NCBI RefSeq assembly: GCF_014202695.1
Contig: NZ_JACHHH010000003.1
Span: 62,001-126,000 of the forward strand
DNA length: 64,000 nucleotides
Direction: 5' to 3'
Source of the DNA: Oribacterium sinus
GTDB lineage: Bacteria; Bacillota; Clostridia; Lachnospirales; Lachnospiraceae
Shown piece by piece: positions 1-64,000 of the stretch. The position numbers and the translations under genes were made by a program. How positions within the stretch are numbered: the first letter of the stretch is position 1; each line of letters begins with the position of its first letter. The notes beneath the pieces were generated by a model. It worked only from the letters and a program-made list of their open reading frames with translations, did no database searches and was not told the DNA's origin.

Positions 1-37
1 ACTCCTTTAATTCAGCTAATTTCTCTTTCGTATCCAA
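1..37 (-). CDS. Partial reading frame running off the left edge
   Basis: An AAAGGAG Shine-Dalgarno sequence (minus strand, 43-49) sits five bases before an in-frame TTG at 37, and the frame is open to the window edge (begins MDTKEKLAELKE). Only a dozen codons are visible, so no family can be named. It lies about 50 bp downstream of the first rpn stop, in the same direction. Confidence 0.3.
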   Translation of the reverse strand, partial: MDTKEKLAELKE

Positions 38-87
38 GTTTGCTCCTTTGTCTTATAGTCCAATCTTTTATCAAGATCTTCGGTAGC

Positions 88-1050
88 TTAAAGCCCGAAC
101 TCTTTCAAAAGCTTTGCCCGATATTCTTCATCAAAAGAAACTCTTTTAAGGTCATCCATCCGTCCTGCATTCAGTAAATGACCTACTAAAAGAGCAAGAC
201 GATTTTGACCCTTCTCCAAGCCCTTTTCAAGGCCTTGTTGCAGGCCTTGTTCTAGGCCTTTTTCTAATCCCTGTTGCATTCCCTGGGCTAAGCCTTTTTC
301 TATCCCTTCCTCTACTGCTTTTTTTCTATACTTTTCTAATAAGACGTTCATCTTCTTTTCTCCTTCCTTATCTAATTTACCTTCCCTTAATGAGGCTACT
401 CTATGATATAAAACATCAGACTGAATTTCTTTGGGATTGGCTTCTTTAAAGTCTTTAGCCAGCTTTCCTAATGCATTATCATCTTGCCTTGCCGTATTGA
501 AATAGAGGATATGGGAACCATCTTTAAACAAATTGCCGGATTTCCTGATAACACGTTCAATTTGATATAACTGTTCTCCCTCTCCCAATACATCTTTATC
601 TGTAATAAATATAACATAGCTCTCCGGCAATTTGGAAAACTTTTCTCCCTTCTTTAGGGTATGCGTGTCCATAAGTGCAGCATGATAACGAGCCCTTTTA
701 GGAGTTGCTCCGGCAGATGAATTCTGTACTTCGATATTATAAAGCAAGCCTTTTTCATCAGTGCAAAGGCAGTCCAATACCAAAGCTCTTCCATGTAAAT
801 TGGGCAGCCTCTTTTGAAGTCTTTGTTCCTTTAACTTTAAAGAAGACTTGTTCAAAATCGTTTGAAGAATATATTCCGTACAAGCCTGTTCTTCCAGAAC
901 TACTTGCATAAAGAGATCATCCATCAAAGTAAGTGATGCAATGATTTTTTTCTTTTCCAGAGCATCCAACTTTCTTCTTGTACTCTTAGAGTTTACTTTT
1001 AAATGAGCGGATTTTTTAGCTTTAGCATTTGTAGAATTTGTTTTTTTCAT
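88..1050 (-). CDS. Rpn family recombination-promoting nuclease / PD-(D/E)XK putative transposase, copy 1
   Basis: A 320-aa protein of the Rpn/YhgA-like family, DNA endonucleases linked to RecA-independent recombination and phage defence. The PD-(D/E)XK core is visible as D93 (LVLDCL) and E107-x-Q109 (NIEVQ), followed by a helical region. The C-terminus (about residues 245-280) is a run of four-residue E/Q-K/Q-G-hydrophobic repeats, the longest in this array, and the gene ends in a conserved DDLKRVSFDEEYR block. The ATG at 1050 follows AGGTG. Inside the gene an AAGGAG precedes an in-frame ATG at 351 (residue 234), which would give a separate 87-aa C-terminal protein. Closest relatives are the neighbouring copies at 2638 and 4254. 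The nuclease fold is inferred from family motifs; activity is not shown. Confidence 0.85.
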   Translation of the reverse strand: MKKTNSTNAKAKKSAHLKVNSKSTRRKLDALEKKKIIASLTLMDDLFMQVVLEEQACTEYILQTILNKSSLKLKEQRLQKRLPNLHGRALVLDCLCTDEKGLLYNIEVQNSSAGATPKRARYHAALMDTHTLKKGEKFSKLPESYVIFITDKDVLGEGEQLYQIERVIRKSGNLFKDGSHILYFNTARQDDNALGKLAKDFKEANPKEIQSDVLYHRVASLREGKLDKEGEKKMNVLLEKYRKKAVEEGIEKGLAQGMQQGLEKGLEQGLQQGLEKGLEKGQNRLALLVGHLLNAGRMDDLKRVSFDEEYRAKLLKEFGL

Positions 1051-1189
1051 AAGTCACCTGCGGAAAATTAAAATAATAGAAATGAATATAGAAAAATTTA
1101 TAGTTTTTAGAATAAATAAAAAAAAGAGCGATATACGAATTAAAAATTTAATGTAGACTATTTAGAAAGTTGTGTGATTCATTGATTTA

Positions 1190-1280
1190 TATTTTACAAC
1201 GAGTTAAAGGAATCTCCTATACTCCACATTCGGATAATATCCGTATAATGATAATATAAAAGTATGGTTGATGAAATATC
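1190..1280. repeat. rpn-upstream conserved block, copy 1
   Basis: About 90 bp nearly identical to blocks at 3719-3807 and 5347-5438, each some 140 bp upstream of a full-length rpn gene (minus strand). It contains the near-palindrome CGGATAATATCCG (1231-1243) and the string TCTCCTATACTCCACA, also found alone near 4190. It probably carries promoter or leader sequence copied with each rpn unit. The rest of the 1051-1802 gap holds short GGAGCACTGCC-like repeats, the hairpin elements listed next, and no convincing gene. Confidence 0.7.
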
Positions 1281-1413
1281 TCCCCCTGCCTATCACCACC
1301 CTTTGGCATCTTCGATAGCATAGGAGCACTGCCTATTTTCACCATTTGGCATATCCTAAAATATAGGTGCACTGCATATCTATATCTTCGCCTATATCGA
1401 GAACTAAGGAGCA

Positions 1414-1546
1414 CTAGCTACCCTTTAGCCACAAGACAATCTGAACCCCTCGGTACTTGACAAAAGCGAGCGAAGCGAAGCTTGCGTTTAGTACCGCTAG
1501 CCGGGCGAAGTTAGCGGGAGCGTGCCTTGTGGTTAGGGGGTGCTAG
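1414..1546 (+). repeat. Hairpin-forming intergenic element, copy 1 (near complete)
   Basis: A 133-bp element with complementary outer arms (1414-1435 and 1526-1546, ending in CCACAAG/CTTGTGG). The core has the family's conserved segments: AATCTGAACCCC, a GGTAC/GTACC stem (1452-1456 with 1491-1495), a CGCTA/TAGCG stem (1495-1499 with 1512-1516), then GGGAGCGTGCC. It is related to the copies at 5502, 22270, 24538 and 25960. No protein frame is plausible. Function is unknown; it could be a structured RNA, a MITE-like element or a terminator-like structure. Confidence 0.7.
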
Positions 1547-1578
1547 AGCTCCGAAGCCTCGCATATAAAAAGTGCCCT

Positions 1579-1623
1579 TGCGTTTAGTACCACTAGTCGT
1601 GGCGAACTTAGAAGGAGCGTGCC
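1579..1623 (+). repeat. Hairpin-forming intergenic element, 3' half only
   Basis: A 45-bp piece beginning TTGCGTTTAGTACC and ending GGAGCGTGCC matches the second half of the element at 1414-1546, with several changes. The 5' half is missing, so this looks like a decayed or partial copy. Confidence 0.5.
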
Positions 1624-1716
1624 TTTGTGAAAGGGAATAGACAGTCCCCCGAAGCTCCACATATATACAGTCCCCCTTGCTATTACCCATCCATAAAGTT
1701 GTTTAAAAAAGATTGA

Positions 1717-1758
1717 ACCGCCCTACAGCCTTGATTTACAAGGTATAGAGCGGTTTTT
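1717..1758. terminator. Hairpin downstream of the short rpn copy
   Basis: An imperfect stem-loop with ACCGC/GCGGT ends and an inner CCTTG/CAAGG pairing. It is flanked by T-rich sequence on both strands (GCGGTTTTTAT on plus; CAATCTTTTTT on minus). It lies 3' of the rpn fragment ending at 1803, and a near-identical hairpin occurs at 4098-4142. Probably a factor-independent terminator copied with the rpn unit. Confidence 0.5.
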
Positions 1759-1802
1759 ATAAACACGTTTTGTTCTATAAACCTATATTTTTTACTCTCA
1801 TT

Positions 1803-2171
1803 TTAAAGCCCGAACTCCTTCAGAAGCTTTTCCCGATATGCTTCATCAAAAGAAACTCTTTTAAGGTCATCCATCCGCCCTGCATTCAGTAAACGACCTA
1901 CTAAAAGAGCAAGACGATTTTGACCTTGTTGCATACCTTGTTCTATACCTTTCTCCATACCTTCCTCTACTGCTTTTTTTCTATACTTTTCTAATAAAAC
2001 ATTCATCTTCTTTTCTCCTTCCCGATCTAGTTTACCTTCCTTTAATGAGGCTACTCTATGAGACAAAACTTTAGACTTAATTTCCTTAGGATTGGCTTCT
2101 TTAAGATCTTTAGCCAGCTTTCCTAATGCATTATCAACTTGCCTTGCTATATCGAAATAAAGGAAACTCAA
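1803..2171 (-). CDS. C-terminal-only Rpn fragment (122 aa), possible RpnS-like protein
   Basis: The frame corresponds to about residue 180 to the end of the full-length Rpn proteins. It lacks the D...E-x-Q nuclease core and keeps the helical, E-K-G-repeat C-terminus. The longest frame opens at a TTG (2171) behind a weak AGGTG. A better internal start is the ATG at 2006, preceded by AAGGAG and giving 67 aa. Upstream is the 3' flank of another rpn copy, so the fragment probably arose by recombination within the array. It could be a free-standing antitoxin-like partner of the full nucleases (compare intragenic RpnS proteins described for E. coli Rpn) or simply a pseudogene. Confidence 0.5.
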   Translation of the reverse strand: MSFLYFDIARQVDNALGKLAKDLKEANPKEIKSKVLSHRVASLKEGKLDREGEKKMNVLLEKYRKKAVEEGMEKGIEQGMQQGQNRLALLVGRLLNAGRMDDLKRVSFDEAYREKLLKEFGL

Positions 2172-2214
2172 AAAACACCTATGTTTTTTGAGAATAAATT
2201 AATGAGATGGTATT

Positions 2215-2595
2215 TTAAAGCCCGAACTCTTTCAAAAGCTTTTCCCGATATTCTTCATCAAAAGAAACTCTTTTAAGGTCATCCATCCGTCCTGCATTCA
2301 GTAACTGACCTACTAAAAGAGCAAGACGATTTTGACCTTGGTGCATACCTTTCTCTATACCTTTCTCTATACCTTTTTCTATACCTTCCTCTACCGCTTT
2401 TTTTCTATACTTCTCCAATAAGACATTCATCTTCTTTTCTCCTTCCCGATCTAGTTTACCTTCCTTTAATGAGGCTACTCTATGAGACAAAACTTCTGAC
2501 TGAATTTCTTTGGGATCGGCTTCTTTAAAGTCTTTAGCCAGCTTTCCTAATGCGTTGTCATCTTGCCTTGACGTATTGAAATAAAGGAAACTCAA
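2215..2595 (-). CDS. C-terminal-only Rpn fragment (126 aa), second copy
   Basis: A sister of the fragment at 1803-2171 with the same 5' junction (MSFLYF...), again without the nuclease core. It has four E-K-G-I type repeats where the sister has fewer. The TTG at 2595 has a weak AGGTA ahead of it; the internal ATG at 2430, with AAGGAG upstream, would make a 71-aa protein. A CTCAAAAAACA/TGTTTTTTGAG-type hairpin lies between this gene and each neighbouring fragment. The reading frame is intact, which argues mildly for use and not decay. Function is inferred only by homology to the C-terminus of full-length Rpn. Confidence 0.5.
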   Translation of the reverse strand: MSFLYFNTSRQDDNALGKLAKDFKEADPKEIQSEVLSHRVASLKEGKLDREGEKKMNVLLEKYRKKAVEEGIEKGIEKGIEKGMHQGQNRLALLVGQLLNAGRMDDLKRVSFDEEYREKLLKEFGL

Positions 2596-2637
2596 AAAAT
2601 ACCTATGTTTTTGAGAATAAATTAATGAGAAGGTATT

Positions 2638-3576
2638 TTAAAGCCTGAACTCCTTCAGAAGCTTTTCCCGGTAATCTTCATCGTAAGAAACTCTCTTAAG
2701 ATCATCCATCCGTCCTGCTTCCAGAAGTCGACCAATCAAAAGCGCCAAATGATTCTTTCCCTGTTCAAGACCTTGTTGTATACCTTGTTCTATACCTTTC
2801 TCTATACCTTTTTCTATACCCTTCTCTATACCTTCCTCTACTGCTTTCTTTCTATACTTCTCTAATAAGACATTCATCTTCTTTTCTCCTTCCCGATCTA
2901 ATTTTCCTTCCTTTAATGAGGCTACTCTGTGAGACAAAACTTCAGACTGAATTTCTTTGGGATTGGCTTCTTTAAAATCCCTAGCCAATTTTCCTAATGT
3001 ATTATCACTTTGTATTGCCGTATTGAAATAAAGGATATGGGAACCATCCTGAAATAAGCTACCGGACTTTCTAATTACTCTTTCAATCCGGTACAACTGT
3101 TCCCCTTCACCTAATACATCTTTATCTGTAATAAATATAACATAGCTCTCCGGTAATTTGGAAAACTTTTCTCCCTTCTTAAGAGTATGTGTGTCCATAA
3201 GAGCAGCATGATAACGAGCCCTTTTAGGAATTGCTCCGGCAGATGAATTTTGCACTTCAATGTTATAAAGTAAGCCTTTATCATCCGTACATAAGCAATC
3301 TAATACCAGTGCTCTTCCATGCAGATTTGGCAGCCTCTTTTGAAGCCTTTGTTCCTTTAACTTTAAGGAAGATTTATCCAAAATCGTTTGCAGAATATAC
3401 TCCGTGCAAGCCTGTTCTTCCAGAACTACTTGCATAAAGAGGTCATCCATCAAAGTTAGAGATGCTATGATTTTTTTCTTTTCCAGAGCATCCATCTTTC
3501 TTCTTGTTCTCTTAGAATTAGCTTTTAAACGACCGGATTTTTTTACCTTAGCATCAGTAGAGTTTGTTTTTTTCAT
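2638..3576 (-). CDS. Rpn family recombination-promoting nuclease / PD-(D/E)XK putative transposase, copy 2
   Basis: A 312-aa full-length Rpn-family protein. The LVLDCL aspartate (D93) and NIEVQ (E107, Q109) of the PD-(D/E)XK core are present, and the C-terminal repeat region is shorter than in the copy at 88-1050. The ATG at 3576 follows CAGGTGACTT, the same leader as in the other full copies. An internal AAGGAG and in-frame ATG at 2877 would start a 79-aa C-terminal product. The last codons lie next to the fragments at 2215 and 1803, so one transcript could carry all three. Function is as for copy 1. Confidence 0.85.
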   Translation of the reverse strand: MKKTNSTDAKVKKSGRLKANSKRTRRKMDALEKKKIIASLTLMDDLFMQVVLEEQACTEYILQTILDKSSLKLKEQRLQKRLPNLHGRALVLDCLCTDDKGLLYNIEVQNSSAGAIPKRARYHAALMDTHTLKKGEKFSKLPESYVIFITDKDVLGEGEQLYRIERVIRKSGSLFQDGSHILYFNTAIQSDNTLGKLARDFKEANPKEIQSEVLSHRVASLKEGKLDREGEKKMNVLLEKYRKKAVEEGIEKGIEKGIEKGIEQGIQQGLEQGKNHLALLIGRLLEAGRMDDLKRVSYDEDYREKLLKEFRL

Positions 3577-3718
3577 AAGTCACCTGCAGAAAATTGAAAT
3601 AATAGAATTGAATAACGAGGAAAACTACAATTTGTAGAATAAAGAAATGAAAGTAGAGAAGTAGATTCTGTAATTTAGATATAGACTGTTCAACAATTTA
3701 TGTATTGCACTGATTCAT

Positions 3719-3807
3719 ATTTTACTACAAGCAGAGGACTTCTCCTATACTCCACATTCGGATAATATCCGTATATTGATAATATAAAAGGATAGTTGAT
3801 GAAATAG
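3719..3807. repeat. rpn-upstream conserved block, copy 2
   Basis: Matches the block at 1190-1280, including CGGATAATATCCG at 3759-3771 and the TCTCCTATACTCCACA string. The surrounding gap (3577-4253) has no credible gene. Weak frames near 3690-3911 repeat the frame near 1217-1414 only because the DNA is repeated. Confidence 0.7.
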
Positions 3808-3978
3808 CACAGCCCATCCTTCCAATGCCTATCACCACTCTTTGGCATCTTCGATAGCTTAGGAGCACTGCCTATTCTCACCATTTGACATATCCTAAAA
3901 CATAGGAGCACTGCATATCCACATCTTCGCCTATATCGAGAACTAAGGAGCTCCAGCCCCCTATATATGCAATTCTCT

Positions 3979-4023
3979 TGAGTTTGGTAACGCTAGCCGG
4001 GGGAAGCTTAGCGGGAGCGTGCC
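3979..4023 (+). repeat. Hairpin-forming intergenic element, 3' half only
   Basis: Begins TTGAGTTTGGTAACGCTAG and ends GCGGGAGCGTGCC, matching the second half of the element at 1414-1546. The CGCTA/TAGCG stem is kept and the 5' half is absent. Confidence 0.5.
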
Positions 4024-4097
4024 TTAATGATAGTGGGCAGTTAGTACTCCAGAGCTTTATAATTCTTCCATCCTCAAAGTTCTTTTGAATAAAATTG

Positions 4098-4142
4098 AAC
4101 CGCCCTACAGCCTTGATTTACAAGAGTATAGAGCGGTTTTTA
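4098..4142. terminator. Hairpin upstream of the 3'-flank of rpn copy 3
   Basis: Second copy of the ACCGC...GCGGT hairpin seen at 1717-1758, with the same inner CCTTG/CAAG pairing and a T-run on the plus strand. It lies 3' of the rpn gene ending at 4254. Confidence 0.5.
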
Positions 4143-4253
4143 TCAACACATTTTGTTCTATATACCTATATTTCTACTAGTGGAGGAATCTCCTATACTC
4201 CACACAAAGAACAGTACTGATGTTTTTTGACACTAAATTAATGAGAAGGTATT

Positions 4254-5204
4254 TTAAAGCCCGAACTCCTTCAGAAGCTTTTCTCGGTAATCTTCATCGT
4301 AAGAAACTCTCTTAAGATCATCCATCCGTCCTGCTTCCAGAAGTCGACCAATCAAATTTGCCAAATGATTCTTTCCCTGTTCAAGACCTTGCTGTATACC
4401 TTGTTCTATACCTTTCTCTATGCCTTTTTCTATACCTTTCTCTATGCCTTTTTCTATACCCTCCTCTACTGCTTTCTTTCTATACTTCTCTAATAAGACA
4501 TTCATCTTCTGTTCTCCTTCCCTATCTATTTTACCTTCCTTTAATGAGGCTACTCTATGAGACAAAACTTCTGACTGAATTTCTTTGGGATTGGCTTCTT
4601 TAAAATCCCTAGCCAGTTTCCCCAATGCATTGTCATCTTGTCTTGCTGTGTTGAAATATAGGATATGGGAACCATCCCGAAACAAGCTTCCGGACTTTCT
4701 GATAACTCTTTCGATCTGGTAGAGTTGTTCTCCCTCTCCCAATACATCTTTATCTGTAATAAATATAACATAGCTCTCCGGTAATTTGGAAAACTTTTCT
4801 CCCTTCTTAAGGCTATGCATGTCCATAAGAGCGGCATGATAACGCGCCCTTTTAGGAATTGCTCCGGCAGATGAATTCTGTACTTCAATGTTATAAAGTA
4901 AGCCCTTATCATCCATACATAAGCAATCTAATACCAGTGCTCTTCCATGCAGATTTGGCAACCTCTTTTGAAGTCTTTGTTCCTTTAATTTTAAGGAAGA
5001 TTTGTCCAGAATCGTTTGCAGAATGTACTCCGTGCAAGCCTGTTCTTCCAGAACCACTTCCATAAAGAGGTCATCCATCAAAGTAAGAGATTCGATAATC
5101 TTTTTCTTTTCCAAAGCATTTATCTTTCTTCTTTTTCTCTTAGAATTAGCTTTTAAACGACTAGATTTTTTCATCTTAGCATTAGTAGAATTTGTTTTTT
5201 TCAT
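4254..5204 (-). CDS. Rpn family recombination-promoting nuclease / PD-(D/E)XK putative transposase, copy 3
   Basis: A 316-aa full-length Rpn-family protein, very close to the 2638-3576 copy, with the same D93 and E107-x-Q109 core. Its C-terminal repeat tract has one more E-K-G-I unit than copy 2, a 12-bp length difference. The ATG at 5204 sits behind the shared CAGGTGACTT leader. The internal AAGGAG...ATG at 4505 would give an 83-aa C-terminal protein. A run of plus-strand frame opposite the repeat tract (about 4358-4603) is an antisense shadow of the low-complexity repeats. Confidence 0.85.
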   Translation of the reverse strand: MKKTNSTNAKMKKSSRLKANSKRKRRKINALEKKKIIESLTLMDDLFMEVVLEEQACTEYILQTILDKSSLKLKEQRLQKRLPNLHGRALVLDCLCMDDKGLLYNIEVQNSSAGAIPKRARYHAALMDMHSLKKGEKFSKLPESYVIFITDKDVLGEGEQLYQIERVIRKSGSLFRDGSHILYFNTARQDDNALGKLARDFKEANPKEIQSEVLSHRVASLKEGKIDREGEQKMNVLLEKYRKKAVEEGIEKGIEKGIEKGIEKGIEQGIQQGLEQGKNHLANLIGRLLEAGRMDDLKRVSYDEDYREKLLKEFGL

Positions 5205-5346
5205 AAGTCACCTGTAGGAAATTGAAATAATAGAAATGAATAATAAGTAAATTAAGATTTTTTGAATAGATAAATGAAAAATTATAGAGAATAAAGCTTA
5301 GATTAAAATTTAGAATGTATGAAGGCACTTGTATTCTATCGCTTAT

Positions 5347-5438
5347 TATCTTACTACCAGATTGATAAATCTCCTATACTCCACATCCGGATAATATCCG
5401 TATGTTGATAATATAATCGTGTAGTCAAAGAAATAGCG
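5347..5438. repeat. rpn-upstream conserved block, copy 3
   Basis: Third copy of the block at 1190 and 3719, with CGGATAATATCCG at 5388-5400. It lies about 140 bp upstream of the 4254-5204 rpn gene. The rest of the 5205-5705 gap holds the hairpin element at 5502-5626 and a terminator. Confidence 0.65.
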
Positions 5439-5501
5439 CTACACAAACTCCCCAAACCTATCCTTACCTACACTTATATCCGAGTACTAAGGAGCACTGC
5501 C

Positions 5502-5626
5502 TATTTCCTAGCCACAAGGCAATCTGAACCCCTCGGTACTTAACAAAAGCGAGCAAAGCGAAGCTTGCGTTTAGTACCGCTAGTCGGGGCGAACTTAGCG
5601 AGACTGTACCTTGGGACTAGGAGATA
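5502..5626 (+). repeat. Hairpin-forming intergenic element, copy 3 (near complete)
   Basis: Outer arms 5502-5519 and 5609-5626 pair (CCTAGCCACAAGG with CCTTGGGACTAGG, a few mismatches). The core is very close to the copy at 1414-1546: AATCTGAACCCC, a GGTAC/GTACC stem, a GCTAG...TTAGC stem and a slightly changed final segment (ACTGTACC for GCGTGCC). No protein frame. Function unknown. Confidence 0.65.
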
Positions 5627-5662
5627 CGCAATGCTCTGAAGATTTAAGCCGTATTTTTAGAT

Positions 5663-5694
5663 AAAAAAAGAACCCCGGAGGGGGTTCTTTTTTT
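5663..5694 (-). terminator. Rho-independent terminator of the cell-wall-binding protein gene
   Basis: A perfect 14-bp stem (AAAAAAAGAACCCC / GGGGTTCTTTTTTT) with a 4-base loop, 12 bp past the stop codon at 5706. The A and T tracts on either side make it bidirectional. Confidence 0.9.
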
Positions 5695-5705
5695 ATAAAC
5701 ACAAA

Positions 5706-7271
5706 TTACTCTGTGTAGTAATTCTTACCATTGTAAGAATATACAAAATTCGGGTGATCATTATTCTGAACTGTGTAAAGCTTCTTGTATCCAGAATAAA
5801 GAACCTTTCCGTCTTTATCAGTGGAATAGTAAGCATCATTGCTATCCTTCAAGTTAACCTTACCAGTCTGAACAGTTCCTGCTGTATTAACTAATACATA
5901 ATCGTTGTTAGCAAAGGAAACACTTCCATCAAAGTAAACAACACCATTATTGTCACCTAACTTCTTTACATTTGCACTATCAACCTTAATTACGCCATAG
6001 TTAGAATCATCGTTGTTAGCCTTAAGAATAATACCCTTATTAGCATACTTCTTAATCTTAGATACATAGTTGTTTGCAGCCTCACCGCTGTTGTTGAAGT
6101 ACATCTCGTATGTATCATCATCAAAGTCTACCTTCTGGTATCCGGTCTTTCTGGAACCGTCCTTCTCACCATCACCGGAGAAGTAGTAAATCTTTGTGCT
6201 AGCAGCAACTTGCTTTAAGAATACATCTCCTGTAAGATCCTGGAAATCATCATCACCAATTCCGGAAGCATTGGTAAATTCATTACGTCCATTATAAGAA
6301 GTTGCAAGTCCAGAAATCATACGACCATACTTATCGAAAGCATATACCTTGCCCTTAATCTTCTTAAGCTTATCAGTAACTACTTTTCCGCTATTATCTG
6401 CATACCACCAAGAAGCGGAATCATTCTCAAAATCCTTTGGTAAATAGCTCTCTGCAGGAACAGCCCAAATCCACTGATTCTTTCTAGCTCCACCGTCACC
6501 ATTTACATAAACAACGCTATCGGATGTAGTTGGCTTAGCATTGAAATAGCTTCCGGAAGCCTTGGTTGCTGTGGACCAATCCTCAATCATACGACCCTTC
6601 TCATCGAAGTAGTAGGTCTGTCCGTTGATAGTCTTCTTCTTATCACGGGAAACCTTACCGTTGTCATCGAAATAGAACCAAGCAGTGCTGTCCTCACCAT
6701 TGTCATTTACAGTTAACTGTACCCAACCGTGCTGAGCGGAACCGTCATCAAATCCACCGTAGTAATACTTAGCAGTAGTCCAAGCATCATCGCCAGTCAC
6801 AAGAGCGGAATCCTCACCTAACCAGCCGTAAAGCATCTTACCTTCCTGATCGAAGAGGTACTTCTTGCCGTTGATGGTCTTGATATCAGAAACAGTGAGC
6901 TTGTCATTCTTGTCTCTGTAAGCCTTACCGGTAGAATCGAAGTACATCCATCTCTTATCGTTTCCGTCCTCTGTGGACTCGTCGAAGGATACCCACTGGT
7001 TAGTAACCATAGCGCCATCGCCGTTTACGAAATAGTAATCATCGTTGTTCTGAACAACTTCGTTCTTAGCCATGTTTCCATCGGATCCAAGGTAGAACCA
7101 GTAGTCTCCGGACTTTCTCCAAGCATCTGTAACAGCATTGCCATCATTGTCAAGGTACTGCCACTCACCTGTGGAATTGTTCCAGCCTGCAGCAAAAGTT
7201 ACTGCAGAAGCTCCAATAGCAAGTAAAGCTGTTGCAGATAAAGCTGCAACCAATTTTGTTTGCTTTCTCAT
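5706..7271 (-). CDS. Secreted cell-wall-binding repeat protein
   Basis: A 521-aa secreted protein. The ATG at 7271 opens a signal peptide (MRKQTKLVAALSA, hydrophobic core, then VTFAAGW as probable cleavage zone). An ATG 24 bp upstream is unlikely because the AAGGAG lies inside it. The mature part is a chain of aromatic/glycine-rich choline- or glucan-binding type repeats (WQYLDNDGNAVTD, WFYLGSDGNMAKNE, YYFDEKGRMI, VYAFDKYGRMIS). Such repeats bind teichoic-acid choline or surface glucans. No catalytic domain is evident; the last 150 residues are divergent repeats ending in YYTE. It is a single-gene unit with its own promoter and terminator. Probably an abundant surface or matrix protein; the ligand cannot be told from sequence. 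Confidence 0.85.
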   Translation of the reverse strand: MRKQTKLVAALSATALLAIGASAVTFAAGWNNSTGEWQYLDNDGNAVTDAWRKSGDYWFYLGSDGNMAKNEVVQNNDDYYFVNGDGAMVTNQWVSFDESTEDGNDKRWMYFDSTGKAYRDKNDKLTVSDIKTINGKKYLFDQEGKMLYGWLGEDSALVTGDDAWTTAKYYYGGFDDGSAQHGWVQLTVNDNGEDSTAWFYFDDNGKVSRDKKKTINGQTYYFDEKGRMIEDWSTATKASGSYFNAKPTTSDSVVYVNGDGGARKNQWIWAVPAESYLPKDFENDSASWWYADNSGKVVTDKLKKIKGKVYAFDKYGRMISGLATSYNGRNEFTNASGIGDDDFQDLTGDVFLKQVAASTKIYYFSGDGEKDGSRKTGYQKVDFDDDTYEMYFNNSGEAANNYVSKIKKYANKGIILKANNDDSNYGVIKVDSANVKKLGDNNGVVYFDGSVSFANNDYVLVNTAGTVQTGKVNLKDSNDAYYSTDKDGKVLYSGYKKLYTVQNNDHPNFVYSYNGKNYYTE

Positions 7272-7326
7272 AATTAATGCACTCTCCTTTTTCATTCATG
7301 GAAATAATAATCCAAGTTGCGTGACG

Positions 7327-7355
7327 ATTATAACCCTTAATTCTCTTCCATTCAA
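7327..7355 (-). promoter_or_regulatory. Sigma-A type promoter of the cell-wall-binding protein gene
   Basis: On the minus strand TTGAAT (7350-7355), a 17-bp spacer and TATAAT (7327-7332) lie about 55 bp before the start codon. Nothing else was recognised in the remainder of the 7272-7602 gap. Confidence 0.75.
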
Positions 7356-7602
7356 GAGTTTTTCTAAAGAAATTCTAATTTTTCTTTATTTTTAGGGCTC
7401 GCCCCGTTACCTGTCCCACTATAAACTATGTTTTCCTCCTTGTCTATTACAAAGGAAAAACAAATGCTTACGAAGTTCTTAAGCTAATTCTTAATACTTT
7501 CCTAATCAATTCTTTTGTTTTATAGCCGTATGTCCCTGTTGTTATGGGATTTTCCAGAACACTATTTGTAGCGAATCATCACAACGGAGTTCTATAGCTT
7601 TT

Positions 7603-8622
7603 CTACTCCCCCAGCTTAACCAGTCTCTTTTCTTCAAAGGATTTCTTCATGGCAAAGCAGATTTCTGTTGCCTTGGTTCCGTCATATACGGAAAGCTTCG
7701 GCTTCTTCTTTTCGATAATGCACTGAATAAATTCCTGCATTTCCAAAAGGTACGCCTCATCAAACCTTTCCGGGAAGCTTTCTACGCACTCTTGGCGTAC
7801 TCCGTAACGGTCATAGAGGATGGCAAGATTCTTCTCCGGCACAGGACTGATTCTGATGCTGCCTTCCGTTCCCACGATTTCTGTTTCAATATGATAACCA
7901 TGAGCTGCGGTTCTTCCTACATGAAGCTCCGCAATTCCTCCATTTTCCAGCTGGAACAACGCTGCGCCGGTTTCTGTATCGTTACAGGATAAAAATTCCG
8001 GATGCTTAAAATTTGCTCCCAGAGCATATACTTCCTTGACTTCACTTCCTAAGAACCATCGAATCAGATCCACATCATGGCTTGCCATGTCAATAAAAAG
8101 GCCTCCGCTGGTTGGGGCAAACTTGATAGCACCCTCTACAGCCGCCTCCGGATCGATTCCTGTTGCCTTTACCATATAGGGAGTTCCGATTGCACCCTCT
8201 TCAATCTTTTTCTTCGCGTAACTGTAGGATGGATCAAAACGGCGCATAAATCCCAAGAAGAATACCTGGTCGGGATGAGCCTCCACTGCCTTCTCCGCCT
8301 TCTTACATTCTTCCACATCTACTCCAAGAGGTTTTTCCGTAAAGACATGGAGGCCTTTCGCTAGAGCCTTTTCAATCTGATCACAGTGACAGGGGCTGGA
8401 GCTTACGATAGCTACTGCATCTAAATCTGCCTTGTCCAGCATCTCTTCATAAGAAGTAAAAGTTTCTGAAACCTTCAGTTCTTCCTTTGCGTACTGTAAT
8501 TCCGCTTCCATAATGGAGCAGGCAGCCACCAGCTTTGCTCCGGGAATTTTAAAGGCAATGTTTCTTGCGTGTACCTTTCCTAAGCGTCCCAGTCCTACGA
8601 TGCCCACTTTAATCTCGCTCAT
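7603..8622 (-). CDS. Gfo/Idh/MocA family oxidoreductase (second inositol dehydrogenase paralog)
   Basis: A 339-aa NAD(P)-dependent sugar dehydrogenase. It has an N-terminal Rossmann motif (VGIVGLGRLGKVHARN, from residue 6), the family EKP signature (FTEKPLG, about residue 95) with the catalytic lysine, and a C-terminal alpha/beta domain containing DMASHDVDLIRW. It resembles inositol or scyllo-inositol dehydrogenases and is a paralog of the enzyme at 12692. It lies at the 3' end of the inositol locus, beyond a strong hairpin terminator after the permease, so it may be expressed at a different level. AGGAGA lies 6 bp before the ATG. Likely role: oxidation of an inositol stereoisomer (scyllo- or D-chiro-) to an inosose; exact substrate unknown. 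Confidence 0.8.
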   Translation of the reverse strand: MSEIKVGIVGLGRLGKVHARNIAFKIPGAKLVAACSIMEAELQYAKEELKVSETFTSYEEMLDKADLDAVAIVSSSPCHCDQIEKALAKGLHVFTEKPLGVDVEECKKAEKAVEAHPDQVFFLGFMRRFDPSYSYAKKKIEEGAIGTPYMVKATGIDPEAAVEGAIKFAPTSGGLFIDMASHDVDLIRWFLGSEVKEVYALGANFKHPEFLSCNDTETGAALFQLENGGIAELHVGRTAAHGYHIETEIVGTEGSIRISPVPEKNLAILYDRYGVRQECVESFPERFDEAYLLEMQEFIQCIIEKKKPKLSVYDGTKATEICFAMKKSFEEKRLVKLGE

Positions 8623-8667
8623 ATTTTTCTCCTATTGTTGTATGTTTTCTATTTTGTATTGTTTCCA

Positions 8668-8737
8668 TAAAAAAACCACGGATTTGTTCACTAACAGTGG
8701 AGTTATTCTTGCCCACATTTTTTTAGGAACAAATCCG
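8668..8737 (-). terminator. Terminator after the inositol permease gene
   Basis: CGGATTTGTTC (8679-8689) pairs with GAACAAATCCG (8727-8737), followed on the minus strand by a T-run. It lies about 60 bp past the permease stop. The long loop makes partial read-through to the dehydrogenase at 8622 possible. Confidence 0.7.
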
Positions 8738-8797
8738 CTTTAGATTCATTTTTCAGCTATTCAATTTTCTATGGAATAGACCTGCTGGAAATTTGTC

Positions 8798-9772
8798 TTA
8801 TTTCTTTTTCTTCTGCATTCTCTCTCTTGTTACGTCAAGAAGTACGGCGCCAATGATTACCAAACCAAGCACCAGGTTCTGCCAAGCGGAGGGTACGGAA
8901 AGCAGGGTGAATCCGTTTCTAAGTACCGCAATGATTAATGCGCCCAGCATGGTTCCCACCATAGTTCCCTTTCCTCCCATGAAGGATGCTCCACCGATAA
9001 TGCAGGCTGCGATAGCATCGGTATCGTAAGGCTGGATAGCATTTGCACCGTTGGAGATTCCGGAACGGCCGATGGATACGATTCCTGCAAAGCCTGCCAT
9101 AAAGCCGGAAAGCACATAGCAGAAGGTTAATACATTGTCTGCATTGATACCGGAAAGGCGGGTAGCCTCCATATTTCCTCCGGCACAATAGATGGAACGT
9201 CCCAAGGCAGTTTTGGTAAGAAGGATATGCATCAGGATATAAATGGCGATAACCACTACGAAGCTGATAGGGAATCCTCCTAAGATGGTGGCACTTCCCA
9301 GTACCATGATGCCTTCTGCACCGGTGTTGGAGAAGCTGATCATCTGAGAAGAGGTGATGATTAATGCCGCACCCCAAAGCACGTTCTTCATACCCAGTGT
9401 AGATACGAAGGGGTGGGGAAGGTGAAGTCTGGTAAGAAGAAGACCGTTAATCAGTCCAACTACACCGCCTACCACAAGCACTGCCAAGAACAGGAATACC
9501 GGGTTGGTAATACCCATTTTCACCATAGCTCCTGCTACGCAAGCTCCGAAGGTTGCGGTAGCGCCTACGGAAAGATCGATTCCTGCGGTAATCAGGGTAA
9601 GCAGCATTCCGGTGGAAAGCAGGGCATTGAAGGAGGTCTGCTTTAAGATAGACATCAAATTCGCCTTATCCAGGAAGTTGGGAGAAGCCAATGCCAATGC
9701 GATACACAGAATGATCAGTGCCGCAAATGTTCCAATATAATTACTTAAATTTCCTAATTTTGATTTTTGCAT
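8798..9772 (-). CDS. Ribose/inositol-type ABC transporter permease
   Basis: A 324-aa polytopic inner-membrane permease of the RbsC/XylH branch, about 8-10 hydrophobic segments, with the family signature GIDLSVGATATFGACVAG near residue 65 and a conserved GGASFMGGKGTMVGTMLGA stretch near residue 255. It works with the ATPase ending at 9774 and the binding protein at 11473. The ATG at 9772 overlaps the ATPase stop region and shares its GGGAGG Shine-Dalgarno, so the two are translationally coupled. Context makes inositol import the likely role. Ends in MQKKKK. Confidence 0.9.
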   Translation of the reverse strand: MQKSKLGNLSNYIGTFAALIILCIALALASPNFLDKANLMSILKQTSFNALLSTGMLLTLITAGIDLSVGATATFGACVAGAMVKMGITNPVFLFLAVLVVGGVVGLINGLLLTRLHLPHPFVSTLGMKNVLWGAALIITSSQMISFSNTGAEGIMVLGSATILGGFPISFVVVIAIYILMHILLTKTALGRSIYCAGGNMEATRLSGINADNVLTFCYVLSGFMAGFAGIVSIGRSGISNGANAIQPYDTDAIAACIIGGASFMGGKGTMVGTMLGALIIAVLRNGFTLLSVPSAWQNLVLGLVIIGAVLLDVTRERMQKKKK

Positions 9773-9773
9773 C

Positions 9774-11267
9774 TTATACCTCCCAAGCTGCTTTCATCAC
9801 GGATTCCTGATTGAAAGCATCTGTACTTCTTGACATTTCTCCGGTGATTCTTCCTTCGCGCATTACCAGTACCCTGTCACTCATTCCCAGGATTTCCGGC
9901 ATTTCGGAAGACACCATGATGACACATTTTCCCTCTTTTACCAAACGGTTAATCACCTGATACACCTCAACCTTGGCCCCTACGTCGATTCCTCTGGTAG
10001 GTTCATCCAAGATATAGATGTCTGCATTGGTATTTAACCACTTTCCGATAACCACCTTCTGCTGGTTTCCGCCGGAAAGCTGTCCTACTCTTTCTTCCTG
10101 GCTGGGGCACTTAATGCTTAGCTCTTGAATTCTGCCCTCACCCATGCTATCCATATCCTTCTGACTTAAGAACAAGCCCTTCTGATAACCCTTTAAATTC
10201 GCTAAAATCAGATTGTTCTGGATGGACTCATTTAAAATCAGTCCCTGTCCCTTCCGGTCCTCGGTCAGGAAAGCAATTTTAGCCCGGATAGCATCTTTGG
10301 GATTCTTAATATCCACCTTTTCCCCACGGATATAGATTTCTCCTCCGTCAATGGGGTCTGCTCCAAAGATGGCTCTCATGGTTTCTGTTCTTCCCGCACC
10401 TACCAGTCCGGAAAATCCTAAAACCTCTCCGCCATAAGCCTTAAAGGATACATTGTGAAGCACGCCCTTACGGTGAATATTCTTTACTTCCAACAATGGT
10501 TTTTCAGAACGCACGCCTGGTTCCTTCGGGAATTGGTTATCCAGAGAACGGCCTACCATGGCCTTAATCAGGCTGTCATTGTCCCAATCCGCCACATCCT
10601 TGGTATCGATGTATTCTCCGTCACGGATAACGGTAATCCGGTCGCAGAGCTGGAATAACTCCTCCAGCTTATGGGACACGAAGATAATGCCAATCCCCTG
10701 CGCCCGTAAATCTCTACAGATTTTCAAAAGCTCTTCTACCTCTTTTTCCGATAAGGAAGAGGTAGGCTCATCCATGATGATGCACTTGGCATTGGCCAGA
10801 AGGGCCTTGGAGATTTCAATCATCTGCTGTACACCCATGCCGTAGTGTCCTGCCGGCTTCCGCACATCCACATCCAATCCCAACTTCTTCATCATGTCCT
10901 GAGCTATCTGGTGCATTTTTCCATAGTCCAGTAATGGCCCTTTGTGAATCCACTTGTTGATAAACATATTGTCGGTTACCGAAAGCAACTTCTCAATATT
11001 CAGTTCTTGATACACGCAGGATATTCCCGCAGAAATGGCCTGCTGTGGAGTTTTAAATTGTCTTTCCTGTCCTTCTACGATGATCTGCCCCTCATCCGGA
11101 TGGTATACCCCAGTTAATACTTTAATCAGCGTAGACTTTCCTGCTCCATTCTCTCCGATCAATCCTAAAATCTCGCCTTTACGTACATCTAACTGCATCT
11201 TGCTTAGCGCAACCACACCGGGGAAGGTCTTGCGTACATCCTTCAGTTGTACAATACTTTCCTTCAT
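9774..11267 (-). CDS. Sugar ABC transporter ATP-binding protein, double NBD (RbsA/MglA type)
   Basis: A 497-aa protein with two fused ABC ATPase domains, as usual for carbohydrate uptake transporter class 2. The first has Walker A GENGAGKST (near residue 38) and Walker B IIMDEPTSSLS. The second has a degenerate Walker A (GLVGAGRTE) but a good signature LSGGNQQK and Walker B YILDEPTRGID. That asymmetry is normal in this family. It energises the permease at 8798 with the binding protein at 11473. The start is supported by AAAGGGG upstream. A hairpin lies between this gene and the binding-protein gene. Confidence 0.92.
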   Translation of the reverse strand: MKESIVQLKDVRKTFPGVVALSKMQLDVRKGEILGLIGENGAGKSTLIKVLTGVYHPDEGQIIVEGQERQFKTPQQAISAGISCVYQELNIEKLLSVTDNMFINKWIHKGPLLDYGKMHQIAQDMMKKLGLDVDVRKPAGHYGMGVQQMIEISKALLANAKCIIMDEPTSSLSEKEVEELLKICRDLRAQGIGIIFVSHKLEELFQLCDRITVIRDGEYIDTKDVADWDNDSLIKAMVGRSLDNQFPKEPGVRSEKPLLEVKNIHRKGVLHNVSFKAYGGEVLGFSGLVGAGRTETMRAIFGADPIDGGEIYIRGEKVDIKNPKDAIRAKIAFLTEDRKGQGLILNESIQNNLILANLKGYQKGLFLSQKDMDSMGEGRIQELSIKCPSQEERVGQLSGGNQQKVVIGKWLNTNADIYILDEPTRGIDVGAKVEVYQVINRLVKEGKCVIMVSSEMPEILGMSDRVLVMREGRITGEMSRSTDAFNQESVMKAAWEV

Positions 11268-11361
11268 GCTTTCCCCTTTATTTTACTCTTGTGTATAGTG
11301 CCTGTTATGATTTTCACAAAAATGTATTTGAAAAAAATTTCTTTTTTATCTTCTTTCAAGA

Positions 11362-11397
11362 AAAGGGATGTTTTCTTATGAGGAGAAACATCCCTTT
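11362..11397 (-). terminator. Hairpin between binding-protein and ATPase genes
   Basis: AAAGGGATGTTT pairs perfectly with AAACATCCCTTT (12 bp) around a 12-base loop. It is followed on the minus strand by TTTTCTT, about 75 bp past the binding-protein stop. As in many ABC operons it may act as a partial terminator or mRNA stabiliser so that binding protein exceeds transporter. Confidence 0.7.
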
Positions 11398-11472
11398 GTT
11401 GTGCTTAGATTCACTTCATTTTGCTCGGAAGCATCCGCTATCTTCCGGCTGATTTGATTTTCAAAGCTCTGA

Positions 11473-12594
11473 TTACTTTCCTAAGTAAGAATTCAGGTCA
11501 TCAAGTCTCTTCTGCGCGTTGTCCTTTGTGATTACGGATACGCCGGAGTTGATGAACTCTGGAAGCTCTGTTCCATTTAACTTTGCAACAGTTGCAGCTA
11601 CAGACTTGTATCCCATGTCATAAGCTTCCTGTGCAACAGACATAGACTCTGTTCCGTCAAGGATAGCTTCACATGCGGACTTGATGCCGTCGAAGCCCAT
11701 GAAAATGGTATTCTTGTATGCTTCGTTACCCTTAGCTGCTCTTGCTGCTGCGATAGCCATATCGTCATTGTTACAAGCGATGATAGCGATTCCTTCCGGG
11801 TGGTTCTGCATAATAGCTTCCATAGAAGTTACAGCCTTATCTGCTACTGCGTCAGCATACTGGATTTCCTTCTCCAAGAACTCTCCGCCTGCTTCGTTGA
11901 TACCTTCCTGATATCCCTTCAGTCTTGCTGTTGCTGTTCCGTCTCCCTGTACTCCGGAAATGGAGATGGCCTTAATCTCTGTCCAGCCTCTCTTCTTAGC
12001 TTCTTCAACGGCAGCCTTTCCGCCTTCCTTTGCCGCAGTGTCATTTGCAGTTCCTACGAAGGATAAAACTTCCTTAGCATCGATATTGGTATCTACTGCC
12101 ACGATTGGCTTGGTCTGTCCTGCGATAAGAGTCTTTACCAGATCAGCCTGTAATGGAGCGATAACATATCCGTCATAGCTTCCGGAGTTTAAGTCGGTCT
12201 CGATCATGTTCTGCTGCTCGTCATAAGCAGTCTCGGAGCTTGCTCCCTTAACCTCAACCTTAACGTTTGGGTGATCCTTCTCAAATGCCTTTGCTCCTGC
12301 TACCACATAGCTCCAGTACTCGGAGGAGGTGGTCTTTAAGATTACGTCAATCTTGTAATCTCCTTCAAAGCTTGCTCCGGCTAATGGATCCTCGGAAGAA
12401 TCGGACTTAGCCTCAGCCTTTTCCTCTTTCTTCTCTTCCTTAGCTTCTGTAGACTTTGCCTCTTCGGACTTGCCTTCCTCGGACTTTGCCTCGCTTCCTG
12501 CATTTTCTGTCTTGGTCTCAGTCTTGTCACATCCTGTAAGAGCGAAGGAAAGAGCAGATGCTGCCATTAAAACTACAAGTGCTTTTTTAAACAT
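11473..12594 (-). CDS. Sugar ABC transporter substrate-binding lipoprotein (inositol type)
   Basis: A 373-aa extracellular lipoprotein. The ATG at 12594 (GAGAGG upstream) opens MFKKALVVLMAASALSFALT followed by the lipobox cysteine (TGC). A charged E/K/S linker of about 60 residues leads into a periplasmic-binding-protein type I domain (YKIDVILKTTSSEYW onward, IACNNDDMAIAAARA, GFDGIKSACEAI), the fold of ribose, galactose and inositol binders. The frame is open further upstream, but no start there has a ribosome site. It lies directly after iolG and before its ATPase and permease. Inositol as ligand is inferred from the operon. Confidence 0.9.
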   Translation of the reverse strand: MFKKALVVLMAASALSFALTGCDKTETKTENAGSEAKSEEGKSEEAKSTEAKEEKKEEKAEAKSDSSEDPLAGASFEGDYKIDVILKTTSSEYWSYVVAGAKAFEKDHPNVKVEVKGASSETAYDEQQNMIETDLNSGSYDGYVIAPLQADLVKTLIAGQTKPIVAVDTNIDAKEVLSFVGTANDTAAKEGGKAAVEEAKKRGWTEIKAISISGVQGDGTATARLKGYQEGINEAGGEFLEKEIQYADAVADKAVTSMEAIMQNHPEGIAIIACNNDDMAIAAARAAKGNEAYKNTIFMGFDGIKSACEAILDGTESMSVAQEAYDMGYKSVAATVAKLNGTELPEFINSGVSVITKDNAQKRLDDLNSYLGK

Positions 12595-12691
12595 TTTGAT
12601 TACCTCTCTTATAAAATGGATTTTGTTCCTCTTGGAACGGGTTAATTTATCGATCAAGAACTTTTCTCTTCTATATAGAAGAATTCCGCTC

Positions 12692-13708
12692 TTAGATTTC
12701 ACTAAGTTGTACAGGGCGCTTCTCTAACAGAGACTTTCTTGCTGCCATAGCCACGCGTACGGATTCCAAACCGTCCTTACCGCCTACAGGTACTTCCTTG
12801 CCCTCCAATACTGCATCTACGAAGTCCTCCATTTCCGCAATAAAGGCATCGTTATATCTCTCTAAGAAGAACCATGTGGGCTTTGCTCCCTCCACACCGG
12901 ATGCAGTGCTGATATAAGCTTCATTTTCCAGATTGTTGTTGTCCTGTACACAACCTTTTTCGCAATGTACTTCCACTCTCTGGTCATAACCGTAGGGAGC
13001 CTGACGACAGTTGTCGATTACGCCGATGGCACCGTTAGCAAACTTCAAGGTTACGATAGCGGTATCCACATCGTCATACTTTGCAAAATCAGGATTTACC
13101 AGGCAAGCGCCTACTGTGTTTACCTCGGTAATATCGGAGCCTGCAAGGTAACGAACCATGTCAAAGTCATGAATCATCATATCCATAAAGATTCCGCCGG
13201 ATACAGCCACATAGGACATAGGTGGTGCTTCAGGGTCTCTGGAGCAAACCTTTACTACATAAGGCTTTCCTAACTGACCGGATGCCACCACATCTCTTAC
13301 CTTCTTGTGAGAACGATCGAAACGACGAACGAATCCAAGCTGTAATTTTACCCCTGCCTTTTCTACCTCCGCCAAAGCTTCCTTAATCTTGTCTAAGTCG
13401 GTGTGGATTGGCTTCTCACAGAAAATCTGCTTTCCTGCTCTTGCGGACCGGATAATGAAATCCGCGTGGGTGTCTGTGGAAGAACAAATCAAAACTGCCT
13501 CTACCTCTTTGTTCTCAAAAACATCCTTAGGATCCTTGCTACAGTTTGTGATGCCGATACCCTTAGCCCAGGCTTCCATCTCTTCATTTAAGAAGGGGTC
13601 TACTGCCACAATGATTTCTGCGTTAGGAAGACTGTTTTGGATGTTCATGGCATGAAGCTTTCCGATTCTGCCCATTCCCAAAAGTCCCATTTTTACTGTT
13701 TTTCCCAT
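12692..13708 (-). CDS. iolG: Inositol 2-dehydrogenase (Gfo/Idh/MocA family)
   Basis: A 338-aa NAD-dependent dehydrogenase that would oxidise myo-inositol to scyllo-inosose, the first step of inositol catabolism. Visible are the Rossmann motif GLLGMGRIGKLHAMN (from residue 8), the EKP signature (FCEKPIHTD, near residue 96) and the conserved MDMMIHDFDMVRYL segment with the catalytic Asp/His. It lies between iolE and the inositol-type ABC importer, a typical iol arrangement, and its AAGGAGG ribosome site is the best in the cluster. A paralog is at 7603. Of the two, this is the more likely main IolG because it sits inside the operon. Confidence 0.85.
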   Translation of the reverse strand: MGKTVKMGLLGMGRIGKLHAMNIQNSLPNAEIIVAVDPFLNEEMEAWAKGIGITNCSKDPKDVFENKEVEAVLICSSTDTHADFIIRSARAGKQIFCEKPIHTDLDKIKEALAEVEKAGVKLQLGFVRRFDRSHKKVRDVVASGQLGKPYVVKVCSRDPEAPPMSYVAVSGGIFMDMMIHDFDMVRYLAGSDITEVNTVGACLVNPDFAKYDDVDTAIVTLKFANGAIGVIDNCRQAPYGYDQRVEVHCEKGCVQDNNNLENEAYISTASGVEGAKPTWFFLERYNDAFIAEMEDFVDAVLEGKEVPVGGKDGLESVRVAMAARKSLLEKRPVQLSEI

Positions 13709-13885
13709 AATTCCTCCTTTTGTATTTTTACTCCGCTATCCTTCTTCGGAGCTTTTTACCTCTTTTGTGTTTTACTGCTTTACATTTTTCTCTATAGATT
13801 TACTTCGGCAAGCTTGTTCCGCCAAATGTTCTATAGCTTTTTTCTGCAAGATTCTGATGAAGTGATGAACTATCTTGTTCCTGGC

Positions 13886-14782
13886 TTATAGTCCGGTCTT
13901 CTCGTGAATGTACTTTCTAGCCTTGATAGCGTACTCTAACGGATTTGCCTTTGCAGGATCCTGCTCAGCCTCTACCAGTACCCAACCTTCATAGCCGGAT
14001 TCTTCGATAATCTTGAACAATGGAGCAAAGTCCACATCTCCGTCACCGGGAACGGTAAAGCATCCTTCTCTTACGCTCTTTAAGAAGCTCCAATGATTCT
14101 TTCTGGACTCCTCTACCACAGCCTTTCTTAAATCCTTTAAATGGATGTGGCGAACTCTGGAAATATACTTCTTTAAAACTTTCTCAGGGTCAATTCCCGC
14201 AAAGGAGCAGTGTCCGCTGTCGAAAAGCAGGAATACATACTCGGGATCCACTTCCGCCATAAAGCGGTCGATTTCTTCCTCGGTCTGTACTACAGTTCCC
14301 ATGTGGTGGTGGAAGGTAAGAATCATGCCCTCTTCCTTGGCAATCTTACCCAGCTTGTTTAAGCCCTCGGTAAGCTTCTTCCACTCCTCATCATTCATCA
14401 CATACTTGCCTTCCAGAATTGGCTGATCCAGCTTTCCCTGGGTGCTGTAGCTTTGCTCGGAAACACCGATTCTCTTTGCGCCAACAGCCTTTAAGAATGC
14501 CAGCTCCTTACGGAAAGCCTCTTCTGTCTCCTCGTAGGGCTTGGAAATCAGGAAGGAGGAGAACCAACGGTTACAGATGGTTAAGCCTCTTAAGTCCAAA
14601 GCCTTCTTCAGCTCTACAGGATCTGTAGGATAGTGACTTCCTACCTCTGTTCCGGAAAATCCTGCCAAAGCCATTTCGGAAACGGTCTGCTGAAAGGTAT
14701 TTTCCTTTCCCAAATCCGGCATATCATCATTGGTCCAGCCGATGGGGGCAATGCCCAGAGAAATTTTTTCCTTGTTTAACAT
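13886..14782 (-). CDS. iolE: myo-Inosose-2 dehydratase
   Basis: A 298-aa xylose-isomerase-like TIM-barrel enzyme that dehydrates scyllo-inosose to 3D-trihydroxycyclohexane-1,2-dione (second step). The N-terminal GIAPIGWTNDDMPDLG is the characteristic IolE opening. Metal-site residues of the fold appear in LTFHHHMGTVVQ, LLFDSGHCSFAG, HIHLKD and GWVLVEAEQD. AAGGAG precedes the ATG by six bases. The gene lies between iolB and iolG. Confidence 0.93.
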   Translation of the reverse strand: MLNKEKISLGIAPIGWTNDDMPDLGKENTFQQTVSEMALAGFSGTEVGSHYPTDPVELKKALDLRGLTICNRWFSSFLISKPYEETEEAFRKELAFLKAVGAKRIGVSEQSYSTQGKLDQPILEGKYVMNDEEWKKLTEGLNKLGKIAKEEGMILTFHHHMGTVVQTEEEIDRFMAEVDPEYVFLLFDSGHCSFAGIDPEKVLKKYISRVRHIHLKDLRKAVVEESRKNHWSFLKSVREGCFTVPGDGDVDFAPLFKIIEESGYEGWVLVEAEQDPAKANPLEYAIKARKYIHEKTGL

Positions 14783-14865
14783 AGTTTGCTCCTTTTTCTC
14801 AACTCTCGCAGCAATGCTGCTTTTATTTTCTACAAGAGGATGAGCTTCTGTTTCCTTCCTCTTGC

Positions 14866-15657
14866 TTAAAACTTTGCATCATGTAACCAGGTGTAGCGCT
14901 CATCCTCGCAACGGTCTGTCTGGTTCCAGGGCTTTCCGGGTAAATGCCGAATCATCCAGCAGGTATACATCAAAAATCCGGGCGCTACCGCCTGGGGATG
15001 TAAGCATCCTCCGGGGATTGCGGAAAAGCTTCCGTCTACGGATTTGAAAACCTCGTCTCCTACGAAGCTGGCACCAAAGCCCTCCGGTCTGTCAAACTTG
15101 AAGTAATAGCACTCCGGCTGATCGTGTCTATGGGGCAGGTAGCCGGACCAGTTTCCTCTGTCATTTAAGACCTCTCCCAAAACCATGTTGGAAAGGGGAG
15201 CAATTTCATGGTCGAAAATGGTGTTTACCTGACGGTTGGCTACATTTCCAAACTTTCCCTTAGCGCCGGAGTAAATCCATGGCGCATCCTTTGGCTCATA
15301 AAACTCTGCGGGAAAATCCTTTTCATTTTCCGTACACTGTACAAGAATTTCGCTATCCTCCAGAGCCCTAATCAAAACCTCTTTTCCCTTGGAAAGATGT
15401 ACTGCATAGGGTCCTTCGGTAAAGACATCCTTTCTGCTTCCTTCTTTTTCCGTTCCTTCATAGACAAACTTGATTTTTCCGGAGAGAAGCAATACGGCAA
15501 ACTCTTCCTTTTCCTTGGAAAAACGTCTTTCCTCTCCCTTTTTCATCCGATATACCCGGATGTCCATCAGCATATCCCGGTATTCATTTTCATAGGTGCA
15601 AAGAATCTGCTCCCCCTCTGCACTAAACTCTGGATATCCAAATACTTTTTTCTCCAT
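14866..15657 (-). CDS. iolB: 5-Deoxy-glucuronate isomerase
   Basis: A 263-aa double-cupin enzyme converting 5-deoxy-D-glucuronate to 2-deoxy-5-keto-D-gluconate. The C-terminal cupin has YLPHRHDQPECYYF with histidine/glutamate metal ligands, and the family's final MIRHLPGKPW...ERYTWLHDAKF block is intact. Length fits the family (about 260-270). The ribosome site is weak (CGGGAAAT), which suggests coupling with iolD, whose stop is only 15 bp upstream. Confidence 0.93.
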   Translation of the reverse strand: MEKKVFGYPEFSAEGEQILCTYENEYRDMLMDIRVYRMKKGEERRFSKEKEEFAVLLLSGKIKFVYEGTEKEGSRKDVFTEGPYAVHLSKGKEVLIRALEDSEILVQCTENEKDFPAEFYEPKDAPWIYSGAKGKFGNVANRQVNTIFDHEIAPLSNMVLGEVLNDRGNWSGYLPHRHDQPECYYFKFDRPEGFGASFVGDEVFKSVDGSFSAIPGGCLHPQAVAPGFLMYTCWMIRHLPGKPWNQTDRCEDERYTWLHDAKF

Positions 15658-15672
15658 ATTTCCCGACTTTCT

Positions 15673-17604
15673 CTAGTACTTTCTAGCCTCTTCTCTGTGA
15701 CGAATCACTTCTTCGTAAGCTTCCTTAACAGATGCTTTCTCGGAAACCGCAGCCATTCCCACGTCCCACCAGGCTTCATAGCCGTTGGTCATAGTCTTGG
15801 GGATAACCTTTAAGTCGAACAGACAAGTTCTATCCTGCTTCTTCGCATCCTCTAAGGCCTCTTCCAATTCCTGAACGGTCTTACAGGTATAGGTCTTTAA
15901 GCCGTAGCCCTCTCCCACCTTGGCATAGTCCACAAGAATCAGCTCACCCTCAGGCTTCTGTCCTGTGGTATAGCGGAACTCTGTGGCAATACTGCCTACG
16001 CCGTGGGTCATCTCCAGATTGTTGATGCAACCGAAGCCGCAGTTGTCAAAGACAAGGATGTTGACCTTCTTCTTTTCCTGCACGATGGTCATAATCTCGG
16101 AATGAAGCATCTGGAAGGAGCCGTCTCCCACCACTGCATAAACTTCCTTCTCCGGCTCTGCCATCTTTACCCCAAGGGTTGCAGCTACTTCGTAGCCCAT
16201 GCAGGAGTAGCCGTACTCTGCGTGATAAGCGTAGCGGGAATCTGTTGTCCAAAGCCTCTGCATACAGCTGGGAAGGGAGCCTCCTGCCGTGATTACGATA
16301 CCGTCTGCAGGCATCTTTCTCCGAAGAGCGGCGATTGCTGCGGTCTGGGTCAGATAGCCTTTCGTCTTTTCCACAAACTCCGGAATGGTTCTTGGGTCTC
16401 TTTCCGGTACCAATGGCTCGAATCCCTCTTCCTTGTAGGCATATTCAGCCAAACGATTATATTCCTTATCCCATTCCGCCTTACAGCTTTCGATTTCTCC
16501 CTTGTAAGCGGAACGATAATTCTTTTCTCTTAATGCCTTAGCCAGTTCTTCCAAAGTAGCCTTGGCATCTCCTACCGCCTTGATGGCATCCATCTTATAG
16601 GCGTGGTAGCGATTGTTGTTAATAGTAAGAACCTGCACTCCCTCTTCTCTGAAGAGCCACTTGGATCCGGTAGTAAAGTCGGACAGGCGAGAACCGATAG
16701 CCAGCACCGTATCCGCTTCTTTAGCAATACGATTTGCCGCCAAGGTTCCGGTAACACCGATTCCTCCTAAGCAGTAAGGATCAGAGGACTTACAAGCACT
16801 CTTTCCGGCCTGTGTCTCTCCGAAAGGAATATTGAATTCCTTACAGAAGGCCTCCACAGCCTCCCCGGCCTCACTGTATTTTACGCCTCCACCTACAACG
16901 ATAAGAGGTTTCTTGCTCTTGGAAAGGGCATCTGCCAAATCCTGTACTTCTTCCTTTGCCGCAGATACTCTGCTGATTCTGTGAACTCTCTTTTGGAAGA
17001 AATACTCCGGATAATCGTATGCCTCTCCTTCCACATCCTGACAGAGACCGATAGCCACCGCTCCGCACTCTGAAGGATCGGTAAGAACTCTCATGGCCTG
17101 AATCAGGGCAGACATAATCATTTCCGGTCTGGTAATTCTGTCCCAGTATTTGCAAAGTGGCTTAAACGCGTCATTGGTGGTTACCGCAAGACTGCCTAAG
17201 TTCTCCAGCTGCTGTAAAACCGGATCCGGCTGTCTGGAAGCGAAGGTATCCGCCGGAAAAAGTAGCAATGGAATATTGTTCACTGTTGCTGTAGCTGCTG
17301 CCACCAGCATATTTGCAGAACCGGGACCTACTGAAGAAGTACAGGGAATAATTTTTCTCCGATTATGCTGCTTAGCAAAGGCGATGGCCGCATGGCACAT
17401 TCCCTGCTCATTTCTTCCCTGCATTACGTGGAGGCTTCCGGGATTCTCGTCCAACGCCTGACCGATTCCTAAGGCAATTCCATGACCGAAGATGGTGAAA
17501 AAGCCCTCTACAAACTTGGTCTCTTTTCCGTCAAAACACACATACTGCTGATCCAAAAACTTTACAATGGCTTGAGCCACCGTTAAACGAATTGTCTTCT
17601 CCAT
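15673..17604 (-). CDS. iolD: 3D-(3,5/4)-trihydroxycyclohexane-1,2-dione acylhydrolase (decyclizing)
   Basis: A 643-aa thiamine-diphosphate enzyme that opens the inositol ring to 5-deoxy-glucuronate. It has the three acetolactate-synthase-like domains: the N-terminal Pyr domain, with HVMQGRNEQGMCHAA and SVGPGSANM; a central domain (KKPLIVVGGGVKY); and a PP domain with the cofactor motif VVGDGSFQM and its distal asparagine (VFDNCGFGCINN). Length is typical for IolD. AGGAG lies 6 bp before the ATG. It lies between iolC and iolB. Confidence 0.95.
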   Translation of the reverse strand: MEKTIRLTVAQAIVKFLDQQYVCFDGKETKFVEGFFTIFGHGIALGIGQALDENPGSLHVMQGRNEQGMCHAAIAFAKQHNRRKIIPCTSSVGPGSANMLVAAATATVNNIPLLLFPADTFASRQPDPVLQQLENLGSLAVTTNDAFKPLCKYWDRITRPEMIMSALIQAMRVLTDPSECGAVAIGLCQDVEGEAYDYPEYFFQKRVHRISRVSAAKEEVQDLADALSKSKKPLIVVGGGVKYSEAGEAVEAFCKEFNIPFGETQAGKSACKSSDPYCLGGIGVTGTLAANRIAKEADTVLAIGSRLSDFTTGSKWLFREEGVQVLTINNNRYHAYKMDAIKAVGDAKATLEELAKALREKNYRSAYKGEIESCKAEWDKEYNRLAEYAYKEEGFEPLVPERDPRTIPEFVEKTKGYLTQTAAIAALRRKMPADGIVITAGGSLPSCMQRLWTTDSRYAYHAEYGYSCMGYEVAATLGVKMAEPEKEVYAVVGDGSFQMLHSEIMTIVQEKKKVNILVFDNCGFGCINNLEMTHGVGSIATEFRYTTGQKPEGELILVDYAKVGEGYGLKTYTCKTVQELEEALEDAKKQDRTCLFDLKVIPKTMTNGYEAWWDVGMAAVSEKASVKEAYEEVIRHREEARKY

Positions 17605-17613
17605 ATTCCACTC

Positions 17614-18648
17614 CTATACTCTGGCAATCATCTCTCCGTACTGTTCTTTTTCTTCCTTAATGAAGGCCTGAAGCTCTTCTGTTGTGGGAAGGTCTACGGA
17701 ACAGTTGTTGGAGCGAACCATCATTGCCGCCTCTGCAGAACCGTTTTCCAAACAAACAATCATCTCTTCTCCCTTAAATAAAGAAGATAAAAATGCTGCA
17801 TTGTAGCCGTCTCCACCGCCGAAGCCCTTTCTGGCCTCTACCGGGAATGGCTTAATGCTGTAGGCCTTTCCGTCCTTGGTATAGGCTGTAGAGCCCTTCA
17901 TACCATGCTTGATAACCAAAATCGTGGCGTTTTGAGAGAACCAATATTTAGCACTTTCCTCATCACTCATGCCCTTTTGGATAAACTGCTCTGTTAAGTC
18001 AAATTCCTCTCTGGAGCCGATAATCAAGTCCGCTTCTTTAGCCACCTGTGCATAATAGATACCGATTTCATCCTGATTCTTCCAGTTATAAGCACGGTAG
18101 TCGATATCGAAAATGAGCTTTACGCCATTTTTCTTTGCCAGCATCACAGCCTTTAAGGCTGCCTCTCTGGAGGGGCTCTCCGCCAGCGCGGTTCCGGAAA
18201 TCAGAATCGCCTTTGCCTTCTTGATATATTCCTCATCAATATGCTCTACGGAAAGAGATAGATCTGCCGCCTGGTTTCTATACATCAGGATGGAGCTTTC
18301 CGACTTGGAGCGCATCTCGGTAAAGGTAAGCCCCAGCTTCTCTCCCTGCTGTGCCCGAACAATGTGACTGGTATCCACGCCCTTTTCGGAAAGGAAGTTA
18401 ATCACAAAGTCTCCAAACTGGTCATCGGATACACAGGAGAAAAACCCTGCCTTTAAGCCATGCTTCTGTACTCCCAAAGCGGAGTTTGCAGGACTGCCTC
18501 CTACAAACATTTCAAAGAAATGCACCTGTTCCAAGGGCTTAAACTCTTCTTTTACTTCCTTGGAGTATGCCGGATTAAAATCAATGGCTACTCTTCCTAA
18601 AAAGATAATATCCAATTCTTTACTCTGATCTAATGAAAACAGTTCCAT
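17614..18648 (-). CDS. iolC: 5-Dehydro-2-deoxygluconokinase
   Basis: A 344-aa PfkB/ribokinase-family kinase phosphorylating 2-deoxy-5-keto-gluconate at C6. The N-terminal FVGGSPANSALGVQKHG is the family sugar-binding signature. The C-terminal phosphate-binding motif reads GFGGGDGYNAAF, a variant of the usual GxGDxF that keeps the catalytic aspartate. The ATG at 18648 is chosen because GGAGGAG lies six bases upstream; a longer frame reaching 18684 would overlap iolJ without a ribosome site. It lies 9 bp before iolD. Confidence 0.92.
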   Translation of the reverse strand: MELFSLDQSKELDIIFLGRVAIDFNPAYSKEVKEEFKPLEQVHFFEMFVGGSPANSALGVQKHGLKAGFFSCVSDDQFGDFVINFLSEKGVDTSHIVRAQQGEKLGLTFTEMRSKSESSILMYRNQAADLSLSVEHIDEEYIKKAKAILISGTALAESPSREAALKAVMLAKKNGVKLIFDIDYRAYNWKNQDEIGIYYAQVAKEADLIIGSREEFDLTEQFIQKGMSDEESAKYWFSQNATILVIKHGMKGSTAYTKDGKAYSIKPFPVEARKGFGGGDGYNAAFLSSLFKGEEMIVCLENGSAEAAMMVRSNNCSVDLPTTEELQAFIKEEKEQYGEMIARV

Positions 18649-18667
18649 TTTTTCTCCTCCGAAAATC

Positions 18668-19510
18668 CTATTCTTTTCCCGCAAACACCAGAATATGGTG
18701 TTGTGCCGTCTTTTCTACTTCCTCAACTGCTCTTTTGCTCATCTTATAGAAGTCTCCCTTGGGATTCTCCTCACAATACTCTTTACAAGCCTTTACCACT
18801 GCCGTAGCCAGAGCTGTTGCAATGTTTATTTTCTGAATGCCCAGGTGGCTGGCTCTTTGGAAGTCCTCATCAGAAATCCCTGAGCCTCCGTGAAGTACTA
18901 AAAATTGTTCCGGCAATGCCTGATGAATTTCTTCTAAAATATCAAACCGAAGCTTCGGTTCCCCGTCATAGTTACCGTGCTTGTTTCCAATGGCAATGGC
19001 TAAAGCTGTAACGCCCGTCTCTTGACAAAATCGAAGGGCATCTTCCTTCTTGGTATAGGCCACGCCGTGATCCACACCGCCGCCTTCTCCCTTTCCCACT
19101 AATCCAAGTTCCGCTTCCACATCCGCATCATACTTTTTCGCCATTTCGATTACTTTTTTGGTATTAGCGATATTTTCCTCTATCGGAAGGAGAGAGCCGT
19201 CATACATGACGGAAGTGAATCCCATCTGAAGAGCCTTCTCAATAGTTTCAAAGGTCAAACCGTGATCCAAAAGCACTGCAATATCAATAGAAGAATTCTT
19301 CGCTGCTGAAAGCATCATGGGTCCCATCAGTTCCAGCGGTGCTGTTCCGAATCTCGCCTCTGCCAGCTGCAAAATCACAGGAATCTTTAGTTCCTCAACA
19401 GCGGCCATAACCCCCATCAGACTTTCCATACTGTAAACACTCAGGGAGGCACAGGCTCTGTTCTCTTTTCTTGCATTTTCCAGCAACTTACTCATCTTTA
19501 CCAGTGGCAT
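18668..19510 (-). CDS. iolJ: 6-Phospho-5-dehydro-2-deoxy-D-gluconate aldolase (class II aldolase)
   Basis: A 280-aa class II, zinc-dependent aldolase of the fructose-bisphosphate aldolase family. Zinc ligands and substrate motifs are visible: VLLDHG (near residue 80), GKGEGGGVDHG, IAIGNKHGNYDG and the HGGSGISDEDFQ phosphate site. In the inositol pathway it cleaves the product of IolC to dihydroxyacetone phosphate and malonate semialdehyde. It is the first gene of the structural operon, behind a strong promoter. AAGGGGG precedes the ATG. The general Fba function is unlikely given its position. Confidence 0.88.
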   Translation of the reverse strand: MPLVKMSKLLENARKENRACASLSVYSMESLMGVMAAVEELKIPVILQLAEARFGTAPLELMGPMMLSAAKNSSIDIAVLLDHGLTFETIEKALQMGFTSVMYDGSLLPIEENIANTKKVIEMAKKYDADVEAELGLVGKGEGGGVDHGVAYTKKEDALRFCQETGVTALAIAIGNKHGNYDGEPKLRFDILEEIHQALPEQFLVLHGGSGISDEDFQRASHLGIQKINIATALATAVVKACKEYCEENPKGDFYKMSKRAVEEVEKTAQHHILVFAGKE

Positions 19511-19558
19511 TTGATTTTCCCCCTTAACTATCTAATACTTTCTCATTAATTACGAAAA

Positions 19559-19587
19559 ATATTATCAATTCATTGCTTTTATGTCAA
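19559..19587 (-). promoter_or_regulatory. Promoter of the iol operon (upstream of iolJ)
   Basis: On the minus strand TTGACA (19582-19587), a 17-bp spacer ending in TGA, and TAATAT (19559-19564). The hexamers are near consensus. It lies about 50 bp before the iolJ start. Confidence 0.8.
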
Positions 19588-19614
19588 TACAATTTGCAAA
19601 TTATGGTTAATTTC

Positions 19615-19630
19615 TACCTATTCATGGGTA
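19615..19630. promoter_or_regulatory. Candidate IolR operator
   Basis: A 16-bp near-palindrome (TACCTATTCATGGGTA, one mismatch) 27 bp upstream of the iol operon -35 box. A related TTTACCCAT half-site and a GGTAAAT half-site flank the promoter in the iolR-iolA intergenic region (20605-20611 and 20663-20671). Assignment to IolR is inference from position. Confidence 0.4.
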
Positions 19631-19691
19631 AGTTTTTGTAAAATTCAACAGATAAGCTTTGGGGATTTCATAAAATTTATAAGTTAACATA

Positions 19692-19749
19692 AAAAGGGAC
19701 TTACTCATCCTGTTTTTTTAAGTAAAAAGCAGAATGAAAAGTCCCTTTT
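19692..19749 (-). terminator. Terminator of iolR
   Basis: AAAAGGGACTT pairs with AAGTCCCTTTT (11 bp), with an inner CATTCTG/CAGGATG pairing, followed by T residues on the minus strand. It lies 15 bp past the iolR stop, separating the regulator from iolJ. Confidence 0.8.
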
Positions 19750-19764
19750 GGATAACGTCTACTA

Positions 19765-20526
19765 TTAATAAAGAAGCTTCACATGATTTTTCCCCAGCAT
19801 CTCCACATAATCCTCCGGTGGACAGGTATCTGTAATCAGACAGTCAAAGTCCTGAAAATCTCCAAAGGTATAAAGAGCCGTTTTCCCGAATTTCGAATGA
19901 TCCACCATCAGATTCTTGATTCTGGAGCGCTCCAAAACCTCTTTTTTAATGTTGTATTCATATGCGGAGGCGTTTGTCATACCCTTCTGCAAAGATACTC
20001 CGGTAGCAGCCATAAAGGCCTGATCGATATTGTAAATCCGAAGCTGTTCCACCGTTTCCAATCCTACAAAGGACATGGTTTCCCGTCTAAGGCTCCCCGG
20101 CAGCATTAGGAGCTGTAGCCCGGGATAATCCTTCGCCATGTAAGCCACTCTCAAGCTGTTGGTGATAATCATGCAGGAAACATGACCAATGTACTTTACC
20201 AGATTCACACAGGAGCTTCCGGTATCGATAAAGATGGTATCTCCCTCCTTCACCAGTTCCCCGGCCGATTTACAAATCTTTTCTTTCTCTTCCTTATGGC
20301 TTATATTTCTTTCGGAAAATGCGGACAGCTCCACCTGTTTCCCGGCATTTTCCTTAGCTTTTACTCCGCCATAAACCTTTTTTATATTTCCTCTTAATAG
20401 TAATTCTTCAATGTCTCTTCGTACTGTATTTTTGGAAATTTGGTATTTTGCGCAAAGTTCGTCTAAGCTGCTGTCCTTCTGCGACAAAATATATTCTTCC
20501 ATATCATCCAAACGTTTATCCCTCAT
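19765..20526 (-). CDS. iolR: DeoR-family transcriptional regulator of inositol catabolism
   Basis: A 253-aa DeoR-type repressor. It has an N-terminal winged helix-turn-helix (SLDELCAKYQISKNTVRRDIEELL, about residues 17-42) and a C-terminal sugar-phosphate-sensing domain with IFIDTGSSCVNLVKY and MLPGSLRRETMSFVG. In Bacillus the equivalent IolR is released by 2-deoxy-5-keto-gluconate-6-phosphate. It is divergent from iolA and immediately upstream of the iol operon, with its own terminator. GGAGG precedes the ATG. Specific effector and operators are inferred from context. Confidence 0.85.
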   Translation of the reverse strand: MRDKRLDDMEEYILSQKDSSLDELCAKYQISKNTVRRDIEELLLRGNIKKVYGGVKAKENAGKQVELSAFSERNISHKEEKEKICKSAGELVKEGDTIFIDTGSSCVNLVKYIGHVSCMIITNSLRVAYMAKDYPGLQLLMLPGSLRRETMSFVGLETVEQLRIYNIDQAFMAATGVSLQKGMTNASAYEYNIKKEVLERSRIKNLMVDHSKFGKTALYTFGDFQDFDCLITDTCPPEDYVEMLGKNHVKLLY

Positions 20527-20624
20527 GCTTTTCCTCCATCTCGACCTTTCTCCTCTTCATTCCCCTTGTTATACATATTCCCTCTTCTCTTTCATTCATT
20601 TTTTGGTAAATTTCAAGTTACTCC

Positions 20625-20652
20625 TTGACATATACCATAGATATGCTAACAT
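20625..20652 (+). promoter_or_regulatory. Probable promoter of iolA
   Basis: TTGACA (20625-20630), a 16-bp spacer and TAACAT (20647-20652); the -10 box is the weaker part. GGTAAAT upstream and ATTTACCC downstream form a widely spaced inverted repeat that could be regulator half-sites. Confidence 0.5.
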
Positions 20653-20703
20653 TATACTCAACATTTACCCATTTTTCAAGAATGTTTACAAAGGAGGAGT
20701 AAC

Positions 20704-22218
20704 ATGGGAGTAAAAAGAATGAACTATTGCATCAACGGTGAGTGGGTTCCCTCTAAGACGGATAAATATATGCCTATTACGGATTCCAGCACCGGCGAAG
20801 TGATTGCTGAGGTACCAAGCTGTACTAAGGAAGAGGTTTTGGCTGCAATTGCCTCTGCCCAGGAAGCTTTTCCTGCTTGGAGCGCATTGTCTATTTCCAA
20901 GAGAACCCAGTATATGTTTACTTGGAGAGATGTTCTGATTAAGCATAAGGAGGAGTTATCTCAGCTTTGTGCCAAGGAGCTTGGAAAGACCATCGGTGAG
21001 GCAAGAGGAGATGTACAGAAGGCTATTGAGCCTACAGAGCTGGCGTGTGCCATTCCTGATCTTCTTCAGGGCGAAACCTCTATGAATGTAACCACCGGAT
21101 ATGACACCGCTACTTACAAAGCACCTCTTGGTGTAGTTGCCGGCATTGTTCCCATGAACTTCCCTGCTATGATTCCTTGGGGTTGGATGGTTCCTGTGGC
21201 TATTGCTACCGGAAATACCGTTGTATTGAAGGCTAACAGCCAGACTCCCCTTACTTCCATGAGAATGTTGGAGCTTTTCTACGAAGAAGCACATTTCCCA
21301 AAGGGTGTTGTAAACCTGGTAACCTGCGGAAGACAAGAAGCGGATATCCTTTTAAAGGATGAGCGTATTAAGGCCGTTACCTTCGTAGGAACCACCAAGG
21401 TTGGTAAGGAAGTATATTCTGTTGCTGCAGCTCACGGAAAGCGTGTTCAGTCTCAGACAGAGGCAAAGAACCATGCTCTTCTCTTAGAGGATGCTGACTT
21501 AGAGAGTGCAACCAATGCAATTGTCAACTCTACCTACGGATGTGCGGGAATGCGTTGTATGGCTCTTCCTGTAATTGTAGTTCAGGATAGCATTGCCGAT
21601 AAGTTTGTAGCTCTCTTAAAGCAGAAGGCACAGGCTATGAAGATTGGTGCCGCTTATGATGAGGATACCAAGTTAGGACCTGTTGTTTCCGCAAAGCATA
21701 AGGAAAGCGTATTGAACTGGATTCAGAAGGGTATTGATGAAGGTGCTGAGCTTGTATTGGATGGTAGAGACGTGAAGGTTCCCGGCTTAGAGAACGGATT
21801 CTTCGTTGGACCAACCATCTTCGACCATGTTACTAAGGACATGAGCATCGGTGATTGCGAAATCTTTGGACCGGTTACTTGTATCAAGAGAGTGAAGAAC
21901 TATGAAGAGGGTATCGCTATCATGAATGCAAACCCCTTCGCTAACGGTTCTGCAATCTTCACCCAGAGCGGCTACTATGCAAGACGTTTCGCTATGGAGA
22001 CTGATGGAGGAATGGTAGGAATCAATGTAGGAATTCCTGTTCCAACAGCTTACTTCCCATTCTCCGGAAACAAGGATTCCTTCTTTGGAGACCTTCACGT
22101 TCTTGGAAGAGACGGCGTTCGCTTCTTTACCAGAGCAAAGACTGTAACCACACACTGGTTCGATGAGAAGTCCGCTCACAGAGAAGTAGGAACATGGGAA
22201 GGAAGTACTGATGTTTAA
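20704..22218 (+). CDS. iolA: Methylmalonate/malonate-semialdehyde dehydrogenase (acylating)
   Basis: A 504-aa CoA-acylating aldehyde dehydrogenase converting malonate semialdehyde, the IolJ product, to acetyl-CoA and CO2 with NAD. Typical MmsA features are GVVAGIVPMNFPAMIPWGW near residue 143, the cofactor region FVGTTKVGKEVY, the catalytic cysteine in YGCAGMRCMAL (near residue 283), and NVGIPVPTAYFPFSG toward the end. AAAGGAGG is 6-7 bases before the ATG. It is the only clear plus-strand gene, divergent from iolR, and completes the pathway to central metabolism. Downstream lies the hairpin element at 22270. Confidence 0.93.
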   Translation: MGVKRMNYCINGEWVPSKTDKYMPITDSSTGEVIAEVPSCTKEEVLAAIASAQEAFPAWSALSISKRTQYMFTWRDVLIKHKEELSQLCAKELGKTIGEARGDVQKAIEPTELACAIPDLLQGETSMNVTTGYDTATYKAPLGVVAGIVPMNFPAMIPWGWMVPVAIATGNTVVLKANSQTPLTSMRMLELFYEEAHFPKGVVNLVTCGRQEADILLKDERIKAVTFVGTTKVGKEVYSVAAAHGKRVQSQTEAKNHALLLEDADLESATNAIVNSTYGCAGMRCMALPVIVVQDSIADKFVALLKQKAQAMKIGAAYDEDTKLGPVVSAKHKESVLNWIQKGIDEGAELVLDGRDVKVPGLENGFFVGPTIFDHVTKDMSIGDCEIFGPVTCIKRVKNYEEGIAIMNANPFANGSAIFTQSGYYARRFAMETDGGMVGINVGIPVPTAYFPFSGNKDSFFGDLHVLGRDGVRFFTRAKTVTTHWFDEKSAHREVGTWEGSTDV

Positions 22219-22269
22219 TCCGGATTCGGAATCGGAGATCCTAAAATTGCCTATATAATCTTAAACAGC

Positions 22270-22482
22270 AAAAAGCTTGTATACGATATTAAAAAGGTTT
22301 TCTACGCAGTATAGGTCTGAAAATGGGGCACGCTCTCGCTAGCTTCGCCACGTAAGGGATACTAAGCGAAAAACTTCCTTACAGTCGTTTTTCGCAAGTA
22401 CCCACGGGCTCAGACTACCCCCTTTCAGACCTATACTGCTCGAAAACCATCCTTTTTTAATGTTATGCAAGCTTTTTTTAGT
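22270..22482 (-). repeat. Hairpin-forming intergenic element, copy 4 (complete, long arms)
   Basis: It fills most of the 22219-22549 gap between the convergent ends of iolA and dxs. Read on the minus strand the core is GGGGGTAGTCTGAGCCC, a GGGTAC...GTATCCC stem enclosing GCGAAAAAC/GTTTTTCGC, then TGGCGAAGCTAGCGAG and AGCGTGCCCC. The arms pair over about 50 bp: GCAGTATAGGTCTGAAA is mirrored exactly, and pairing continues into GGTTTTC, TTAAAAA and AAAAAGCTTG segments with small bulges. It could also serve as a bidirectional terminator. Confidence 0.75.
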
Positions 22483-22549
22483 TCTGTTAGAATCTATAGT
22501 CCATAATCATCGGTTTCTTTTGATAATTTATGAGGCAGTGTGGAGAAAT

Positions 22550-24307
22550 TTATAATACTTCTAAAATTCGTTCCACCATGGATTCTCTATCCATATGATA
22601 TTCTTTCATCAAGGCTTCCAAATCATATTCGTCATAGAATTCTTTTTCCAGACCTAAGCTTAGTACCTTCATTGGCTTTAGGCTATAGAAGGAAGCAATT
22701 TTCTCTGCAAAACCTCCGAACAAAATGCCGTCCTCTAAGACTACCACCAACTCATGGTCTTTTTCCAGATTTTCCAGATACACTTTATCCAAATGAGATA
22801 GAATACCGGGGTTAATTAAGCTGGGCTTAATACCGGTCTTTTTCTCAAAGTTTTTCGCCCCTTCTCTCCCTTCTTCATACAAGGAGCCTGTTGCAAAGAT
22901 GGCGACCTTCTGTCCTCTTTGGATTTCCTGATAGGAAACAGGGAAGAAACTCTTCTTTACCGGCGCTTCGTCCTCCAGCACATTTCCTTCCGGTGCAAAA
23001 ATCAGTACCGGATGCTCCTGCTGTTCTAAAGCCCAATCCAGTAAAGAGAAATATTCTCCTTTAAAGGCCGGCGCAAAGATTAAAAGATTCGGGATGGAAT
23101 TGGCCATGGCCAAAAGATACAGTCCAAGGTGGGTTTTGTCCCGCATTCCCAAAATAGAGGCGCTGTTTACTACCATGGTGATGGGAAGGGAATTGATGGC
23201 TGCATCGTGGGAGATCTGATCATAGGCTCTTTGCAGGAAGGTAGCGGATGTGAAAAATACAGGTTTTGCTCTATTTTTTGCGGCACCGCAAGCAAGGGTT
23301 ACTCCTGTCTGCTCCGCAATCCCCACATCTACAAACTGCTTTCCCGCCTCTTTTCTTTGCTTTTCATGAAATCCCATGCCACTGGGCACTCCTGCGGTAA
23401 TGGCCAAAACCGCCGGATCCTTCTTCATTTTCGCCAGCAAAAATTCGGCTGTAAGTTCTCCGATATCCTCCCCGGGAAAATCGTATTCTTCTCTGGTTTT
23501 TCCCGTTTCCAAATGGAAGGGCAGATGCCAGTGCCAGCTTTCCTTATCCTGCTCCGCAAACTTAAGTCCCTTACCCTTTGCGGTATGAATGTGAAGCACC
23601 ACCGGCTTTTTGTAGCTTTTCGCCTTTTCCAAGGCCTTTACCAAAGACTCCACATCATTTCCCTGCTCCTCATAGAGATATTCCAGTCCCATAGCCCGGA
23701 ACAGATTATCCTCTGCCTGACCATTACTTTCCCTAAGGCGCTTCAAGCCCTTATACATGCCTCCGTGATTTTCCGCAATGGACATTTCGTTATCATTTAA
23801 AATGATGAGTAGTTGGCTCTCCTGCTCTCCCGCATTGCTTAATCCTTCCAACGCCATTCCGCCGGAAAGGGAACCGTCTCCAATTACCGCCACCACCTTT
23901 TCCGTTCCGGAAAGTAAGTCTCTGGCTTTGGCAAGTCCCAGTGCCAAGTCAATAGATGTTGAGGTATGTCCGATGGAAAACAAATCATAGGGGCTTTCCT
24001 TAGAGTCGGTATAGGGTCCCACTTCATCATAGGAAGCCTCTTCCATATAAGCCTTTTTTCTACCTGTCAGCATTTTATGGGGATAGGTCTGATGAGAAAC
24101 ATCAAAGACAATCTTATCCTTCGGGGTATCAAAAACTCTGTGCAGAGCAATAGTCGCCTCCACAAAACCTAAGTCCGGTCCCACATGTCCCATGTGTTTA
24201 CTGGCTCTTTTAATCAGAAAATTCCGCATTTCCTCTGCCAGGGTATTCAAGTCTCCCATGGAACACTGCTTCAAATCCTCCGGGCTATTGATTCTTTCTA
24301 AAACCAT
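22550..24307 (-). CDS. dxs: 1-Deoxy-D-xylulose-5-phosphate synthase (short form)
   Basis: A 585-aa transketolase-like thiamine-diphosphate enzyme joining pyruvate and glyceraldehyde-3-phosphate, the entry to the MEP isoprenoid and thiamine/pyridoxal pathways. Visible are VSHQTYPHKMLTGR (near residue 70), the cofactor motif GDGSLSGGMALEGL with LLIILNDNEMSI, a transketolase pyrimidine domain with DVGIAEQTGVTLACG, and a C-terminal transketolase domain. It is about 35 residues shorter than E. coli Dxs, matching a divergent form seen in clostridia. GAGAGG lies upstream of the ATG. It appears to be a single-gene unit between two hairpin elements. Confidence 0.85.
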   Translation of the reverse strand: MVLERINSPEDLKQCSMGDLNTLAEEMRNFLIKRASKHMGHVGPDLGFVEATIALHRVFDTPKDKIVFDVSHQTYPHKMLTGRKKAYMEEASYDEVGPYTDSKESPYDLFSIGHTSTSIDLALGLAKARDLLSGTEKVVAVIGDGSLSGGMALEGLSNAGEQESQLLIILNDNEMSIAENHGGMYKGLKRLRESNGQAEDNLFRAMGLEYLYEEQGNDVESLVKALEKAKSYKKPVVLHIHTAKGKGLKFAEQDKESWHWHLPFHLETGKTREEYDFPGEDIGELTAEFLLAKMKKDPAVLAITAGVPSGMGFHEKQRKEAGKQFVDVGIAEQTGVTLACGAAKNRAKPVFFTSATFLQRAYDQISHDAAINSLPITMVVNSASILGMRDKTHLGLYLLAMANSIPNLLIFAPAFKGEYFSLLDWALEQQEHPVLIFAPEGNVLEDEAPVKKSFFPVSYQEIQRGQKVAIFATGSLYEEGREGAKNFEKKTGIKPSLINPGILSHLDKVYLENLEKDHELVVVLEDGILFGGFAEKIASFYSLKPMKVLSLGLEKEFYDEYDLEALMKEYHMDRESMVERILEVL

Positions 24308-24537
24308 AAAGCCACCTCTCCCTTTCTACTCTCTCCTACTATTTACTCCCTCATACACAATTCCGCGAAACGTCTTATCCTATTACCGTGGAAAATATCC
24401 TTCTGCTCTATACTGTAAAGCCTCTCTATTCTCATGCAGTCTTTCAGCATTGTCAATCGAAAGTCAGCTAAGGCTATATTCCTAATTCTAAATCCACAGC
24501 ACTGCCATAGACTTCAACCATACCACAATTAGACAAC

Positions 24538-24756
24538 TAAAAAAGGAAGTCTGGAATATACAGTCCATGAATAGCTTCGTGCAATATAGCTCTAAAGAGG
24601 GGTAATCTGAACCCGTCTGTACTTACAGAAAACGAATGAAATGAAGCTTGATGTTAGTACAGCTACGAGGTGAAGTTAGCGAGAGCGTGCCCCGCTTTAG
24701 AGCTATATTGCTATAGAAGCGATGATTTCACTGTGATATTTCCTACTTCCTTTTAT
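24538..24756 (+). repeat. Hairpin-forming intergenic element, copy 5 (complete, long arms)
   Basis: In the 24308-24759 gap between dxs and cysK, ending 4 bp from the cysK stop. The inner arms are a perfect 17-bp pair (GCAATATAGCTCTAAAG and its complement), and weaker pairing extends to AAAAGGAAGT/ACTTCCTTTT, about 55-60 bp per arm. Core: GGGGTAATCTGAACCCG, a CTGTAC/GTACAG stem (GGTAC/GTACC in other copies, a compensatory change), GCTA/TAGC, and GAGAGCGTGCCCC. Nothing else was recognised between 24308 and 24537. Confidence 0.75.
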
Positions 24757-24759
24757 CCT

Positions 24760-25698
24760 TTAGGCTTCGTCGGCAAAAAGCGGAGAAGAAAGGTAACGGT
24801 CTCCGGAATCCGGAAGGATGATGACAATGTTCTTTCCCTTTGCCTCAGGGCGCTTTGCAATCTGAATTGCCGCATGTACAGCCGCTCCGGAGGAAATTCC
24901 GGTCAGGACGCCTTCCTCTTTTCCGATACGTCTTCCTGTTGCAAAAGCATCCGCATTGGAAACGGTAATGATTTCATCATAAATCTTCGTGTCTAAAGTG
25001 TCAGGAACAAAACCTGCACCGATTCCCTGAATCTTATGAGGTCCGGGAGCCTTACCGGAAAGTACTGCGGAATCCTCAGGCTCTACTGCAATTACCTTTA
25101 CAGCAGGGTTCTTTTCCTTCAAATATTTGCCAATTCCTGTAATGGTTCCTCCTGTTCCGATTCCGGAAATCAGATAATCCACCTTACCGTCAGTATCCTC
25201 CCAGATTTCCGGGCCTGTGGTTTTCTCATGGGTTTTGGGGTTAGCCTGATTCTCAAACTGACCGGGAATAAAACTGTTGGGAATTTCTTTCGCAAGCTCC
25301 TCTGCCTTGGCAATGGCACCCTTCATTCCCTTAGCACCCTCTGTCAGCACCAACTCTGCGCCATAAGCCTTCATCAGGGTTCTTCTCTCCACACTCATGG
25401 TGTCGGGCATAACAATGATGATTCTGTAGCCTCGGCTTGCCGCCACTAAGGATAAACCGATTCCTGTATTTCCTGAGGTGGGCTCAATAATTACGGAGCC
25501 GGGCTTTAAAAGGCCTCTTTCCTCTGCATCCAAAATCATCCCCTTGGCAATTCTATCCTTTACAGAGCCTGCCGGGTTAAAATATTCCAGCTTCGCCAAA
25601 AGCTTTGCTTCCAAACCATCCTTTTTTTCGATATGGCTAAGCTCCAAAATCGGAGTACGTCCAATCAATTCTTCCGCTGCATGATAAATCTTTCCCAT
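24760..25698 (-). CDS. cysK: Cysteine synthase A (O-acetylserine sulfhydrylase)
   Basis: A 312-aa PLP enzyme making cysteine from O-acetylserine and sulfide. The PLP lysine is K47 in [19 protein letters not shown] (near residue 69) and [11 protein letters not shown] (near residue 176) are the substrate and phosphate loops, and [11 protein letters not shown] is near residue 266. Length is standard. AAGGAGA precedes the ATG. The promoter at 25823-25851 overlaps a perfect palindrome, and an Rrf2-family regulator lies just upstream, so control by sulfur or iron-sulfur status is likely. Confidence 0.95.
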
Positions 25699-25822
25699 AG
25701 CATTCTCCTTTTCTTCTCTGTAAATCTGCTACTCTGTACATTCTTTACTTTGTAAAACTTCTTCTCCAAAAATATGCTTTCCCTAACTAAGATAAAACTT
25801 TGAAACAATTTGTTCATGGAAA

Positions 25823-25868
25823 AGTATAAGTCATATAAACATACTAGTCAAGTATGTTTATATGACTT
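25823..25868 (-). promoter_or_regulatory. cysK promoter overlapped by a perfect 18-bp palindrome
   Basis: On the minus strand TTGACT (25846-25851), a 17-bp spacer and TATACT (25823-25828) form a strong promoter. A perfect inverted repeat covers it: AAGTCATATAAACATACT at 25828-25845 and its complement at 25851-25868, with a 5-base centre (AGTCA) inside the -35 box. The central TACTTGACTAGTA resembles Rrf2/IscR-type operators. Repression by the adjacent Rrf2 protein is inference. Confidence 0.75.
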
Positions 25869-25959
25869 TATCAACTGACAAAATCTTTACTCTATTATAT
25901 AGCTTATGCAGTTTTATAGACTATATTCCCTTCCCGGATTTTGTCAAAAAAGAGCCATC

Positions 25960-26201
25960 AAACAGATGCATTACTTTTTCAAAGCTGTATAGGTCCGAAA
26001 CAGAGGCAATCTCTCACCAATGTAAACAAAAATGCCGTGGAGGGACTTAAGCAGTATAGACCTGAAAAAGGGGTAATCTGAGCCCGTGGGTACTTGTGAA
26101 AAACGAATCCCATGAAGTTTTTCACTTAGTACCCCTACGTGGCGAGGTTAGCGAAAGCGTGCCTCTATTCGGACCTATACAGTTTGAAAAAGACTCTGTT
26201 T
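25960..26201 (+). repeat. Hairpin-forming intergenic element, copy 6 (complete core, compound left arm)
   Basis: Between cysK and the Rrf2 gene. The right arm (26162-26201) pairs with 25960-26006 over CTGTATAGGTCCGAA and on through CTTTTTCAAA to AAACAGA. A second left-arm-like segment (GCAGTATAGACCTGAAAAAG, near 26051) lies directly before the core, so the left side looks like two nested insertions. Core: GGGGTAATCTGAGCCCGT, a GGGTAC/GTACCC stem containing GTGAAAAAC/GTTTTTCAC, TGGCGAGGTTAGCGA, AGCGTGCC. Confidence 0.7.
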
Positions 26202-26212
26202 GTAGTAGCTCT

Positions 26213-26635
26213 TTATATAACAAAATCATTTCCGGCCAGATCCGGGGTAGCCAACTCCAGAAGGGTTTTCTCCTGAAAATACTCCTGAATCATTCGGTCC
26301 AGTTCCTTCCATACCGGATAGGTTTTACAAGCCCCAAGACTTCCCCTTCTTTTTTCCAAATCGGAAACCGGAGAAAGAGAGCCCTCCAAGGCAATCAGAA
26401 TTTCCAAAAGGGAATATTCCGCTACAGGCTTCTTCAGCTTATAGCCTCCTCCCTTCCCCCGTAAAGCCAGCAAAAGCTCCTTTTTTACCAAAACTTTAAC
26501 GATGCTTTCTAAATATTTTTCCGAAATATCCTGCCTTGCCGCAATTTCCTTCAGGGGAATATATCCCTGCCCGTTATGTTCTGCCAGATCAACCATAAGC
26601 TGTAGGGCATACTGCCCCTTCGTGGAAATCAACAT
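26213..26635 (-). CDS. Rrf2 family transcriptional regulator
   Basis: A 140-aa winged-helix regulator of the Rrf2 family (IscR/CymR/NsrR relatives). N-terminal STKGQYALQLMVDLAEH is the family signature; the wing and dimerisation helix follow (GGGYKLKKPVAEYSLLEIL). One cysteine lies in the region where IscR holds its iron-sulfur ligands (GACKTYPVW); the three-cysteine cluster set of IscR is not present, so a CymR-like mode fits better. The ATG at 26635 (GAGGAAA upstream) is preferred over a TTG nine bases earlier. Next gene downstream is cysK, with a palindromic promoter. Confidence 0.88.
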   Translation of the reverse strand: MLISTKGQYALQLMVDLAEHNGQGYIPLKEIAARQDISEKYLESIVKVLVKKELLLALRGKGGGYKLKKPVAEYSLLEILIALEGSLSPVSDLEKRRGSLGACKTYPVWKELDRMIQEYFQEKTLLELATPDLAGNDFVI

Positions 26636-26684
26636 TTTCCTCAAACCTTTCTGACTAAAATCTTTTTACTATAGATTTTCTTTT

Positions 26685-28952
26685 CTAAACTTCTTCCATA
26701 AGAAGCAGGAAGCTGTCGTACTCTCCTTTTCCTTCCGGAAGGGGAAGACCAACCTCCATCAAGGAAAATCCGCTGTACGTTCTCTTCAGGAGGCTTTCCA
26801 CAAAGGCTTCATCTTGGAAGGAACCGCCCTGTAAGAGTAAGCGCAGGCGATATTTTCCTTCTCTCTTTAAGCCTTTGCAATAAAGGATTTCATTGGCTCC
26901 GTTAAAGTTCTTATCCCGCCAGACTACGGAAAGACTGGCCTTATTTTTATCCGGAGACACAAAGGACCAGGCAGTAAAACGTTTTCCGGAAACCCTGTCT
27001 TCGGACTGAGGAGTATAGCCTCCTGTCTCTCCATAACCGCTAAGACGGTAATAGCTTCCCTCCTTCATTAAAGGCTCCAGCTCCTCCACAATGGCAATCT
27101 GCTTATGAATTTCCGCCTTGTCTTCTTCACTACAATCCTTAGGGTCCAGCTCATAGCCGAAGCTTCCGCTCATTGCCACGATGGCTCTGGTATTCATAGG
27201 TACCACACGTCCGGTCTGGTGATTCGGCACCTGAGAAACATGGGCTCCCATACATTGAATGGGATAAAGGAAGGAAGAACCGTACTGAATTTCCAATCTT
27301 TCGATAGCATCCGTATTGTCGGAAAGCCAAATCTGGGGCGTGTAATAGAGCGCTCCCAGGTCGAAGCGGCCACCGCCTCCGGAGCATCCTTCAATCAATA
27401 CGTCGGGAAAAGCCTCCTTTAAACCGGAAAGAAAACGGTATAGTCCCAGACAATAGCGGTGCAAAATCTTTCCTCTTCCCTGGAAATTCACCCCATGGGA
27501 ATATACGTCCATAATGCTTCGGTTCATATCCATTTTAATGTAGGAAAGGGGCACGGAACGGAAGCAGGAAATCAGGCTTTCCAATACTGCGTCCACCACT
27601 TCCTTTCTGGAAAAATCCAGCACCAGCTGAGAACGGGAACGAATGGGAGACTCTCCGGGAATCTGCAAGGCATAGTCCGGATGAGCACGGTAAAGAGCAC
27701 TGTCTTCATTGACCATTTCAGGCTCAATCCAGATTCCAAAATGCATACCCTCTTCTTCCAGTCTGTGTCCGAGGCTTTCCAGGCTCATTCCCAGCTTATC
27801 TTCATTGGTCACCCAGTCTCCCAGCCCGGAGAAATCCGTGTCTCTCTTTCCGAACCAACCGTCATCCATCACCAGCAGATTCATGCCCAGGGCTTTTCCT
27901 TCTCTTGCCAGCTCAATGATTTTTTCTCCGGTAAAGTTAAAGTAGCAGGCTTCCCAGGAATTCAGCAAAATCGGAAAATAGGGTAAAGGAGATGTTGCCG
28001 CAATATACTTCTTCACCATGCTTTGTAGCTGGTTGCTTAAGGCGCTAAGTCCATCCCCGAAGCTTAAGATAGCCTCCGGGCTTTGCAGCTCTTCTCCCGC
28101 TTCCAAAAGGTAGTGCATATTGTCATTTTGCATTCCCAGGGAAACTCTGGTTCCCCGGTAGGAATCCCGCTCCACATCCAGATGGAAAGAGCTGCTGTAT
28201 AAAAGAGCAAAACCATAGCAATCTCCGCTATGCTCCGTGGTGTTTCTTCCCGCTAAAATACCAAAGGGATTTTCCTGATGGCTACTGCTTCCTCTCATGG
28301 ACGCAATATGCTTTACGCCCTGCTGCAAGGGTTCTCTACGGTAGAGACGCTCCATCCCGTACCTTCCGGAAAAATGAATCAGATCATAATCTCCATAGGA
28401 AAAGTCCAGGGAGAGGGAATCCAGACGCTCCACAAAAAGAGCCTCCTCGGAAATATTTTTGATTCTGGCATTTCTGGCAATCACATCCTCATCCGGATAG
28501 AGAATGTAATCCAGTTCCACCTCCACTCTCTTTCTTTCTTCTTTTAGGAAAATGCGAAGGGTTTCACATTCCTCTACCGCCTTGGCATGGGGAAGTCCCT
28601 CCGGATGGGATCTACCCGAAAAAATCTCTACCCGGTCAACGCGCAGGTCTAAGATTCCCTCCCCGTCAGAACCGGAAATGCTACAAGCCGGAATACGATA
28701 ATCTCCATTTCCAAAGGAAGAATACTCCTGGGCCAAGGTATCCATGGAGTAAGTTCTGTCTGCATTGGCATCATAGGGATTACCGGAAAATCCTCTATCC
28801 TTATACTGGAAGAGGTAGGAAAAATCCCCTTCTCCCCTTTTGCCGTAATAATAATGCAAAAGATGCCCATAGGGACCAATGCCCATCTGGTAGCTGGTGT
28901 TTCTACTATGTAAACTAATGAGCCCCTTTTCCTTGTCGTAAACGATTGCCAT
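26685..28952 (-). CDS. Alpha-galactosidase, GH36
   Basis: A 755-aa cytoplasmic glycoside hydrolase of family 36 (bacterial alpha-galactosidase type) releasing galactose from melibiose or raffinose-type sugars. The nucleophile lies in KMDMNR (D475) and the acid/base region is SDNTDA (residues 544-549). LLVMDDGWFGKR and HFGIWIEPEMVN are typical substrate-binding loops. N-terminal beta-supersandwich, central barrel and C-terminal beta domain are all represented; length is normal. No signal peptide. No sugar transporter for alpha-galactosides lies next to it. GGGGAG precedes the ATG. Confidence 0.93.
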   Translation of the reverse strand: MAIVYDKEKGLISLHSRNTSYQMGIGPYGHLLHYYYGKRGEGDFSYLFQYKDRGFSGNPYDANADRTYSMDTLAQEYSSFGNGDYRIPACSISGSDGEGILDLRVDRVEIFSGRSHPEGLPHAKAVEECETLRIFLKEERKRVEVELDYILYPDEDVIARNARIKNISEEALFVERLDSLSLDFSYGDYDLIHFSGRYGMERLYRREPLQQGVKHIASMRGSSSHQENPFGILAGRNTTEHSGDCYGFALLYSSSFHLDVERDSYRGTRVSLGMQNDNMHYLLEAGEELQSPEAILSFGDGLSALSNQLQSMVKKYIAATSPLPYFPILLNSWEACYFNFTGEKIIELAREGKALGMNLLVMDDGWFGKRDTDFSGLGDWVTNEDKLGMSLESLGHRLEEEGMHFGIWIEPEMVNEDSALYRAHPDYALQIPGESPIRSRSQLVLDFSRKEVVDAVLESLISCFRSVPLSYIKMDMNRSIMDVYSHGVNFQGRGKILHRYCLGLYRFLSGLKEAFPDVLIEGCSGGGGRFDLGALYYTPQIWLSDNTDAIERLEIQYGSSFLYPIQCMGAHVSQVPNHQTGRVVPMNTRAIVAMSGSFGYELDPKDCSEEDKAEIHKQIAIVEELEPLMKEGSYYRLSGYGETGGYTPQSEDRVSGKRFTAWSFVSPDKNKASLSVVWRDKNFNGANEILYCKGLKREGKYRLRLLLQGGSFQDEAFVESLLKRTYSGFSLMEVGLPLPEGKGEYDSFLLLMEEV

Positions 28953-28970
28953 ACTGCACTCCCCTTTCTT

Positions 28971-29543
28971 TTAGAAAAAATCCTTTTCTCTTCTCCGTCT
29001 CTTTACTTCTTTTCGAAGAAAGGCAAAACATTCCTTCTCTCCTTTATCCTTTAAAAGCAACAGCAATTCTTCCAGTTCTTTTTTTGTCCGTTCATGAATC
29101 AAGGGAGAATCCTTCATCGGCTTATAGTAAATGTAAGCACTGTCATCCCTGTATTTTTCCCCTTGATAATTCTTCGATGCGGCCACTCTGTCACAAAACA
29201 TCTCCGCCACATAACGATAAGGCATAGGACAGCCTATCATACGATTAGGGTCTTGTAAATCATAGTCACACCAATATTCAAAATGATGCTTGTTTCTTCC
29301 CTTATGATGCAACCAAGCCGTGGAGGTTCCCGTTTCAATCCGCTCTACGCCGTTGGGACTTTTATAGCCCTTATAAAAACGAATACCCACTCTGAATTCC
29401 GTCCAACTGTACTTGGACAGGTCATGGAGCAAGCCCTGCTTATACAGCCCAATAGAAAAGCAGTAGCGCATCACCAAAATCTTATGCTTTGTAATGGTTT
29501 TAAAATGTCCGATGGCATTTTTCCAAAAATGAAATCCTTCCAT
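28971..29543 (-). CDS. DUF5662-like conserved protein
   Basis: A 190-aa protein that I read as a DUF5662-type family member. Its conserved core is HFKTITKHKILVMRYCF...GLLHDLSKYSWTEF, a histidine/aspartate cluster resembling HD-type metal sites, and LHHKGRNKHHFEYW. Function unknown; the H/D pattern suggests a metal-binding helical protein. The ATG at 29543 is chosen because AGAGGAG lies 7 bases upstream; a longer frame has no ribosome site and would overlap the PAP2 gene. It follows that gene by 19 bp, so they are probably co-transcribed. Confidence 0.7.
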   Translation of the reverse strand: MEGFHFWKNAIGHFKTITKHKILVMRYCFSIGLYKQGLLHDLSKYSWTEFRVGIRFYKGYKSPNGVERIETGTSTAWLHHKGRNKHHFEYWCDYDLQDPNRMIGCPMPYRYVAEMFCDRVAASKNYQGEKYRDDSAYIYYKPMKDSPLIHERTKKELEELLLLLKDKGEKECFAFLRKEVKRRRREKDFF

Positions 29544-29562
29544 CTGTAACTCCTCTTCTATA

Positions 29563-30273
29563 CTATCCTTCTTCCTGCATAAGGCAAGGATATTTTTTCT
29601 CCAGATATTCCCATAAACGAAAACTGGGGTAGCCGTACACAAAGCCGTAGGCAATAAAAGATAAAAGGATTGCTCCTCCCACATCTAAAATAGAGTGCTG
29701 CTTTAGCACCAGTGTTGCCATACAAATCAAAAGACACAAAAGAAAAGAGCCCCATACCACCGCTTTTCCATAGCGCAGACTCCGGATATCCTTACTTTTC
29801 ATAATCGCCACATGCATGCAGATGGAATTGTAGGCATGAATACTGGGAAAAACATTGGTGGGGGTGTCCACACGATACAAGCCGGCTACCATGACTTGGA
29901 AAATATTTTTATCACTGATATAAGGCGGACGTAAATCCGTTCCGTTGGGATAGATTTCACAAATCAAGAGGCTAAAAATCATCCCGATAAACAGGTACAG
30001 ACAGACCTTATAAAAGTCTTCTTTATTGGTAAAAAGAAAGTACAGAATTCCCAGCAAAATGTAGAGAAACCACATAAAATAGGGCACGATGAAATACTCA
30101 CAGAAGGGAATCATTTCATCGATCTTCGTATGCATTATGTGATATCCTGTAGCCACCGTCACTCTGGACTCGATGGACTTAAACCAAAGGGGATAGATAA
30201 TGCCGATCCAAAGGACATTGGCATAGCTGTATTTATGATAAAATCGAAGAAATTTCTGCCAAAGATCTTTCAT
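29563..30273 (-). CDS. PAP2 family membrane phosphatase
   Basis: A 236-aa integral membrane protein with about six hydrophobic segments. Phosphatase motifs of the PAP2 superfamily are visible: FPSIHAYNS (PSxHA motif) and KQHSILDV (H...D motif). The first KxxxxxxRP motif is not clear. Such proteins dephosphorylate lipid phosphates such as undecaprenyl-pyrophosphate or phosphatidic acid. The ATG at 30273 follows AAAGGAAGAG. It lies just downstream of the tRNA terminator and upstream of the DUF5662-like gene. Confidence 0.8.
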   Translation of the reverse strand: MKDLWQKFLRFYHKYSYANVLWIGIIYPLWFKSIESRVTVATGYHIMHTKIDEMIPFCEYFIVPYFMWFLYILLGILYFLFTNKEDFYKVCLYLFIGMIFSLLICEIYPNGTDLRPPYISDKNIFQVMVAGLYRVDTPTNVFPSIHAYNSICMHVAIMKSKDIRSLRYGKAVVWGSFLLCLLICMATLVLKQHSILDVGGAILLSFIAYGFVYGYPSFRLWEYLEKKYPCLMQEEG

Positions 30274-30315
30274 GCTCTTCCTTTCTCCGGAATAAGGGAA
30301 TTTCCTTGTTAAGAA

Positions 30316-30358
30316 CAAAAAAATCGAAACGTCCCTTTTACGGAAATCGTTTCGATTT
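30316..30358 (-). terminator. Terminator of the tRNA pair
   Basis: AAATCGAAACG (30321-30331) pairs with CGTTTCGATTT (30348-30358), followed by a T-run on the minus strand. It begins four bases past the tRNA-Met 3' end. Confidence 0.85.
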
Positions 30359-30362
30359 ATCG

Positions 30363-30436
30363 TAGCGAGAGGGGGACTTGAACCCTCGACACCACGGGTA
30401 TGAACCGTGTGCTCTAGCCAGCTGAGCTATCTCGCC
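30363..30436 (-). tRNA. tRNA-Met (CAT)
   Basis: A 74-nt cloverleaf. The acceptor stem GGCGAGA/TCTCGCT starts with a G-T pair, the anticodon stem is CACGG/CCGTG with loop TTCATAC, and the T arm is GAGGG-TTCAAGT-CCCTC. The CCA end is not encoded. The CAT anticodon and lack of the initiator-type mispaired first base suggest elongator Met; a lysidine-modified Ile tRNA cannot be excluded by sequence alone. Confidence 0.93.
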
Positions 30437-30491
30437 TTAGAAAAAAATGTCCGACCCAGGCTGCGCATAATACGCAGACCGGACCGAATAC

Positions 30492-30564
30492 TGGGGCCTA
30501 CAGGGCTCGAACCTGTGACCCTCTGCTTGTAAGGCAGATGCTCTCCCAGCTGAGCTAAGACCCC
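30492..30564 (-). tRNA. tRNA-Val (TAC)
   Basis: A 73-nt cloverleaf: acceptor GGGGTCT/AGGCCCC, anticodon stem TCTGC/GCAGA with loop CTTACAA (anticodon TAC), T arm ACAGG-TTCGAGC-CCTGT. It is transcribed with the tRNA-Met 55 bp downstream. Confidence 0.95.
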
Positions 30565-30718
30565 CTGTCGCATTTTTTGCGACCTGTTCATATTACTAAA
30601 TACAAAGCCCTTTGTCAATAATAAAATCTTTCTAAAGGAAAATTTTTTCTATGAATTTTTCTATAAAAATGACTGCAGGGATTTGCAAAAAATTCAGAGA
30701 TTTGCGAAAAGCTCCACT

Positions 30719-31366
30719 TTAGGAAGCAAGAGTTTTCAAATACTCCTCCACAAAGGCCTTATACTTTGGTACCTGCGCTCCCACAATAGGCTTTCCTACA
30801 ATCTTACCTTCCTTATTAATAAAGAAAGTAGTAGGAACGCCGACTACACCGGAGAGTAAATCCGCAAAATCATTGTTGGGAATAATATTGGTAAAGTGCG
30901 CATTGGTCTTATCCAAGATGGTATTTGCCAGCTCAATATGATCCACATCCTCTTTTCCGGCCACATCAGCCACCAAGCCGATAATCTGTACATTGTCCGG
31001 AAGACTTCTCTGCCACTCTCCAAGCTCCGGCATCTCTTGAATACAAGGCCCGCAGAAGGTTCCCCATACATTCAGAACGGTTAAGTCCTTCTCCCCGAAA
31101 ATAGAACTGTCCACAGACTCCAAAGCTAAATTCTCCGTGGTAAATTCCAAACTCTTATCGGATACGGAAAAATTGCTTGCCTTCTGCTCTCCCGCCGCTT
31201 CACTTGCTTTCTCGGATGCTTTCTCCGCAGCTTTTTCTGTAGCCTTCTCTGTTGTTGCCTCTGGTTCTGCAGAAACCTTAGTTTCTGTCTTTCCGCTATT
31301 GCCGCAAGCCGCAAGAGCCAAACTGCTTAAAATCGCCAAAGCAAGAACTAAATTTTTCCGTTTCAT
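30719..31366 (-). CDS. TlpA-like thioredoxin-fold lipoprotein
   Basis: A 215-aa surface lipoprotein. MKRKNLVLALAILSSLALAAC gives a lipobox (LAAC), then an A/E/K/S-rich linker of about 55 residues, then a thioredoxin fold with the redox motif CGPC (WGTFCGPCIQEMPELG). GVPTTFFINKEGKIVG carries the cis-proline of the fold. Such TlpA/ResA-like proteins reduce or isomerise extracytoplasmic disulfides. AAGGAGA precedes the ATG at 31366. Its CcdA-type electron donor is not in the window. Confidence 0.88.
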   Translation of the reverse strand: MKRKNLVLALAILSSLALAACGNSGKTETKVSAEPEATTEKATEKAAEKASEKASEAAGEQKASNFSVSDKSLEFTTENLALESVDSSIFGEKDLTVLNVWGTFCGPCIQEMPELGEWQRSLPDNVQIIGLVADVAGKEDVDHIELANTILDKTNAHFTNIIPNNDFADLLSGVVGVPTTFFINKEGKIVGKPIVGAQVPKYKAFVEEYLKTLAS

Positions 31367-31477
31367 AATCTCTCCTTTTGTTGAAAATAATAATTCTTTG
31401 CAAGAATAGCATATTTCCTTTATAAATCCCAGCATTTCTCTAAAGGATTAAAATCTTTTATTTTCTTTCTTCTTCCT

Positions 31478-32842
31478 TTAGATTTCCTTCGCTTTTTGAC
31501 AGAATTCAGGAAAATAAAAAAGGCCTTCTTCCCTTAATAGCTTCAGCACTTCCTCCTGACACTGCTCCACAGTCTTCCCTTCCACGGATAGCACCGCATC
31601 GGCACAGGCTTGATAGCGGCTCTCCCGCTCTTCCATAATCTTTTCTATAGAACGAAGATCCAGCTTGTTTTGTAATACCGGTCGATTCTCCGCTTCCTTT
31701 TCCAGTCTTTCCAGTACCGCCTTGGGAGAGAGCTGCAGATAAACGGTAAAGCAATGCTCCTGTAAAAGCTTACGATTTTCCTCCCGAAGTACAATTCCGC
31801 CTCCCGGGGATAGAATCATTTCCGCCTGTCCCTCATAGAGAGTTTTCTCTTCCTCTCTTATCGGAGAGTCTGCAGGAAAAGCTTCCTGCAAGTTTTGCGA
31901 CAGCTTATTTTCTTCCGTCAGCACTTCCTGTAAAAGTCTTGTTTCCTCTCTCCGAAAACGTTCTTCCCCATATTGCTTAAAATACTGGGAAATCCGCATG
32001 GAAAAGCTTTCTTCCAGTCTTCTGTCCAGCTCCACCAAAGGAAGGGAAAGCTTTTGGGAAAGCATCTCCCCTAAGGTTGTTTTTCCGCTTCCCATAAAAC
32101 CTATCAGGGCAATGTTTTTTCTTCCCTCCATTTTCCGCCAAAGCTTCATGTATTCTTCCATACCGAACTGGCCGGGAGCGGAGGCGGAAAAGGCTTGCAC
32201 AAAGCTATGTTTGGAGCCGGAAAGGCTACCCAGCACTCGGGAGCTCTTTCCCATTTCTCCCATAGACATACTGATTAGGTTTCTTTCCGGATGCTTATCC
32301 TTCCATTCCCGGGAGGCCAGCATAAGATTCAAAACATCCGCTTCCTGTCTTGGCATACAGGCCAGTTTCACCGTGTCCGTTCCATAGGAAGCCAGAGCGC
32401 TGAGAATCTCTCTACATTCTCCCCGGCCGGGTGTCTTTTGAAAATCATGGTAGGAGGCAATGCATTTTCCTCCCAGCTGCAAAATCATGGCATGGCAGTC
32501 TAAAAAAGCCTGCCGTCCTTTACCGTCAAGCTCCACCTCTAAATCGATATAATCCGGATAGCCGCTTTCCATGGCCATCATATTCAGTTGGAAATAAGAT
32601 TTATCATAGGGAAAGAAACCACCCTGACGCTCTGTACGAATGGTGAAAATCAGCTTCTTGTCTCCTAAAATTCTCCGAAGCTCTCCCAGAAAGTTTCCTA
32701 ACTTCTCCTCACGCTTTTTCAGACAGTCATAGCGAATTTCCACCCCGTAAAGAAACGGATACAGGGGATGCAGGGCTAATGCCTTAGCATCCCTTAGAAA
32801 ATCCTTTTCAGAATCCCCTGTTAAAGGTACAATCATTCCCAT
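31478..32842 (-). CDS. aroD-aroK: Fused type I 3-dehydroquinate dehydratase - shikimate kinase
   Basis: A 454-aa bifunctional protein of the shikimate pathway. Residues 1 to about 235 are a type I dehydroquinate dehydratase: the catalytic histidine is H132 in SYHDF, the Schiff-base lysine is K159 in TVKLACMP, and the substrate loop MGKSSRVLGSL...SASAPGQ is complete. Residues from about 240 are shikimate kinase: P-loop GFMGSGKTT (248-256), LDRRLEESF, FRREE and SPGGGIVLREENR, with about 30 extra residues before the GGG motif. The frame is continuous, so this is a genuine fusion. It would catalyse two non-consecutive steps (3 and 5) of the pathway. No other aro gene is adjacent. AGAGG precedes the ATG. 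Confidence 0.9.
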   Translation of the reverse strand: MGMIVPLTGDSEKDFLRDAKALALHPLYPFLYGVEIRYDCLKKREEKLGNFLGELRRILGDKKLIFTIRTERQGGFFPYDKSYFQLNMMAMESGYPDYIDLEVELDGKGRQAFLDCHAMILQLGGKCIASYHDFQKTPGRGECREILSALASYGTDTVKLACMPRQEADVLNLMLASREWKDKHPERNLISMSMGEMGKSSRVLGSLSGSKHSFVQAFSASAPGQFGMEEYMKLWRKMEGRKNIALIGFMGSGKTTLGEMLSQKLSLPLVELDRRLEESFSMRISQYFKQYGEERFRREETRLLQEVLTEENKLSQNLQEAFPADSPIREEEKTLYEGQAEMILSPGGGIVLREENRKLLQEHCFTVYLQLSPKAVLERLEKEAENRPVLQNKLDLRSIEKIMEERESRYQACADAVLSVEGKTVEQCQEEVLKLLREEGLFYFPEFCQKAKEI

Positions 32843-32930
32843 TTTACCTCTTCTCCTTTTCCGCTGTGAACACCTGATATCTGCACTTTTTCCTATGTGT
32901 GCTTTTTATATGGAGAGTTTTCCCATTCGA

Positions 32931-33470
32931 CTAGGCCATTGCCGCAATTTCTTCTTGAAAGAGAGCATGCTTTCTCTGATAAGCTAAAAGAAAGGGTTTT
33001 TCCAAAATTCTTTTGAGAAGAATATGAAAATACTTTTCCTTCCCCATAGGCTTTACCAGTACAGTAGGTACTTCCGCACGATTTCCGCCCAAGATATCCG
33101 TAAACAGCTGATCGCCAAAAAAGAGCGCCTGCTCCTTTGCTATCCCAAACTGCTCCACTGCCTGTAAATACGCCTTCGCTTTAGGCTTTCCCGCATTGGG
33201 AATAACCAAATCCGCATGAACCCTGTCTTGAAATGCCTCCACTCTTTCTACTCCGTTATTGGAAAGTACCGCAGTTTTAAAACCGGCAGCCTGCATCCGA
33301 TGAAACAGGGCCACCGTTTCTTCTCTGGCAGGCTCATCATGCAGCACCAAAGTATTATCAATGTCAAAAAGCAATGCTCGATAGCCCTTTTGATACAGCT
33401 TTTCAAAGTCTAAGGTGTAGATGGAAGAAATGGAAAAACAGGGAAATAGTGCAAATGTCTTATTTTTCAA
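32931..33470 (-). CDS. yqeG: YqeG family HAD IIIA-type phosphatase
   Basis: A 179-aa haloacid-dehalogenase superfamily phosphatase. The nucleophile motif is LLFDIDNTLVLHD (D-x-D), motif II is AVLSNN, and motif III/IV is the FFGDQLFTDILGGN segment. The order and length match the YqeG subfamily, whose natural substrate is not established; B. subtilis yqeG precedes ribosome-assembly GTPase yqeH. The start overlaps the nrdR stop by 11 bp, indicating translational coupling. Confidence 0.9.
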   Translation of the reverse strand: MKNKTFALFPCFSISSIYTLDFEKLYQKGYRALLFDIDNTLVLHDEPAREETVALFHRMQAAGFKTAVLSNNGVERVEAFQDRVHADLVIPNAGKPKAKAYLQAVEQFGIAKEQALFFGDQLFTDILGGNRAEVPTVLVKPMGKEKYFHILLKRILEKPFLLAYQRKHALFQEEIAAMA

Positions 33471-33945
33471 GTTCTTTTCCCTCCGTCTTTAAGCCTCCTC
33501 CTAGAAGCTTTCCGATTTCCTCCATAAAGGTGTTGATATCTTTAAATTCTCTGTAGACAGAGGCAAAACGCACATAGGCCACCTGATCCAGGTTTTTCAA
33601 CCTTTCCATCACCATTTCCCCGATGGTATCGGTGCTGACTTCCTTACTTTCCTGATGAAAAATTACACTTTCAATCTCATCCACCAAGGCGGAGATTTGC
33701 TTAGGAGAAATGGGGCGCTTATGGCAGGAACGAAGAATTCCCCCTTCCAGCTTGGAACGGTCATAGGGCACACGACTTTCGTCCTTTTTCACCACCATAA
33801 AGGGAAGGGTTTCCGTCTTCTCAAAGGTGGTAAAACGCTTTCCGCAAACCTCACATTGTCTTCTTCTGCGGATGGCCGTATTATCATCAGCCGGACGGGA
33901 GTCAATGACTCGGGTATCCTCCGCGTTACAAAAGGGGCACTTCAT
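33460..33945 (-). CDS. nrdR: Transcriptional repressor NrdR
   Basis: A 161-aa regulator of ribonucleotide reductase genes. It has an N-terminal zinc ribbon (CPFC at 3-6 and CEVC at 31-34) and a central ATP-cone (PFMVVKKDESRVPYDRSKL onward). It senses dATP/ATP and represses nrd operons at paired NrdR boxes; no nrd gene is in the window. AAGGAGG precedes the ATG. It overlaps yqeG and follows the DUF975 gene by 9 bp. Confidence 0.96.
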   Translation of the reverse strand: MKCPFCNAEDTRVIDSRPADDNTAIRRRRQCEVCGKRFTTFEKTETLPFMVVKKDESRVPYDRSKLEGGILRSCHKRPISPKQISALVDEIESVIFHQESKEVSTDTIGEMVMERLKNLDQVAYVRFASVYREFKDINTFMEEIGKLLGGGLKTEGKELEK

Positions 33946-33954
33946 ACTTCCTCC

Positions 33955-35298
33955 TTATTCCTCATAGTCGGTATACTGTCTTCTGGCTTCTTCAAAACTC
34001 ATTTTATGATTGGGATCCTGCTTGCTTTCCCCATCGGCTTCCGGCTTGCTTTCCCCATCGCTTTCAGGCTTATTTTCCTCATCGCTTTCAGGCTTATTTT
34101 CCTCATCGCTTTCAGGCTTATTTTCGATGGCAGTCTCCTGCTTCACCTCTGTGGCTTCCGTTCCTGCGGCAGCGGTATCTTGCTCCACCCCGCCGGCTTC
34201 CATTCCTTCCCCGGCAGTCTCCAACGCTCCAATCAAGTTTCGCTCTTCCTGGTCCTCGGAGATTACCACAGAAAAGCCTCCTTCGTTTTCATTAGGCTGT
34301 TTTGTATAAGCTCCTTCGACTATTGCGGAATGTTCTGTAGAAGCTCCTTCGACTGTTGCGGAATGTTCTGTAGAAGCTCCTTCAACTATTGAGGACTGTT
34401 CTGTAGGAGCCGCTTCAACCGTTGAGGGCTGCTGTTCGGAAACCACAGGCTCTTCATGTCTATGATAGGCGTCTCTGTTCGTAGCGCTTATCGTTGAAAA
34501 ATCCCCTGCTCCCTTTCGATAAATTAAAGCCTGCACAAAGCCCATGTAAGGAAGCAGATAAATGGATAAATACAAAAACAACACAAAAATGGGTAAAGCC
34601 GGAGATTTTAGAATAAAGGACCACATTACCGCAATAAATCCGGCAACGGAAGTTACCAAAGAAAAATACAGAATTTGACGGAAATAAGAGAACTTCTGGC
34701 CCTTCATTACCGCAACACTTTTTTTCATATTCTGCCAAAGGCTATTTCCCTCTCCATCCCAGACGGTAAAGAAGGTCATATCAAAGAAAAGGGAGAAGAA
34801 GATTAAAACCGCAAAGCTTACTCCGTAATAGGACCAGTAAATGAGTCCTTCTCCCAAGAAGTAATCTATCACTTCCTGCCCTAAGGAAATCACCGTGGAA
34901 AAGAGAAAAGCCAAGATACTAAAGCCCAGCATTCTTCCCAACAGGGGGAAGGAATTGGGATGAAAGCCGTAAAAAATCATAGCGGCATTCACCTTCTTTT
35001 CTCCCCTGGACATCTCCAGCAACATTTTTCGAAAAGAGAATCCCAATACAATAAAGTAAAAAATACACACAAAAACATATAAAGCAAAGAGGATTCCCGT
35101 AAGACTAAGACCGATTCCTCTCCTTAGCTCTCCCAAAGAAAAATCTCCGGTAAAGAGGATGAAAGGGTTAAGGAGAGAAGAAAAGAGCATGGTCAAAAGA
35201 ACGAAGCCCAATAATCCTGCTATATAGGAAAGAAAAATCGTAAACCAATTTTCCCTCCAAAATTTTCTTGCCACCCTTCTCATGTCTTTATTTTTCAT
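33955..35298 (-). CDS. DUF975 family membrane protein with repetitive acidic tail
   Basis: A 447-aa protein. The first about 260 residues hold six or so hydrophobic segments typical of the DUF975 family (start KNKDMRRVARKFWRENW, internal YWSYYGVSF). The rest is a hydrophilic tail with two repeat arrays: an 11-residue VEGASTEHSAT-type repeat (33 bp, 34304-34427) and an 8-residue EENKPESD repeat (24 bp, 34031-34126). The tail is probably cytoplasmic and disordered; DUF975 function is unknown. A TTG precedes the chosen ATG at 35298 by two codons; AAGGGA is about 9 bases upstream. Confidence 0.75.
   Translation of the reverse strand: MKNKDMRRVARKFWRENWFTIFLSYIAGLLGFVLLTMLFSSLLNPFILFTGDFSLGELRRGIGLSLTGILFALYVFVCIFYFIVLGFSFRKMLLEMSRGEKKVNAAMIFYGFHPNSFPLLGRMLGFSILAFLFSTVISLGQEVIDYFLGEGLIYWSYYGVSFAVLIFFSLFFDMTFFTVWDGEGNSLWQNMKKSVAVMKGQKFSYFRQILYFSLVTSVAGFIAVMWSFILKSPALPIFVLFLYLSIYLLPYMGFVQALIYRKGAGDFSTISATNRDAYHRHEEPVVSEQQPSTVEAAPTEQSSIVEGASTEHSATVEGASTEHSAIVEGAYTKQPNENEGGFSVVISEDQEERNLIGALETAGEGMEAGGVEQDTAAAGTEATEVKQETAIENKPESDEENKPESDEENKPESDGESKPEADGESKQDPNHKMSFEEARRQYTDYEE
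34031..34126. repeat. 24-bp tandem repeat, 4 copies, inside the DUF975 gene
   Basis: Four consecutive 24-bp units (TCATCGCTTTCAGGCTTATT plus four bases) keep the reading frame and encode EENKPESD-like octapeptides. The first unit is the most divergent. Confidence 0.9.
34304..34427. repeat. 33-bp tandem repeat, nearly 4 copies, inside the DUF975 gene
   Basis: Units of 33 bp (GTAGAAGCTCCTTCGACTGT and 13 more bases), the last one partial, encode an 11-residue repeat. The frame is kept throughout. Confidence 0.9.
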
Positions 35299-35325
35299 AT
35301 ACAAAAATCCCTTCTGATAATCAAA

Positions 35326-35382
35326 ATGGGACTATGAAAAAGGGAAGTCGGGATTCCCCTTTCCGCTTTTTCACAGTCCCAT
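35326..35382 (-). terminator. Terminator of the metN-metI-metQ operon
   Basis: ATGGGACTATGAAAAAG pairs with CTTTTTCACAGTCCCAT (one mismatch), followed by TTTTG on the minus strand. It lies 14 bp past the metQ stop, before the DUF975 gene. Confidence 0.85.
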
Positions 35383-35395
35383 GTTCACTTTGTTT

Positions 35396-36307
35396 TTATT
35401 GAATAGGTACTACTCCGCCATCATACTTCTTGTTGATAAAGTCCTGAATTTCCTTGGACTGTAATACTTCCACAAGAGTCTTTGCCCATTCTGCATCCTT
35501 ATTCTTCTCTGCTACGGCAACGATGTTTGCGTAAGTCTGAGCAGCCTCGGAATCAGCCTTCTCCACAACTAAAGCATCAGATGGCTTAAGGTTTGCCTGA
35601 AGTGCAAAGTTTCCGTTCATACAAGCAAAGTCTACGGAATCCAAAGAACGAGGAATCTGTGCAGCCTCTACCTCATATAACTCGATGTTGTGAGGATTCT
35701 CTACCACATCCTGCTTGGTTGCGGTAAGACCTGCCCCATCCTTTAATTTGATGATACCGTTGTCCTGAAGCAGTAACAGTGCTCTTGCCTCATTTGTAGT
35801 ATCGTTGGGAACTGCAATCTTAGCGCCGTCCTTAAGTTCCTTTAAATCCTTGGACTGTCCTGCATAGATTCCGAATGGCTCATAGTGAACCTTTCCTACG
35901 GAAACAACCTTGGTATTCTTTTCCTTATTAAACTCCTCTAAGTAAGGAAGATGCTGGAAGTAGTTGGCATCGATTTCTCCCTGATCTGTAGCCAGGTTTG
36001 GCTGTACATAGTCGTTGTAGGTAACGATTTCGATTTCCACGCCCTTCTTCTTTAAAGCATCCTTTGCAGCCTCTAAAATCTCTGCATGGGGGCTGGGTGT
36101 AGCACCGATTTTAATCTTTACGGTCTCTCCCGCTTCAGCCTTCTCTGTAGCTTTCTCTGTTTCTCCGGCCTTCTCGGAAGCCTTTTCAGAAGCGGCCTCG
36201 GTCTGCTTCTCACTCTCCGCCTTAGTTTCTGCCTTCTGTCCTCCACATGCTACAAGCCCAAAGGCCAAAGCAAGGGATGCCACAAGCACGCCAATTTTCT
36301 TTTTCAT
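35396..36307 (-). CDS. metQ: Methionine ABC transporter substrate-binding lipoprotein
   Basis: A 303-aa MetQ/NlpA family lipoprotein. The signal peptide ends in the lipobox LVAC (C21). An A/E/K/T-rich linker is followed by the NlpA domain with IGATPSPHAEILEAAKD, YFQHLPYLEEFN and the typical IAVPNDTTNEARALLLLQ. It captures methionine for MetNI. GAGGAG lies four bases before the ATG. It is the last gene of the metN-metI-metQ unit, with a 228-bp gap after metI in which I see nothing definite. Confidence 0.93.
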   Translation of the reverse strand: MKKKIGVLVASLALAFGLVACGGQKAETKAESEKQTEAASEKASEKAGETEKATEKAEAGETVKIKIGATPSPHAEILEAAKDALKKKGVEIEIVTYNDYVQPNLATDQGEIDANYFQHLPYLEEFNKEKNTKVVSVGKVHYEPFGIYAGQSKDLKELKDGAKIAVPNDTTNEARALLLLQDNGIIKLKDGAGLTATKQDVVENPHNIELYEVEAAQIPRSLDSVDFACMNGNFALQANLKPSDALVVEKADSEAAQTYANIVAVAEKNKDAEWAKTLVEVLQSKEIQDFINKKYDGGVVPIQ

Positions 36308-36535
36308 AAAACTCCTCTTTCTCTCCCTTTAGGGAGAATCCTTTCCTTCCCATAGGAAAATGTTCTTCTACTCTATTCCTTGGGTGTGCTCCCTGTTGAA
36401 AAGTCCTTTTCAACTCCCCTATGGTATAAGAAAAAATAGAAAAAAGCAAGAACTCTGAATTTAATTCAATTTTATAAATTTTCCCTAAAGCCTCTATCCC
36501 AGCTTTTCCAAAGACTGCTAAATGGTCTAAATTTC

Positions 36536-37210
36536 TTAATTCAACTTTCCTCTTTTATCGCTGTACTTCGCCAGTCTCATCCAGAATTCCTGTACCAGCT
36601 GAACAATAACCACCAGCACCACCACTGCAATCAGCATCATATCCGTCTGGTAACGATAGTAACCATAGTTTAAGGCAATGGCTCCCAAACCGCCACCCCC
36701 TACAAAGCCCGCCATAGCGGAATAAGAAAGAATAGAGGTCATACAAATTGCCGCTCCCACATAGAGACTGGGTCTGGCCTCCGGAAGCAAAACCTTAAAA
36801 ATAATCTGAAAGCTGTCGGATCCCATGGATTTCGCCGCTTCAATCACTCCGCTGTCCACTTCTTTCAAGGAAGATTCCACCATTCTGGCTATATAGGGTG
36901 CGGAAGCAATTACCAGAGGCGGAATAATCGCCTTAGGTCCCAGCGTCGTATGCACCAAAGCCTTAGTGATGGGAAGCACCATAACCAAAAGAATCAGGAA
37001 GGGGATGGTTCGGAAAATGTTAGTGAAAAATCCGAGAATCCCATGAATAATCTTATTCGGTGCAATACTGCCCTCCTCCGTTACCACCAAAATCACCCCC
37101 AAAGGGATACCGATGGCATAGGAAATCAAAGTGGAAATACTTACCATATATAAGGTTGCCAATGTCTCCTTGGAAAAAAGTGCCAGAAGCTCCTTTAAAC
37201 TCATGCTCAT
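36536..37210 (-). CDS. metI: Methionine ABC transporter permease
   Basis: A 224-aa inner-membrane permease with five hydrophobic segments. It matches MetI: TLYMVSISTLISYAIGIPLG near the N-terminus, a coupling EAA-type loop (EAAKSMGSDSFQIIFKVLLPEARPS) and GFVGGGGLGAIALNYGYYRYQ. The start overlaps the metN stop as ATGA, a standard coupling. GGAGGTG precedes the ATG. Confidence 0.94.
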   Translation of the reverse strand: MSMSLKELLALFSKETLATLYMVSISTLISYAIGIPLGVILVVTEEGSIAPNKIIHGILGFFTNIFRTIPFLILLVMVLPITKALVHTTLGPKAIIPPLVIASAPYIARMVESSLKEVDSGVIEAAKSMGSDSFQIIFKVLLPEARPSLYVGAAICMTSILSYSAMAGFVGGGGLGAIALNYGYYRYQTDMMLIAVVVLVVIVQLVQEFWMRLAKYSDKRGKLN

Positions 37211-38322
37211 GAATGCACCTCCTCATACAGAATTCCTCTTTCCTTTAGGAAGCTGAGAATCTGGAATTCATCCTCCGGATTCTCCGGCAGCTCTATAATC
37301 ATCTGCCCCATGGCAATATTATCCACATCTTTGGTATTGGCAAAGAGAATATTCACCGGTGCTTTGGCGGAAAGAATCATTTCCGAAATCACAGGCTCAT
37401 GGGCGGAACGTCCGTCAAAAACCAAACGAATGCGCTTTCCGGTACCGAATCGAGTTTCCTTCTCTCCCTCTCCCAAAATCAGCTTTCTTCCGATTTCCGA
37501 CTTAGGGGAACGGAAAACCTCCTTCACCGAGCCTGCTTCCGCAATCCGGCTGTGATCGATAATGGCCACCTCATCACAAATGGCTTCAATCACGGACATC
37601 TGGTGGGTAATCAAAATAATGGTCACCCCCATCTCCCGATTGATCTTCTTCAGCAATTCCAGAATCTGCTCTGTAGTTTTAGGATCCAAGGCAGAGGTCG
37701 CCTCATCACAGAGCAAGACCTCCGGTTTTGTCGCCAAGGCTCTGGCGATGGCTACTCTTTGCTTCTGTCCTCCGGAAAGCTGGGAAGGGTGACTGTACTC
37801 CCTTCCCTCTAAACCCACCATCGCCAAAAGCTCCTTCGCCCTCTCCAGTCTTGCCTTCCTTTTCTTAACGTAGGAAATAGGACCGCCTTTATGGGAAATT
37901 TCCAGGGGGTAGCTGACATTTTTCAACAAATTTCTCTGCTCAAGAAGATTAAACTGCTGAAAAATCATGCCCATGTTCTGCCGCATAGCAAGAATTTCCC
38001 TTTGCTTCATGGAGCCCAGGCTCTGCCCTCGGAAATAAATCTGTCCACTACTGGGCTTTTCCAAGTAGTTGATACAACGAACCAAGGTGGATTTTCCGGC
38101 ACCGGAAAGACCGATAATACCCTGAATGCTTCCTCTTCGGATAGACAAATCAATCTGATCCAATGCCACAAAGTCCTCACCGTCGCTTTTAAAGGTCTTG
38201 CCAAGCCCCTTGATTTCTATAATATTTTCATTCTTCAACTCTTCCCCGGAACCCTCTGCTGTATAGTTCTCTTTCGGAAGAGCATCGTTTTTCACAATCG
38301 CTTCTGTCATTTTATCTTCCAT
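37207..38322 (-). CDS. metN: Methionine ABC transporter ATP-binding protein
   Basis: A 371-aa MetN-type ATPase. Walker A is GLSGAGKST, the signature LSGGQKQRVAIARAL, Walker B LLCDEATSALD. The C-terminus is the NIL regulatory domain through which intracellular methionine inhibits transport. The exact start is uncertain: ATGs at 38322 and 38310 both have weak GGA sites, and a TTG at 38355 would overlap pepV. An N-terminal extension of about 35 residues before the ATPase domain is longer than usual. No SAM riboswitch or T-box was recognised upstream. Confidence 0.92.
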   Translation of the reverse strand: MEDKMTEAIVKNDALPKENYTAEGSGEELKNENIIEIKGLGKTFKSDGEDFVALDQIDLSIRRGSIQGIIGLSGAGKSTLVRCINYLEKPSSGQIYFRGQSLGSMKQREILAMRQNMGMIFQQFNLLEQRNLLKNVSYPLEISHKGGPISYVKKRKARLERAKELLAMVGLEGREYSHPSQLSGGQKQRVAIARALATKPEVLLCDEATSALDPKTTEQILELLKKINREMGVTIILITHQMSVIEAICDEVAIIDHSRIAEAGSVKEVFRSPKSEIGRKLILGEGEKETRFGTGKRIRLVFDGRSAHEPVISEMILSAKAPVNILFANTKDVDNIAMGQMIIELPENPEDEFQILSFLKERGILYEEVHS

Positions 38323-38345
38323 AAATATCCCGGTGCTTCGCCGGA

Positions 38346-39731
38346 TTATTGGCAAAGCGCCAAAATTGCCTCTCCGTAAATTTCTGCCGCCAAAAGTAGA
38401 TCCTTTACCTTAATCCACTCATCAGCCCCGTGCATTCTGGTGTCCACATCCGGAAGAACCGCTCCGAAGGCTACGCCATTTTCCACATCGTGCACATAGG
38501 TACCGCCACCGATTGCCAGGCACTCTCCCTTTAATCCGGTCACCTTCTCGTAAACAGAGAGAAGATTCTGTACAAAGGGGGAATCGGAGGGTACATAGTG
38601 GGGAGGAATCATTCCCTTGGTTTCAAATTGGAAGCCCTTGGCTTCTACATTTTTTCTTGCGGTATTTACACAATTCTCCTCCGTAGCACAGATAGGCACT
38701 CGGGAATCATAGGTAAAACGAAGCTCTTCTCCGTCAATGGCATAGATATCCAAGGTACAGGTTAAATCCTTACTTTCCTTATCCTCCATCTTAATGCCCA
38801 AGCCGGAGCCGTCGGTCTTTCCATAAGGGAAAAGTTCCAAAAGATGCTGTAAATCCTGCTTCAGCTCTGCTCCGATAGAGGGAAGCTTTGCGGCAAAAAT
38901 CACCGCTGCAAGACCTGCATTTTTTCCAAGATAGGGAGTTGCCGCATGGGCGGAGGTTCCGATTACCGTAACCTCATTGCCGTTTTTACTGATCTTTACC
39001 TGACACTGCTCTTCCACCGCCTGCTTTGCAGCTTGGAACTCCTCTTCTCCTAATGCAGAGAAAACAAGTACAGCTTTCTGCGGTACCGCATTTACCGCAA
39101 TTCCCGCCTTTAAGGAAAGAAGACTGCTCTCCTCCTTCCCTCTTTTCTTGAAAATTGTTCCTCTGAACTGTCCCTTTTCCACGTTAATGATGGGGAACTC
39201 CGCATCCGGAGTAAAGCTCATCTCTCCCGCCTTCTCCCGGGCATAGTAATACTCCAAATCCTTGGAACCGGTCTCTTCATTGGTTCCCATAATCATACGA
39301 ATTCCCTTCTTCAGGGGGTAGCCAAGCTCCTTTACCGCACGCATAGCATAAAGTCCCGCAAGCATCGGTCCCTTATCGTCACTGACGCCACGTCCGTAGA
39401 CAATTCCATCCTTTTCCAGCATTTTAAAGGGCTCGGTAATCTCCCAACCTTCTCCTGCAGGAACTACATCCAAGTGTGCCAAGATATCCAGACTTCTGGG
39501 AAGCTTTGCATCCAAATCCGCTGTTCCCACATAGTTTTCCATATTGTTTACGGAGAAACCATAGCCTTCGCAAAGGGACAATGCCTCCTCTAAAGCCTTC
39601 TTGGGGCCTTCTCCGAAGGGGGCTCCCGGCTTTGTCTCTCCCTGCACGGAATCGATGGCAATCAGTCTGCCTAAGTCCTTAACGAATTCCTCCTCATGCT
39701 CTGCCAACCAAGTTTTGATACTCTTTTCCAT
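38346..39731 (-). CDS. pepV: Dipeptidase PepV-like, M20 family
   Basis: A 461-aa zinc metallopeptidase of the M20 family (PepV/carnosinase-like) hydrolysing dipeptides. Metal-binding motifs are LDILAHLDVVPAGEGW (H and D), GRGVSDDKGPMLAGL, MGTNEETGSKDL (E-E) and FTPDAEFPI. The C-terminal HGADEWIKVKDLLLAAEIYG carries the last histidine ligand. AAGGAAGG precedes the ATG. It lies 23 bp before metN, so amino-acid salvage and methionine import may share a transcript. Confidence 0.93.
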   Translation of the reverse strand: MEKSIKTWLAEHEEEFVKDLGRLIAIDSVQGETKPGAPFGEGPKKALEEALSLCEGYGFSVNNMENYVGTADLDAKLPRSLDILAHLDVVPAGEGWEITEPFKMLEKDGIVYGRGVSDDKGPMLAGLYAMRAVKELGYPLKKGIRMIMGTNEETGSKDLEYYYAREKAGEMSFTPDAEFPIINVEKGQFRGTIFKKRGKEESSLLSLKAGIAVNAVPQKAVLVFSALGEEEFQAAKQAVEEQCQVKISKNGNEVTVIGTSAHAATPYLGKNAGLAAVIFAAKLPSIGAELKQDLQHLLELFPYGKTDGSGLGIKMEDKESKDLTCTLDIYAIDGEELRFTYDSRVPICATEENCVNTARKNVEAKGFQFETKGMIPPHYVPSDSPFVQNLLSVYEKVTGLKGECLAIGGGTYVHDVENGVAFGAVLPDVDTRMHGADEWIKVKDLLLAAEIYGEAILALCQ

Positions 39732-39752
39732 AAGGTCCTTCCTTTCTTTGTG

Positions 39753-39792
39753 CTTCTATGCTGTTAAATATACTTCTATGCTGTTAAATATA
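39753..39792. repeat. 20-bp direct repeat, two copies, upstream of pepV
   Basis: CTTCTATGCTGTTAAATATA occurs twice back to back in the prfC-pepV gap. No function is evident. Confidence 0.7.
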
Positions 39793-39843
39793 CTTTTTTA
39801 CCTTAAGGCTATTGCACTGATTATCTTGTTATTCCTGTTATGT

Positions 39844-41436
39844 TTAGTTTCTGGAGAACTCGCTGAGCTTTAGATTTTCATTTCTATCCAAAACCATACC
39901 GATGGACCAGGGATGGGCGAAAAGCAATAAAGGTCTATCCTTTAAGTCCTTTACCAGCTTCATATCAGAGGTTCCGGAAATGGCGGAAACATCTATTTCC
40001 GTATAATTTTCAATCCAGCGAATATGTTCGTAGGGAAGCATTTCCAATCGCACATCCACATTATACTCGTTTTTCAGACGGTAGCTTAATACTTCAAATT
40101 GCAGGGATCCTACAACACCTACAATTATCTCCTCCATACCGCTGTTATACTCCTGAAAAATCTGAATGGCACCTTCCTGCGCAATCTGAGAAACCCCCTT
40201 TAGGAACTGCTTTCTCTTCATGGTATCAATCTGTCGTACTCTGGCAAAATGCTCCGGAGCGAAGGTGGGAATTCCCTCGTAGACAAACTTTTTGTTGGAA
40301 AGCTCCAGGGTATCTCCGATAGAAAAGATTCCCGGATCAAAAACACCGATAATGTCTCCTCCATAGGCCTTATCCACGATTTTTCGCTCGTCTGCCATCA
40401 TCTGGGTAGGCTGGGAAAGCTTCACCTTTCTGCCTCCCTGAATATGGTTTACTTCCATTCCCGCATCAAATTCTCCGGAGCAGATCCGCATAAAAGCCAC
40501 TCTATCACGGTGCTTTGGGTCCATATTGGCCTGAATTTTAAAGACAAAGGCGGAAAATGCCTCTTCCACCGGATCAATCATGCCCTGGTCGGACTTTCTG
40601 GGAAGGGGAGACTTGGTCATCGATAGGAAATGCTGTAGGAAGGTCTCCACACCAAAGTTGGTTAAGGCAGAACCGAAGAATACCGGAGTAAGTTCTCCCG
40701 CATCCACTCTCTTCTCATCAAAGGCATCTGCAGCGCCATCCAAAAGCTCCAAGTCTTCCTGCAGCTTTTCAAAGTACTCCTGAGAAATATGATTGGGAAG
40801 CTCCGGATCGTTATACTCAAAAACTTCCTTTTCTACCGCCTTCTTTCCTCCCGCATTGCTGTGGAAAAGGCTGACCTGCTCGGTTTCTCTGTCATACACG
40901 CCCTTAAAGTTATGGCCGCAGCCGATGGGCCAGTTAATAGGGCAGGTTCTGATTCCCAATACCTCCTCAATTTCATCCAAAAGGGCATAAGGGTCTCTGG
41001 CCTCTCTATCAAACTTATTGATGAAGGTAAAAATAGGGATATGTCGCATAACACAGACTTTAAAGAGCTTAATGGTCTGGGGCTCCACACCCTTTGCTCC
41101 GTCAATCACCATCACCGCACTGTCTGCCGCCATCAAGGTTCTATAGGTATCCTCCGAGAAATCCTGGTGTCCCGGGGTGTCCAGAATATTAATGCATTTT
41201 CCGTCATAATTAAACTGGAGCACGGAAGAAGTTACCGAAATTCCTCTTTCCTTCTCAATCTCCATCCAGTCGGAAACCGCATGCTTTGCGGACTTTCTTC
41301 CCTTTACCGTTCCTGCCAAGTTGATGGCACCTCCATAGAGAAGAAACTTCTCTGTAAGGGTGGTCTTTCCTGCGTCCGGGTGGGAAATAATCGCAAAGGT
41401 TCTTCTTTTTTCAATTTCTTCTCTTAAATTCGCCAT
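39844..41436 (-). CDS. prfC: Peptide chain release factor 3
   Basis: A 530-aa GTPase that recycles RF1/RF2 from the ribosome after termination. The G1 motif is HPDAGKTT (about 20-27), switch/G3 DTPGHQDF, G4 NKFD. The insert and C-terminal domains match RF3 and not EF-G (PINWPIGCGHNFKGVYDR). AGGAG precedes the ATG. It appears to be its own unit upstream of pepV. Confidence 0.96.
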   Translation of the reverse strand: MANLREEIEKRRTFAIISHPDAGKTTLTEKFLLYGGAINLAGTVKGRKSAKHAVSDWMEIEKERGISVTSSVLQFNYDGKCINILDTPGHQDFSEDTYRTLMAADSAVMVIDGAKGVEPQTIKLFKVCVMRHIPIFTFINKFDREARDPYALLDEIEEVLGIRTCPINWPIGCGHNFKGVYDRETEQVSLFHSNAGGKKAVEKEVFEYNDPELPNHISQEYFEKLQEDLELLDGAADAFDEKRVDAGELTPVFFGSALTNFGVETFLQHFLSMTKSPLPRKSDQGMIDPVEEAFSAFVFKIQANMDPKHRDRVAFMRICSGEFDAGMEVNHIQGGRKVKLSQPTQMMADERKIVDKAYGGDIIGVFDPGIFSIGDTLELSNKKFVYEGIPTFAPEHFARVRQIDTMKRKQFLKGVSQIAQEGAIQIFQEYNSGMEEIIVGVVGSLQFEVLSYRLKNEYNVDVRLEMLPYEHIRWIENYTEIDVSAISGTSDMKLVKDLKDRPLLLFAHPWSIGMVLDRNENLKLSEFSRN

Positions 41437-41485
41437 GGTTCTCCTATTTATATTTACAAACGCTCACTTCAAGCCTAACTAACCT

Positions 41486-41545
41486 GTCTTTTGTCTTTTA
41501 GTCTTTTGTCTTTTAGTCTTTTGTCTTTTAGTCTTTTGTCTCTCT
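41486..41545. repeat. 15-bp tandem repeat, four copies, between ftsZ and prfC
   Basis: GTCTTTTGTCTTTTA repeated four times (the last unit imperfect) in the 3' flank of the dcw cluster. It is pyrimidine-rich on the plus strand and does not code. Confidence 0.9.
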
Positions 41546-41581
41546 ATATCCAAGGAATCCTTAGATTCCTCCTATTACGAT

Positions 41582-41611
41582 AAAAAAGGCTATGCCCTGG
41601 GGACATAGCCT
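41582..41611 (-). terminator. Terminator of the dcw cluster (after ftsZ)
   Basis: AGGCTATG and CATAGCCT form the stem with a GC-rich loop end, followed by six T residues on the minus strand, about 12 bp past the ftsZ stop. Confidence 0.9.
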
Positions 41612-41622
41612 ACTTTCCGCTT

Positions 41623-42894
41623 TTATCTTCTCCGAAGGAAATCCGGAAGATCGATGTTGTTTTCTCTTCCTGTTCTAACTCTGCTGCTTGGGCTTTCCGG
41701 AGTCTCTACAGGTCTGGAAATATTGACTTGCGGAGTGCTTGCATATCCCCCAAGATTAGCCTGCGTATTCTCTACAGGCACCTCCGGTCTTTGAGAAAGG
41801 CCGGGAGCAACAGGTCTTTGATTGCTAAGGAAAGAAGGAAGGCCGGGAGTAGCATTGCTTCCTGCTCCGGTATTGTTGGCAACGGAAGGAGTAATCTGTG
41901 GAGCCTGTGTATTTACCGTTCTTACAGTTTCTACAGTCTTGGTTCTCTCCTTGATACCGGTAGCAATAACGGTAATGGATACCTCATCCTGACTATCCTC
42001 ATCATACATAGCACCGAAGATAATGTTGGCATTCTCGCCTACCAGCTCTTCTACATAGGAAGCCGCATCATTTGCCTCGATGAGACTAATGTCTCCAGAA
42101 ATGTTGATGATAACATCGGTAGCGCCCTCGATGGTGCTCTCCAAGAGCGGAGAAGAAATCGCAATCTTTACAGCCTCGATAGCCTTGTCATCTCCCTTGG
42201 CCTTACCGATACCTACATGGGCAATTCCCTTATCCTTCATAACAGCAGAAACGTCTGCAAAGTCCAAGTTAATCAGTCCCGGTACATTAATCAGGTCGGT
42301 AATTCCCTGTACGGACTGCTGTAATACTTCGTCAGCCTTCTTCAAAGCCTCCGGAAGAGAGGTCTTCTTCTCTACAATCTCCAACAAACGATCGTTGGGA
42401 ATTACAATCAAGGTATCTACCGCACTCTTTAAGGCATCAATACCTTCCATGGCATTCTTCATGCGCTGCTTTGCTTCAAAGCGGAAGGGCTTGGTTACAA
42501 CACCAACGGTAAGAATCCCCATATCCTTCGCAATTCTGGCAATAATAGGAGCTGCACCGGTTCCGGTTCCGCCACCCATTCCGCAGGTAACGAAAACCAT
42601 GTCTGCGCCCTGTAATGCAGCGGTAATGTCCTCTGCACTTTCCTCAGCGGCCTTGGTACCGATTTCAGGCTTTCCTCCACATCCCAGTCCTTTAGTTAAT
42701 TTCTCACCAATGGTCATAGCTGTAGAAGCCTTACTGGACTGTAAAGCCTGCTTATCTGTATTCACCCCTATAAATTCTACTCCGGCAATGCCCTCGTCCA
42801 CCATGCGATTCACCGCATTATTTCCGGCACCACCAACTCCCACAACAATTATTTTCGCAGCCGCTTCGGACTCGGGAAGCTTAATTTCCAGCAT
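41623..42894 (-). CDS. ftsZ: Cell division GTPase FtsZ
   Basis: A 423-aa tubulin homolog forming the Z ring. The GTP-binding signature GGGTGTG is at residues 107-113, the N-terminal [17 protein letters not shown] is intact, and the conserved C-terminal peptide [11 protein letters not shown] would bind FtsA/SepF-type partners. The start is the ATG at 42894, with AAGGAGG five bases upstream; a TTG at 42909 contains that ribosome site. It is the last gene of the cluster. ftsA is not adjacent. Confidence 0.97.
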
Positions 42895-43058
42895 ATCTTC
42901 CTCCTTCAATCTATGACTTTTTTCCTTTTAGGAACGGACTCTTCTCCACATTAATCCTAACTATATCATTATAAGAATTTTCGGCATTTTGTAAAGACTT
43001 TCCTTAAGGATGATACACAGATTTCAAAGAAAGTGCAAGTTCAATTCTTCCTACAAGT

Positions 43059-43781
43059 TTATTTATTTTCTCGAAAGATATAGGCTTCCTTTTCTTTTCT
43101 GCCTTTAAACTCACTTAAATCCAGGGTTCCTTTCCTTCCTGAAAGAGCCGGCAGAATGTCCTTTAAGCTCATGACCTTCTGCTCCATGTCCTCATTTCCA
43201 CCAAGGAGAACCCGAATCCCCCCCACATGAATAATGGCCTGAGTTCCGCTATATTCAATATAATCACAGCTGATTTTTTCCTGTTGCAGGGAAGCACTGA
43301 GATTCAAAATATCCTGAAACACTCCCTTATTTTCCACCGGAAGAGCCTTGTAAAGACTCACAGAGGAAAATTTCAGGCCCTTTACCTCCGGAATTCCGGG
43401 GGCTTTTTTCTTGGTGGATTCCACTACTACCCCGTCTCCGTCAAAATAAAAGTTGCTGGACATGTATTGCACATAGCCCACCATATTTTTTTCATAGATA
43501 ATAACTTCCACGCTCCATGGATTCTTCCAGCGCATTTCATACCGTTCAATAAAAGGAAGGCTTTTGTGGGGACGAAACTTTTCTTTAAAAAAGGCATAGG
43601 CGGATTTCTCATCCCATTCATCCTGAAAGAGCATTGCCTTAATTTCTTTTTCGCTGTACTGCTTATTCCCCAAAATCTTCACATCCGAAATGCGAATACT
43701 GACTATCAGCAAAAGTAGTAAAAGAAAAAAAAGAATCAGTCCATAATGTATTAATTGTTTCTGTTCTTTTCTTCTGTTCAT
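43059..43781 (-). CDS. ftsQ: Cell division protein FtsQ/DivIB
   Basis: A 240-aa bitopic membrane protein: a short charged cytoplasmic N-terminus, one transmembrane helix (LILFFLLLLLLIVSI), then a POTRA domain (SDVKILGNKQYSEKEIKAML) and FtsQ/DivIB beta domain. It is part of the divisome FtsQLB complex. The start is uncertain: the ATG at 43781, a GTG at 43805 and a TTG at 43811 are in frame, and AAGGGAAG lies 11 bases before the ATG. It lies between ftsW and ftsZ; murG, often found here, is missing. Confidence 0.85.
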   Translation of the reverse strand: MNRRKEQKQLIHYGLILFFLLLLLLIVSIRISDVKILGNKQYSEKEIKAMLFQDEWDEKSAYAFFKEKFRPHKSLPFIERYEMRWKNPWSVEVIIYEKNMVGYVQYMSSNFYFDGDGVVVESTKKKAPGIPEVKGLKFSSVSLYKALPVENKGVFQDILNLSASLQQEKISCDYIEYSGTQAIIHVGGIRVLLGGNEDMEQKVMSLKDILPALSGRKGTLDLSEFKGRKEKEAYIFRENK

Positions 43782-43890
43782 TTTCTGTTCATCTTCCCTT
43801 ATCACTCCCAAAGCTTCCTTACTTCTATAGTATACATCGGCAAACGCTGATTATTTCTTAAGTTTCCAAAAAACGCTGATTTCCCTGCTC

Positions 43891-45039
43891 TTATTTTTCA
43901 GAAGAAATCGACTCATCCAAAGTAGTTTGATAGGAAACATTCAGGCAGATTCCGATTTCCGCCAGCAAAATCACAAGGGAGGTTCCTCCGTAGCTGATAA
44001 AAGGGAGGGTAATTCCGGTGTTGGGAATAGAGTTTGTCGCTACCGCAATATTTAAAATTGCCTGCAAAGCAATGTGGGACATTACGCCGATAACCAGCAA
44101 AGAGCCGAAAAGGTCTTTGGCATTTTTTGCAATCTCATAGAGACGAAAAAGAATAAGTGCATAAACCAGCATCACGCCAAGGCCTCCCACAAAGCCCAGC
44201 TCTTCGCAAATAATGGTAAAAATCATATCATTCTGGGACTCGGGCATTATAAACTTCTGAATACTCTCTCCCAGTCCCCTTCCGAAAATGCCTCCGGAAC
44301 CGATGGCATAAATCCCCTGCAATGTTTGAAAGGTTTCATCTTCATAGGAAGAAGGATCCTTCCAGGCTAAAATTCTGGTAATCTGATAGCCGTGTAGCAC
44401 CTTCATTTTTTGCAACAACAAAGAAAGGGGATAAGCGCCAAGATACGCCGCAATCCCTCCTCCCAAGAGCATCAAATGATACTTATAGCTTTTTACCGCC
44501 ACAAAGAGCATAAATGCCGCAATTCCCGCTACAATCATAGCGGTGGACAGGTTGGTATAAGCAATGATTGCTGCCGGAACCAGTGCCCAGGCTGCCGCTT
44601 TTAACATGGGAACGAAACCGTCAAGCTTCCTTCCCTTATGGGTTAAAAGCGTGGCAAAGAGAATGATAATGGCAGGTTTCATCAGCTCTGAAGGCTGGAA
44701 ACGTACACCGAAAATGACAATCCAGCGGTTGGATCCATGGGATGCCACACCGATAAGGCTGGTGACAATTACCGCCACAGCGGCAATGGCATAAATCACC
44801 AGATTTAATTTGGCAAAGATATGGTAGTCAATAAATCGGGAGGTAAAAAGCATGACCAGAAATCCAAATCCGGCAAACAAAGCCTGTCGTTTCAGGTAAA
44901 ACATCTCTCCCAAATTATCTCTTTCCGCCGTATAGGAGGAGGCGGAATACAGCATCAGCAGCCCAAAAAGGGTAATGGAAAAGACCATTACCACCAGGGA
45001 AATATCATAAAATCGTTTTAGCCTTCTTTTTCCAGCCAC
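43891..45039 (-). CDS. ftsW: FtsW/RodA/SpoVE family peptidoglycan glycosyltransferase
   Basis: A 382-aa SEDS protein with about ten transmembrane segments, polymerising lipid II for septal wall. Family motifs: GSNRWIVIFGVRFQPSELMK in the loop after helix 4 and a C-terminal NTGITLPFISYGGTS motif. Start is GTG at 45039 with AAGAGGAGG upstream. The ribosome site lies just beyond the 22-bp tandem repeat array that follows murD. Confidence 0.94.
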   Translation of the reverse strand: MAGKRRLKRFYDISLVVMVFSITLFGLLMLYSASSYTAERDNLGEMFYLKRQALFAGFGFLVMLFTSRFIDYHIFAKLNLVIYAIAAVAVIVTSLIGVASHGSNRWIVIFGVRFQPSELMKPAIIILFATLLTHKGRKLDGFVPMLKAAAWALVPAAIIAYTNLSTAMIVAGIAAFMLFVAVKSYKYHLMLLGGGIAAYLGAYPLSLLLQKMKVLHGYQITRILAWKDPSSYEDETFQTLQGIYAIGSGGIFGRGLGESIQKFIMPESQNDMIFTIICEELGFVGGLGVMLVYALILFRLYEIAKNAKDLFGSLLVIGVMSHIALQAILNIAVATNSIPNTGITLPFISYGGTSLVILLAEIGICLNVSYQTTLDESISSEK

Positions 45040-45059
45040 TGATTTCCTCCTCTTACAGA

Positions 45060-45256
45060 TTCTTCACCAGTCCTTACAGGTTCTTCACGCAGTCCTTACA
45101 GGTTCTTCATGCAGTCTTTACGGCTTCTTCACGCAGTCTTTACGGCTTCTTCTCGCAGTCCTTAAAAATTCTTCACGCAGTCCTTAAAGGTTCTTCACGC
45201 AGTCCTTACAGCTTCTTCACGTAGCCCTTAAAGGTTCTTCACGCAGTCCTTAAAGA
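45060..45256 (-). repeat. 22-bp tandem repeat array (nine units) spanning the end of murD and the murD-ftsW gap
   Basis: Nine units with consensus (minus strand) CCTNTAAGGACTGCGTGAAG plus AA, 21-22 bp each, no spacers. The ninth unit (45235-45256) is coding sequence for the last residues of MurD (KDCVKNL) and the murD stop codon lies in the eighth. The remaining seven fill the gap up to the ftsW ribosome site. It appears to have expanded from the murD 3' end. Confidence 0.95.
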
Positions 45257-46598
45257 TTCTGCCTCTTTCCTCATAGTCCTTAAACATGCCCCAGGAGGCA
45301 CAGGCCGGGCTCAAAAGCACGTAATCTCCGGGATCCGCATAGGCCGCGCAATCCTTTACCGCCTCATCCATATCCTCGGCAAACATCACATTCTGGAAGC
45401 CGTTTTTCTTGGCAGTTTCCGCAATCTGATTTCTGGTTTCTCCAATCAAAACCAGGTACTTTACTCTTCCCTTAAACTCCTTCACCCAAGGATCAAAATC
45501 CACATGCTTATCATATCCGCCCCCGATTAAAACCACCGGGCCCGGCATTGCTCTAAGGGCTTGAATCGCCGCATCCACATTGGTGCCCTTGGAATCGTTG
45601 TAATATTTTACACCGGAACGTTCCCGAACAAATTCAATTCTATGCTCCACAGGTTTGAACTTCTTACAAACCTTGATAATCTTGTCCATGGGTACGCCCA
45701 TTTTCAGGCCCACTCCCACAGCACAGAGGATATTTTCATAGTTATGCTTTCCCAGCAAATGCACATCCTTGGTGGTGAAAAGCTTCTCTTCCTTATCCGC
45801 CTTCTTATAATAGAAGGTATCTCCTCTCAGGAAAAGAGACTCCTTTTCCTTGGTATCCTTCGGCTCTTCCTCGGATGAAAACCATAAAACCTTCGGCTTT
45901 AGACTTCTTTTCTTTCCGAACTTTCGAAGCTCCGGATCCATATAATTTAAAACGATACTGTCTTCCTCTTCCTGATTCTCCGCAATGGATTCCTTCACCG
46001 CAATATAGTTTTTCATGGTCTTGTGTCGATCCAGATGATCCGGGGTAATGTTGGTGATGGCGGAAACCTCCGGCCGAAAATCCACGATGGTTTCCAGCTG
46101 AAAGGAACTGACCTCACAAACGGTGGCGGACTGCTCTTCTGTCTCCAGGGCCTCTGCCGTAAAGGGATTTCCGATGTTTCCCACCACATGGGTATCACTG
46201 TATTCGCTTTTCAAAATCTCCCCGATAAGACTTACCGTAGTGGTCTTTCCATTGGTTCCCGTTACCGCACAAAGCTTTCCCTTGCTGGATTGGTAGGCCA
46301 GTTCGATTTCTCCGATAATAGGGATTTGGGCGGTGGAAAGCATTTTCACATAAGGCTCATCTAAGGGGATTCCGGGACTGATGACAGAGGCGTTAATATG
46401 CAACAAATCAGAGGCCAAGAGCTTACCCTTAATCAGGCTCACCTTGTCCTTCTTTTTAAATTGGCTCAGCAAGGCTCTATCCTCTACCTTGGGGTTCTTA
46501 TCGAAGAAAATCACTTCGCCCCCCATGGCAAGAATCTGCTTTGCTGCCGCAACACCGCTCCGTCCTGTTCCCAAAACCAAAATTTTTTGCTTGTCCAT
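45228..46598 (-). CDS. murD: UDP-N-acetylmuramoyl-L-alanine--D-glutamate ligase
   Basis: A 456-aa Mur ligase adding D-glutamate to the peptidoglycan precursor in the cytoplasm. The ATP loop is CAVTGTNGKTTT, ITPDHLDRHKTM and YNDSKGTNVDAAIQAL are family motifs, and LLSPACASWGMFKDYEERG is near the end. AAAGGG precedes the ATG. The C-terminal coding sequence is the seed of the 22-bp repeat array; the protein end (RIFKDCVKNL) is normal for the family. Confidence 0.96.
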   Translation of the reverse strand: MDKQKILVLGTGRSGVAAAKQILAMGGEVIFFDKNPKVEDRALLSQFKKKDKVSLIKGKLLASDLLHINASVISPGIPLDEPYVKMLSTAQIPIIGEIELAYQSSKGKLCAVTGTNGKTTTVSLIGEILKSEYSDTHVVGNIGNPFTAEALETEEQSATVCEVSSFQLETIVDFRPEVSAITNITPDHLDRHKTMKNYIAVKESIAENQEEEDSIVLNYMDPELRKFGKKRSLKPKVLWFSSEEEPKDTKEKESLFLRGDTFYYKKADKEEKLFTTKDVHLLGKHNYENILCAVGVGLKMGVPMDKIIKVCKKFKPVEHRIEFVRERSGVKYYNDSKGTNVDAAIQALRAMPGPVVLIGGGYDKHVDFDPWVKEFKGRVKYLVLIGETRNQIAETAKKNGFQNVMFAEDMDEAVKDCAAYADPGDYVLLSPACASWGMFKDYEERGRIFKDCVKNL

Positions 46599-46757
46599 CT
46601 TCGTCCCTTTAACCTCTTTGAAATCCCTTTCCCTGTGCTTGTATTTTCTGCAAAGCCCAATCTTCTCCCCTTTAGGCCTGCAACTTTATTTCCCTAAATT
46701 TTTCTTGCTCTTTTTTAGCTTTTTCTTTTTGCTTTTTCTTTTTTACTCTTTCATTTT

Positions 46758-47714
46758 TTATAAAATCATAAAGCAGAAAAAACATAGCAAAATCGTAATG
46801 ATGGTAAAAATCGTCACCACCTTGGTCTCGGACCAGCCCAAAAGTTCAAAATGATGATGTATGGGCGCCATTTTGAAAATTCTCTTTCCATGGCTCCATT
46901 TGAAGTAGCTCACCTGAAGAATCACAGAAAGCACTTCCACAAAATAAATGAAGGCAAAAATCGGAATAAATAATGCAATTTCTTCCTGAATGGCCATGGC
47001 TACCACAAAGCCCCCCAAGGCCAAAGAACCGGTATCTCCCATAAACACCTTGGCAGGATAGGCATTGAAACATAAAAAGCCTAAAAGTCCGCCCAAAACC
47101 GCTCCCATAAGAGGAGCCATATCTCCCGTTCCCAGATGATTTTTCAAGAGTAAGAAAAATACAATCACCCCGGTCACAGAGGAGCAAAGCCCGTCGATTC
47201 CATCCGTAAAATTGGCTCCGGTATCCGTTGCCGTAATAATAAAAAGGGATATCGGGAAGAACAGAAGCAATCCCGGGCTGTAAGCCTCCTTGCCAAAGAA
47301 AGGAATGCGAAAGGCTCCGCTATAGTCCTTGGAATAAAAAATATAGGAGATATACAGGATGGAAATAATCGTCTGACACAGCATTTTCTGCCTTGGATTA
47401 AAGCCCTCGGACTGATGCTTTACCACCTTCAGATAGTCATCAATAAAACCTACTACGCCAAAGCCAATACCCAAAAGATAAGCCGGTAAAATATGAGGGT
47501 AGGTTCCTGCAAAGGGCAGACAGGCAACACTAATGGCAATCAGAAACAAGATGCCTCCCATAGTAGGAGTGCCCTGCTTTTTCAAATGGCTATTGGGGCC
47601 ATCCTCTCTAACCTCCTGTCCAAACTTCAATTGGTGCAGAAGCTTGATTCCCTTTGGTGAAATCAGAAGCATCACCAAAAAGGAAATCCCTAAGCTTATT
47701 CCCTCCATAAACAT
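46758..47714 (-). CDS. mraY: Phospho-N-acetylmuramoyl-pentapeptide transferase
   Basis: A 318-aa polytopic membrane enzyme forming lipid I. Family motifs: GTPTMGGILFL (near residue 48), FGVVGFIDDYLKV with the Mg-binding aspartates, NFTDGIDGL and MAPIHHHFELLGWSE near the end. AAGGAAA precedes the ATG. It lies between ftsI and murD, the normal dcw order without murE/murF. Confidence 0.96.
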   Translation of the reverse strand: MFMEGISLGISFLVMLLISPKGIKLLHQLKFGQEVREDGPNSHLKKQGTPTMGGILFLIAISVACLPFAGTYPHILPAYLLGIGFGVVGFIDDYLKVVKHQSEGFNPRQKMLCQTIISILYISYIFYSKDYSGAFRIPFFGKEAYSPGLLLFFPISLFIITATDTGANFTDGIDGLCSSVTGVIVFFLLLKNHLGTGDMAPLMGAVLGGLLGFLCFNAYPAKVFMGDTGSLALGGFVVAMAIQEEIALFIPIFAFIYFVEVLSVILQVSYFKWSHGKRIFKMAPIHHHFELLGWSETKVVTIFTIITILLCFFCFMIL

Positions 47715-47734
47715 TTTCCTTCCCCCTCATCTCT

Positions 47735-50029
47735 TTATCTTCCGGATGTACTTTCCGCACTTTCCGCTGTACTGGGCAGTTCGTCCGGAACTTCTCCCTC
47801 GTCTTCTGCCTTCTCGTCTGTATCAACACTTCGCTTTACTACTTTACCCTCTTGTGCATCGGAAGCACTGCTTTCTTTCTTAGCAGAAGAATTGTTTCCC
47901 GACTTTTCGGAAGCTCCTTCTTTTTTACCGCTTTCTGCATTTTCATCCTCTTCCCTGCTCTGATTCTCTCCCAAAATACCTTCTTCCGACTGTAAATCCT
48001 TGTTCAAAGAGGCATTGGGATCCGTTTCTCCCTGAGGCTGAATATTTAAGAACTGTAAAGCATCATTCATAATCTTTTGTTCAATCTTGGTGGCAAAGGA
48101 AGCGCTGGCCTGAGCCTCTCCTTCCAAATTAGGTGTATCCACCACCACATAGACCAAAAGTTGCGGATCCTCCACGGGGGCAAAGCCGCAGAATGAAACC
48201 AGATAGTTTTTCGCAGATCTTGGCAGCTTTTGGGCTGTTCCGGTCTTTCCTCCCACATGATAGCCTTGTATCTGTGCCGGCTTTCCGGTTCCTCCCTCTA
48301 CGGTTTGGAATAAAGCCTCTCGTAAAAAGGCACTGGTATCTTCAGAAACGGTAACCCGCATCAGCTCCGGTTGTACATCCTTAATCACCGTACCGTTGGC
48401 ATTTAAAATCTGCTTGACCACATGGGGTTTGTAATAGGATCCCCCATTGATGACACTGCTAAATGCGGAAGCCATCTGAATCATGGTCACGTTAAAGTTT
48501 TGTCCGAAGGAATTGGTGGCTAAAGAGGTCTTTCCCAAGGTATCAGCCGTGTAAACCAAAGAGGCGGTATCTGCCTCTCCCGGAAGGTCCACGGTGGTTT
48601 TATCTCCAAAGCCGAATACATGCTGGTACTTTACAAAAGTTTCCGCCCCCTCTGCAAAGGCAGTATTCATCATATAAACGTTACAGGATTGCATCAAAGC
48701 CTGCTCCGCATCCAGAGTTCCATGACCGTCTCTCTTAATACAACGGATGTTCCAGGTATGAACACCGTCACTTAAGGTCACCTTTCCGTCACAGGTAAAG
48801 GTGGTTTTCGGCTTAATAACGGATTCCTCCAACGCTCCCGCTACAGTAAAGGGTTTCACCGTAGAACCGGGCTCATAGGTGTCGGAAATTACGGGGTTTC
48901 GCCATACCTCATTCCAAGCCGCCTGCCTTCCATAGGAAAGAAGCTCCTCTTGGGTAAAATACTGACCAACCTCTTCTAAAGAAATACTTTTATTTTCATG
49001 CTCTCTTTTATATACGATTTGGGCTTCTTTTTTTCCAAGCTCCAAAAGAAGACTCTCCGGATATTCCGCATCATTCAGCTTTCTCGGCTCATTTAAGTCA
49101 TACTGCTTGGTGCTGGCCATAGCCAGGATTTCTCCGGTTTTCGGATCCATGACAATGGCGGAAGCCACCTTGGAACCCACATCCTCGGTTTGCCATTCCT
49201 GCAAATATTTTTCCACCGTCCTCTGAATGTTGTAGTTGATAGTGGTGACCAAACTGTTTCCGTCGGTGGCTTCCCGAATCACGGATTGCAACTTGGTATC
49301 GGAGTCCAGATATCCATAGGTTCTTCCATTGGTACCGATCAGGCTTTTATTATAAAATTGCTCCACCCCGGCCTGTCCGCTTTCCCCGTCATCCGTGGTA
49401 AAGCCGATGATGTTACAAGCCAAATTTTTATAAGGATAATATCTCCTATACTCTTCTTCAAAATCCAGACCCTTAATCCGGTCTTTCTTTCCATCTTTTT
49501 TGTACTGCTTATTTTGCTCGTCTATATAATCCAAAAATGCCGTCCGCTCTTCATAGGACATTCTTTTTTTATACTTATAGTAGGCACTCTTTTTCCCGTC
49601 CGGCAAAGCATCCTGCTTGGCAATATAGGCCCTAAGCTCTCCCGCATCCTCTTTAAAAAATTCCTCCACCGCCTTTAAACTGGCTTCCTCATAACGCTTG
49701 TCCTGATAAGAAGTCATGGTTCTGGCATCCACAATCAGATTGTAAACCTTCTGGCTGGTGGCCAAAATGGTTCCGTTTCTATCCATGATATCTCCTCTTT
49801 TGGCAGGAAGTACCTTGGAACCATATTGGGTTTGCCTTTGTCTTAATACCTTTCTGTTAAAAGCCTCGTTGTTGTTTCGTACAATCTGAAACAGGGCAAA
49901 GGTCAATAAGAGAAAGAGAATCAGAAAAAAGCAAAAACCGATAATCAGTTTTTCTTGCATATAAAACGGCAGAATTTTCGTCTGCCGTCTTCTTCTCTGT
50001 TCAGCTTCAGGATTTGGGGATGTTTTCAT
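47735..50029 (-). CDS. ftsI: Septal class B penicillin-binding protein (FtsI/PBP2-type transpeptidase)
   Basis: A 764-aa class B PBP. One N-terminal membrane helix (about 27-50) is followed by the pedestal domain (PAKRGDIMDRNG near residue 75) and the transpeptidase domain with STVK (S389), SCN (448-450) and KTGT (595-598). No PASTA domains. The C-terminal about 100 residues are an acidic, serine-rich low-complexity tail (from roughly residue 665), longer than usual for septal PBPs. It overlaps ftsL by 23 bp. It crosslinks septal peptidoglycan with FtsW. Confidence 0.93.
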   Translation of the reverse strand: MKTSPNPEAEQRRRRQTKILPFYMQEKLIIGFCFFLILFLLLTFALFQIVRNNNEAFNRKVLRQRQTQYGSKVLPAKRGDIMDRNGTILATSQKVYNLIVDARTMTSYQDKRYEEASLKAVEEFFKEDAGELRAYIAKQDALPDGKKSAYYKYKKRMSYEERTAFLDYIDEQNKQYKKDGKKDRIKGLDFEEEYRRYYPYKNLACNIIGFTTDDGESGQAGVEQFYNKSLIGTNGRTYGYLDSDTKLQSVIREATDGNSLVTTINYNIQRTVEKYLQEWQTEDVGSKVASAIVMDPKTGEILAMASTKQYDLNEPRKLNDAEYPESLLLELGKKEAQIVYKREHENKSISLEEVGQYFTQEELLSYGRQAAWNEVWRNPVISDTYEPGSTVKPFTVAGALEESVIKPKTTFTCDGKVTLSDGVHTWNIRCIKRDGHGTLDAEQALMQSCNVYMMNTAFAEGAETFVKYQHVFGFGDKTTVDLPGEADTASLVYTADTLGKTSLATNSFGQNFNVTMIQMASAFSSVINGGSYYKPHVVKQILNANGTVIKDVQPELMRVTVSEDTSAFLREALFQTVEGGTGKPAQIQGYHVGGKTGTAQKLPRSAKNYLVSFCGFAPVEDPQLLVYVVVDTPNLEGEAQASASFATKIEQKIMNDALQFLNIQPQGETDPNASLNKDLQSEEGILGENQSREEDENAESGKKEGASEKSGNNSSAKKESSASDAQEGKVVKRSVDTDEKAEDEGEVPDELPSTAESAESTSGR

Positions 50030-50564
50030 ACTGCCTTACGTACTCACTTTCCGACTTTTTATACTCTATTACCTGATTTTCCCCCGGATATACCATCCCC
50101 AGTTCCTTGGTGGCAATTTCATAGACCTCTTCCGGATTCACGCTGGTATTGATAGCATTCTGCAAAGCGTCATTTTTCTGCCGCAGCTTATCCAAGCGGG
50201 TTTTCTCTACCTCAATTTTTCGAATTCTGGTATTTACCTCCGTCTGCAACTGAATGTAATGAAAGCATAAACCGCCCATCACAAACATCATCGCTGTAAC
50301 GCAAAATACCAAGAACAGATTGGCAGAAGTTTTTTCCTTCAGTCTCTCCTGCTGCAAAATGTGATTCTTCTCTCTTTCCCGAAGAATCTTGGCTCTTTCC
50401 TGTAAGACCCGTCTTTCCATGCCGGAAGTAGCTCTTTTCTTTCTCTGTTCCTGCTTTTTCTCTATTTTTTTCTTTTCTACTCGTTTTTTTGGGAGATACT
50501 GCTCTTTCACGGCCAAGCTTCCTTGCACATATTGCAGCTGTCTCCTCTCTCCCCTTTTCTTCAT
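50007..50564 (-). CDS. ftsL: FtsL-like cell division protein
   Basis: A 185-aa bitopic protein. A long basic cytoplasmic region (K/R/E-rich, about 95 residues) precedes one transmembrane helix (FLVFCVTAMMFVMGGLCF), then a short coiled coil (VNTRIRKIEVEKTRLDKLRQ) as in FtsL/DivIC. Position between rsmH and ftsI identifies it as FtsL. The cytoplasmic part is longer than in model FtsL proteins. GGGGAG precedes the ATG. Confidence 0.82.
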   Translation of the reverse strand: MKKRGERRQLQYVQGSLAVKEQYLPKKRVEKKKIEKKQEQRKKRATSGMERRVLQERAKILREREKNHILQQERLKEKTSANLFLVFCVTAMMFVMGGLCFHYIQLQTEVNTRIRKIEVEKTRLDKLRQKNDALQNAINTSVNPEEVYEIATKELGMVYPGENQVIEYKKSESEYVRQYENIPKS

Positions 50565-50652
50565 ATACTCCCCTTTATTCCCCCGAAAATATCTTCATGC
50601 CCTCTGCGCAAGTTTTCCAATAACTTATACAGCCGGACAATTTCTTACTCCT

Positions 50653-51588
50653 TTATGCTCTTTCAAAAATCCTAAGCTTCGCACTTTTTGCTCTGGGATT
50701 TTCTTCCATTTCCTCTTCACTTGGACAAATGGCTTTTCTGCTGATGACCTTGCCCAAACTTTTTCTCCCGCAGGTACACACCGGAAAGTCCGGCGGGCAA
50801 ATGCAAGGATTCTCCGCGTCCTTGAAGCTTCGCTTTACAATCCTGTCCTCCAGAGAATGGAAGCTGATAATACAGATTCTTCCTCCCGGATTCAAGGCTT
50901 CAATCATGCTCTTCAAGGAATTCTCCAAAACCTCCAGCTCCCGATTTAAGGCAATCCGGATGGCCTGGAACGTTCTTTTTGCAGGGTGACCACCCTGCAG
51001 ACGAAACTTCATGGGAATGGCATGGGAAATGATTTCTGCCAATTCCTTGGTTGTTTCAATGGGTTTTTCCTGTCTTGCCAAAACAATGTGCTTTGCAATA
51101 TTTTTTGCAAACTTGTCTTCCCCATAGTCCCTTATGATGTGAAACAAGGAGGATTCGCTGTAGCTGTTCACCAAATCCTTTGCACTAAAGTCCTGTCTTT
51201 GATCCATCCGCATATCCAAGGGTGCATCAAATCGATAGGAAAAGCCTCTTTCTTCTTCATCAAACTGATGACTGGAAACGCCTAAGTCTAAAAGAATCCC
51301 GTCCACCTTTTCTATAGAAAGGGAAGATAGGATTTCCGGAAAATGCTCATAATTGTCCCTAATGATGTGAAGCTGCTTGGCAAAGGGCTTTAATCTTTCT
51401 GTAGCCGCCTGTATCGCATCCTCATCCTGGTCAATACCGATCAGCTGTCCCTTTTCCCCAAGTCTTTCTAAAATATGGAAGGAATGTCCTCCACCGCCCA
51501 GAGTGCCATCCACATAGATGCCATCCTTCTTGATGTTCAGACCCTCCATACATTCTTCAACCATGATACTTTTATGAGAAAATTCCAT
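50653..51588 (-). CDS. rsmH: 16S rRNA (cytosine(1402)-N(4))-methyltransferase
   Basis: A 311-aa SAM-dependent methyltransferase (MraW). It opens with [14 protein letters not shown], has the SAM motif [16 protein letters not shown], a [17 protein letters not shown] loop and a C-terminal zinc-like [15 protein letters not shown] segment. It acts on the ribosomal P-site cytosine. The ATG overlaps the mraZ stop (TAATG), so the two are translationally coupled. Confidence 0.96.
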
Positions 51589-52013
51589 TATATGCCCATG
51601 CCTTCCATGTCTTTAGCCAACTCTTCCGTATCGGAAAAATCATTCTTCTCTTCATAGCTCTCGGCAGACCAGATTTCCGCATAGTCTCCCACACCCAGAA
51701 GCATCACATCTTTTTCCAATTCCGCCTTGTCCCGTAAGACCTGTGGAATGAGGATACGTCCCTGTTTATCACACTCCACCGACACTGCACTACCCAGAAT
51801 ATAACGCTTTAACTTTCTCGCCTTTTCACTGGTCATGGGCAAAGCCTGTAACTTTTCCTCCAACTTCTTCCATTCCGGAATTGCGTAGAGGGAAAGACAG
51901 CCATCTAATGAACGGGTTAGGAAAAATTCGCTATAACCATCCTCACGGAACTTGGCAGGAATCATCATCCTGCCCTTAGTATCTAAATTTAAATGATACT
52001 CTCCCGTAAACAT
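51588..52013 (-). CDS. mraZ: Transcriptional regulator MraZ
   Basis: A 141-aa AbrB-like DNA-binding protein at the head of the dcw cluster. The paired MraZ repeats are visible ([20 protein letters not shown] at the start and a second [17 protein letters not shown]). The ATG at 52013 gives the normal MF-GEY start; a GTG nine bases earlier overlaps the operator boxes. MraZ represses its own operon by binding repeated GTGGG-type boxes, three of which lie immediately upstream. Confidence 0.95.
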
Positions 52014-52017
52014 ACTT

Positions 52018-52042
52018 ACCACTTTCTCCCACTTTTTCCCAC
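52018..52042 (-). promoter_or_regulatory. MraZ-binding repeats
   Basis: Three boxes on the minus strand, GTGGT (52018-52022), GTGGG (52028-52032) and GTGGG (52038-52042), spaced exactly 10 bp. They lie between the promoter -10 and the mraZ start, matching the known MraZ operator layout of short repeats one helical turn apart. Confidence 0.85.
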
Positions 52043-52051
52043 TTCTCCATT

Positions 52052-52080
52052 ATATTACCGAGTTTTCAGGGAAATGGCAA
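52052..52080 (-). promoter_or_regulatory. Promoter of the dcw cluster
   Basis: On the minus strand TTGCCA (52075-52080), a 17-bp spacer and TAATAT (52052-52057), directly upstream of the MraZ boxes. In the remainder of the 52014-52425 gap I see the ychF terminator and a 20-bp direct repeat. Confidence 0.75.
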
Positions 52081-52260
52081 GACAAGATACTAGAATTTTC
52101 CCACTTCCTTCCCCTGTTTTTTCGAAAGAACAAAGAAGAAAAATCTCTAAATAGTAAAATGCGGAAAATTGTGGATAAAAGCCGTAAATTCAAAGCTTTC
52201 TCCGCTCTATGCTCCCGAAAAATCCAATAAGGAAAGAAGCAGTCATGTCAAAAAAGCATA

Positions 52261-52292
52261 AAAAAAGAAGATGCGCAAAAAGTCATCTTCTT
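52261..52292 (-). terminator. Terminator of ychF
   Basis: AAGAAGATG pairs with CATCTTCTT around an 10-base loop and is followed by T residues on the minus strand, about 130 bp past the ychF stop. Confidence 0.75.
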
Positions 52293-52307
52293 AAAATTTA
52301 TGTTTTC

Positions 52308-52349
52308 TATTGTTGGAGCATATTTTCTGCTGTTGGAGCATATTTTGCT
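52308..52349. repeat. About 20-bp direct repeat, two copies, 3' of ychF
   Basis: TGTTGGAGCATATTTT occurs twice within a 20-bp period. No function is evident. Confidence 0.6.
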
Positions 52350-52425
52350 ATTGTCAGGGCAGCTTGTTCTATGATTTAAGCTAAACCGGCCAAAGCGAAA
52401 GGAAACCGGCTCCTTGGATATTCAT

Positions 52426-53520
52426 TTAGACATTGAATCGGAACAGCACCACATCTCCGTCCTGCATCACGTATTCTTTTCCTTCCATACGCACAAGTCC
52501 CTTTTCTCTTGCCGCAGAAAGAGAACCGTTATCCAGTAAATCCTTGTAATTTACCACTTCCGCCTTAATAAATCCTCTCTCAAAGTCGGTGTGAATCTTT
52601 CCTGCTGCCTGAGGAGCCTTGGTTCCCTTTTTAATGGTCCAAGCTCTGGTTTCCTTCTCCCCTGCTGTAAGGTAAGACATCAGTCCAAGAAGAGAATAGG
52701 AAGCACGAACAATCTTATCCAAACCGGACTCGCTTAATCCAAGGGACTCCAGATATTCGCCCTTTTCCTCCTCGGAAAGCTCGGAAATCTCCTGCTCAAT
52801 CTGGGCGGAAATCACGAAGCTTTCGGAGTGGTTTTTCTTTGCATATTCCCGAACCTTTGCCACGTGGGGATTACTTTCTCCGTCATCCGCAAGACTTTCC
52901 TCCGCCACATTGCAGGCATAAATCACAGGCTTTCTGGTAAGAAGTCCGATGCTGTCCAGTAAAGCCCCCTCTTCCTCGTCTGCTTCAAAGTTAATGGCCA
53001 GTTTTCCCTCTTCCAGATGAGCATGAAGCTTTTCCAAAAGGGCATATTCCTTTTTCGCATCCTTGTCGTTATTGGCCAGCTTCTTGGTCTTTTGCATTCT
53101 TCTGTCCAAAAGCTCCAAATCAGAGAAAATCAACTCCAATTCAATGGTTTCAATATCTCTGATGGGGTCTACAGAACCGTCTACATGAATCACATTGTCA
53201 TCTTCGAAACAACGCACTACATGGACAATGGCATCCGTTTCCCGGATATTTCCCAAGAACTGGTTTCCTAATCCCTCTCCCTTGGAAGCGCCCCGAACCA
53301 GCCCCGCAATATCCACAAACTCGATTACTGCCGGAGTGATTTTCTCAGAATGATACAGGTCAGACAAAAGTTTCAAACGCTCGTCCGGCACCGCCACTAC
53401 ACCAACATTGGGGTCAATGGTACAGAAGGGGTAGTTGGCAGACTCCGCCCCCGCCTTGGTAATGGCATTAAAGAGGGTGGACTTTCCCACATTTGGCAAA
53501 CCGACAATTCCTAATTTCAT
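52426..53520 (-). CDS. ychF: Redox-regulated ATPase YchF (OLA1 family)
   Basis: A 364-aa Obg-related P-loop protein with ATPase preference. The P-loop is GLPNVGKST (near residue 6), [20 protein letters not shown] is the switch region, and the G4-like motif reads ACNVAEES in place of NKxD, which explains the ATP specificity of the family. A coiled-coil insert and C-terminal TGS domain ([18 protein letters not shown]) follow. AGGAG precedes the ATG. Confidence 0.96.
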
Positions 53521-53647
53521 TTTTACACTCCTATCTTCTAAATCGACAATTTATGACGAACTTTTCATACGTAATGGGAAATAATAAACCTGAGGTATTA
53601 TACCATCCCCATGGAGTTCACTCAATAGGACTTTGTCGGTCCAGGTT

Positions 53648-53970
53648 TTATATAAACTGTGCCCACATAATCGGTACACATTCTAGAGATCCATCCTTTT
53701 GATAATCCTTTGTGTATAGCAATATTTCACGCATTATTCTTGAATTCTCATAAATATTGCCCAAGTTAGCCTGTAACTTACCATTTAAAAGCTTGGAATA
53801 TATATCATTTTCTGTAAAATCCTTTCAAAACACTTGACACCTGATATCTGGATGCATTTCCCATGAGCTGAGCAGGAATTGCATCAAAAAGTGCCGATAT
53901 CTTTCCCCTTTGATCAATCCTGCGAAAATCATCCTCCAGAGCCCTGCGAAATTCTTCATAATCTTATATT
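53648..53970 (-). pseudogene. Decayed remnant of a DUF4143-type AAA ATPase
   Basis: Translating the minus strand of the 53521-54033 gap gives two stretches typical of this family. DYEEFRRALEDDFRRIDQ, then SALFDAIPAQLMGN and RYQVSSVL, lies at about 53957-53830. DFTENDIYSKLLNGKLQANL then follows in another frame and continues to a stop at 53648. A frame change and the loss of the expected intervening part, plus the missing P-loop region, mark it as a pseudogene. An intact relative is at 62514. Confidence 0.6.
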
Positions 53971-54033
53971 TCAATACCGCAAAATCGTCAATTTATATTT
54001 AGCCATTTTCCTCATATTCGTTAATTGTATTTG

Positions 54034-54570
54034 CTAAATCGGCTCATTAATTTGCTTTCTGTGAAATTGTTCTATCTCTTGCATAAAACAATCCGATTTT
54101 TTTCTATCTAGGATGACACTTACATTCTCCAGCTTATTTAGTTTCTTCTTATGCAAACCATAAAAAATAGGATTCCTAATTTTTATGGTCATCTTCAGAC
54201 AATGAAACGGACGATTCTTCGTTTTTATTTGTTCTATATCTTCAAGTTTAAATTTAAAATGTAATATACTCCGTCCTCTACTTCCATAAGTATAGTATTG
54301 AACAACTTCGTTTTCATAAATTTCTAATTTCACTCCATTTAGAAAGAGATAATATCCCATAAACCATAGTAGGAACGGAACGACAATCAGCACAATTGCC
54401 ATAATCATTTGATCTGAAAAATCAGTATGATAACGCATAAGATGCTTCAATACCCACATAACAATAAAAGAAAATATCACCAAGGATAAGCAGCCTATCC
54501 TATTAAAGTAAGACTTATGAGGATATGTCAAGACAAGTTTTGGTTTCTCTTGTAAACATTCTAATTCCAT
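54034..54570 (-). CDS. Small membrane protein, possible PH-like domain
   Basis: A 178-aa protein I do not recognise with certainty. Two hydrophobic helices (about residues 25-45 and 55-80) are followed by a beta-rich C-terminal half (VKLEIYENEVVQYYTYGSRG, KLEDIEQIKTKNRP), the layout of bacterial PH-domain membrane proteins. GGGGGAAT precedes the ATG. It stands alone between the DUF4143 remnant and the AbiE pair, and has lower GC than the flanking housekeeping genes, as does the rest of the island. Confidence 0.55.
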   Translation of the reverse strand: MELECLQEKPKLVLTYPHKSYFNRIGCLSLVIFSFIVMWVLKHLMRYHTDFSDQMIMAIVLIVVPFLLWFMGYYLFLNGVKLEIYENEVVQYYTYGSRGRSILHFKFKLEDIEQIKTKNRPFHCLKMTIKIRNPIFYGLHKKKLNKLENVSVILDRKKSDCFMQEIEQFHRKQINEPI

Positions 54571-54666
54571 ATTCCCCCTATCTTTCTTATCCCTTTTCTT
54601 TTGAAAATTAGCATTTTCCTACTCTCTGTTGGGTATTGCTAGGCAACTAAAATTACCATTAGAGGT

Positions 54667-55328
54667 CTAGCAAGTAGCATAAAATGCAGCTTTCATTGTA
54701 TCTCTGTCAATCGTTTCTACATCTTGCTTAAGTAATACATGTATATCATAAAAATCTCTCATTCTTGTATTCGCTTCTGCCCTTACCATGATAGTTTCAA
54801 GCTTTTCCGCAAGAATCGTTTCCAAATTGTACGCCCAAAGATCAATTGATCTATCCTCAATGATAAGTGGTAACTTATATGCAATCGCTCCCGGTGTAAT
54901 CTCATCACCGGTTGAAATATCAATTTTTATAGTCTGTTTTAATCTTTCCATCGAACACTCTATCATAAAACGAAGACCTTCATATTCGTGTCCTTCCATA
55001 ATATCCTGTACTTTGCTTATGCGAAAAGAGACTCCATCCTCCAACTCAATCTCCATTATTTCTTCAAGAATCTTTTGCACTGATTTTTTATTCATAGGAA
55101 GTGATTTTACCGTAGTATCTACATCCATAGTTGAACGCATATCCACACCCACCAAAGAAGATACTAAAAGTCCTCCCTTTAGTACAAAGTTATCTCTATA
55201 CTTTGATAAAGAAACTCTCTCCAGAAGTCTTTCCATCAGATATATTCTTAGTATTATCTGGGATTTGTCACTACTTCCCCTGCTTTATTTTTTATCTTTG
55301 CCTTTACAGCTGTAGCACTTTTCATCAT
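54667..55328 (-). pseudogene. AbiEii-type nucleotidyltransferase toxin, frameshifted
   Basis: A nucleotidyltransferase AbiEii/AbiGii-family toxin. The ATG at 55328 overlaps the abiEi stop as ATGA and opens MMKSATAVKAKIKNKAGE. It reaches a stop near 55254, while the next frame continues as QIILRIYLMERLLERVSLSK, exactly where the family protein should go on. Restoring one base in a CCC run near 55260 joins them. The remainder (189 aa from an internal ATG at 55236) has KGGLLVSSLVG, the DVDTTVK active-site aspartates and AEKLETIMVRA. It ends early (AAFYATC) relative to family members. Probably inactive unless this is a sequencing error or re-initiation occurs. Confidence 0.7.
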
Positions 55329-55918
55329 AGTAATACCTCTGTATATTGTCTCACCTTATCCGAAATTCCCATGATGCGAGCATATTCCATGAGCTTATGG
55401 ATATTTTTGTCACTACCCGAAAAATAAGTTCTCAAAGCCGTCTGGAATACTTGAATATCCATTCTATTTTTATTCTTGATAATATCACAGATACAGCGCT
55501 CTCTATCATAGATTCGTACTTTATTACCGGTAAAGGTCTTCTCCTCTGTCAAGCCAAGCTCTACCCAATCCGGTCTTACCGTATGGACTATAATACCTTT
55601 ATCTTTTAAATGTTTCGCATTATATCCTCGTCCAACAGTAATCACCGGTGCAAAAGGTTCTCTATCGGAAAGATTATGAATATACAAAGCTGTCTCATGA
55701 GAAAAAATAATTTTTCTATTTCTAAGTTGAATTAAATATAGTCTATCTTCCCATACATCAGGCGAAATATATATGCCGGGAGCTACCTTTTCCATTTCCT
55801 TCTTACGGACATAATCCAGAACTGCACACTTTGATACTCCTTCATTTTGAGCATCAATTAATCGAATATATCCATTCTGTTCTTCAAGTAATTGATCAAA
55901 GATATTTACTTCGTTCAT
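55325..55918 (-). CDS. AbiEi family antitoxin / transcriptional repressor
   Basis: A 197-aa type IV antitoxin of the AbiE system. An N-terminal winged helix (GYIRLIDAQNEGVSKCAVLDYVRK, about residues 15-38) is followed by the AbiEi C-terminal domain. Such proteins repress their operon at inverted repeats and counter the nucleotidyltransferase toxin. The ATG at 55918 has GGAGG seven bases upstream; a longer frame has no ribosome site. It overlaps the toxin by 4 bp (ATGA). Upstream lie a consensus promoter and an inverted repeat. Confidence 0.85.
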   Translation of the reverse strand: MNEVNIFDQLLEEQNGYIRLIDAQNEGVSKCAVLDYVRKKEMEKVAPGIYISPDVWEDRLYLIQLRNRKIIFSHETALYIHNLSDREPFAPVITVGRGYNAKHLKDKGIIVHTVRPDWVELGLTEEKTFTGNKVRIYDRERCICDIIKNKNRMDIQVFQTALRTYFSGSDKNIHKLMEYARIMGISDKVRQYTEVLL

Positions 55919-55940
55919 ATGAGCCCTCCCATTCGCTATA

Positions 55941-55969
55941 ATTTTAAAATTTAGTAGCAAAAAGGTCAA
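55941..55969 (-). promoter_or_regulatory. Promoter of the abiE pair
   Basis: On the minus strand TTGACC (55964-55969), a 17-bp spacer and TAAAAT (55941-55946), 23 bp before the abiEi start. Confidence 0.75.
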
Positions 55970-55971
55970 TA

Positions 55972-56009
55972 CTTTCTCGCTACAATATTGTAATTATGTA
56001 GCGAGAAGG
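55972..56009. promoter_or_regulatory. Inverted repeat, candidate AbiEi operator
   Basis: Arms CTTTCTCGCTACA and TGTAGCGAGAAGG (12 of 13 pairs) around a 12-base centre, two bases upstream of the abiE -35 box. The same repeat, perfect over 16 bp, occurs at 58317-58360. AbiEi proteins are known to bind promoter inverted repeats; the match here is by position. It also lies just 3' of the DUF2262 gene ending at 56040 and could act as its terminator. Confidence 0.6.
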
Positions 56010-56039
56010 CAAATGTCTCTTCTTATCCTCTGTATTCTC

Positions 56040-56891
56040 TTATCCCTCAATATCAGCCGACAATAGCCCTTTCTTAGGGCTGCCGCTAACTGCGATGCTA
56101 TGCCCGAAGAAAAGCTCATCATCATCAAGATAAGCAGTAAAGGAACCACCCGCTGTCACCCAAAGCAATTTTAGACTAATTTTTTTGGCAAAACTTTCTT
56201 CTGTAATTTTAGCAGCCTCTTCATCAGATTCTGCCCATTCGCAGGCCAGTTTTGTGAGCTTCCCGGCGGCAAATTCCCGAAGGTCCGCATCCCATTTTTC
56301 CTGTTCCAAAACCATTGTTTTCAGAAGCTTTTTCGCCTTTGTTATTCCCGATTTATTGTCTTTATCTACAGATAAGGATAAATGTACCTTTCCACCAAGC
56401 CAATCTATGCTTCCTTCAAAGCTTTTAAGCAGCTTATCATAAGTTAGATCACCCAAGATATCATCCTGCAAAACCACGGGTTTTCTATACTCTATAAGCA
56501 TTTCTTCAAGCTCCGGACAAACTGCATTCGCTTCAAGAATATCTACAACTAAAAAATGATTCTTACTAGGCAATGCTCCCTCAGGAACTTCCTCAGGCAG
56601 CTTTTCATGCACCCTTAGTTTGTAAATGGTTTCCTCTTCAAACTGAAATGGAGGCTCCTCTTTGTCTATAACCGGAAATTCGATCCGTCCCTCTTCTTTG
56701 TGAAGCTCTCCTGTTTCACAGTCCACATAGGCTAAGAAATACTCATCCCGTTCCCAAAATCCATTTCGGAGACTTCCTCCGCCTCCTTCGTGCCTTAGAA
56801 CAATGATTTCTCTTTCCTTTTTCTCAAAAGTATCTTCCCATTCTGAAAGCGTCATTTTATTTCTACGCCTCATGTACTCCAGTAGGTTCAT
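56040..56891 (-). CDS. DUF2262 domain-containing protein, copy 1
   Basis: A 283-aa cytoplasmic protein. The C-terminal half matches the DUF2262 pattern (SFEGSIDWLGGKVHLSLS, LKTMVLEQEKWDADLREFAA, then ELFFGHSIAVSG). The N-terminal half (residues 1-135) opens LEYMRRRNKMTLSEWEDTF and has a glycine-rich HEGGGGSLRNGFW loop. Molecular function unknown; DUF2262 genes often occur in polymorphic-toxin or immunity neighbourhoods. It is a near-duplicate of the gene at 58388-59239. CGGAGG precedes the ATG. Its 5' flank carries the 3' end of the small gene found upstream of the other copy. Confidence 0.75.
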   Translation of the reverse strand: MNLLEYMRRRNKMTLSEWEDTFEKKEREIIVLRHEGGGGSLRNGFWERDEYFLAYVDCETGELHKEEGRIEFPVIDKEEPPFQFEEETIYKLRVHEKLPEEVPEGALPSKNHFLVVDILEANAVCPELEEMLIEYRKPVVLQDDILGDLTYDKLLKSFEGSIDWLGGKVHLSLSVDKDNKSGITKAKKLLKTMVLEQEKWDADLREFAAGKLTKLACEWAESDEEAAKITEESFAKKISLKLLWVTAGGSFTAYLDDDELFFGHSIAVSGSPKKGLLSADIEG

Positions 56892-56913
56892 GCTTTTCCT
56901 CCGATAAAGCTAT

Positions 56914-56963
56914 TTATCCGTCAACGGAAAAATGTTCCAACTTCTCAAATGTATTATTTGAAA
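56914..56963 (-). pseudogene. 3'-end remnant of the 115-aa gene (duplication junction)
   Basis: About 50 bp upstream of the DUF2262 gene reproduce the last codons (NNTFEKLEHFSVDG and stop) of the gene at 59262-59609. This marks the left edge of the segment duplicated together with DUF2262. Confidence 0.7.
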
Positions 56964-56998
56964 ATAAAAAAGGCGATAGGAAAAAGCTCAATCGCCTT
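56961..56998 (-). terminator. Terminator of the Sel1-repeat gene
   Basis: AAGGCGAT pairs with ATCGCCTT around a 13-base loop, followed by TTTTTTATTTT on the minus strand, 17 bp past the stop at 57015. Confidence 0.85.
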
Positions 56999-57014
56999 GA
57001 AAATATAATAAATA

Positions 57015-57539
57015 TTATTTTTCTAAATTAGAATTCATGCTTTGTAGTAAAATTCTTCTAAACTGATTTTCTGCATCTGGTATATTATTTTGCCTTGCAA
57101 ATTGATTATACATTTTTGCCTTTTCCTCGTCCTTTACAATTTTCCCACAACCTTTTTGAAAAATATCACTTAATAAATATGCTGCTAAATAGTCGCCTAT
57201 CTTAAAATTATCTTCAAGTATTCTAACAGCTAATTCTTCATTCTTTTCTACCTCAATCCCTAGTAAGTAACACACAGCCATATAATCTTTCGCAGTAGCT
57301 ATGCCACTATCTGCAGATTTTTTGAAGTATTCTGTTGCTTTAGAAACATTTCTAATTATTTGAGGTTCAGCAAATAAATACAAAAGACCAGCTTGAAGCA
57401 TCGCTTCTGCATGCTGTTTTTCTGCAGCTTCGCAAAAATAGCAGAGTGCATTTCTGAGGTTATATTGCTCATTAGAATTTAATTGCTCTAATCCCTTACG
57501 ATATTCTTCTTCTCCACTCGTCTTTAATAAATCTGTCAT
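57015..57539 (-). CDS. Sel1/TPR-like repeat protein
   Basis: A 174-aa helical-repeat protein. About three Sel1-type units are visible (AEMLQAGLLYLFAEPQIIRN, ATEYFKKSADSGIATAKDYM, YLLSDIFQKGCGKIVKDEEK). Such repeats mediate protein-protein contacts; the partner is unknown. The ATG at 57539 follows GGAGG by nine bases. It lies between the YoeB toxin gene and the DUF2262 copy 1, in the stretch that separates the two duplicated segments. Confidence 0.7.
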   Translation of the reverse strand: MTDLLKTSGEEEYRKGLEQLNSNEQYNLRNALCYFCEAAEKQHAEAMLQAGLLYLFAEPQIIRNVSKATEYFKKSADSGIATAKDYMAVCYLLGIEVEKNEELAVRILEDNFKIGDYLAAYLLSDIFQKGCGKIVKDEEKAKMYNQFARQNNIPDAENQFRRILLQSMNSNLEK

Positions 57540-57642
57540 TATGCAAATCCTCCACAACCATTAATTATCATCCAACATCAGTAATATACTGTAACTATAT
57601 GAAATATCATAGAGTTATACGAAAGTATTTGAAAAAGCAATG

Positions 57643-57906
57643 TTACTTGTCTTTATAATGAGAACCGCATTGGATAATCTTTACTATATCATTCTCAATC
57701 TTATAGACAAGCCGATTCTTTTCATCTATATGGCGACTCCAATATCCCGATAAATCTCCAGTAAGTGGTTCCGGATGACCTAAGCCTTTGTATCCATTTC
57801 TGTCAATGTCCTTAAGAAGCTTCTTTATCTGCCTGAGCGTTTTCTTATCCTGCTCAGTCCAATATTCAAATTCCTCCCAAGCATCATCCGTCCAATATTT
57901 AATCAT
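57643..57906 (-). CDS. yoeB: Txe/YoeB family toxin (ribosome-dependent mRNA interferase)
   Basis: An 87-aa type II toxin of the YoeB/RelE fold that cleaves mRNA in the ribosomal A site. Conserved catalytic elements: the glutamate in GHPEPL, arginines in YWSRHIDEKNRLVY, and the C-terminal histidine-tyrosine (GSHYKDK). Length matches YoeB (about 85). The start overlaps the antitoxin gene by 8 bp. The partner is RelB/DinJ-like and not YefM. Confidence 0.9.
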   Translation of the reverse strand: MIKYWTDDAWEEFEYWTEQDKKTLRQIKKLLKDIDRNGYKGLGHPEPLTGDLSGYWSRHIDEKNRLVYKIENDIVKIIQCGSHYKDK

Positions 57907-58156
57907 CCAAATTCACCTCATGGATAGTTCCGCCGGTTTTCTCCATCTGAGCCATGTTTTTTCTTAAACGATCCATATTTTCTTCACTAAAAAACGGGTC
58001 TGCTGTAACTTCAAAAGGTATCCTCTGTTCTCTGGTAACTTTTGTTGCAAACATAGTATATGCAGCAGTTACTGATAGCCCCATATCCTTACATGTTTTC
58101 TCCATTTTCTCTTTTAATTTTTCATCCATTCGAAAATTCACCATTGTCTGTGCCAT
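57899..58156 (-). CDS. RelB/DinJ family antitoxin
   Basis: An 85-aa antitoxin with an N-terminal ribbon-helix-helix (MAQTMVNFRMDEKLKEKMEK, then MGLSVTAAYTMFATKV) and a C-terminal toxin-binding tail. The ATG at 58156 is preceded by TAGGAGGTG. A promoter with TTGCAA, 17 bp and TACACT lies just upstream on the minus strand. Together with yoeB it forms a complete type II module, apparently intact. Confidence 0.88.
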   Translation of the reverse strand: MAQTMVNFRMDEKLKEKMEKTCKDMGLSVTAAYTMFATKVTREQRIPFEVTADPFFSEENMDRLRKNMAQMEKTGGTIHEVNLDD

Positions 58157-58256
58157 AGCTACACCTCCTATTCTAAGCCAAGTGTATCGAATATGTATTT
58201 CATTTGCAATCAATTTCTATTATATTGATATACAAAAGTTCATCTAAATTATTCGT

Positions 58257-58313
58257 CGAAATATATATACAGGGAGTTATCTATTCTTTCTTTAAAATTT
58301 CGTAGTAAATAGA
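58257..58313 (-). pseudogene. Relic of abiE promoter and abiEi fragment
   Basis: Downstream (minus strand) of the inverted repeat at 58317-58360, sequence aligns with the abiE promoter region (AGTAGTAAA-like, TTTAAAATTT) and then jumps to CCTGTATATATATTTCG, which matches the interior of abiEi (CCGGCATATATATTTCG, near 55763-55780). It looks like a deleted second abiE copy. Confidence 0.4.
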
Positions 58314-58316
58314 ATA

Positions 58317-58360
58317 ATACCTTCTCGCTACAATATCCTATTTATGTAGCGAGAAGGTAT
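58317..58360. promoter_or_regulatory. Perfect 16-bp inverted repeat, second copy of the AbiE-type operator
   Basis: ATACCTTCTCGCTACA (58317-58332) and its exact complement (58345-58360) around 12 bases. Apart from the centre it equals the repeat at 55972-56009. It lies 28 bp 3' of the DUF2262 copy 2 stop, where no intact abiE follows. Confidence 0.65.
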
Positions 58361-58387
58361 ATAACTATTCAGACCATCTGTATTCTT

Positions 58388-59239
58388 TCATCCTTCAATT
58401 TTTGCCGAGATCATTCCTTTCTTAAGACTGCCGCTAACTGCGATGCTGTGCCCGAAGAAAAGCTCATCATCATCAAAACAAGCAGAAAATGAAGCTCCCG
58501 ATGTCACCCAAAGCAAACTTAGGCTAATTCTTTTTGCAAAGCTTTCTTCTGTAATTAAAGCAGCCTCTTCTTCAGATTCTGCCCATTCACAGGCAAATTC
58601 AGTGAGCTCTTTGGCAGCAAAACTACGCAGGTCCGCATCCCATTTTTCCTGTTCCAAAACCATTGTTTTCAGAAGCTTTTTCGCCTTTGTTATTCCCGAT
58701 TTATTGTCTTTACCTACAGATAAGGATAAATGTACCTTTCCACCAAGCCAATCTATGCTTCCCTCAAAGCTTTTAAGCAGCTTATCATAAGTTAGATCAC
58801 CCAAGATATCATCCTGCAAAACCACGGGTTTTCTATACTCTATAAGCATTTCTTCAAGTTCCGGACAAACTGCATTCCTTTCAAGAATTTCTACCACTAA
58901 AAAATGGTTCTTTGCAGGCAATGCTCCCTCAGGAACTTCCTCCGGCAGTTTTTCACGCACCCTTAATTTATAAATGCTTTCCTCGTCAAACTGAAATGGA
59001 GGCTCCTCTTTGTCTATAACCGGAAATTCGATTCGCCCTTCTTCTTTGTGAAGCTCTCCTGTTTCACAGTCCACATAGGTTAAGAAATAGGCATCCCATT
59101 CCCAAAACCCATTTCGGAGACTTCCTCCGCCTCCTTCGTGCCTTAAGACAATGATTTCCTTTTCCTTTTTCTCAAAAGAATCTTCCCATTCTGAAAGCGT
59201 CATTTTATTTCTACGCCTCATGTACTCCAGTAGAGTCAT
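58388..59239 (-). CDS. DUF2262 domain-containing protein, copy 2
   Basis: A 283-aa near-identical paralog of the 56040-56891 protein; most differences lie in the last 80 residues. The same DUF2262 C-terminal half is present (FEGSIDWLGGKVHLSLSV, DDELFFGHSIAVSGS). It follows the 115-aa gene by 22 bp and lies at the end of the macro - vWA - small protein series on the minus strand, so co-expression with those is likely. CGGAGG precedes the ATG. Function unknown. Confidence 0.75.
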   Translation of the reverse strand: MTLLEYMRRRNKMTLSEWEDSFEKKEKEIIVLRHEGGGGSLRNGFWEWDAYFLTYVDCETGELHKEEGRIEFPVIDKEEPPFQFDEESIYKLRVREKLPEEVPEGALPAKNHFLVVEILERNAVCPELEEMLIEYRKPVVLQDDILGDLTYDKLLKSFEGSIDWLGGKVHLSLSVGKDNKSGITKAKKLLKTMVLEQEKWDADLRSFAAKELTEFACEWAESEEEAALITEESFAKRISLSLLWVTSGASFSACFDDDELFFGHSIAVSGSLKKGMISAKIEG

Positions 59240-59261
59240 AGTTTTCCTCCGATACAGCTAT

Positions 59262-59609
59262 TTACCCGTCAACAGAAAAATGTTCCAGCTTCTCAAATGT
59301 ATTATTTAAAAATTCAAACGAAAAGATATGATAATCATCAAAACTCTGGTCACAATAAGTCACTGTTCCCTGGTTATAGTCAATGATAGCTTGCCCAAGA
59401 TTATTTTTTACATCTTCTTTGCTTACATCTCCGTACATTCCTCTAAGTTCAGGTAAGATAAAGTCAATTATTCGATCCAAATTATCTTTATAATTCTTTG
59501 CTAAAACTTTCACCTTACTGATATATTCCTCTTTAGGCTCCTCATCCCAAGAAAAAATCAAGTCTTCATACTGATAAACATACTGCTGCAAACTTTCATC
59601 AAATTTCAT
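59262..59609 (-). CDS. Small uncharacterised protein (115 aa)
   Basis: Not assigned to a family with confidence. An acidic, mostly alpha/beta protein (ISKVKVLAKNYKDNLDRIID; DYNQGTVTYCDQSFDDYHIF) of the size and composition of small immunity-type proteins. The ATG at 59609 follows GAGAGG by 8 bases and overlaps the vWA gene by 11 bp, showing tight coupling. Its 3' end is duplicated at 56914-56963. Confidence 0.65.
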   Translation of the reverse strand: MKFDESLQQYVYQYEDLIFSWDEEPKEEYISKVKVLAKNYKDNLDRIIDFILPELRGMYGDVSKEDVKNNLGQAIIDYNQGTVTYCDQSFDDYHIFSFEFLNNTFEKLEHFSVDG

Positions 59610-60279
59610 GCTTTTCGCCTCTCTTCTCAAAATCCCGGTCAATATCCGCTTTCCAGGCACCACCAACAAACATCGTCTCCATATCCGAAACCTTACATTC
59701 TCTAATACGTGTCACAGCTTCATCAATAACCCGGTAATTAAGTGCTGTACCAACTCCATCGCAGTTGTAGTTTGCCGCCCTATCCTGTTTGATTCCCATA
59801 CTTCCGGCAACTTTTATAGCATCTATGTTTGCTCCCAAGAAAAGAAATTCCCAATGATACTTCTCTTGTTGATTTTGAATAAGCTTCTTTACATCCGTAA
59901 AGGAGTACTTTCTACTGGCATTTTCAAGACCATCCGTTGTGATTACAAATAAGGTCTTAGCGGGTCTATCTTCCTCTCTCGCATACTTATGAACATTAGC
60001 AATATGACGAATTGCTCCCCCCACTGCATCCAAGAGTGCCGTGCATCCACGGACATAGTAGTCCGCTTCCGTCAGCTTTTTTACATTTCCAATAGGGGCT
60101 CTGTCATGAATTACTTCCGCCTCATCGTCAAACAAAACAGTAGATACAAATACCTCTCCGGTTTCCTTTTGTTGCTTTTCTATCATGGCATTAAATCCGC
60201 CGATAGTATCGGATTCAAGCCCGGCCATAGATCCGCTTCTGTCAAGGATAAATACAAGTTCCGTTAAATTTTCTCTCAT
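59599..60279 (-). CDS. von Willebrand factor type A domain protein
   Basis: A 226-aa cytoplasmic vWA protein of the YegL/TerY style. The metal-ion-dependent adhesion site is complete: DRSGSM (about residues 13-18), the threonine in GCTALLDA and the aspartate in TTDGLENAS. The vWA fold fills most of the chain. Such proteins act as metal-dependent binding modules, often beside ATPases or stress and defence genes. The ATG at 60279 has GGAGGG eight bases upstream. It lies 90 bp after the macro-domain gene and overlaps the next gene. Confidence 0.88.
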   Translation of the reverse strand: MRENLTELVFILDRSGSMAGLESDTIGGFNAMIEKQQKETGEVFVSTVLFDDEAEVIHDRAPIGNVKKLTEADYYVRGCTALLDAVGGAIRHIANVHKYAREEDRPAKTLFVITTDGLENASRKYSFTDVKKLIQNQQEKYHWEFLFLGANIDAIKVAGSMGIKQDRAANYNCDGVGTALNYRVIDEAVTRIRECKVSDMETMFVGGAWKADIDRDFEKRGEKHEI

Positions 60280-60369
60280 AGTGATTCCCTCCATCATTTG
60301 CTTGTTTGCATGTTTACGAGGGTATCCTATCGCTTCTTGCTTTCGTTTTGGTCACTTGTCAGGCGACAT

Positions 60370-61404
60370 TTAAACTGCTTGCATTCCCAGGAGTGGTTCA
60401 CCATGTTCAAAAAGAGCAAGATTGATTTCATAGATATCATAAGCTTCCCGCTCTATAAAATATTGCACAATAAGATCCTGCTTACTGCAGGGAGATAAGG
60501 CCCAGCCCGCCCTTGAAAGCAAATCCTTTGTGTCATCCAGATTCAATTCCAATGCAACAGCCAGAGCCAGCGCTGTGGATTTACTCGGATTTTTGGTGGT
60601 TCCGCATTTCAGTTTGGAAAATGCCTTTCTGTCCAGATTTGCTTTCTTCTGAACCTCAACATCGCTAAGACCTTTTTGATCTGCGAAGGAAAAAACCAGC
60701 TCCATAAAGCTTTTGTCAAGATTCTTTACCGCATCCTCCAAGCTTCGAACTTCGGAAACCAGGCACTTTTCCGGACTGATATGCGCCCCGTAAACAGAGC
60801 TCACTCTAACAGGATCAGCATTAGAACTTTTTCCTCTAACATATGATTCCGAATACTCTTCCGAAATCTTTTCTTCTACATAATGCTTATTGATATATTC
60901 ATCAATATCACCGTATAGTTCCGTTGATAGGGAATAGGATTTTTCATCAAAAACCACAAGATAAAGCTCTATGTCATTTTCCGACATAAAGCTTTCTATC
61001 TCCGACAGAGCAATTCTAAGGGCTATTCCCTTGGGAAAACCATAGCTTCCTGACGCCAAAAGAGGGATGGCAAGACTGAGAATATGATGTTCAAGGGCAA
61101 GTTTAAAGATACTGCGGTAACATTTTCTTATAATTATTTCTTCGTCTGAGTTCCCACCCTGCCAGGCCGTTCCTACCGTATGGATAATATACTTTGCAGG
61201 AAGATTGTATCCATCCGTAATAAAGGAGCTTCCGGGAGCAATAGCCCCTATTTCCTGTCGTCTCCGCAAAAGCTTTTCTTCCCCGGCAGCCTTATAAACA
61301 GCACTGTCTATTCCCGCAGCATATCCCGGTATAGGATTAGCCGGATTCACTATGGCATCAAGCTGCATTTTTGTAATATCGTTTCGGATGATTTGAAATG
61401 GCAT
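60370..61404 (-). CDS. Macro domain protein with C-terminal helix-turn-helix-like region
   Basis: A 344-aa two-part protein. Residues 1 to about 160 form a macro domain, an ADP-ribose binding and often hydrolysing fold: IIRNDITKMQLDAIVNPANP at the start, GIDSAVYKAAG, and IPLLASGSYGFPKGIALRIA for the phosphate loop. After a linker, residues about 235-300 look like an XRE-type region (GLSDVEVQKKANLDRKAFSK, then STALALAVALELNLDDTKDL). So it may sense ADP-ribose or NAD metabolites and bind DNA or protein. The ATG at 61404 (GGAGAG) is chosen over a GTG four codons earlier. It is the first gene of a run with vWA, a small protein and DUF2262. Confidence 0.85.
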   Translation of the reverse strand: MPFQIIRNDITKMQLDAIVNPANPIPGYAAGIDSAVYKAAGEEKLLRRRQEIGAIAPGSSFITDGYNLPAKYIIHTVGTAWQGGNSDEEIIIRKCYRSIFKLALEHHILSLAIPLLASGSYGFPKGIALRIALSEIESFMSENDIELYLVVFDEKSYSLSTELYGDIDEYINKHYVEEKISEEYSESYVRGKSSNADPVRVSSVYGAHISPEKCLVSEVRSLEDAVKNLDKSFMELVFSFADQKGLSDVEVQKKANLDRKAFSKLKCGTTKNPSKSTALALAVALELNLDDTKDLLSRAGWALSPCSKQDLIVQYFIEREAYDIYEINLALFEHGEPLLGMQAV

Positions 61405-61527
61405 AGCACTCTCCACTAATCTCTTTAAGACACTTTTGGAGCAAAAAGGAAAGCTAAGTTATCAAGAAAAGATACAGAAGGTTTGGCCCCGATGTTTGCT
61501 CAGCTCCCCTCTATATCCTCCCTTCCC

Positions 61528-62145
61528 TTATCGGACAAAATTTGTAGCTATCCCCTCTTCTTGCTCCGGTAAACCGTATTTTTCTTTCCCAAGGGCAATA
61601 CTCTTCATCAAAAAGGCCATATTTCTGGCTAGAGTTCTCATAGTTTGCAAGCCTTCCAGGTCTTCCTTCGCCTCTCCTTTTTCGCATCCGTGCACGCTGT
61701 TCCAGTATTGACTGGAGGCTACCGGCATTCCCGCGATTGTAAAATACTTATTCAATTCATCAAAGGTCGCGGATAAACCGCCTCGTCTTGCCACAACCAC
61801 ACTGGCGCCCACCTTCATGGTCTTATCAAAATGTGTACTGTAGAACAGTCTGTCCAGACAGGCAATCAGGGTAGCATTTGCGGAGGCATAATAAACCGGG
61901 GATGCCACTACTAAAGCATCTGCGGCTTCAAATTTCTCTGCCAGTTCATTTACCGGGTCATTGAAGACGCATTTTCCATTCTTATAACAATAACCACAGG
62001 CAATACAGCCTCGTATATCTTTATTGCCGATTTGCACTACTTCTACCTCTATATTTTCCTGCTCAAAGACCTTAAGCATCTCCTCCAGGGCAATGCTTGT
62101 ATTGCCTCCGATGCGAGGACTTCCATTAATAATCAATGTCTTCAT
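61528..62145 (-). CDS. Flavodoxin-like NAD(P)H-dependent reductase / iron-sulfur flavoprotein type
   Basis: A 205-aa flavodoxin-fold protein. NGSPRIGGNTSIALEEML at the N-terminus is the FMN phosphate loop. C-x2-C-x6-C spacing in GCIACGYCYKNGKCVF resembles the cysteine cluster of iron-sulfur flavoproteins. FEAADALVVASPVYYASANA is the second FMN-contact segment. Such enzymes reduce quinones or other acceptors. The ATG at 62145 follows AGGAGA; the frame extends upstream only because it overlaps the broken alcohol dehydrogenase. Confidence 0.88.
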   Translation of the reverse strand: MKTLIINGSPRIGGNTSIALEEMLKVFEQENIEVEVVQIGNKDIRGCIACGYCYKNGKCVFNDPVNELAEKFEAADALVVASPVYYASANATLIACLDRLFYSTHFDKTMKVGASVVVARRGGLSATFDELNKYFTIAGMPVASSQYWNSVHGCEKGEAKEDLEGLQTMRTLARNMAFLMKSIALGKEKYGLPEQEEGIATNFVR

Positions 62146-62179
62146 AAATTGTTCTCCTGACTTTTTTGTGCAACTCCTG

Positions 62180-62498
62180 TTGTGTATCTCCTCTAACTTT
62201 CCTTCTCGGGGTGATAATGGCGAGTCCTTCTCCATGGGTGATGTCATAGTATGCCGAAAGCGCATGCTCCATGTCGTGACAGGGCTGCCTTGGCTTTTAC
62301 CTTATAAGTAATCAAATCCCAAGGATCTCCCTCATACTTCGCCCCTGCAGCAATGGCCTTGCTACAGTCCAAGACACTTCCGCTTCCGTAGCTCAGCAGA
62401 ATCCTTTTTCCGAACTGCTTCATTACTTCCGGAAGTTCTTGAATTACGTCTTTTCCGAAAATGAGTCTTGTCGGGGTTTGATAGTCAAAGTTTTGCAT
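62180..62498 (-). pseudogene. Iron-containing alcohol dehydrogenase, heavily deleted
   Basis: A remnant of a butanol-dehydrogenase-like gene. The start (FDYQTPTRLIFGKDVIQELP) is intact with GGAGG before the ATG at 62498. It jumps directly to the mid part (GSVLDCSKAIAAGAKYEG), then, in another frame, to HDMEHALSAYYDITHGEG, the metal-binding histidine region, and decays before the flavodoxin gene. At least two internal deletions and a frame change. Confidence 0.8.
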
Positions 62499-62513
62499 AT
62501 TTTCCTCCTGTTT

Positions 62514-63767
62514 TTAGATTTCCATACTATCCGGATTAAGAAGAAAATCATAAACGCTCATCACCAATATGCCTTCTTCATTATAAAGTGGTGCCACAGC
62601 ATCCTTTGTAATAATAATCTTTTTAAATCCATCGCCTGTATTCACCAACGAGCGTTGCTCCTGTTCCATCTTTTCTTTATCAGGTAATGCATAGGCCGAT
62701 TGAATATAAAATCTCTTTGAGCCTTTATTGCAAACGAAGTCCACTTCCAACTGTTTTCTAATTTTCTTACCATTTTTATCTACTTCATTCATCACAACAA
62801 CCCCTACGTCCACATTATATCCACGAACTTTTAGTTCATTAAATATAATGTTTTCCATTACGTGAGTCTCCTCCACCTGCCTAAAATTAAGTCTAGCATT
62901 CCTAAGTCCCAGATCGGTAAAGTAATACTTTGATGGAGTATTAATGTACTTTTTGCCCTTAATATCATATCGAATTGCACTATCTATAAGAAATGAATCT
63001 CTAAGATAATCTATATATTTGATTATCGTATCTTTGCTTATGGACTTGTTCTTAACACTTTTAAATGTCGCTGATAGCTTACTTGGGTTCGTAAGAGAAC
63101 CAATTGCTGACGATAAAATATTAAGAAGTTCTTCTAATTCCGCCTTATTTCGTATATTATTTCTTCCGGTAATATCGGAAATGTAGGTTTCTTCAAACAG
63201 GGATTTTAAAAAATCGGATTTCTGATCAGCCGTTTCAAAACCTAGGACAAGCGGTATTCCACCAAACAGTACATAATCCCTCCAGCCTTCTTGTTTGTCA
63301 CCATCATATACGCTCATAAATTCGCCAAATGTTAGAGGATACATATGAACTTCATCCCCACGTCCACGAAATTCTGTAATAATATCCTTTGATAAGAATT
63401 TTGCATTACTTCCCGTTACATATACATCTACATTTTGCTTTCTTCCGAGGCTATTAAGAACTGATTCAAAATCATCAAGCATCTGGACTTCATCTAACAG
63501 AACATAATACATTCTTTCATCCGACATTTTCTCCATTATATATGGAAATAAGACCTCCGGATCTCTATACCTTTTATTCTCAAAAGAGTCAAACGCAATC
63601 TCAATAATATGATTTTCAGCAACTCCTTCATTTACCAAATACTCTTTAAAAAGATTAAATAAAAGATATGATTTTCCACATCTTCGCATACCCGTCACAA
63701 CCTTAATTAATCCGTTATGCCTTTTCGAAATAAGCTTATTCAAATATACATCTCTACCTATTTTCAT
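62514..63767 (-). CDS. AAA ATP-binding protein with DUF4143 domain
   Basis: A 417-aa protein of the common P-loop plus DUF4143 type. P-loop GMRRCGKSYLL (near residue 27), Walker B region YVLLDEVQML, sensor VTGSNAKFLSKD and FRGRGDEVHMYPLTFGEF. The C-terminal DUF4143 part has YYFTDLGLRNARLNF and the PD-(D/E)XK-like EVDFVCNKGSKRFYIQ. Cellular role unknown; such genes are typical of variable islands. The ATG at 63767 follows GAGGTG. A perfect palindrome lies 20 bp upstream, and a dead relative is at 53648. Confidence 0.88.
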   Translation of the reverse strand: MKIGRDVYLNKLISKRHNGLIKVVTGMRRCGKSYLLFNLFKEYLVNEGVAENHIIEIAFDSFENKRYRDPEVLFPYIMEKMSDERMYYVLLDEVQMLDDFESVLNSLGRKQNVDVYVTGSNAKFLSKDIITEFRGRGDEVHMYPLTFGEFMSVYDGDKQEGWRDYVLFGGIPLVLGFETADQKSDFLKSLFEETYISDITGRNNIRNKAELEELLNILSSAIGSLTNPSKLSATFKSVKNKSISKDTIIKYIDYLRDSFLIDSAIRYDIKGKKYINTPSKYYFTDLGLRNARLNFRQVEETHVMENIIFNELKVRGYNVDVGVVVMNEVDKNGKKIRKQLEVDFVCNKGSKRFYIQSAYALPDKEKMEQEQRSLVNTGDGFKKIIITKDAVAPLYNEEGILVMSVYDFLLNPDSMEI

Positions 63768-63786
63768 ATTGGTGCACCTCGTCACA

Positions 63787-63825
63787 TATTAGACAAAAAT
63801 ACAGATTCCGCATTTTTGTCTAATA
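63787..63825. promoter_or_regulatory. Perfect 14-bp inverted repeat upstream of the DUF4143 ATPase gene
   Basis: TATTAGACAAAAAT (63787-63800) and its exact complement (63812-63825) around 11 bases, immediately before the ribosome site and start at 63767. An operator for an unknown regulator is likely; a 5' hairpin in the transcript is the alternative. Nothing else was recognised to the window end. Confidence 0.55.
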
Positions 63826-64000
63826 GAAGTATACATCCTATCAAAGGCTCAATCAATACTCTAGAGCCAAGAATGCATAAGTTTATCACTGCTTGTTTTT
63901 ACCATTGTAGCGGAATACCTATGATTAGGGCTATTTCCCTGGTATAAACGCTCCCATCAATGTATTTACTCTACCAACACAAAAATGGCCAGCCGCCAAA

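Follow-up and report, generated by a model that had tools for sequence, protein, structure and literature searches.

Several families of small, non-coding, mobile intergenic repeats have been described in bacteria, among them ERIC/IRU/RU-1, Correia/NEMIS and RUP, whose transcripts fold into long stems and some of which are reported to affect mRNA (PMC2229807, PMC2267715). Terminal inverted repeats and target duplications are given for ERIC, Correia and RUP (PMC2229807), and ERIC is described as folding into one long stem-loop (PMC2267715). For the bcr repeats of the Bacillus cereus group, about half of all copies are said to be transcribed in UTRs or operons, and bcr10 and bcr18 are given as having conserved structures (PMC3446304). 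REPINs, which occur with RAYT transposases, are described as hairpin-forming palindromic units with compensatory changes and inverted doublets (PMC3116915), and a survey of candidate RNAs from the human microbiome reports 3161 candidates, of which 250 are palindromic (PMC8040213).

Here, we describe a palindromic repeat of Lachnospiraceae that resembles each of these systems in part. It shares with bcr repeats, as these are outlined in PMC3446304, a dispersed, MITE-like and intergenic distribution, a likeness by description rather than by sequence and across different taxa; compared with them, its core fold, GNRA rule and hairpin modules recur throughout the family while its arms vary freely. 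Unlike ERIC, Correia and RUP, it has a branched core and variable arms, and no duplication was seen. Palindromic hairpin units, compensatory changes and inverted pairs are common to it and to REPINs as summarized in PMC3116915, but REP arms are conserved, whereas this repeat conserves its core and varies its arms. HEARO and other Rfam RNAs are likewise structured RNAs with covariation, but a match to Rfam is absent: at the gathering cut-off, Rfam 15 returned two tRNAs for the whole window and no family, HEARO included, for the repeat, and permissive scans gave weak, unrelated matches only. A sequence-only reading of this DNA had named no matching family and asked for this comparison, and its view holds for Rfam 15; searches by title or abstract found no paper describing the repeat. 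The family is apparently uncatalogued, and could be an unnamed entry among the candidates of PMC8040213.

The window, that is, the whole 64-kb stretch of DNA analysed, holds five full copies and two degenerate half copies, placed between open reading frames (ORFs). Bit scores refer to R1, a covariance model built from 33 host copies; the five full copies in the window are among these 33, so R1 matches them by construction.

1415–1547, plus strand: full copy, core and inner arms (111 bits, fold z −5.2); outer arms at about 1410–1550
1577–1640, plus strand: degenerate 3′ half copy of direct repeat family D11; no match with R1
3967–4042, plus strand: degenerate 3′ half copy, D11; marginal match (16.5 bits, E 0.03)
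5497–5633, plus strand: full copy (100 bits, fold z −4.1)
22305–22438, minus strand: full copy (131 bits, fold z −5.9); outer palindrome at about 22270–22482 in the sequence-only reading
24582–24712, plus strand: full copy (136 bits, fold z −7.5); outer palindrome at about 24538–24756
26052–26184, plus strand: full copy (118 bits, fold z −5.2); outer palindrome at about 25960–26201 in the sequence-only reading

The five near-complete copies reported from the letters alone are all recovered, at 100–136 bits. Of the two half copies reported with them, the one at 3979 is marginal by R1, and the one at 1579 stands by alignment only; in that alignment each matches the 3′ half of the 5502 copy at 69–73%. 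Each full copy folds below its dinucleotide shuffles (z −4.1 to −7.5, with 0 of 200 shuffles as stable), which is in part because the copies are long palindromes, and in the fold of L001 the outer arms of the 24582 copy pair. The paired changes claimed for the stems are present by reading: GGTAC/GTACC is replaced by CTGTAC/GTACAG in the 24582 copy, GTGAAAAAC/GTTTTTCAC in the 26052 copy corresponds to GCGAAAAAC/GTTTTTCGC in the 22305 copy, and the closing stem is CAAG/CTTG in the 1415 and 5497 copies as against GGGG/CCCC.

The full copies of the window are members of a large family: small non-coding repeats of this kind occur in many gut and rumen Lachnospiraceae. The search for further copies that had been proposed found at least 136 in the host genome and more in its relatives, with at least 65 in G009, a genome of the same genus, and matches in 84 of 200 sampled Lachnospiraceae genomes. 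A class-wide sample of 293 genomes gave nine positives, all of them Lachnospiraceae. Small, non-coding and present as many dispersed intergenic copies, the repeat answers in these respects to the description of a MITE. Among possible vectors, one sequence pattern had 0 matches in IMG/VR, one window copy had no match among PLSDB plasmids, and a copy from one relative had none in phages.

On one strand, the core of about 85–110 nt forms a three-way junction that includes a GNRA tetraloop. Its stem P1 is GGYA...UGCC, its P2–P3 arm is CGYCGGUACUUA...UUAGUAYCGCURCG, and P4 is a short hairpin with the GNRA loop (AGC-GNRA-GCG). Across the 71 distinct sequences of alignment A3, both-side changes occur in 38 pairs (29.0 when shuffled) and 784 cells are changed on both sides of a pair (222 when shuffled), with a covariation score of 0.58 as against 0.05–0.08 with slid partners; alignment A2 has 145 covarying cells and its control 34. 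The covariation first noticed in five copies is above shuffled and slid controls. In all 183 cores, and in all 59 loci fetched without the loop pattern, the third base of the GNRA loop is a purine. Wobble pairs in the core favour one strand, with 65 GU versus 8 AC in the host (A2) and 94 versus 32 in A3, an excess that comes in part from a few shared pairs, which counts against it. In 45 of 183 cores the Y-A pair of P3 is mismatched as C-A, which also speaks against a simple RNA reading. Taken from sequence, the core looks selected as RNA, and covariation, loop rule and wobble asymmetry bear out the selected branched structure that had been offered as one of two options.

Each copy is a palindrome in which two complementary arms close the core, and the sequence of the arms differs from copy to copy and between subfamilies. 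Recently copied outer arms have no strand preference (GU 12 versus AC 10), and it is this difference from the one-sided wobble of the core that makes the arms look as if they were kept mainly at the DNA level. That claim is not clean, because a lenient alignment of the arms gives no strand bias (GU 153 and AC 155 in the host, 154 and 160 elsewhere) and a strict one gives a modest GU excess (18 to 5 and 48 to 28).

In one genome, G202, near-identical copies occupy nine loci with different flanks, and 5 of 85 core columns vary among them. Where seven sister genomes were compared at two sites, one was occupied and the others were empty, arms-only, one-arm or remnant. Empty sites were the sign of mobility that the sequence-only reading had asked for, and its second option, a fold-back mobile element, gains from them, from the arms-only sites and from the G202 loci. 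Judged from such comparisons, the behaviour of the copies is that of mobile elements, or at least of elements gained and lost between genomes; presence and absence at the two sister-genome sites also fits loss alone. Some copies are nested, one element inside another (the two 340-nt splits, L055 and L060, are of this kind), and inserted hairpin modules recur across the family. Pairs of copies within 1 kb are divergent in 11 cases, tandem in four and convergent in none, a count in which the strands of G009 come from 48 of its at least 65 copies, among the matches listed; a separate alignment of inverted pairs covers 7 of its own 11 loci. Family-wide range, the differing behaviour of arms and core, hairpin modules, divergent pairs and self-nesting all go beyond what had been read from the window.

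A mobilizing partner was sought in 14 copy-rich genomes, 13 with at least 16 candidates and G117 with 6. As obligatory partners, Y1_Tnp, RVT_1, PDDEXK_2 and the TnpB zinc-ribbon were rejected, each being absent in 3–7 of the 14. Y1_Tnp, expected of a REPIN/RAYT system, is missing from four; RVT_1, expected of a group II intron or retron, from seven; and PF07282, expected if the repeat were a TnpB guide RNA, also from seven, including the host and G009. Among 542 ORFs from 100 stretches there is no shared neighbour gene, the clusters being read by eye as transporters, metabolic and housekeeping genes, and isolated half cores in the loci examined include no autonomous ORF-bearing version.

We consider that the repeat is probably (at roughly 60%) a non-autonomous mobile palindromic element of about 130–300 bp, non-coding and ERIC- or bcr1-like in kind, with an elaborate structured-RNA core, so that the two options of the sequence-only reading, structured RNA or fold-back mobile element, are supported together. 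An unlikely alternative is an mRNA element selected by the host, an intercistronic or UTR structure acting on mRNA processing or stability, on termination or on the control of translation, and copied only incidentally. It draws on a rumen-type group of eight assemblies, defined after seeing the data and drawn from 80 of the 100 stretches, in which, among the matches listed, both neighbours run in the direction of the copy in 22 of 28 cases (with 5 antisense and 1 divergent) and 17 of the 23 copies with a co-oriented downstream gene end 48–63 nt before its start. Two of nine orthologous pairs (L097/L132 and L131/L137; L166/L166, two copies of one locus, is not counted) are 99–100% identical in core and arms against 82–94% in the flanks. 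But the downstream genes of the rumen group look unrelated from their translations, sites are empty in sister genomes, and there is no orientation preference elsewhere: in a count that keeps the 146 of 163 copies with an ORF on both sides, the host has 7 sense, 13 antisense and 25 convergent copies of 49, and in a separate count ten further genomes have 13 sense and 14 antisense of 31.

That the same strand is recognized as folded single-stranded DNA, as in HUH, REPIN or IS200-like elements, appears improbable. One-strand constraint fits it too, as does the lack of a visible target duplication, and the inverted pairs recall REPIN doublets as sketched in PMC3116915; against this, Y1_Tnp has the gaps given above, arm conservation is unlike that of REPs, the loop is GNRA and not any GNNA, and the chromosome strands of G009 have no obvious bias by eye among the matches listed, with the position of the origin not known. 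An ordinary MITE, with a DDE transposase acting on the ends and a core conserved only through recent common descent, seems slightly more improbable: near-identical recent copies exist, and GGRCTGTA...TACAGYCC ends recur in one host subfamily (16 of 57 distinct G000/G009 elements), but core covariation spans genera, arms differ between subfamilies, and no target duplication is seen by eye in those 16 elements or at the two sister sites, with the caveat that short ones could escape in either set. Least probable is a pure DNA process, in which template switching during replication makes and corrects palindromes without RNA or transposition. Near-identical copies do carry matched changes in both arms, and in the orthologous copies L108/L160 the arms were replaced together (flanks 95–96%, right arm 31/50), but the conserved unpaired bases of the core, its GNRA rule and wobble bias, and copying to new loci are left unexplained.

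As a mobile palindrome with an RNA core, the repeat would at some point have its core present as RNA, and the folded core would be recognized by a putative trans-acting factor needed for spread. Arm complementarity may be kept mostly by hairpin processes at the DNA level, template switching or inter-arm repair; such processes would account, too, for sites where the arms remain after the core has gone and for the occurrence of copies in both orientations. Copies would survive mainly in intergenic DNA, away from divergent promoters. Gaps between divergent genes hold few of the 146 copies with an ORF on both sides: 4 of 49 for the host and 9 of 97 in other genomes. Copies within operons are presumably transcribed, with a possible secondary effect on mRNA. 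A bolder form of this reading, which we hold only tentatively and think doubtful, is a bacterial counterpart of SINEs: a selfish RNA whose three-way junction would be the substrate of putative machinery, encoded by the host or by a phage, for copying it into new intergenic or hairpin sites, with the palindromic arms rebuilt anew each time and the P3 loop accepting hairpin modules and copies of the element itself.

If the mobile reading with an RNA core is true, about four in ten genera of a very common gut and rumen family would carry an RNA-structured repeat without an Rfam match, at a load of more than 100 copies in at least one genome, and genome annotation could give a name to thousands of intergenic copies or mask them. 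The repeat would also be a clean system for asking why the arms of a palindrome change in step, whether a bacterial repeat can spread via folded RNA, and in what ways operons and rearrangements of Lachnospiraceae are shaped by repeats.

The window holds five full and two degenerate half copies of a single element, all lying between ORFs, and the paired stem changes that the sequence-only reading had quoted are present in these copies. By reading, four of the five full copies have the strand carrying the GNRA loop antisense to the ORFs on either side, which all lie on the minus strand; the fifth, at 22305, lies between convergent ORFs. Positions 88-5204 form a tandem cluster of Rpn/PDDEXK_2-like genes that are duplicated together with downstream element-bearing cassettes:

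496-840, 3025-3366 and 4650-4994: PF12784 matches (coordinates shifted to the window), with further gene fragments by repeats D1-D4
1415, 1577, 3967 and 5497: elements in the cassettes downstream of these genes

Another hairpin, which has a T run and arms reading AACCGCYCT...AGRGCGGTT, recurs at 1702-1790 and 4084-4173, in similar form at loci L005 and L056 and in the spacers separating paired elements; it is probably a terminator family. Elsewhere in the window, a 300-nt direct repeat (55943-56242 and 58291-58590, 83% alike) lies beside two 283-aa ORFs and contains a 50-nt inverted repeat (TGTAGCGAGAAGG hairpins), and units of 22 nt and 24 nt are tandemly repeated at 45046-45287 and 33996-34139.

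Inside the outer arms, the core follows the consensus GGYA-(P2)-CGYCGGUACUUA-(P3 tip)-UUAGUAYCGCURCG-(P2)-UAGC-GNRA-GCGUGCC. In the model-based alignment of 71 distinct sequences (A3), which leans towards the structure to which it was aligned, 94.6% of paired cells can pair compared to 66.6% after shuffling, both sides have changed in 784 cells compared to 222 (s.d. 13), and the covariation score is 0.578 compared to 0.144 for shuffled and 0.05-0.08 for slid partners. The MAFFT alignment (A2), from which its own structure was derived, gives 145 both-side-changed cells compared to 34. Individual stems change in step: P2 UACU/AGUA becomes UGCU/AGCA in genomes resembling G145, and one P3 pair alternates between U-A (98) and C-G (79), with five mismatches of wobble or C-A kind. 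With loop positions 2 and 3 unconstrained, 183 out of 183 cores have a GNRA loop, around 100 of these loci having been fetched by a pattern demanding NRA; among cores from genomes fetched without such a pattern, 59 of 59 have it.

Were the strand bearing the GNRA loop the selected molecule, imperfect pairs should be G-U more often than A-C. The core shows this excess (65 versus 8 in A2, 94 versus 32 in A3), with most of it carried by a few pairs shared through descent; at one pair of P3, however, 45 of the 183 cores have C-A, which counts against selection on the RNA strand. The arm signal is weak: G-U/A-C counts are 15/10 and 34/9 in inner arm columns, 18/5 and 48/28 by strict alignment, 153/155 and 154/160 by a lenient alignment that extends into the flanks, and 12/10 for recent copies in genome G071 (21 arms). 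From these sequence comparisons we infer that constraint acts on the core at the RNA level and on the arms mainly at that of a double-stranded palindrome.

Arm sequences vary among copies while complementarity is kept. Among nine near-identical copies in genome G202, 5 of 85 core columns vary, and three neighbouring arm positions vary with 26 of 27 combinations Watson-Crick. At orthologous loci L108 and L160 the flanks are 95-96% alike, yet the right arms agree at only 31 of 50 positions and both arms have changed. By contrast, L097/L132 and L131/L137 retain 99-100% identity in core and arms with flanks at 82-94%. Depending on the locus, the two arms can thus be exchanged together or retained. 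Between putative metK and argF (ORFs by reading), elements of different species lie in opposite orientation (L142 versus L165/L170), as recombination between arms would produce.

A long form in the same-genus genome G009 carries an extra domain of roughly 108 nt at a single place in P2, with four hairpins whose stems show matched changes and a conserved GACCAACUUC; of 20 stretches selected for this form, 14 contain it. The domain, present at G009 loci L199-L213 and once in the host (L027/L034), could be a separate RNA module. At the P3 tip, entire hairpins are present in one orthologous copy and missing from the other (L087/L116, L102/L140, L130/L179), and some host copies are, by reading, nested in the P3 region of another, several levels deep at most (L005, L050, L034, L055, L060). 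Among neighbours within 1 kb, 11 pairs are divergent, four tandem and none convergent (136 host copies and 48 of those in G009), and in G071 each of the 11 stretches has two subtypes arranged as a divergent pair. At L082, two P3-arm-like hairpins lie directly 3' of a putative gene that we take to be tmRNA.

With one copy as blastn query, the host genome gives at least 46 matches (40 of 124 candidates scored); a covariance model built from 33 host copies finds at least 136 at E 0.01 or better, a floor with 150 of 937 candidates scored. Ten of 41 relatives have matches, with at least 65 copies in G009. A second model, built from 72 copies at 67 loci, all from other species, matches at least 84 of the 200 genomes sampled from the family, almost every one from a different genus (16 candidates scored per genome). 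A class-wide scan with stricter filters and 11 candidates scored per genome matched 9 of 293 genomes, all nine in the host's family. Among 80 contig titles listed by a pattern scan, 67 name Lachnospiraceae and others Pseudobutyrivibrio, Acetatifactor and Lactobacillus rogosae; Mogibacterium and Muribaculaceae labels also appear, which may be real or misbinned. IMG/VR returned no match to a single pattern, and none was found in PLSDB plasmids with one window copy as query or in phages with one copy from a relative.

Two copies of the rumen-type assembly L087 were compared with their sites in seven sister genomes. Site 1 is occupied in G515, has in G516 and G521 a short palindrome that lacks the core, and is empty in G517, G519, G520 and, by match coordinates only, G518. 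At site 2, G515 has a copy whose arms are quite different; the site is partial in G517 (both arms without core), G516 (one arm) and G520 (a remnant), and empty in G518, G519 and G521. Where arms stand alone, the site may be a relic that has lost its core or a palindrome that acts as acceptor and has yet to receive one.

Sense, antisense, convergent and divergent placements number 7, 13, 25 and 4 in the host (n = 49), 42, 27, 19 and 9 in other species (n = 97), and 13, 14, 1 and 3 in ten further genomes (n = 31). An orientation preference is seen only in eight rumen-type assemblies grouped post hoc (22 sense, 5 antisense, 1 divergent; n = 28), where spacing from element to next start is steady. 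By reading, copies at L106, L166, L091 and L182 sit exactly between two intrinsic-terminator-like hairpins. This context is consistent with a mobile element whose copies have passed through selection and may be put to use at some sites. Separately, a repeating VLEPSGFTLLSN reading frame at L175 (1130-2895) resembles a translated CRISPR array.

No partner family is common to all 14 copy-rich genomes among the four tested: RVT_1 and the TnpB zinc ribbon are each absent from seven, Y1_Tnp from four and PDDEXK_2 from three, so none alone is needed now, although a mobiliser may since have been lost. By eye, no flanking direct repeats were seen at 16 elements with recognisable ends, where short ones could have been missed; since a target duplication was sought and none seen, we do not file the element as a MITE, nor as a REPIN. 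We know of no described equal, and an open literature search found none. In the way it works the element resembles small dispersed repeats such as ERIC and bcr1, but it is distinguished from them by a branched core, the GNRA rule, freely varying arms and a family-wide range.
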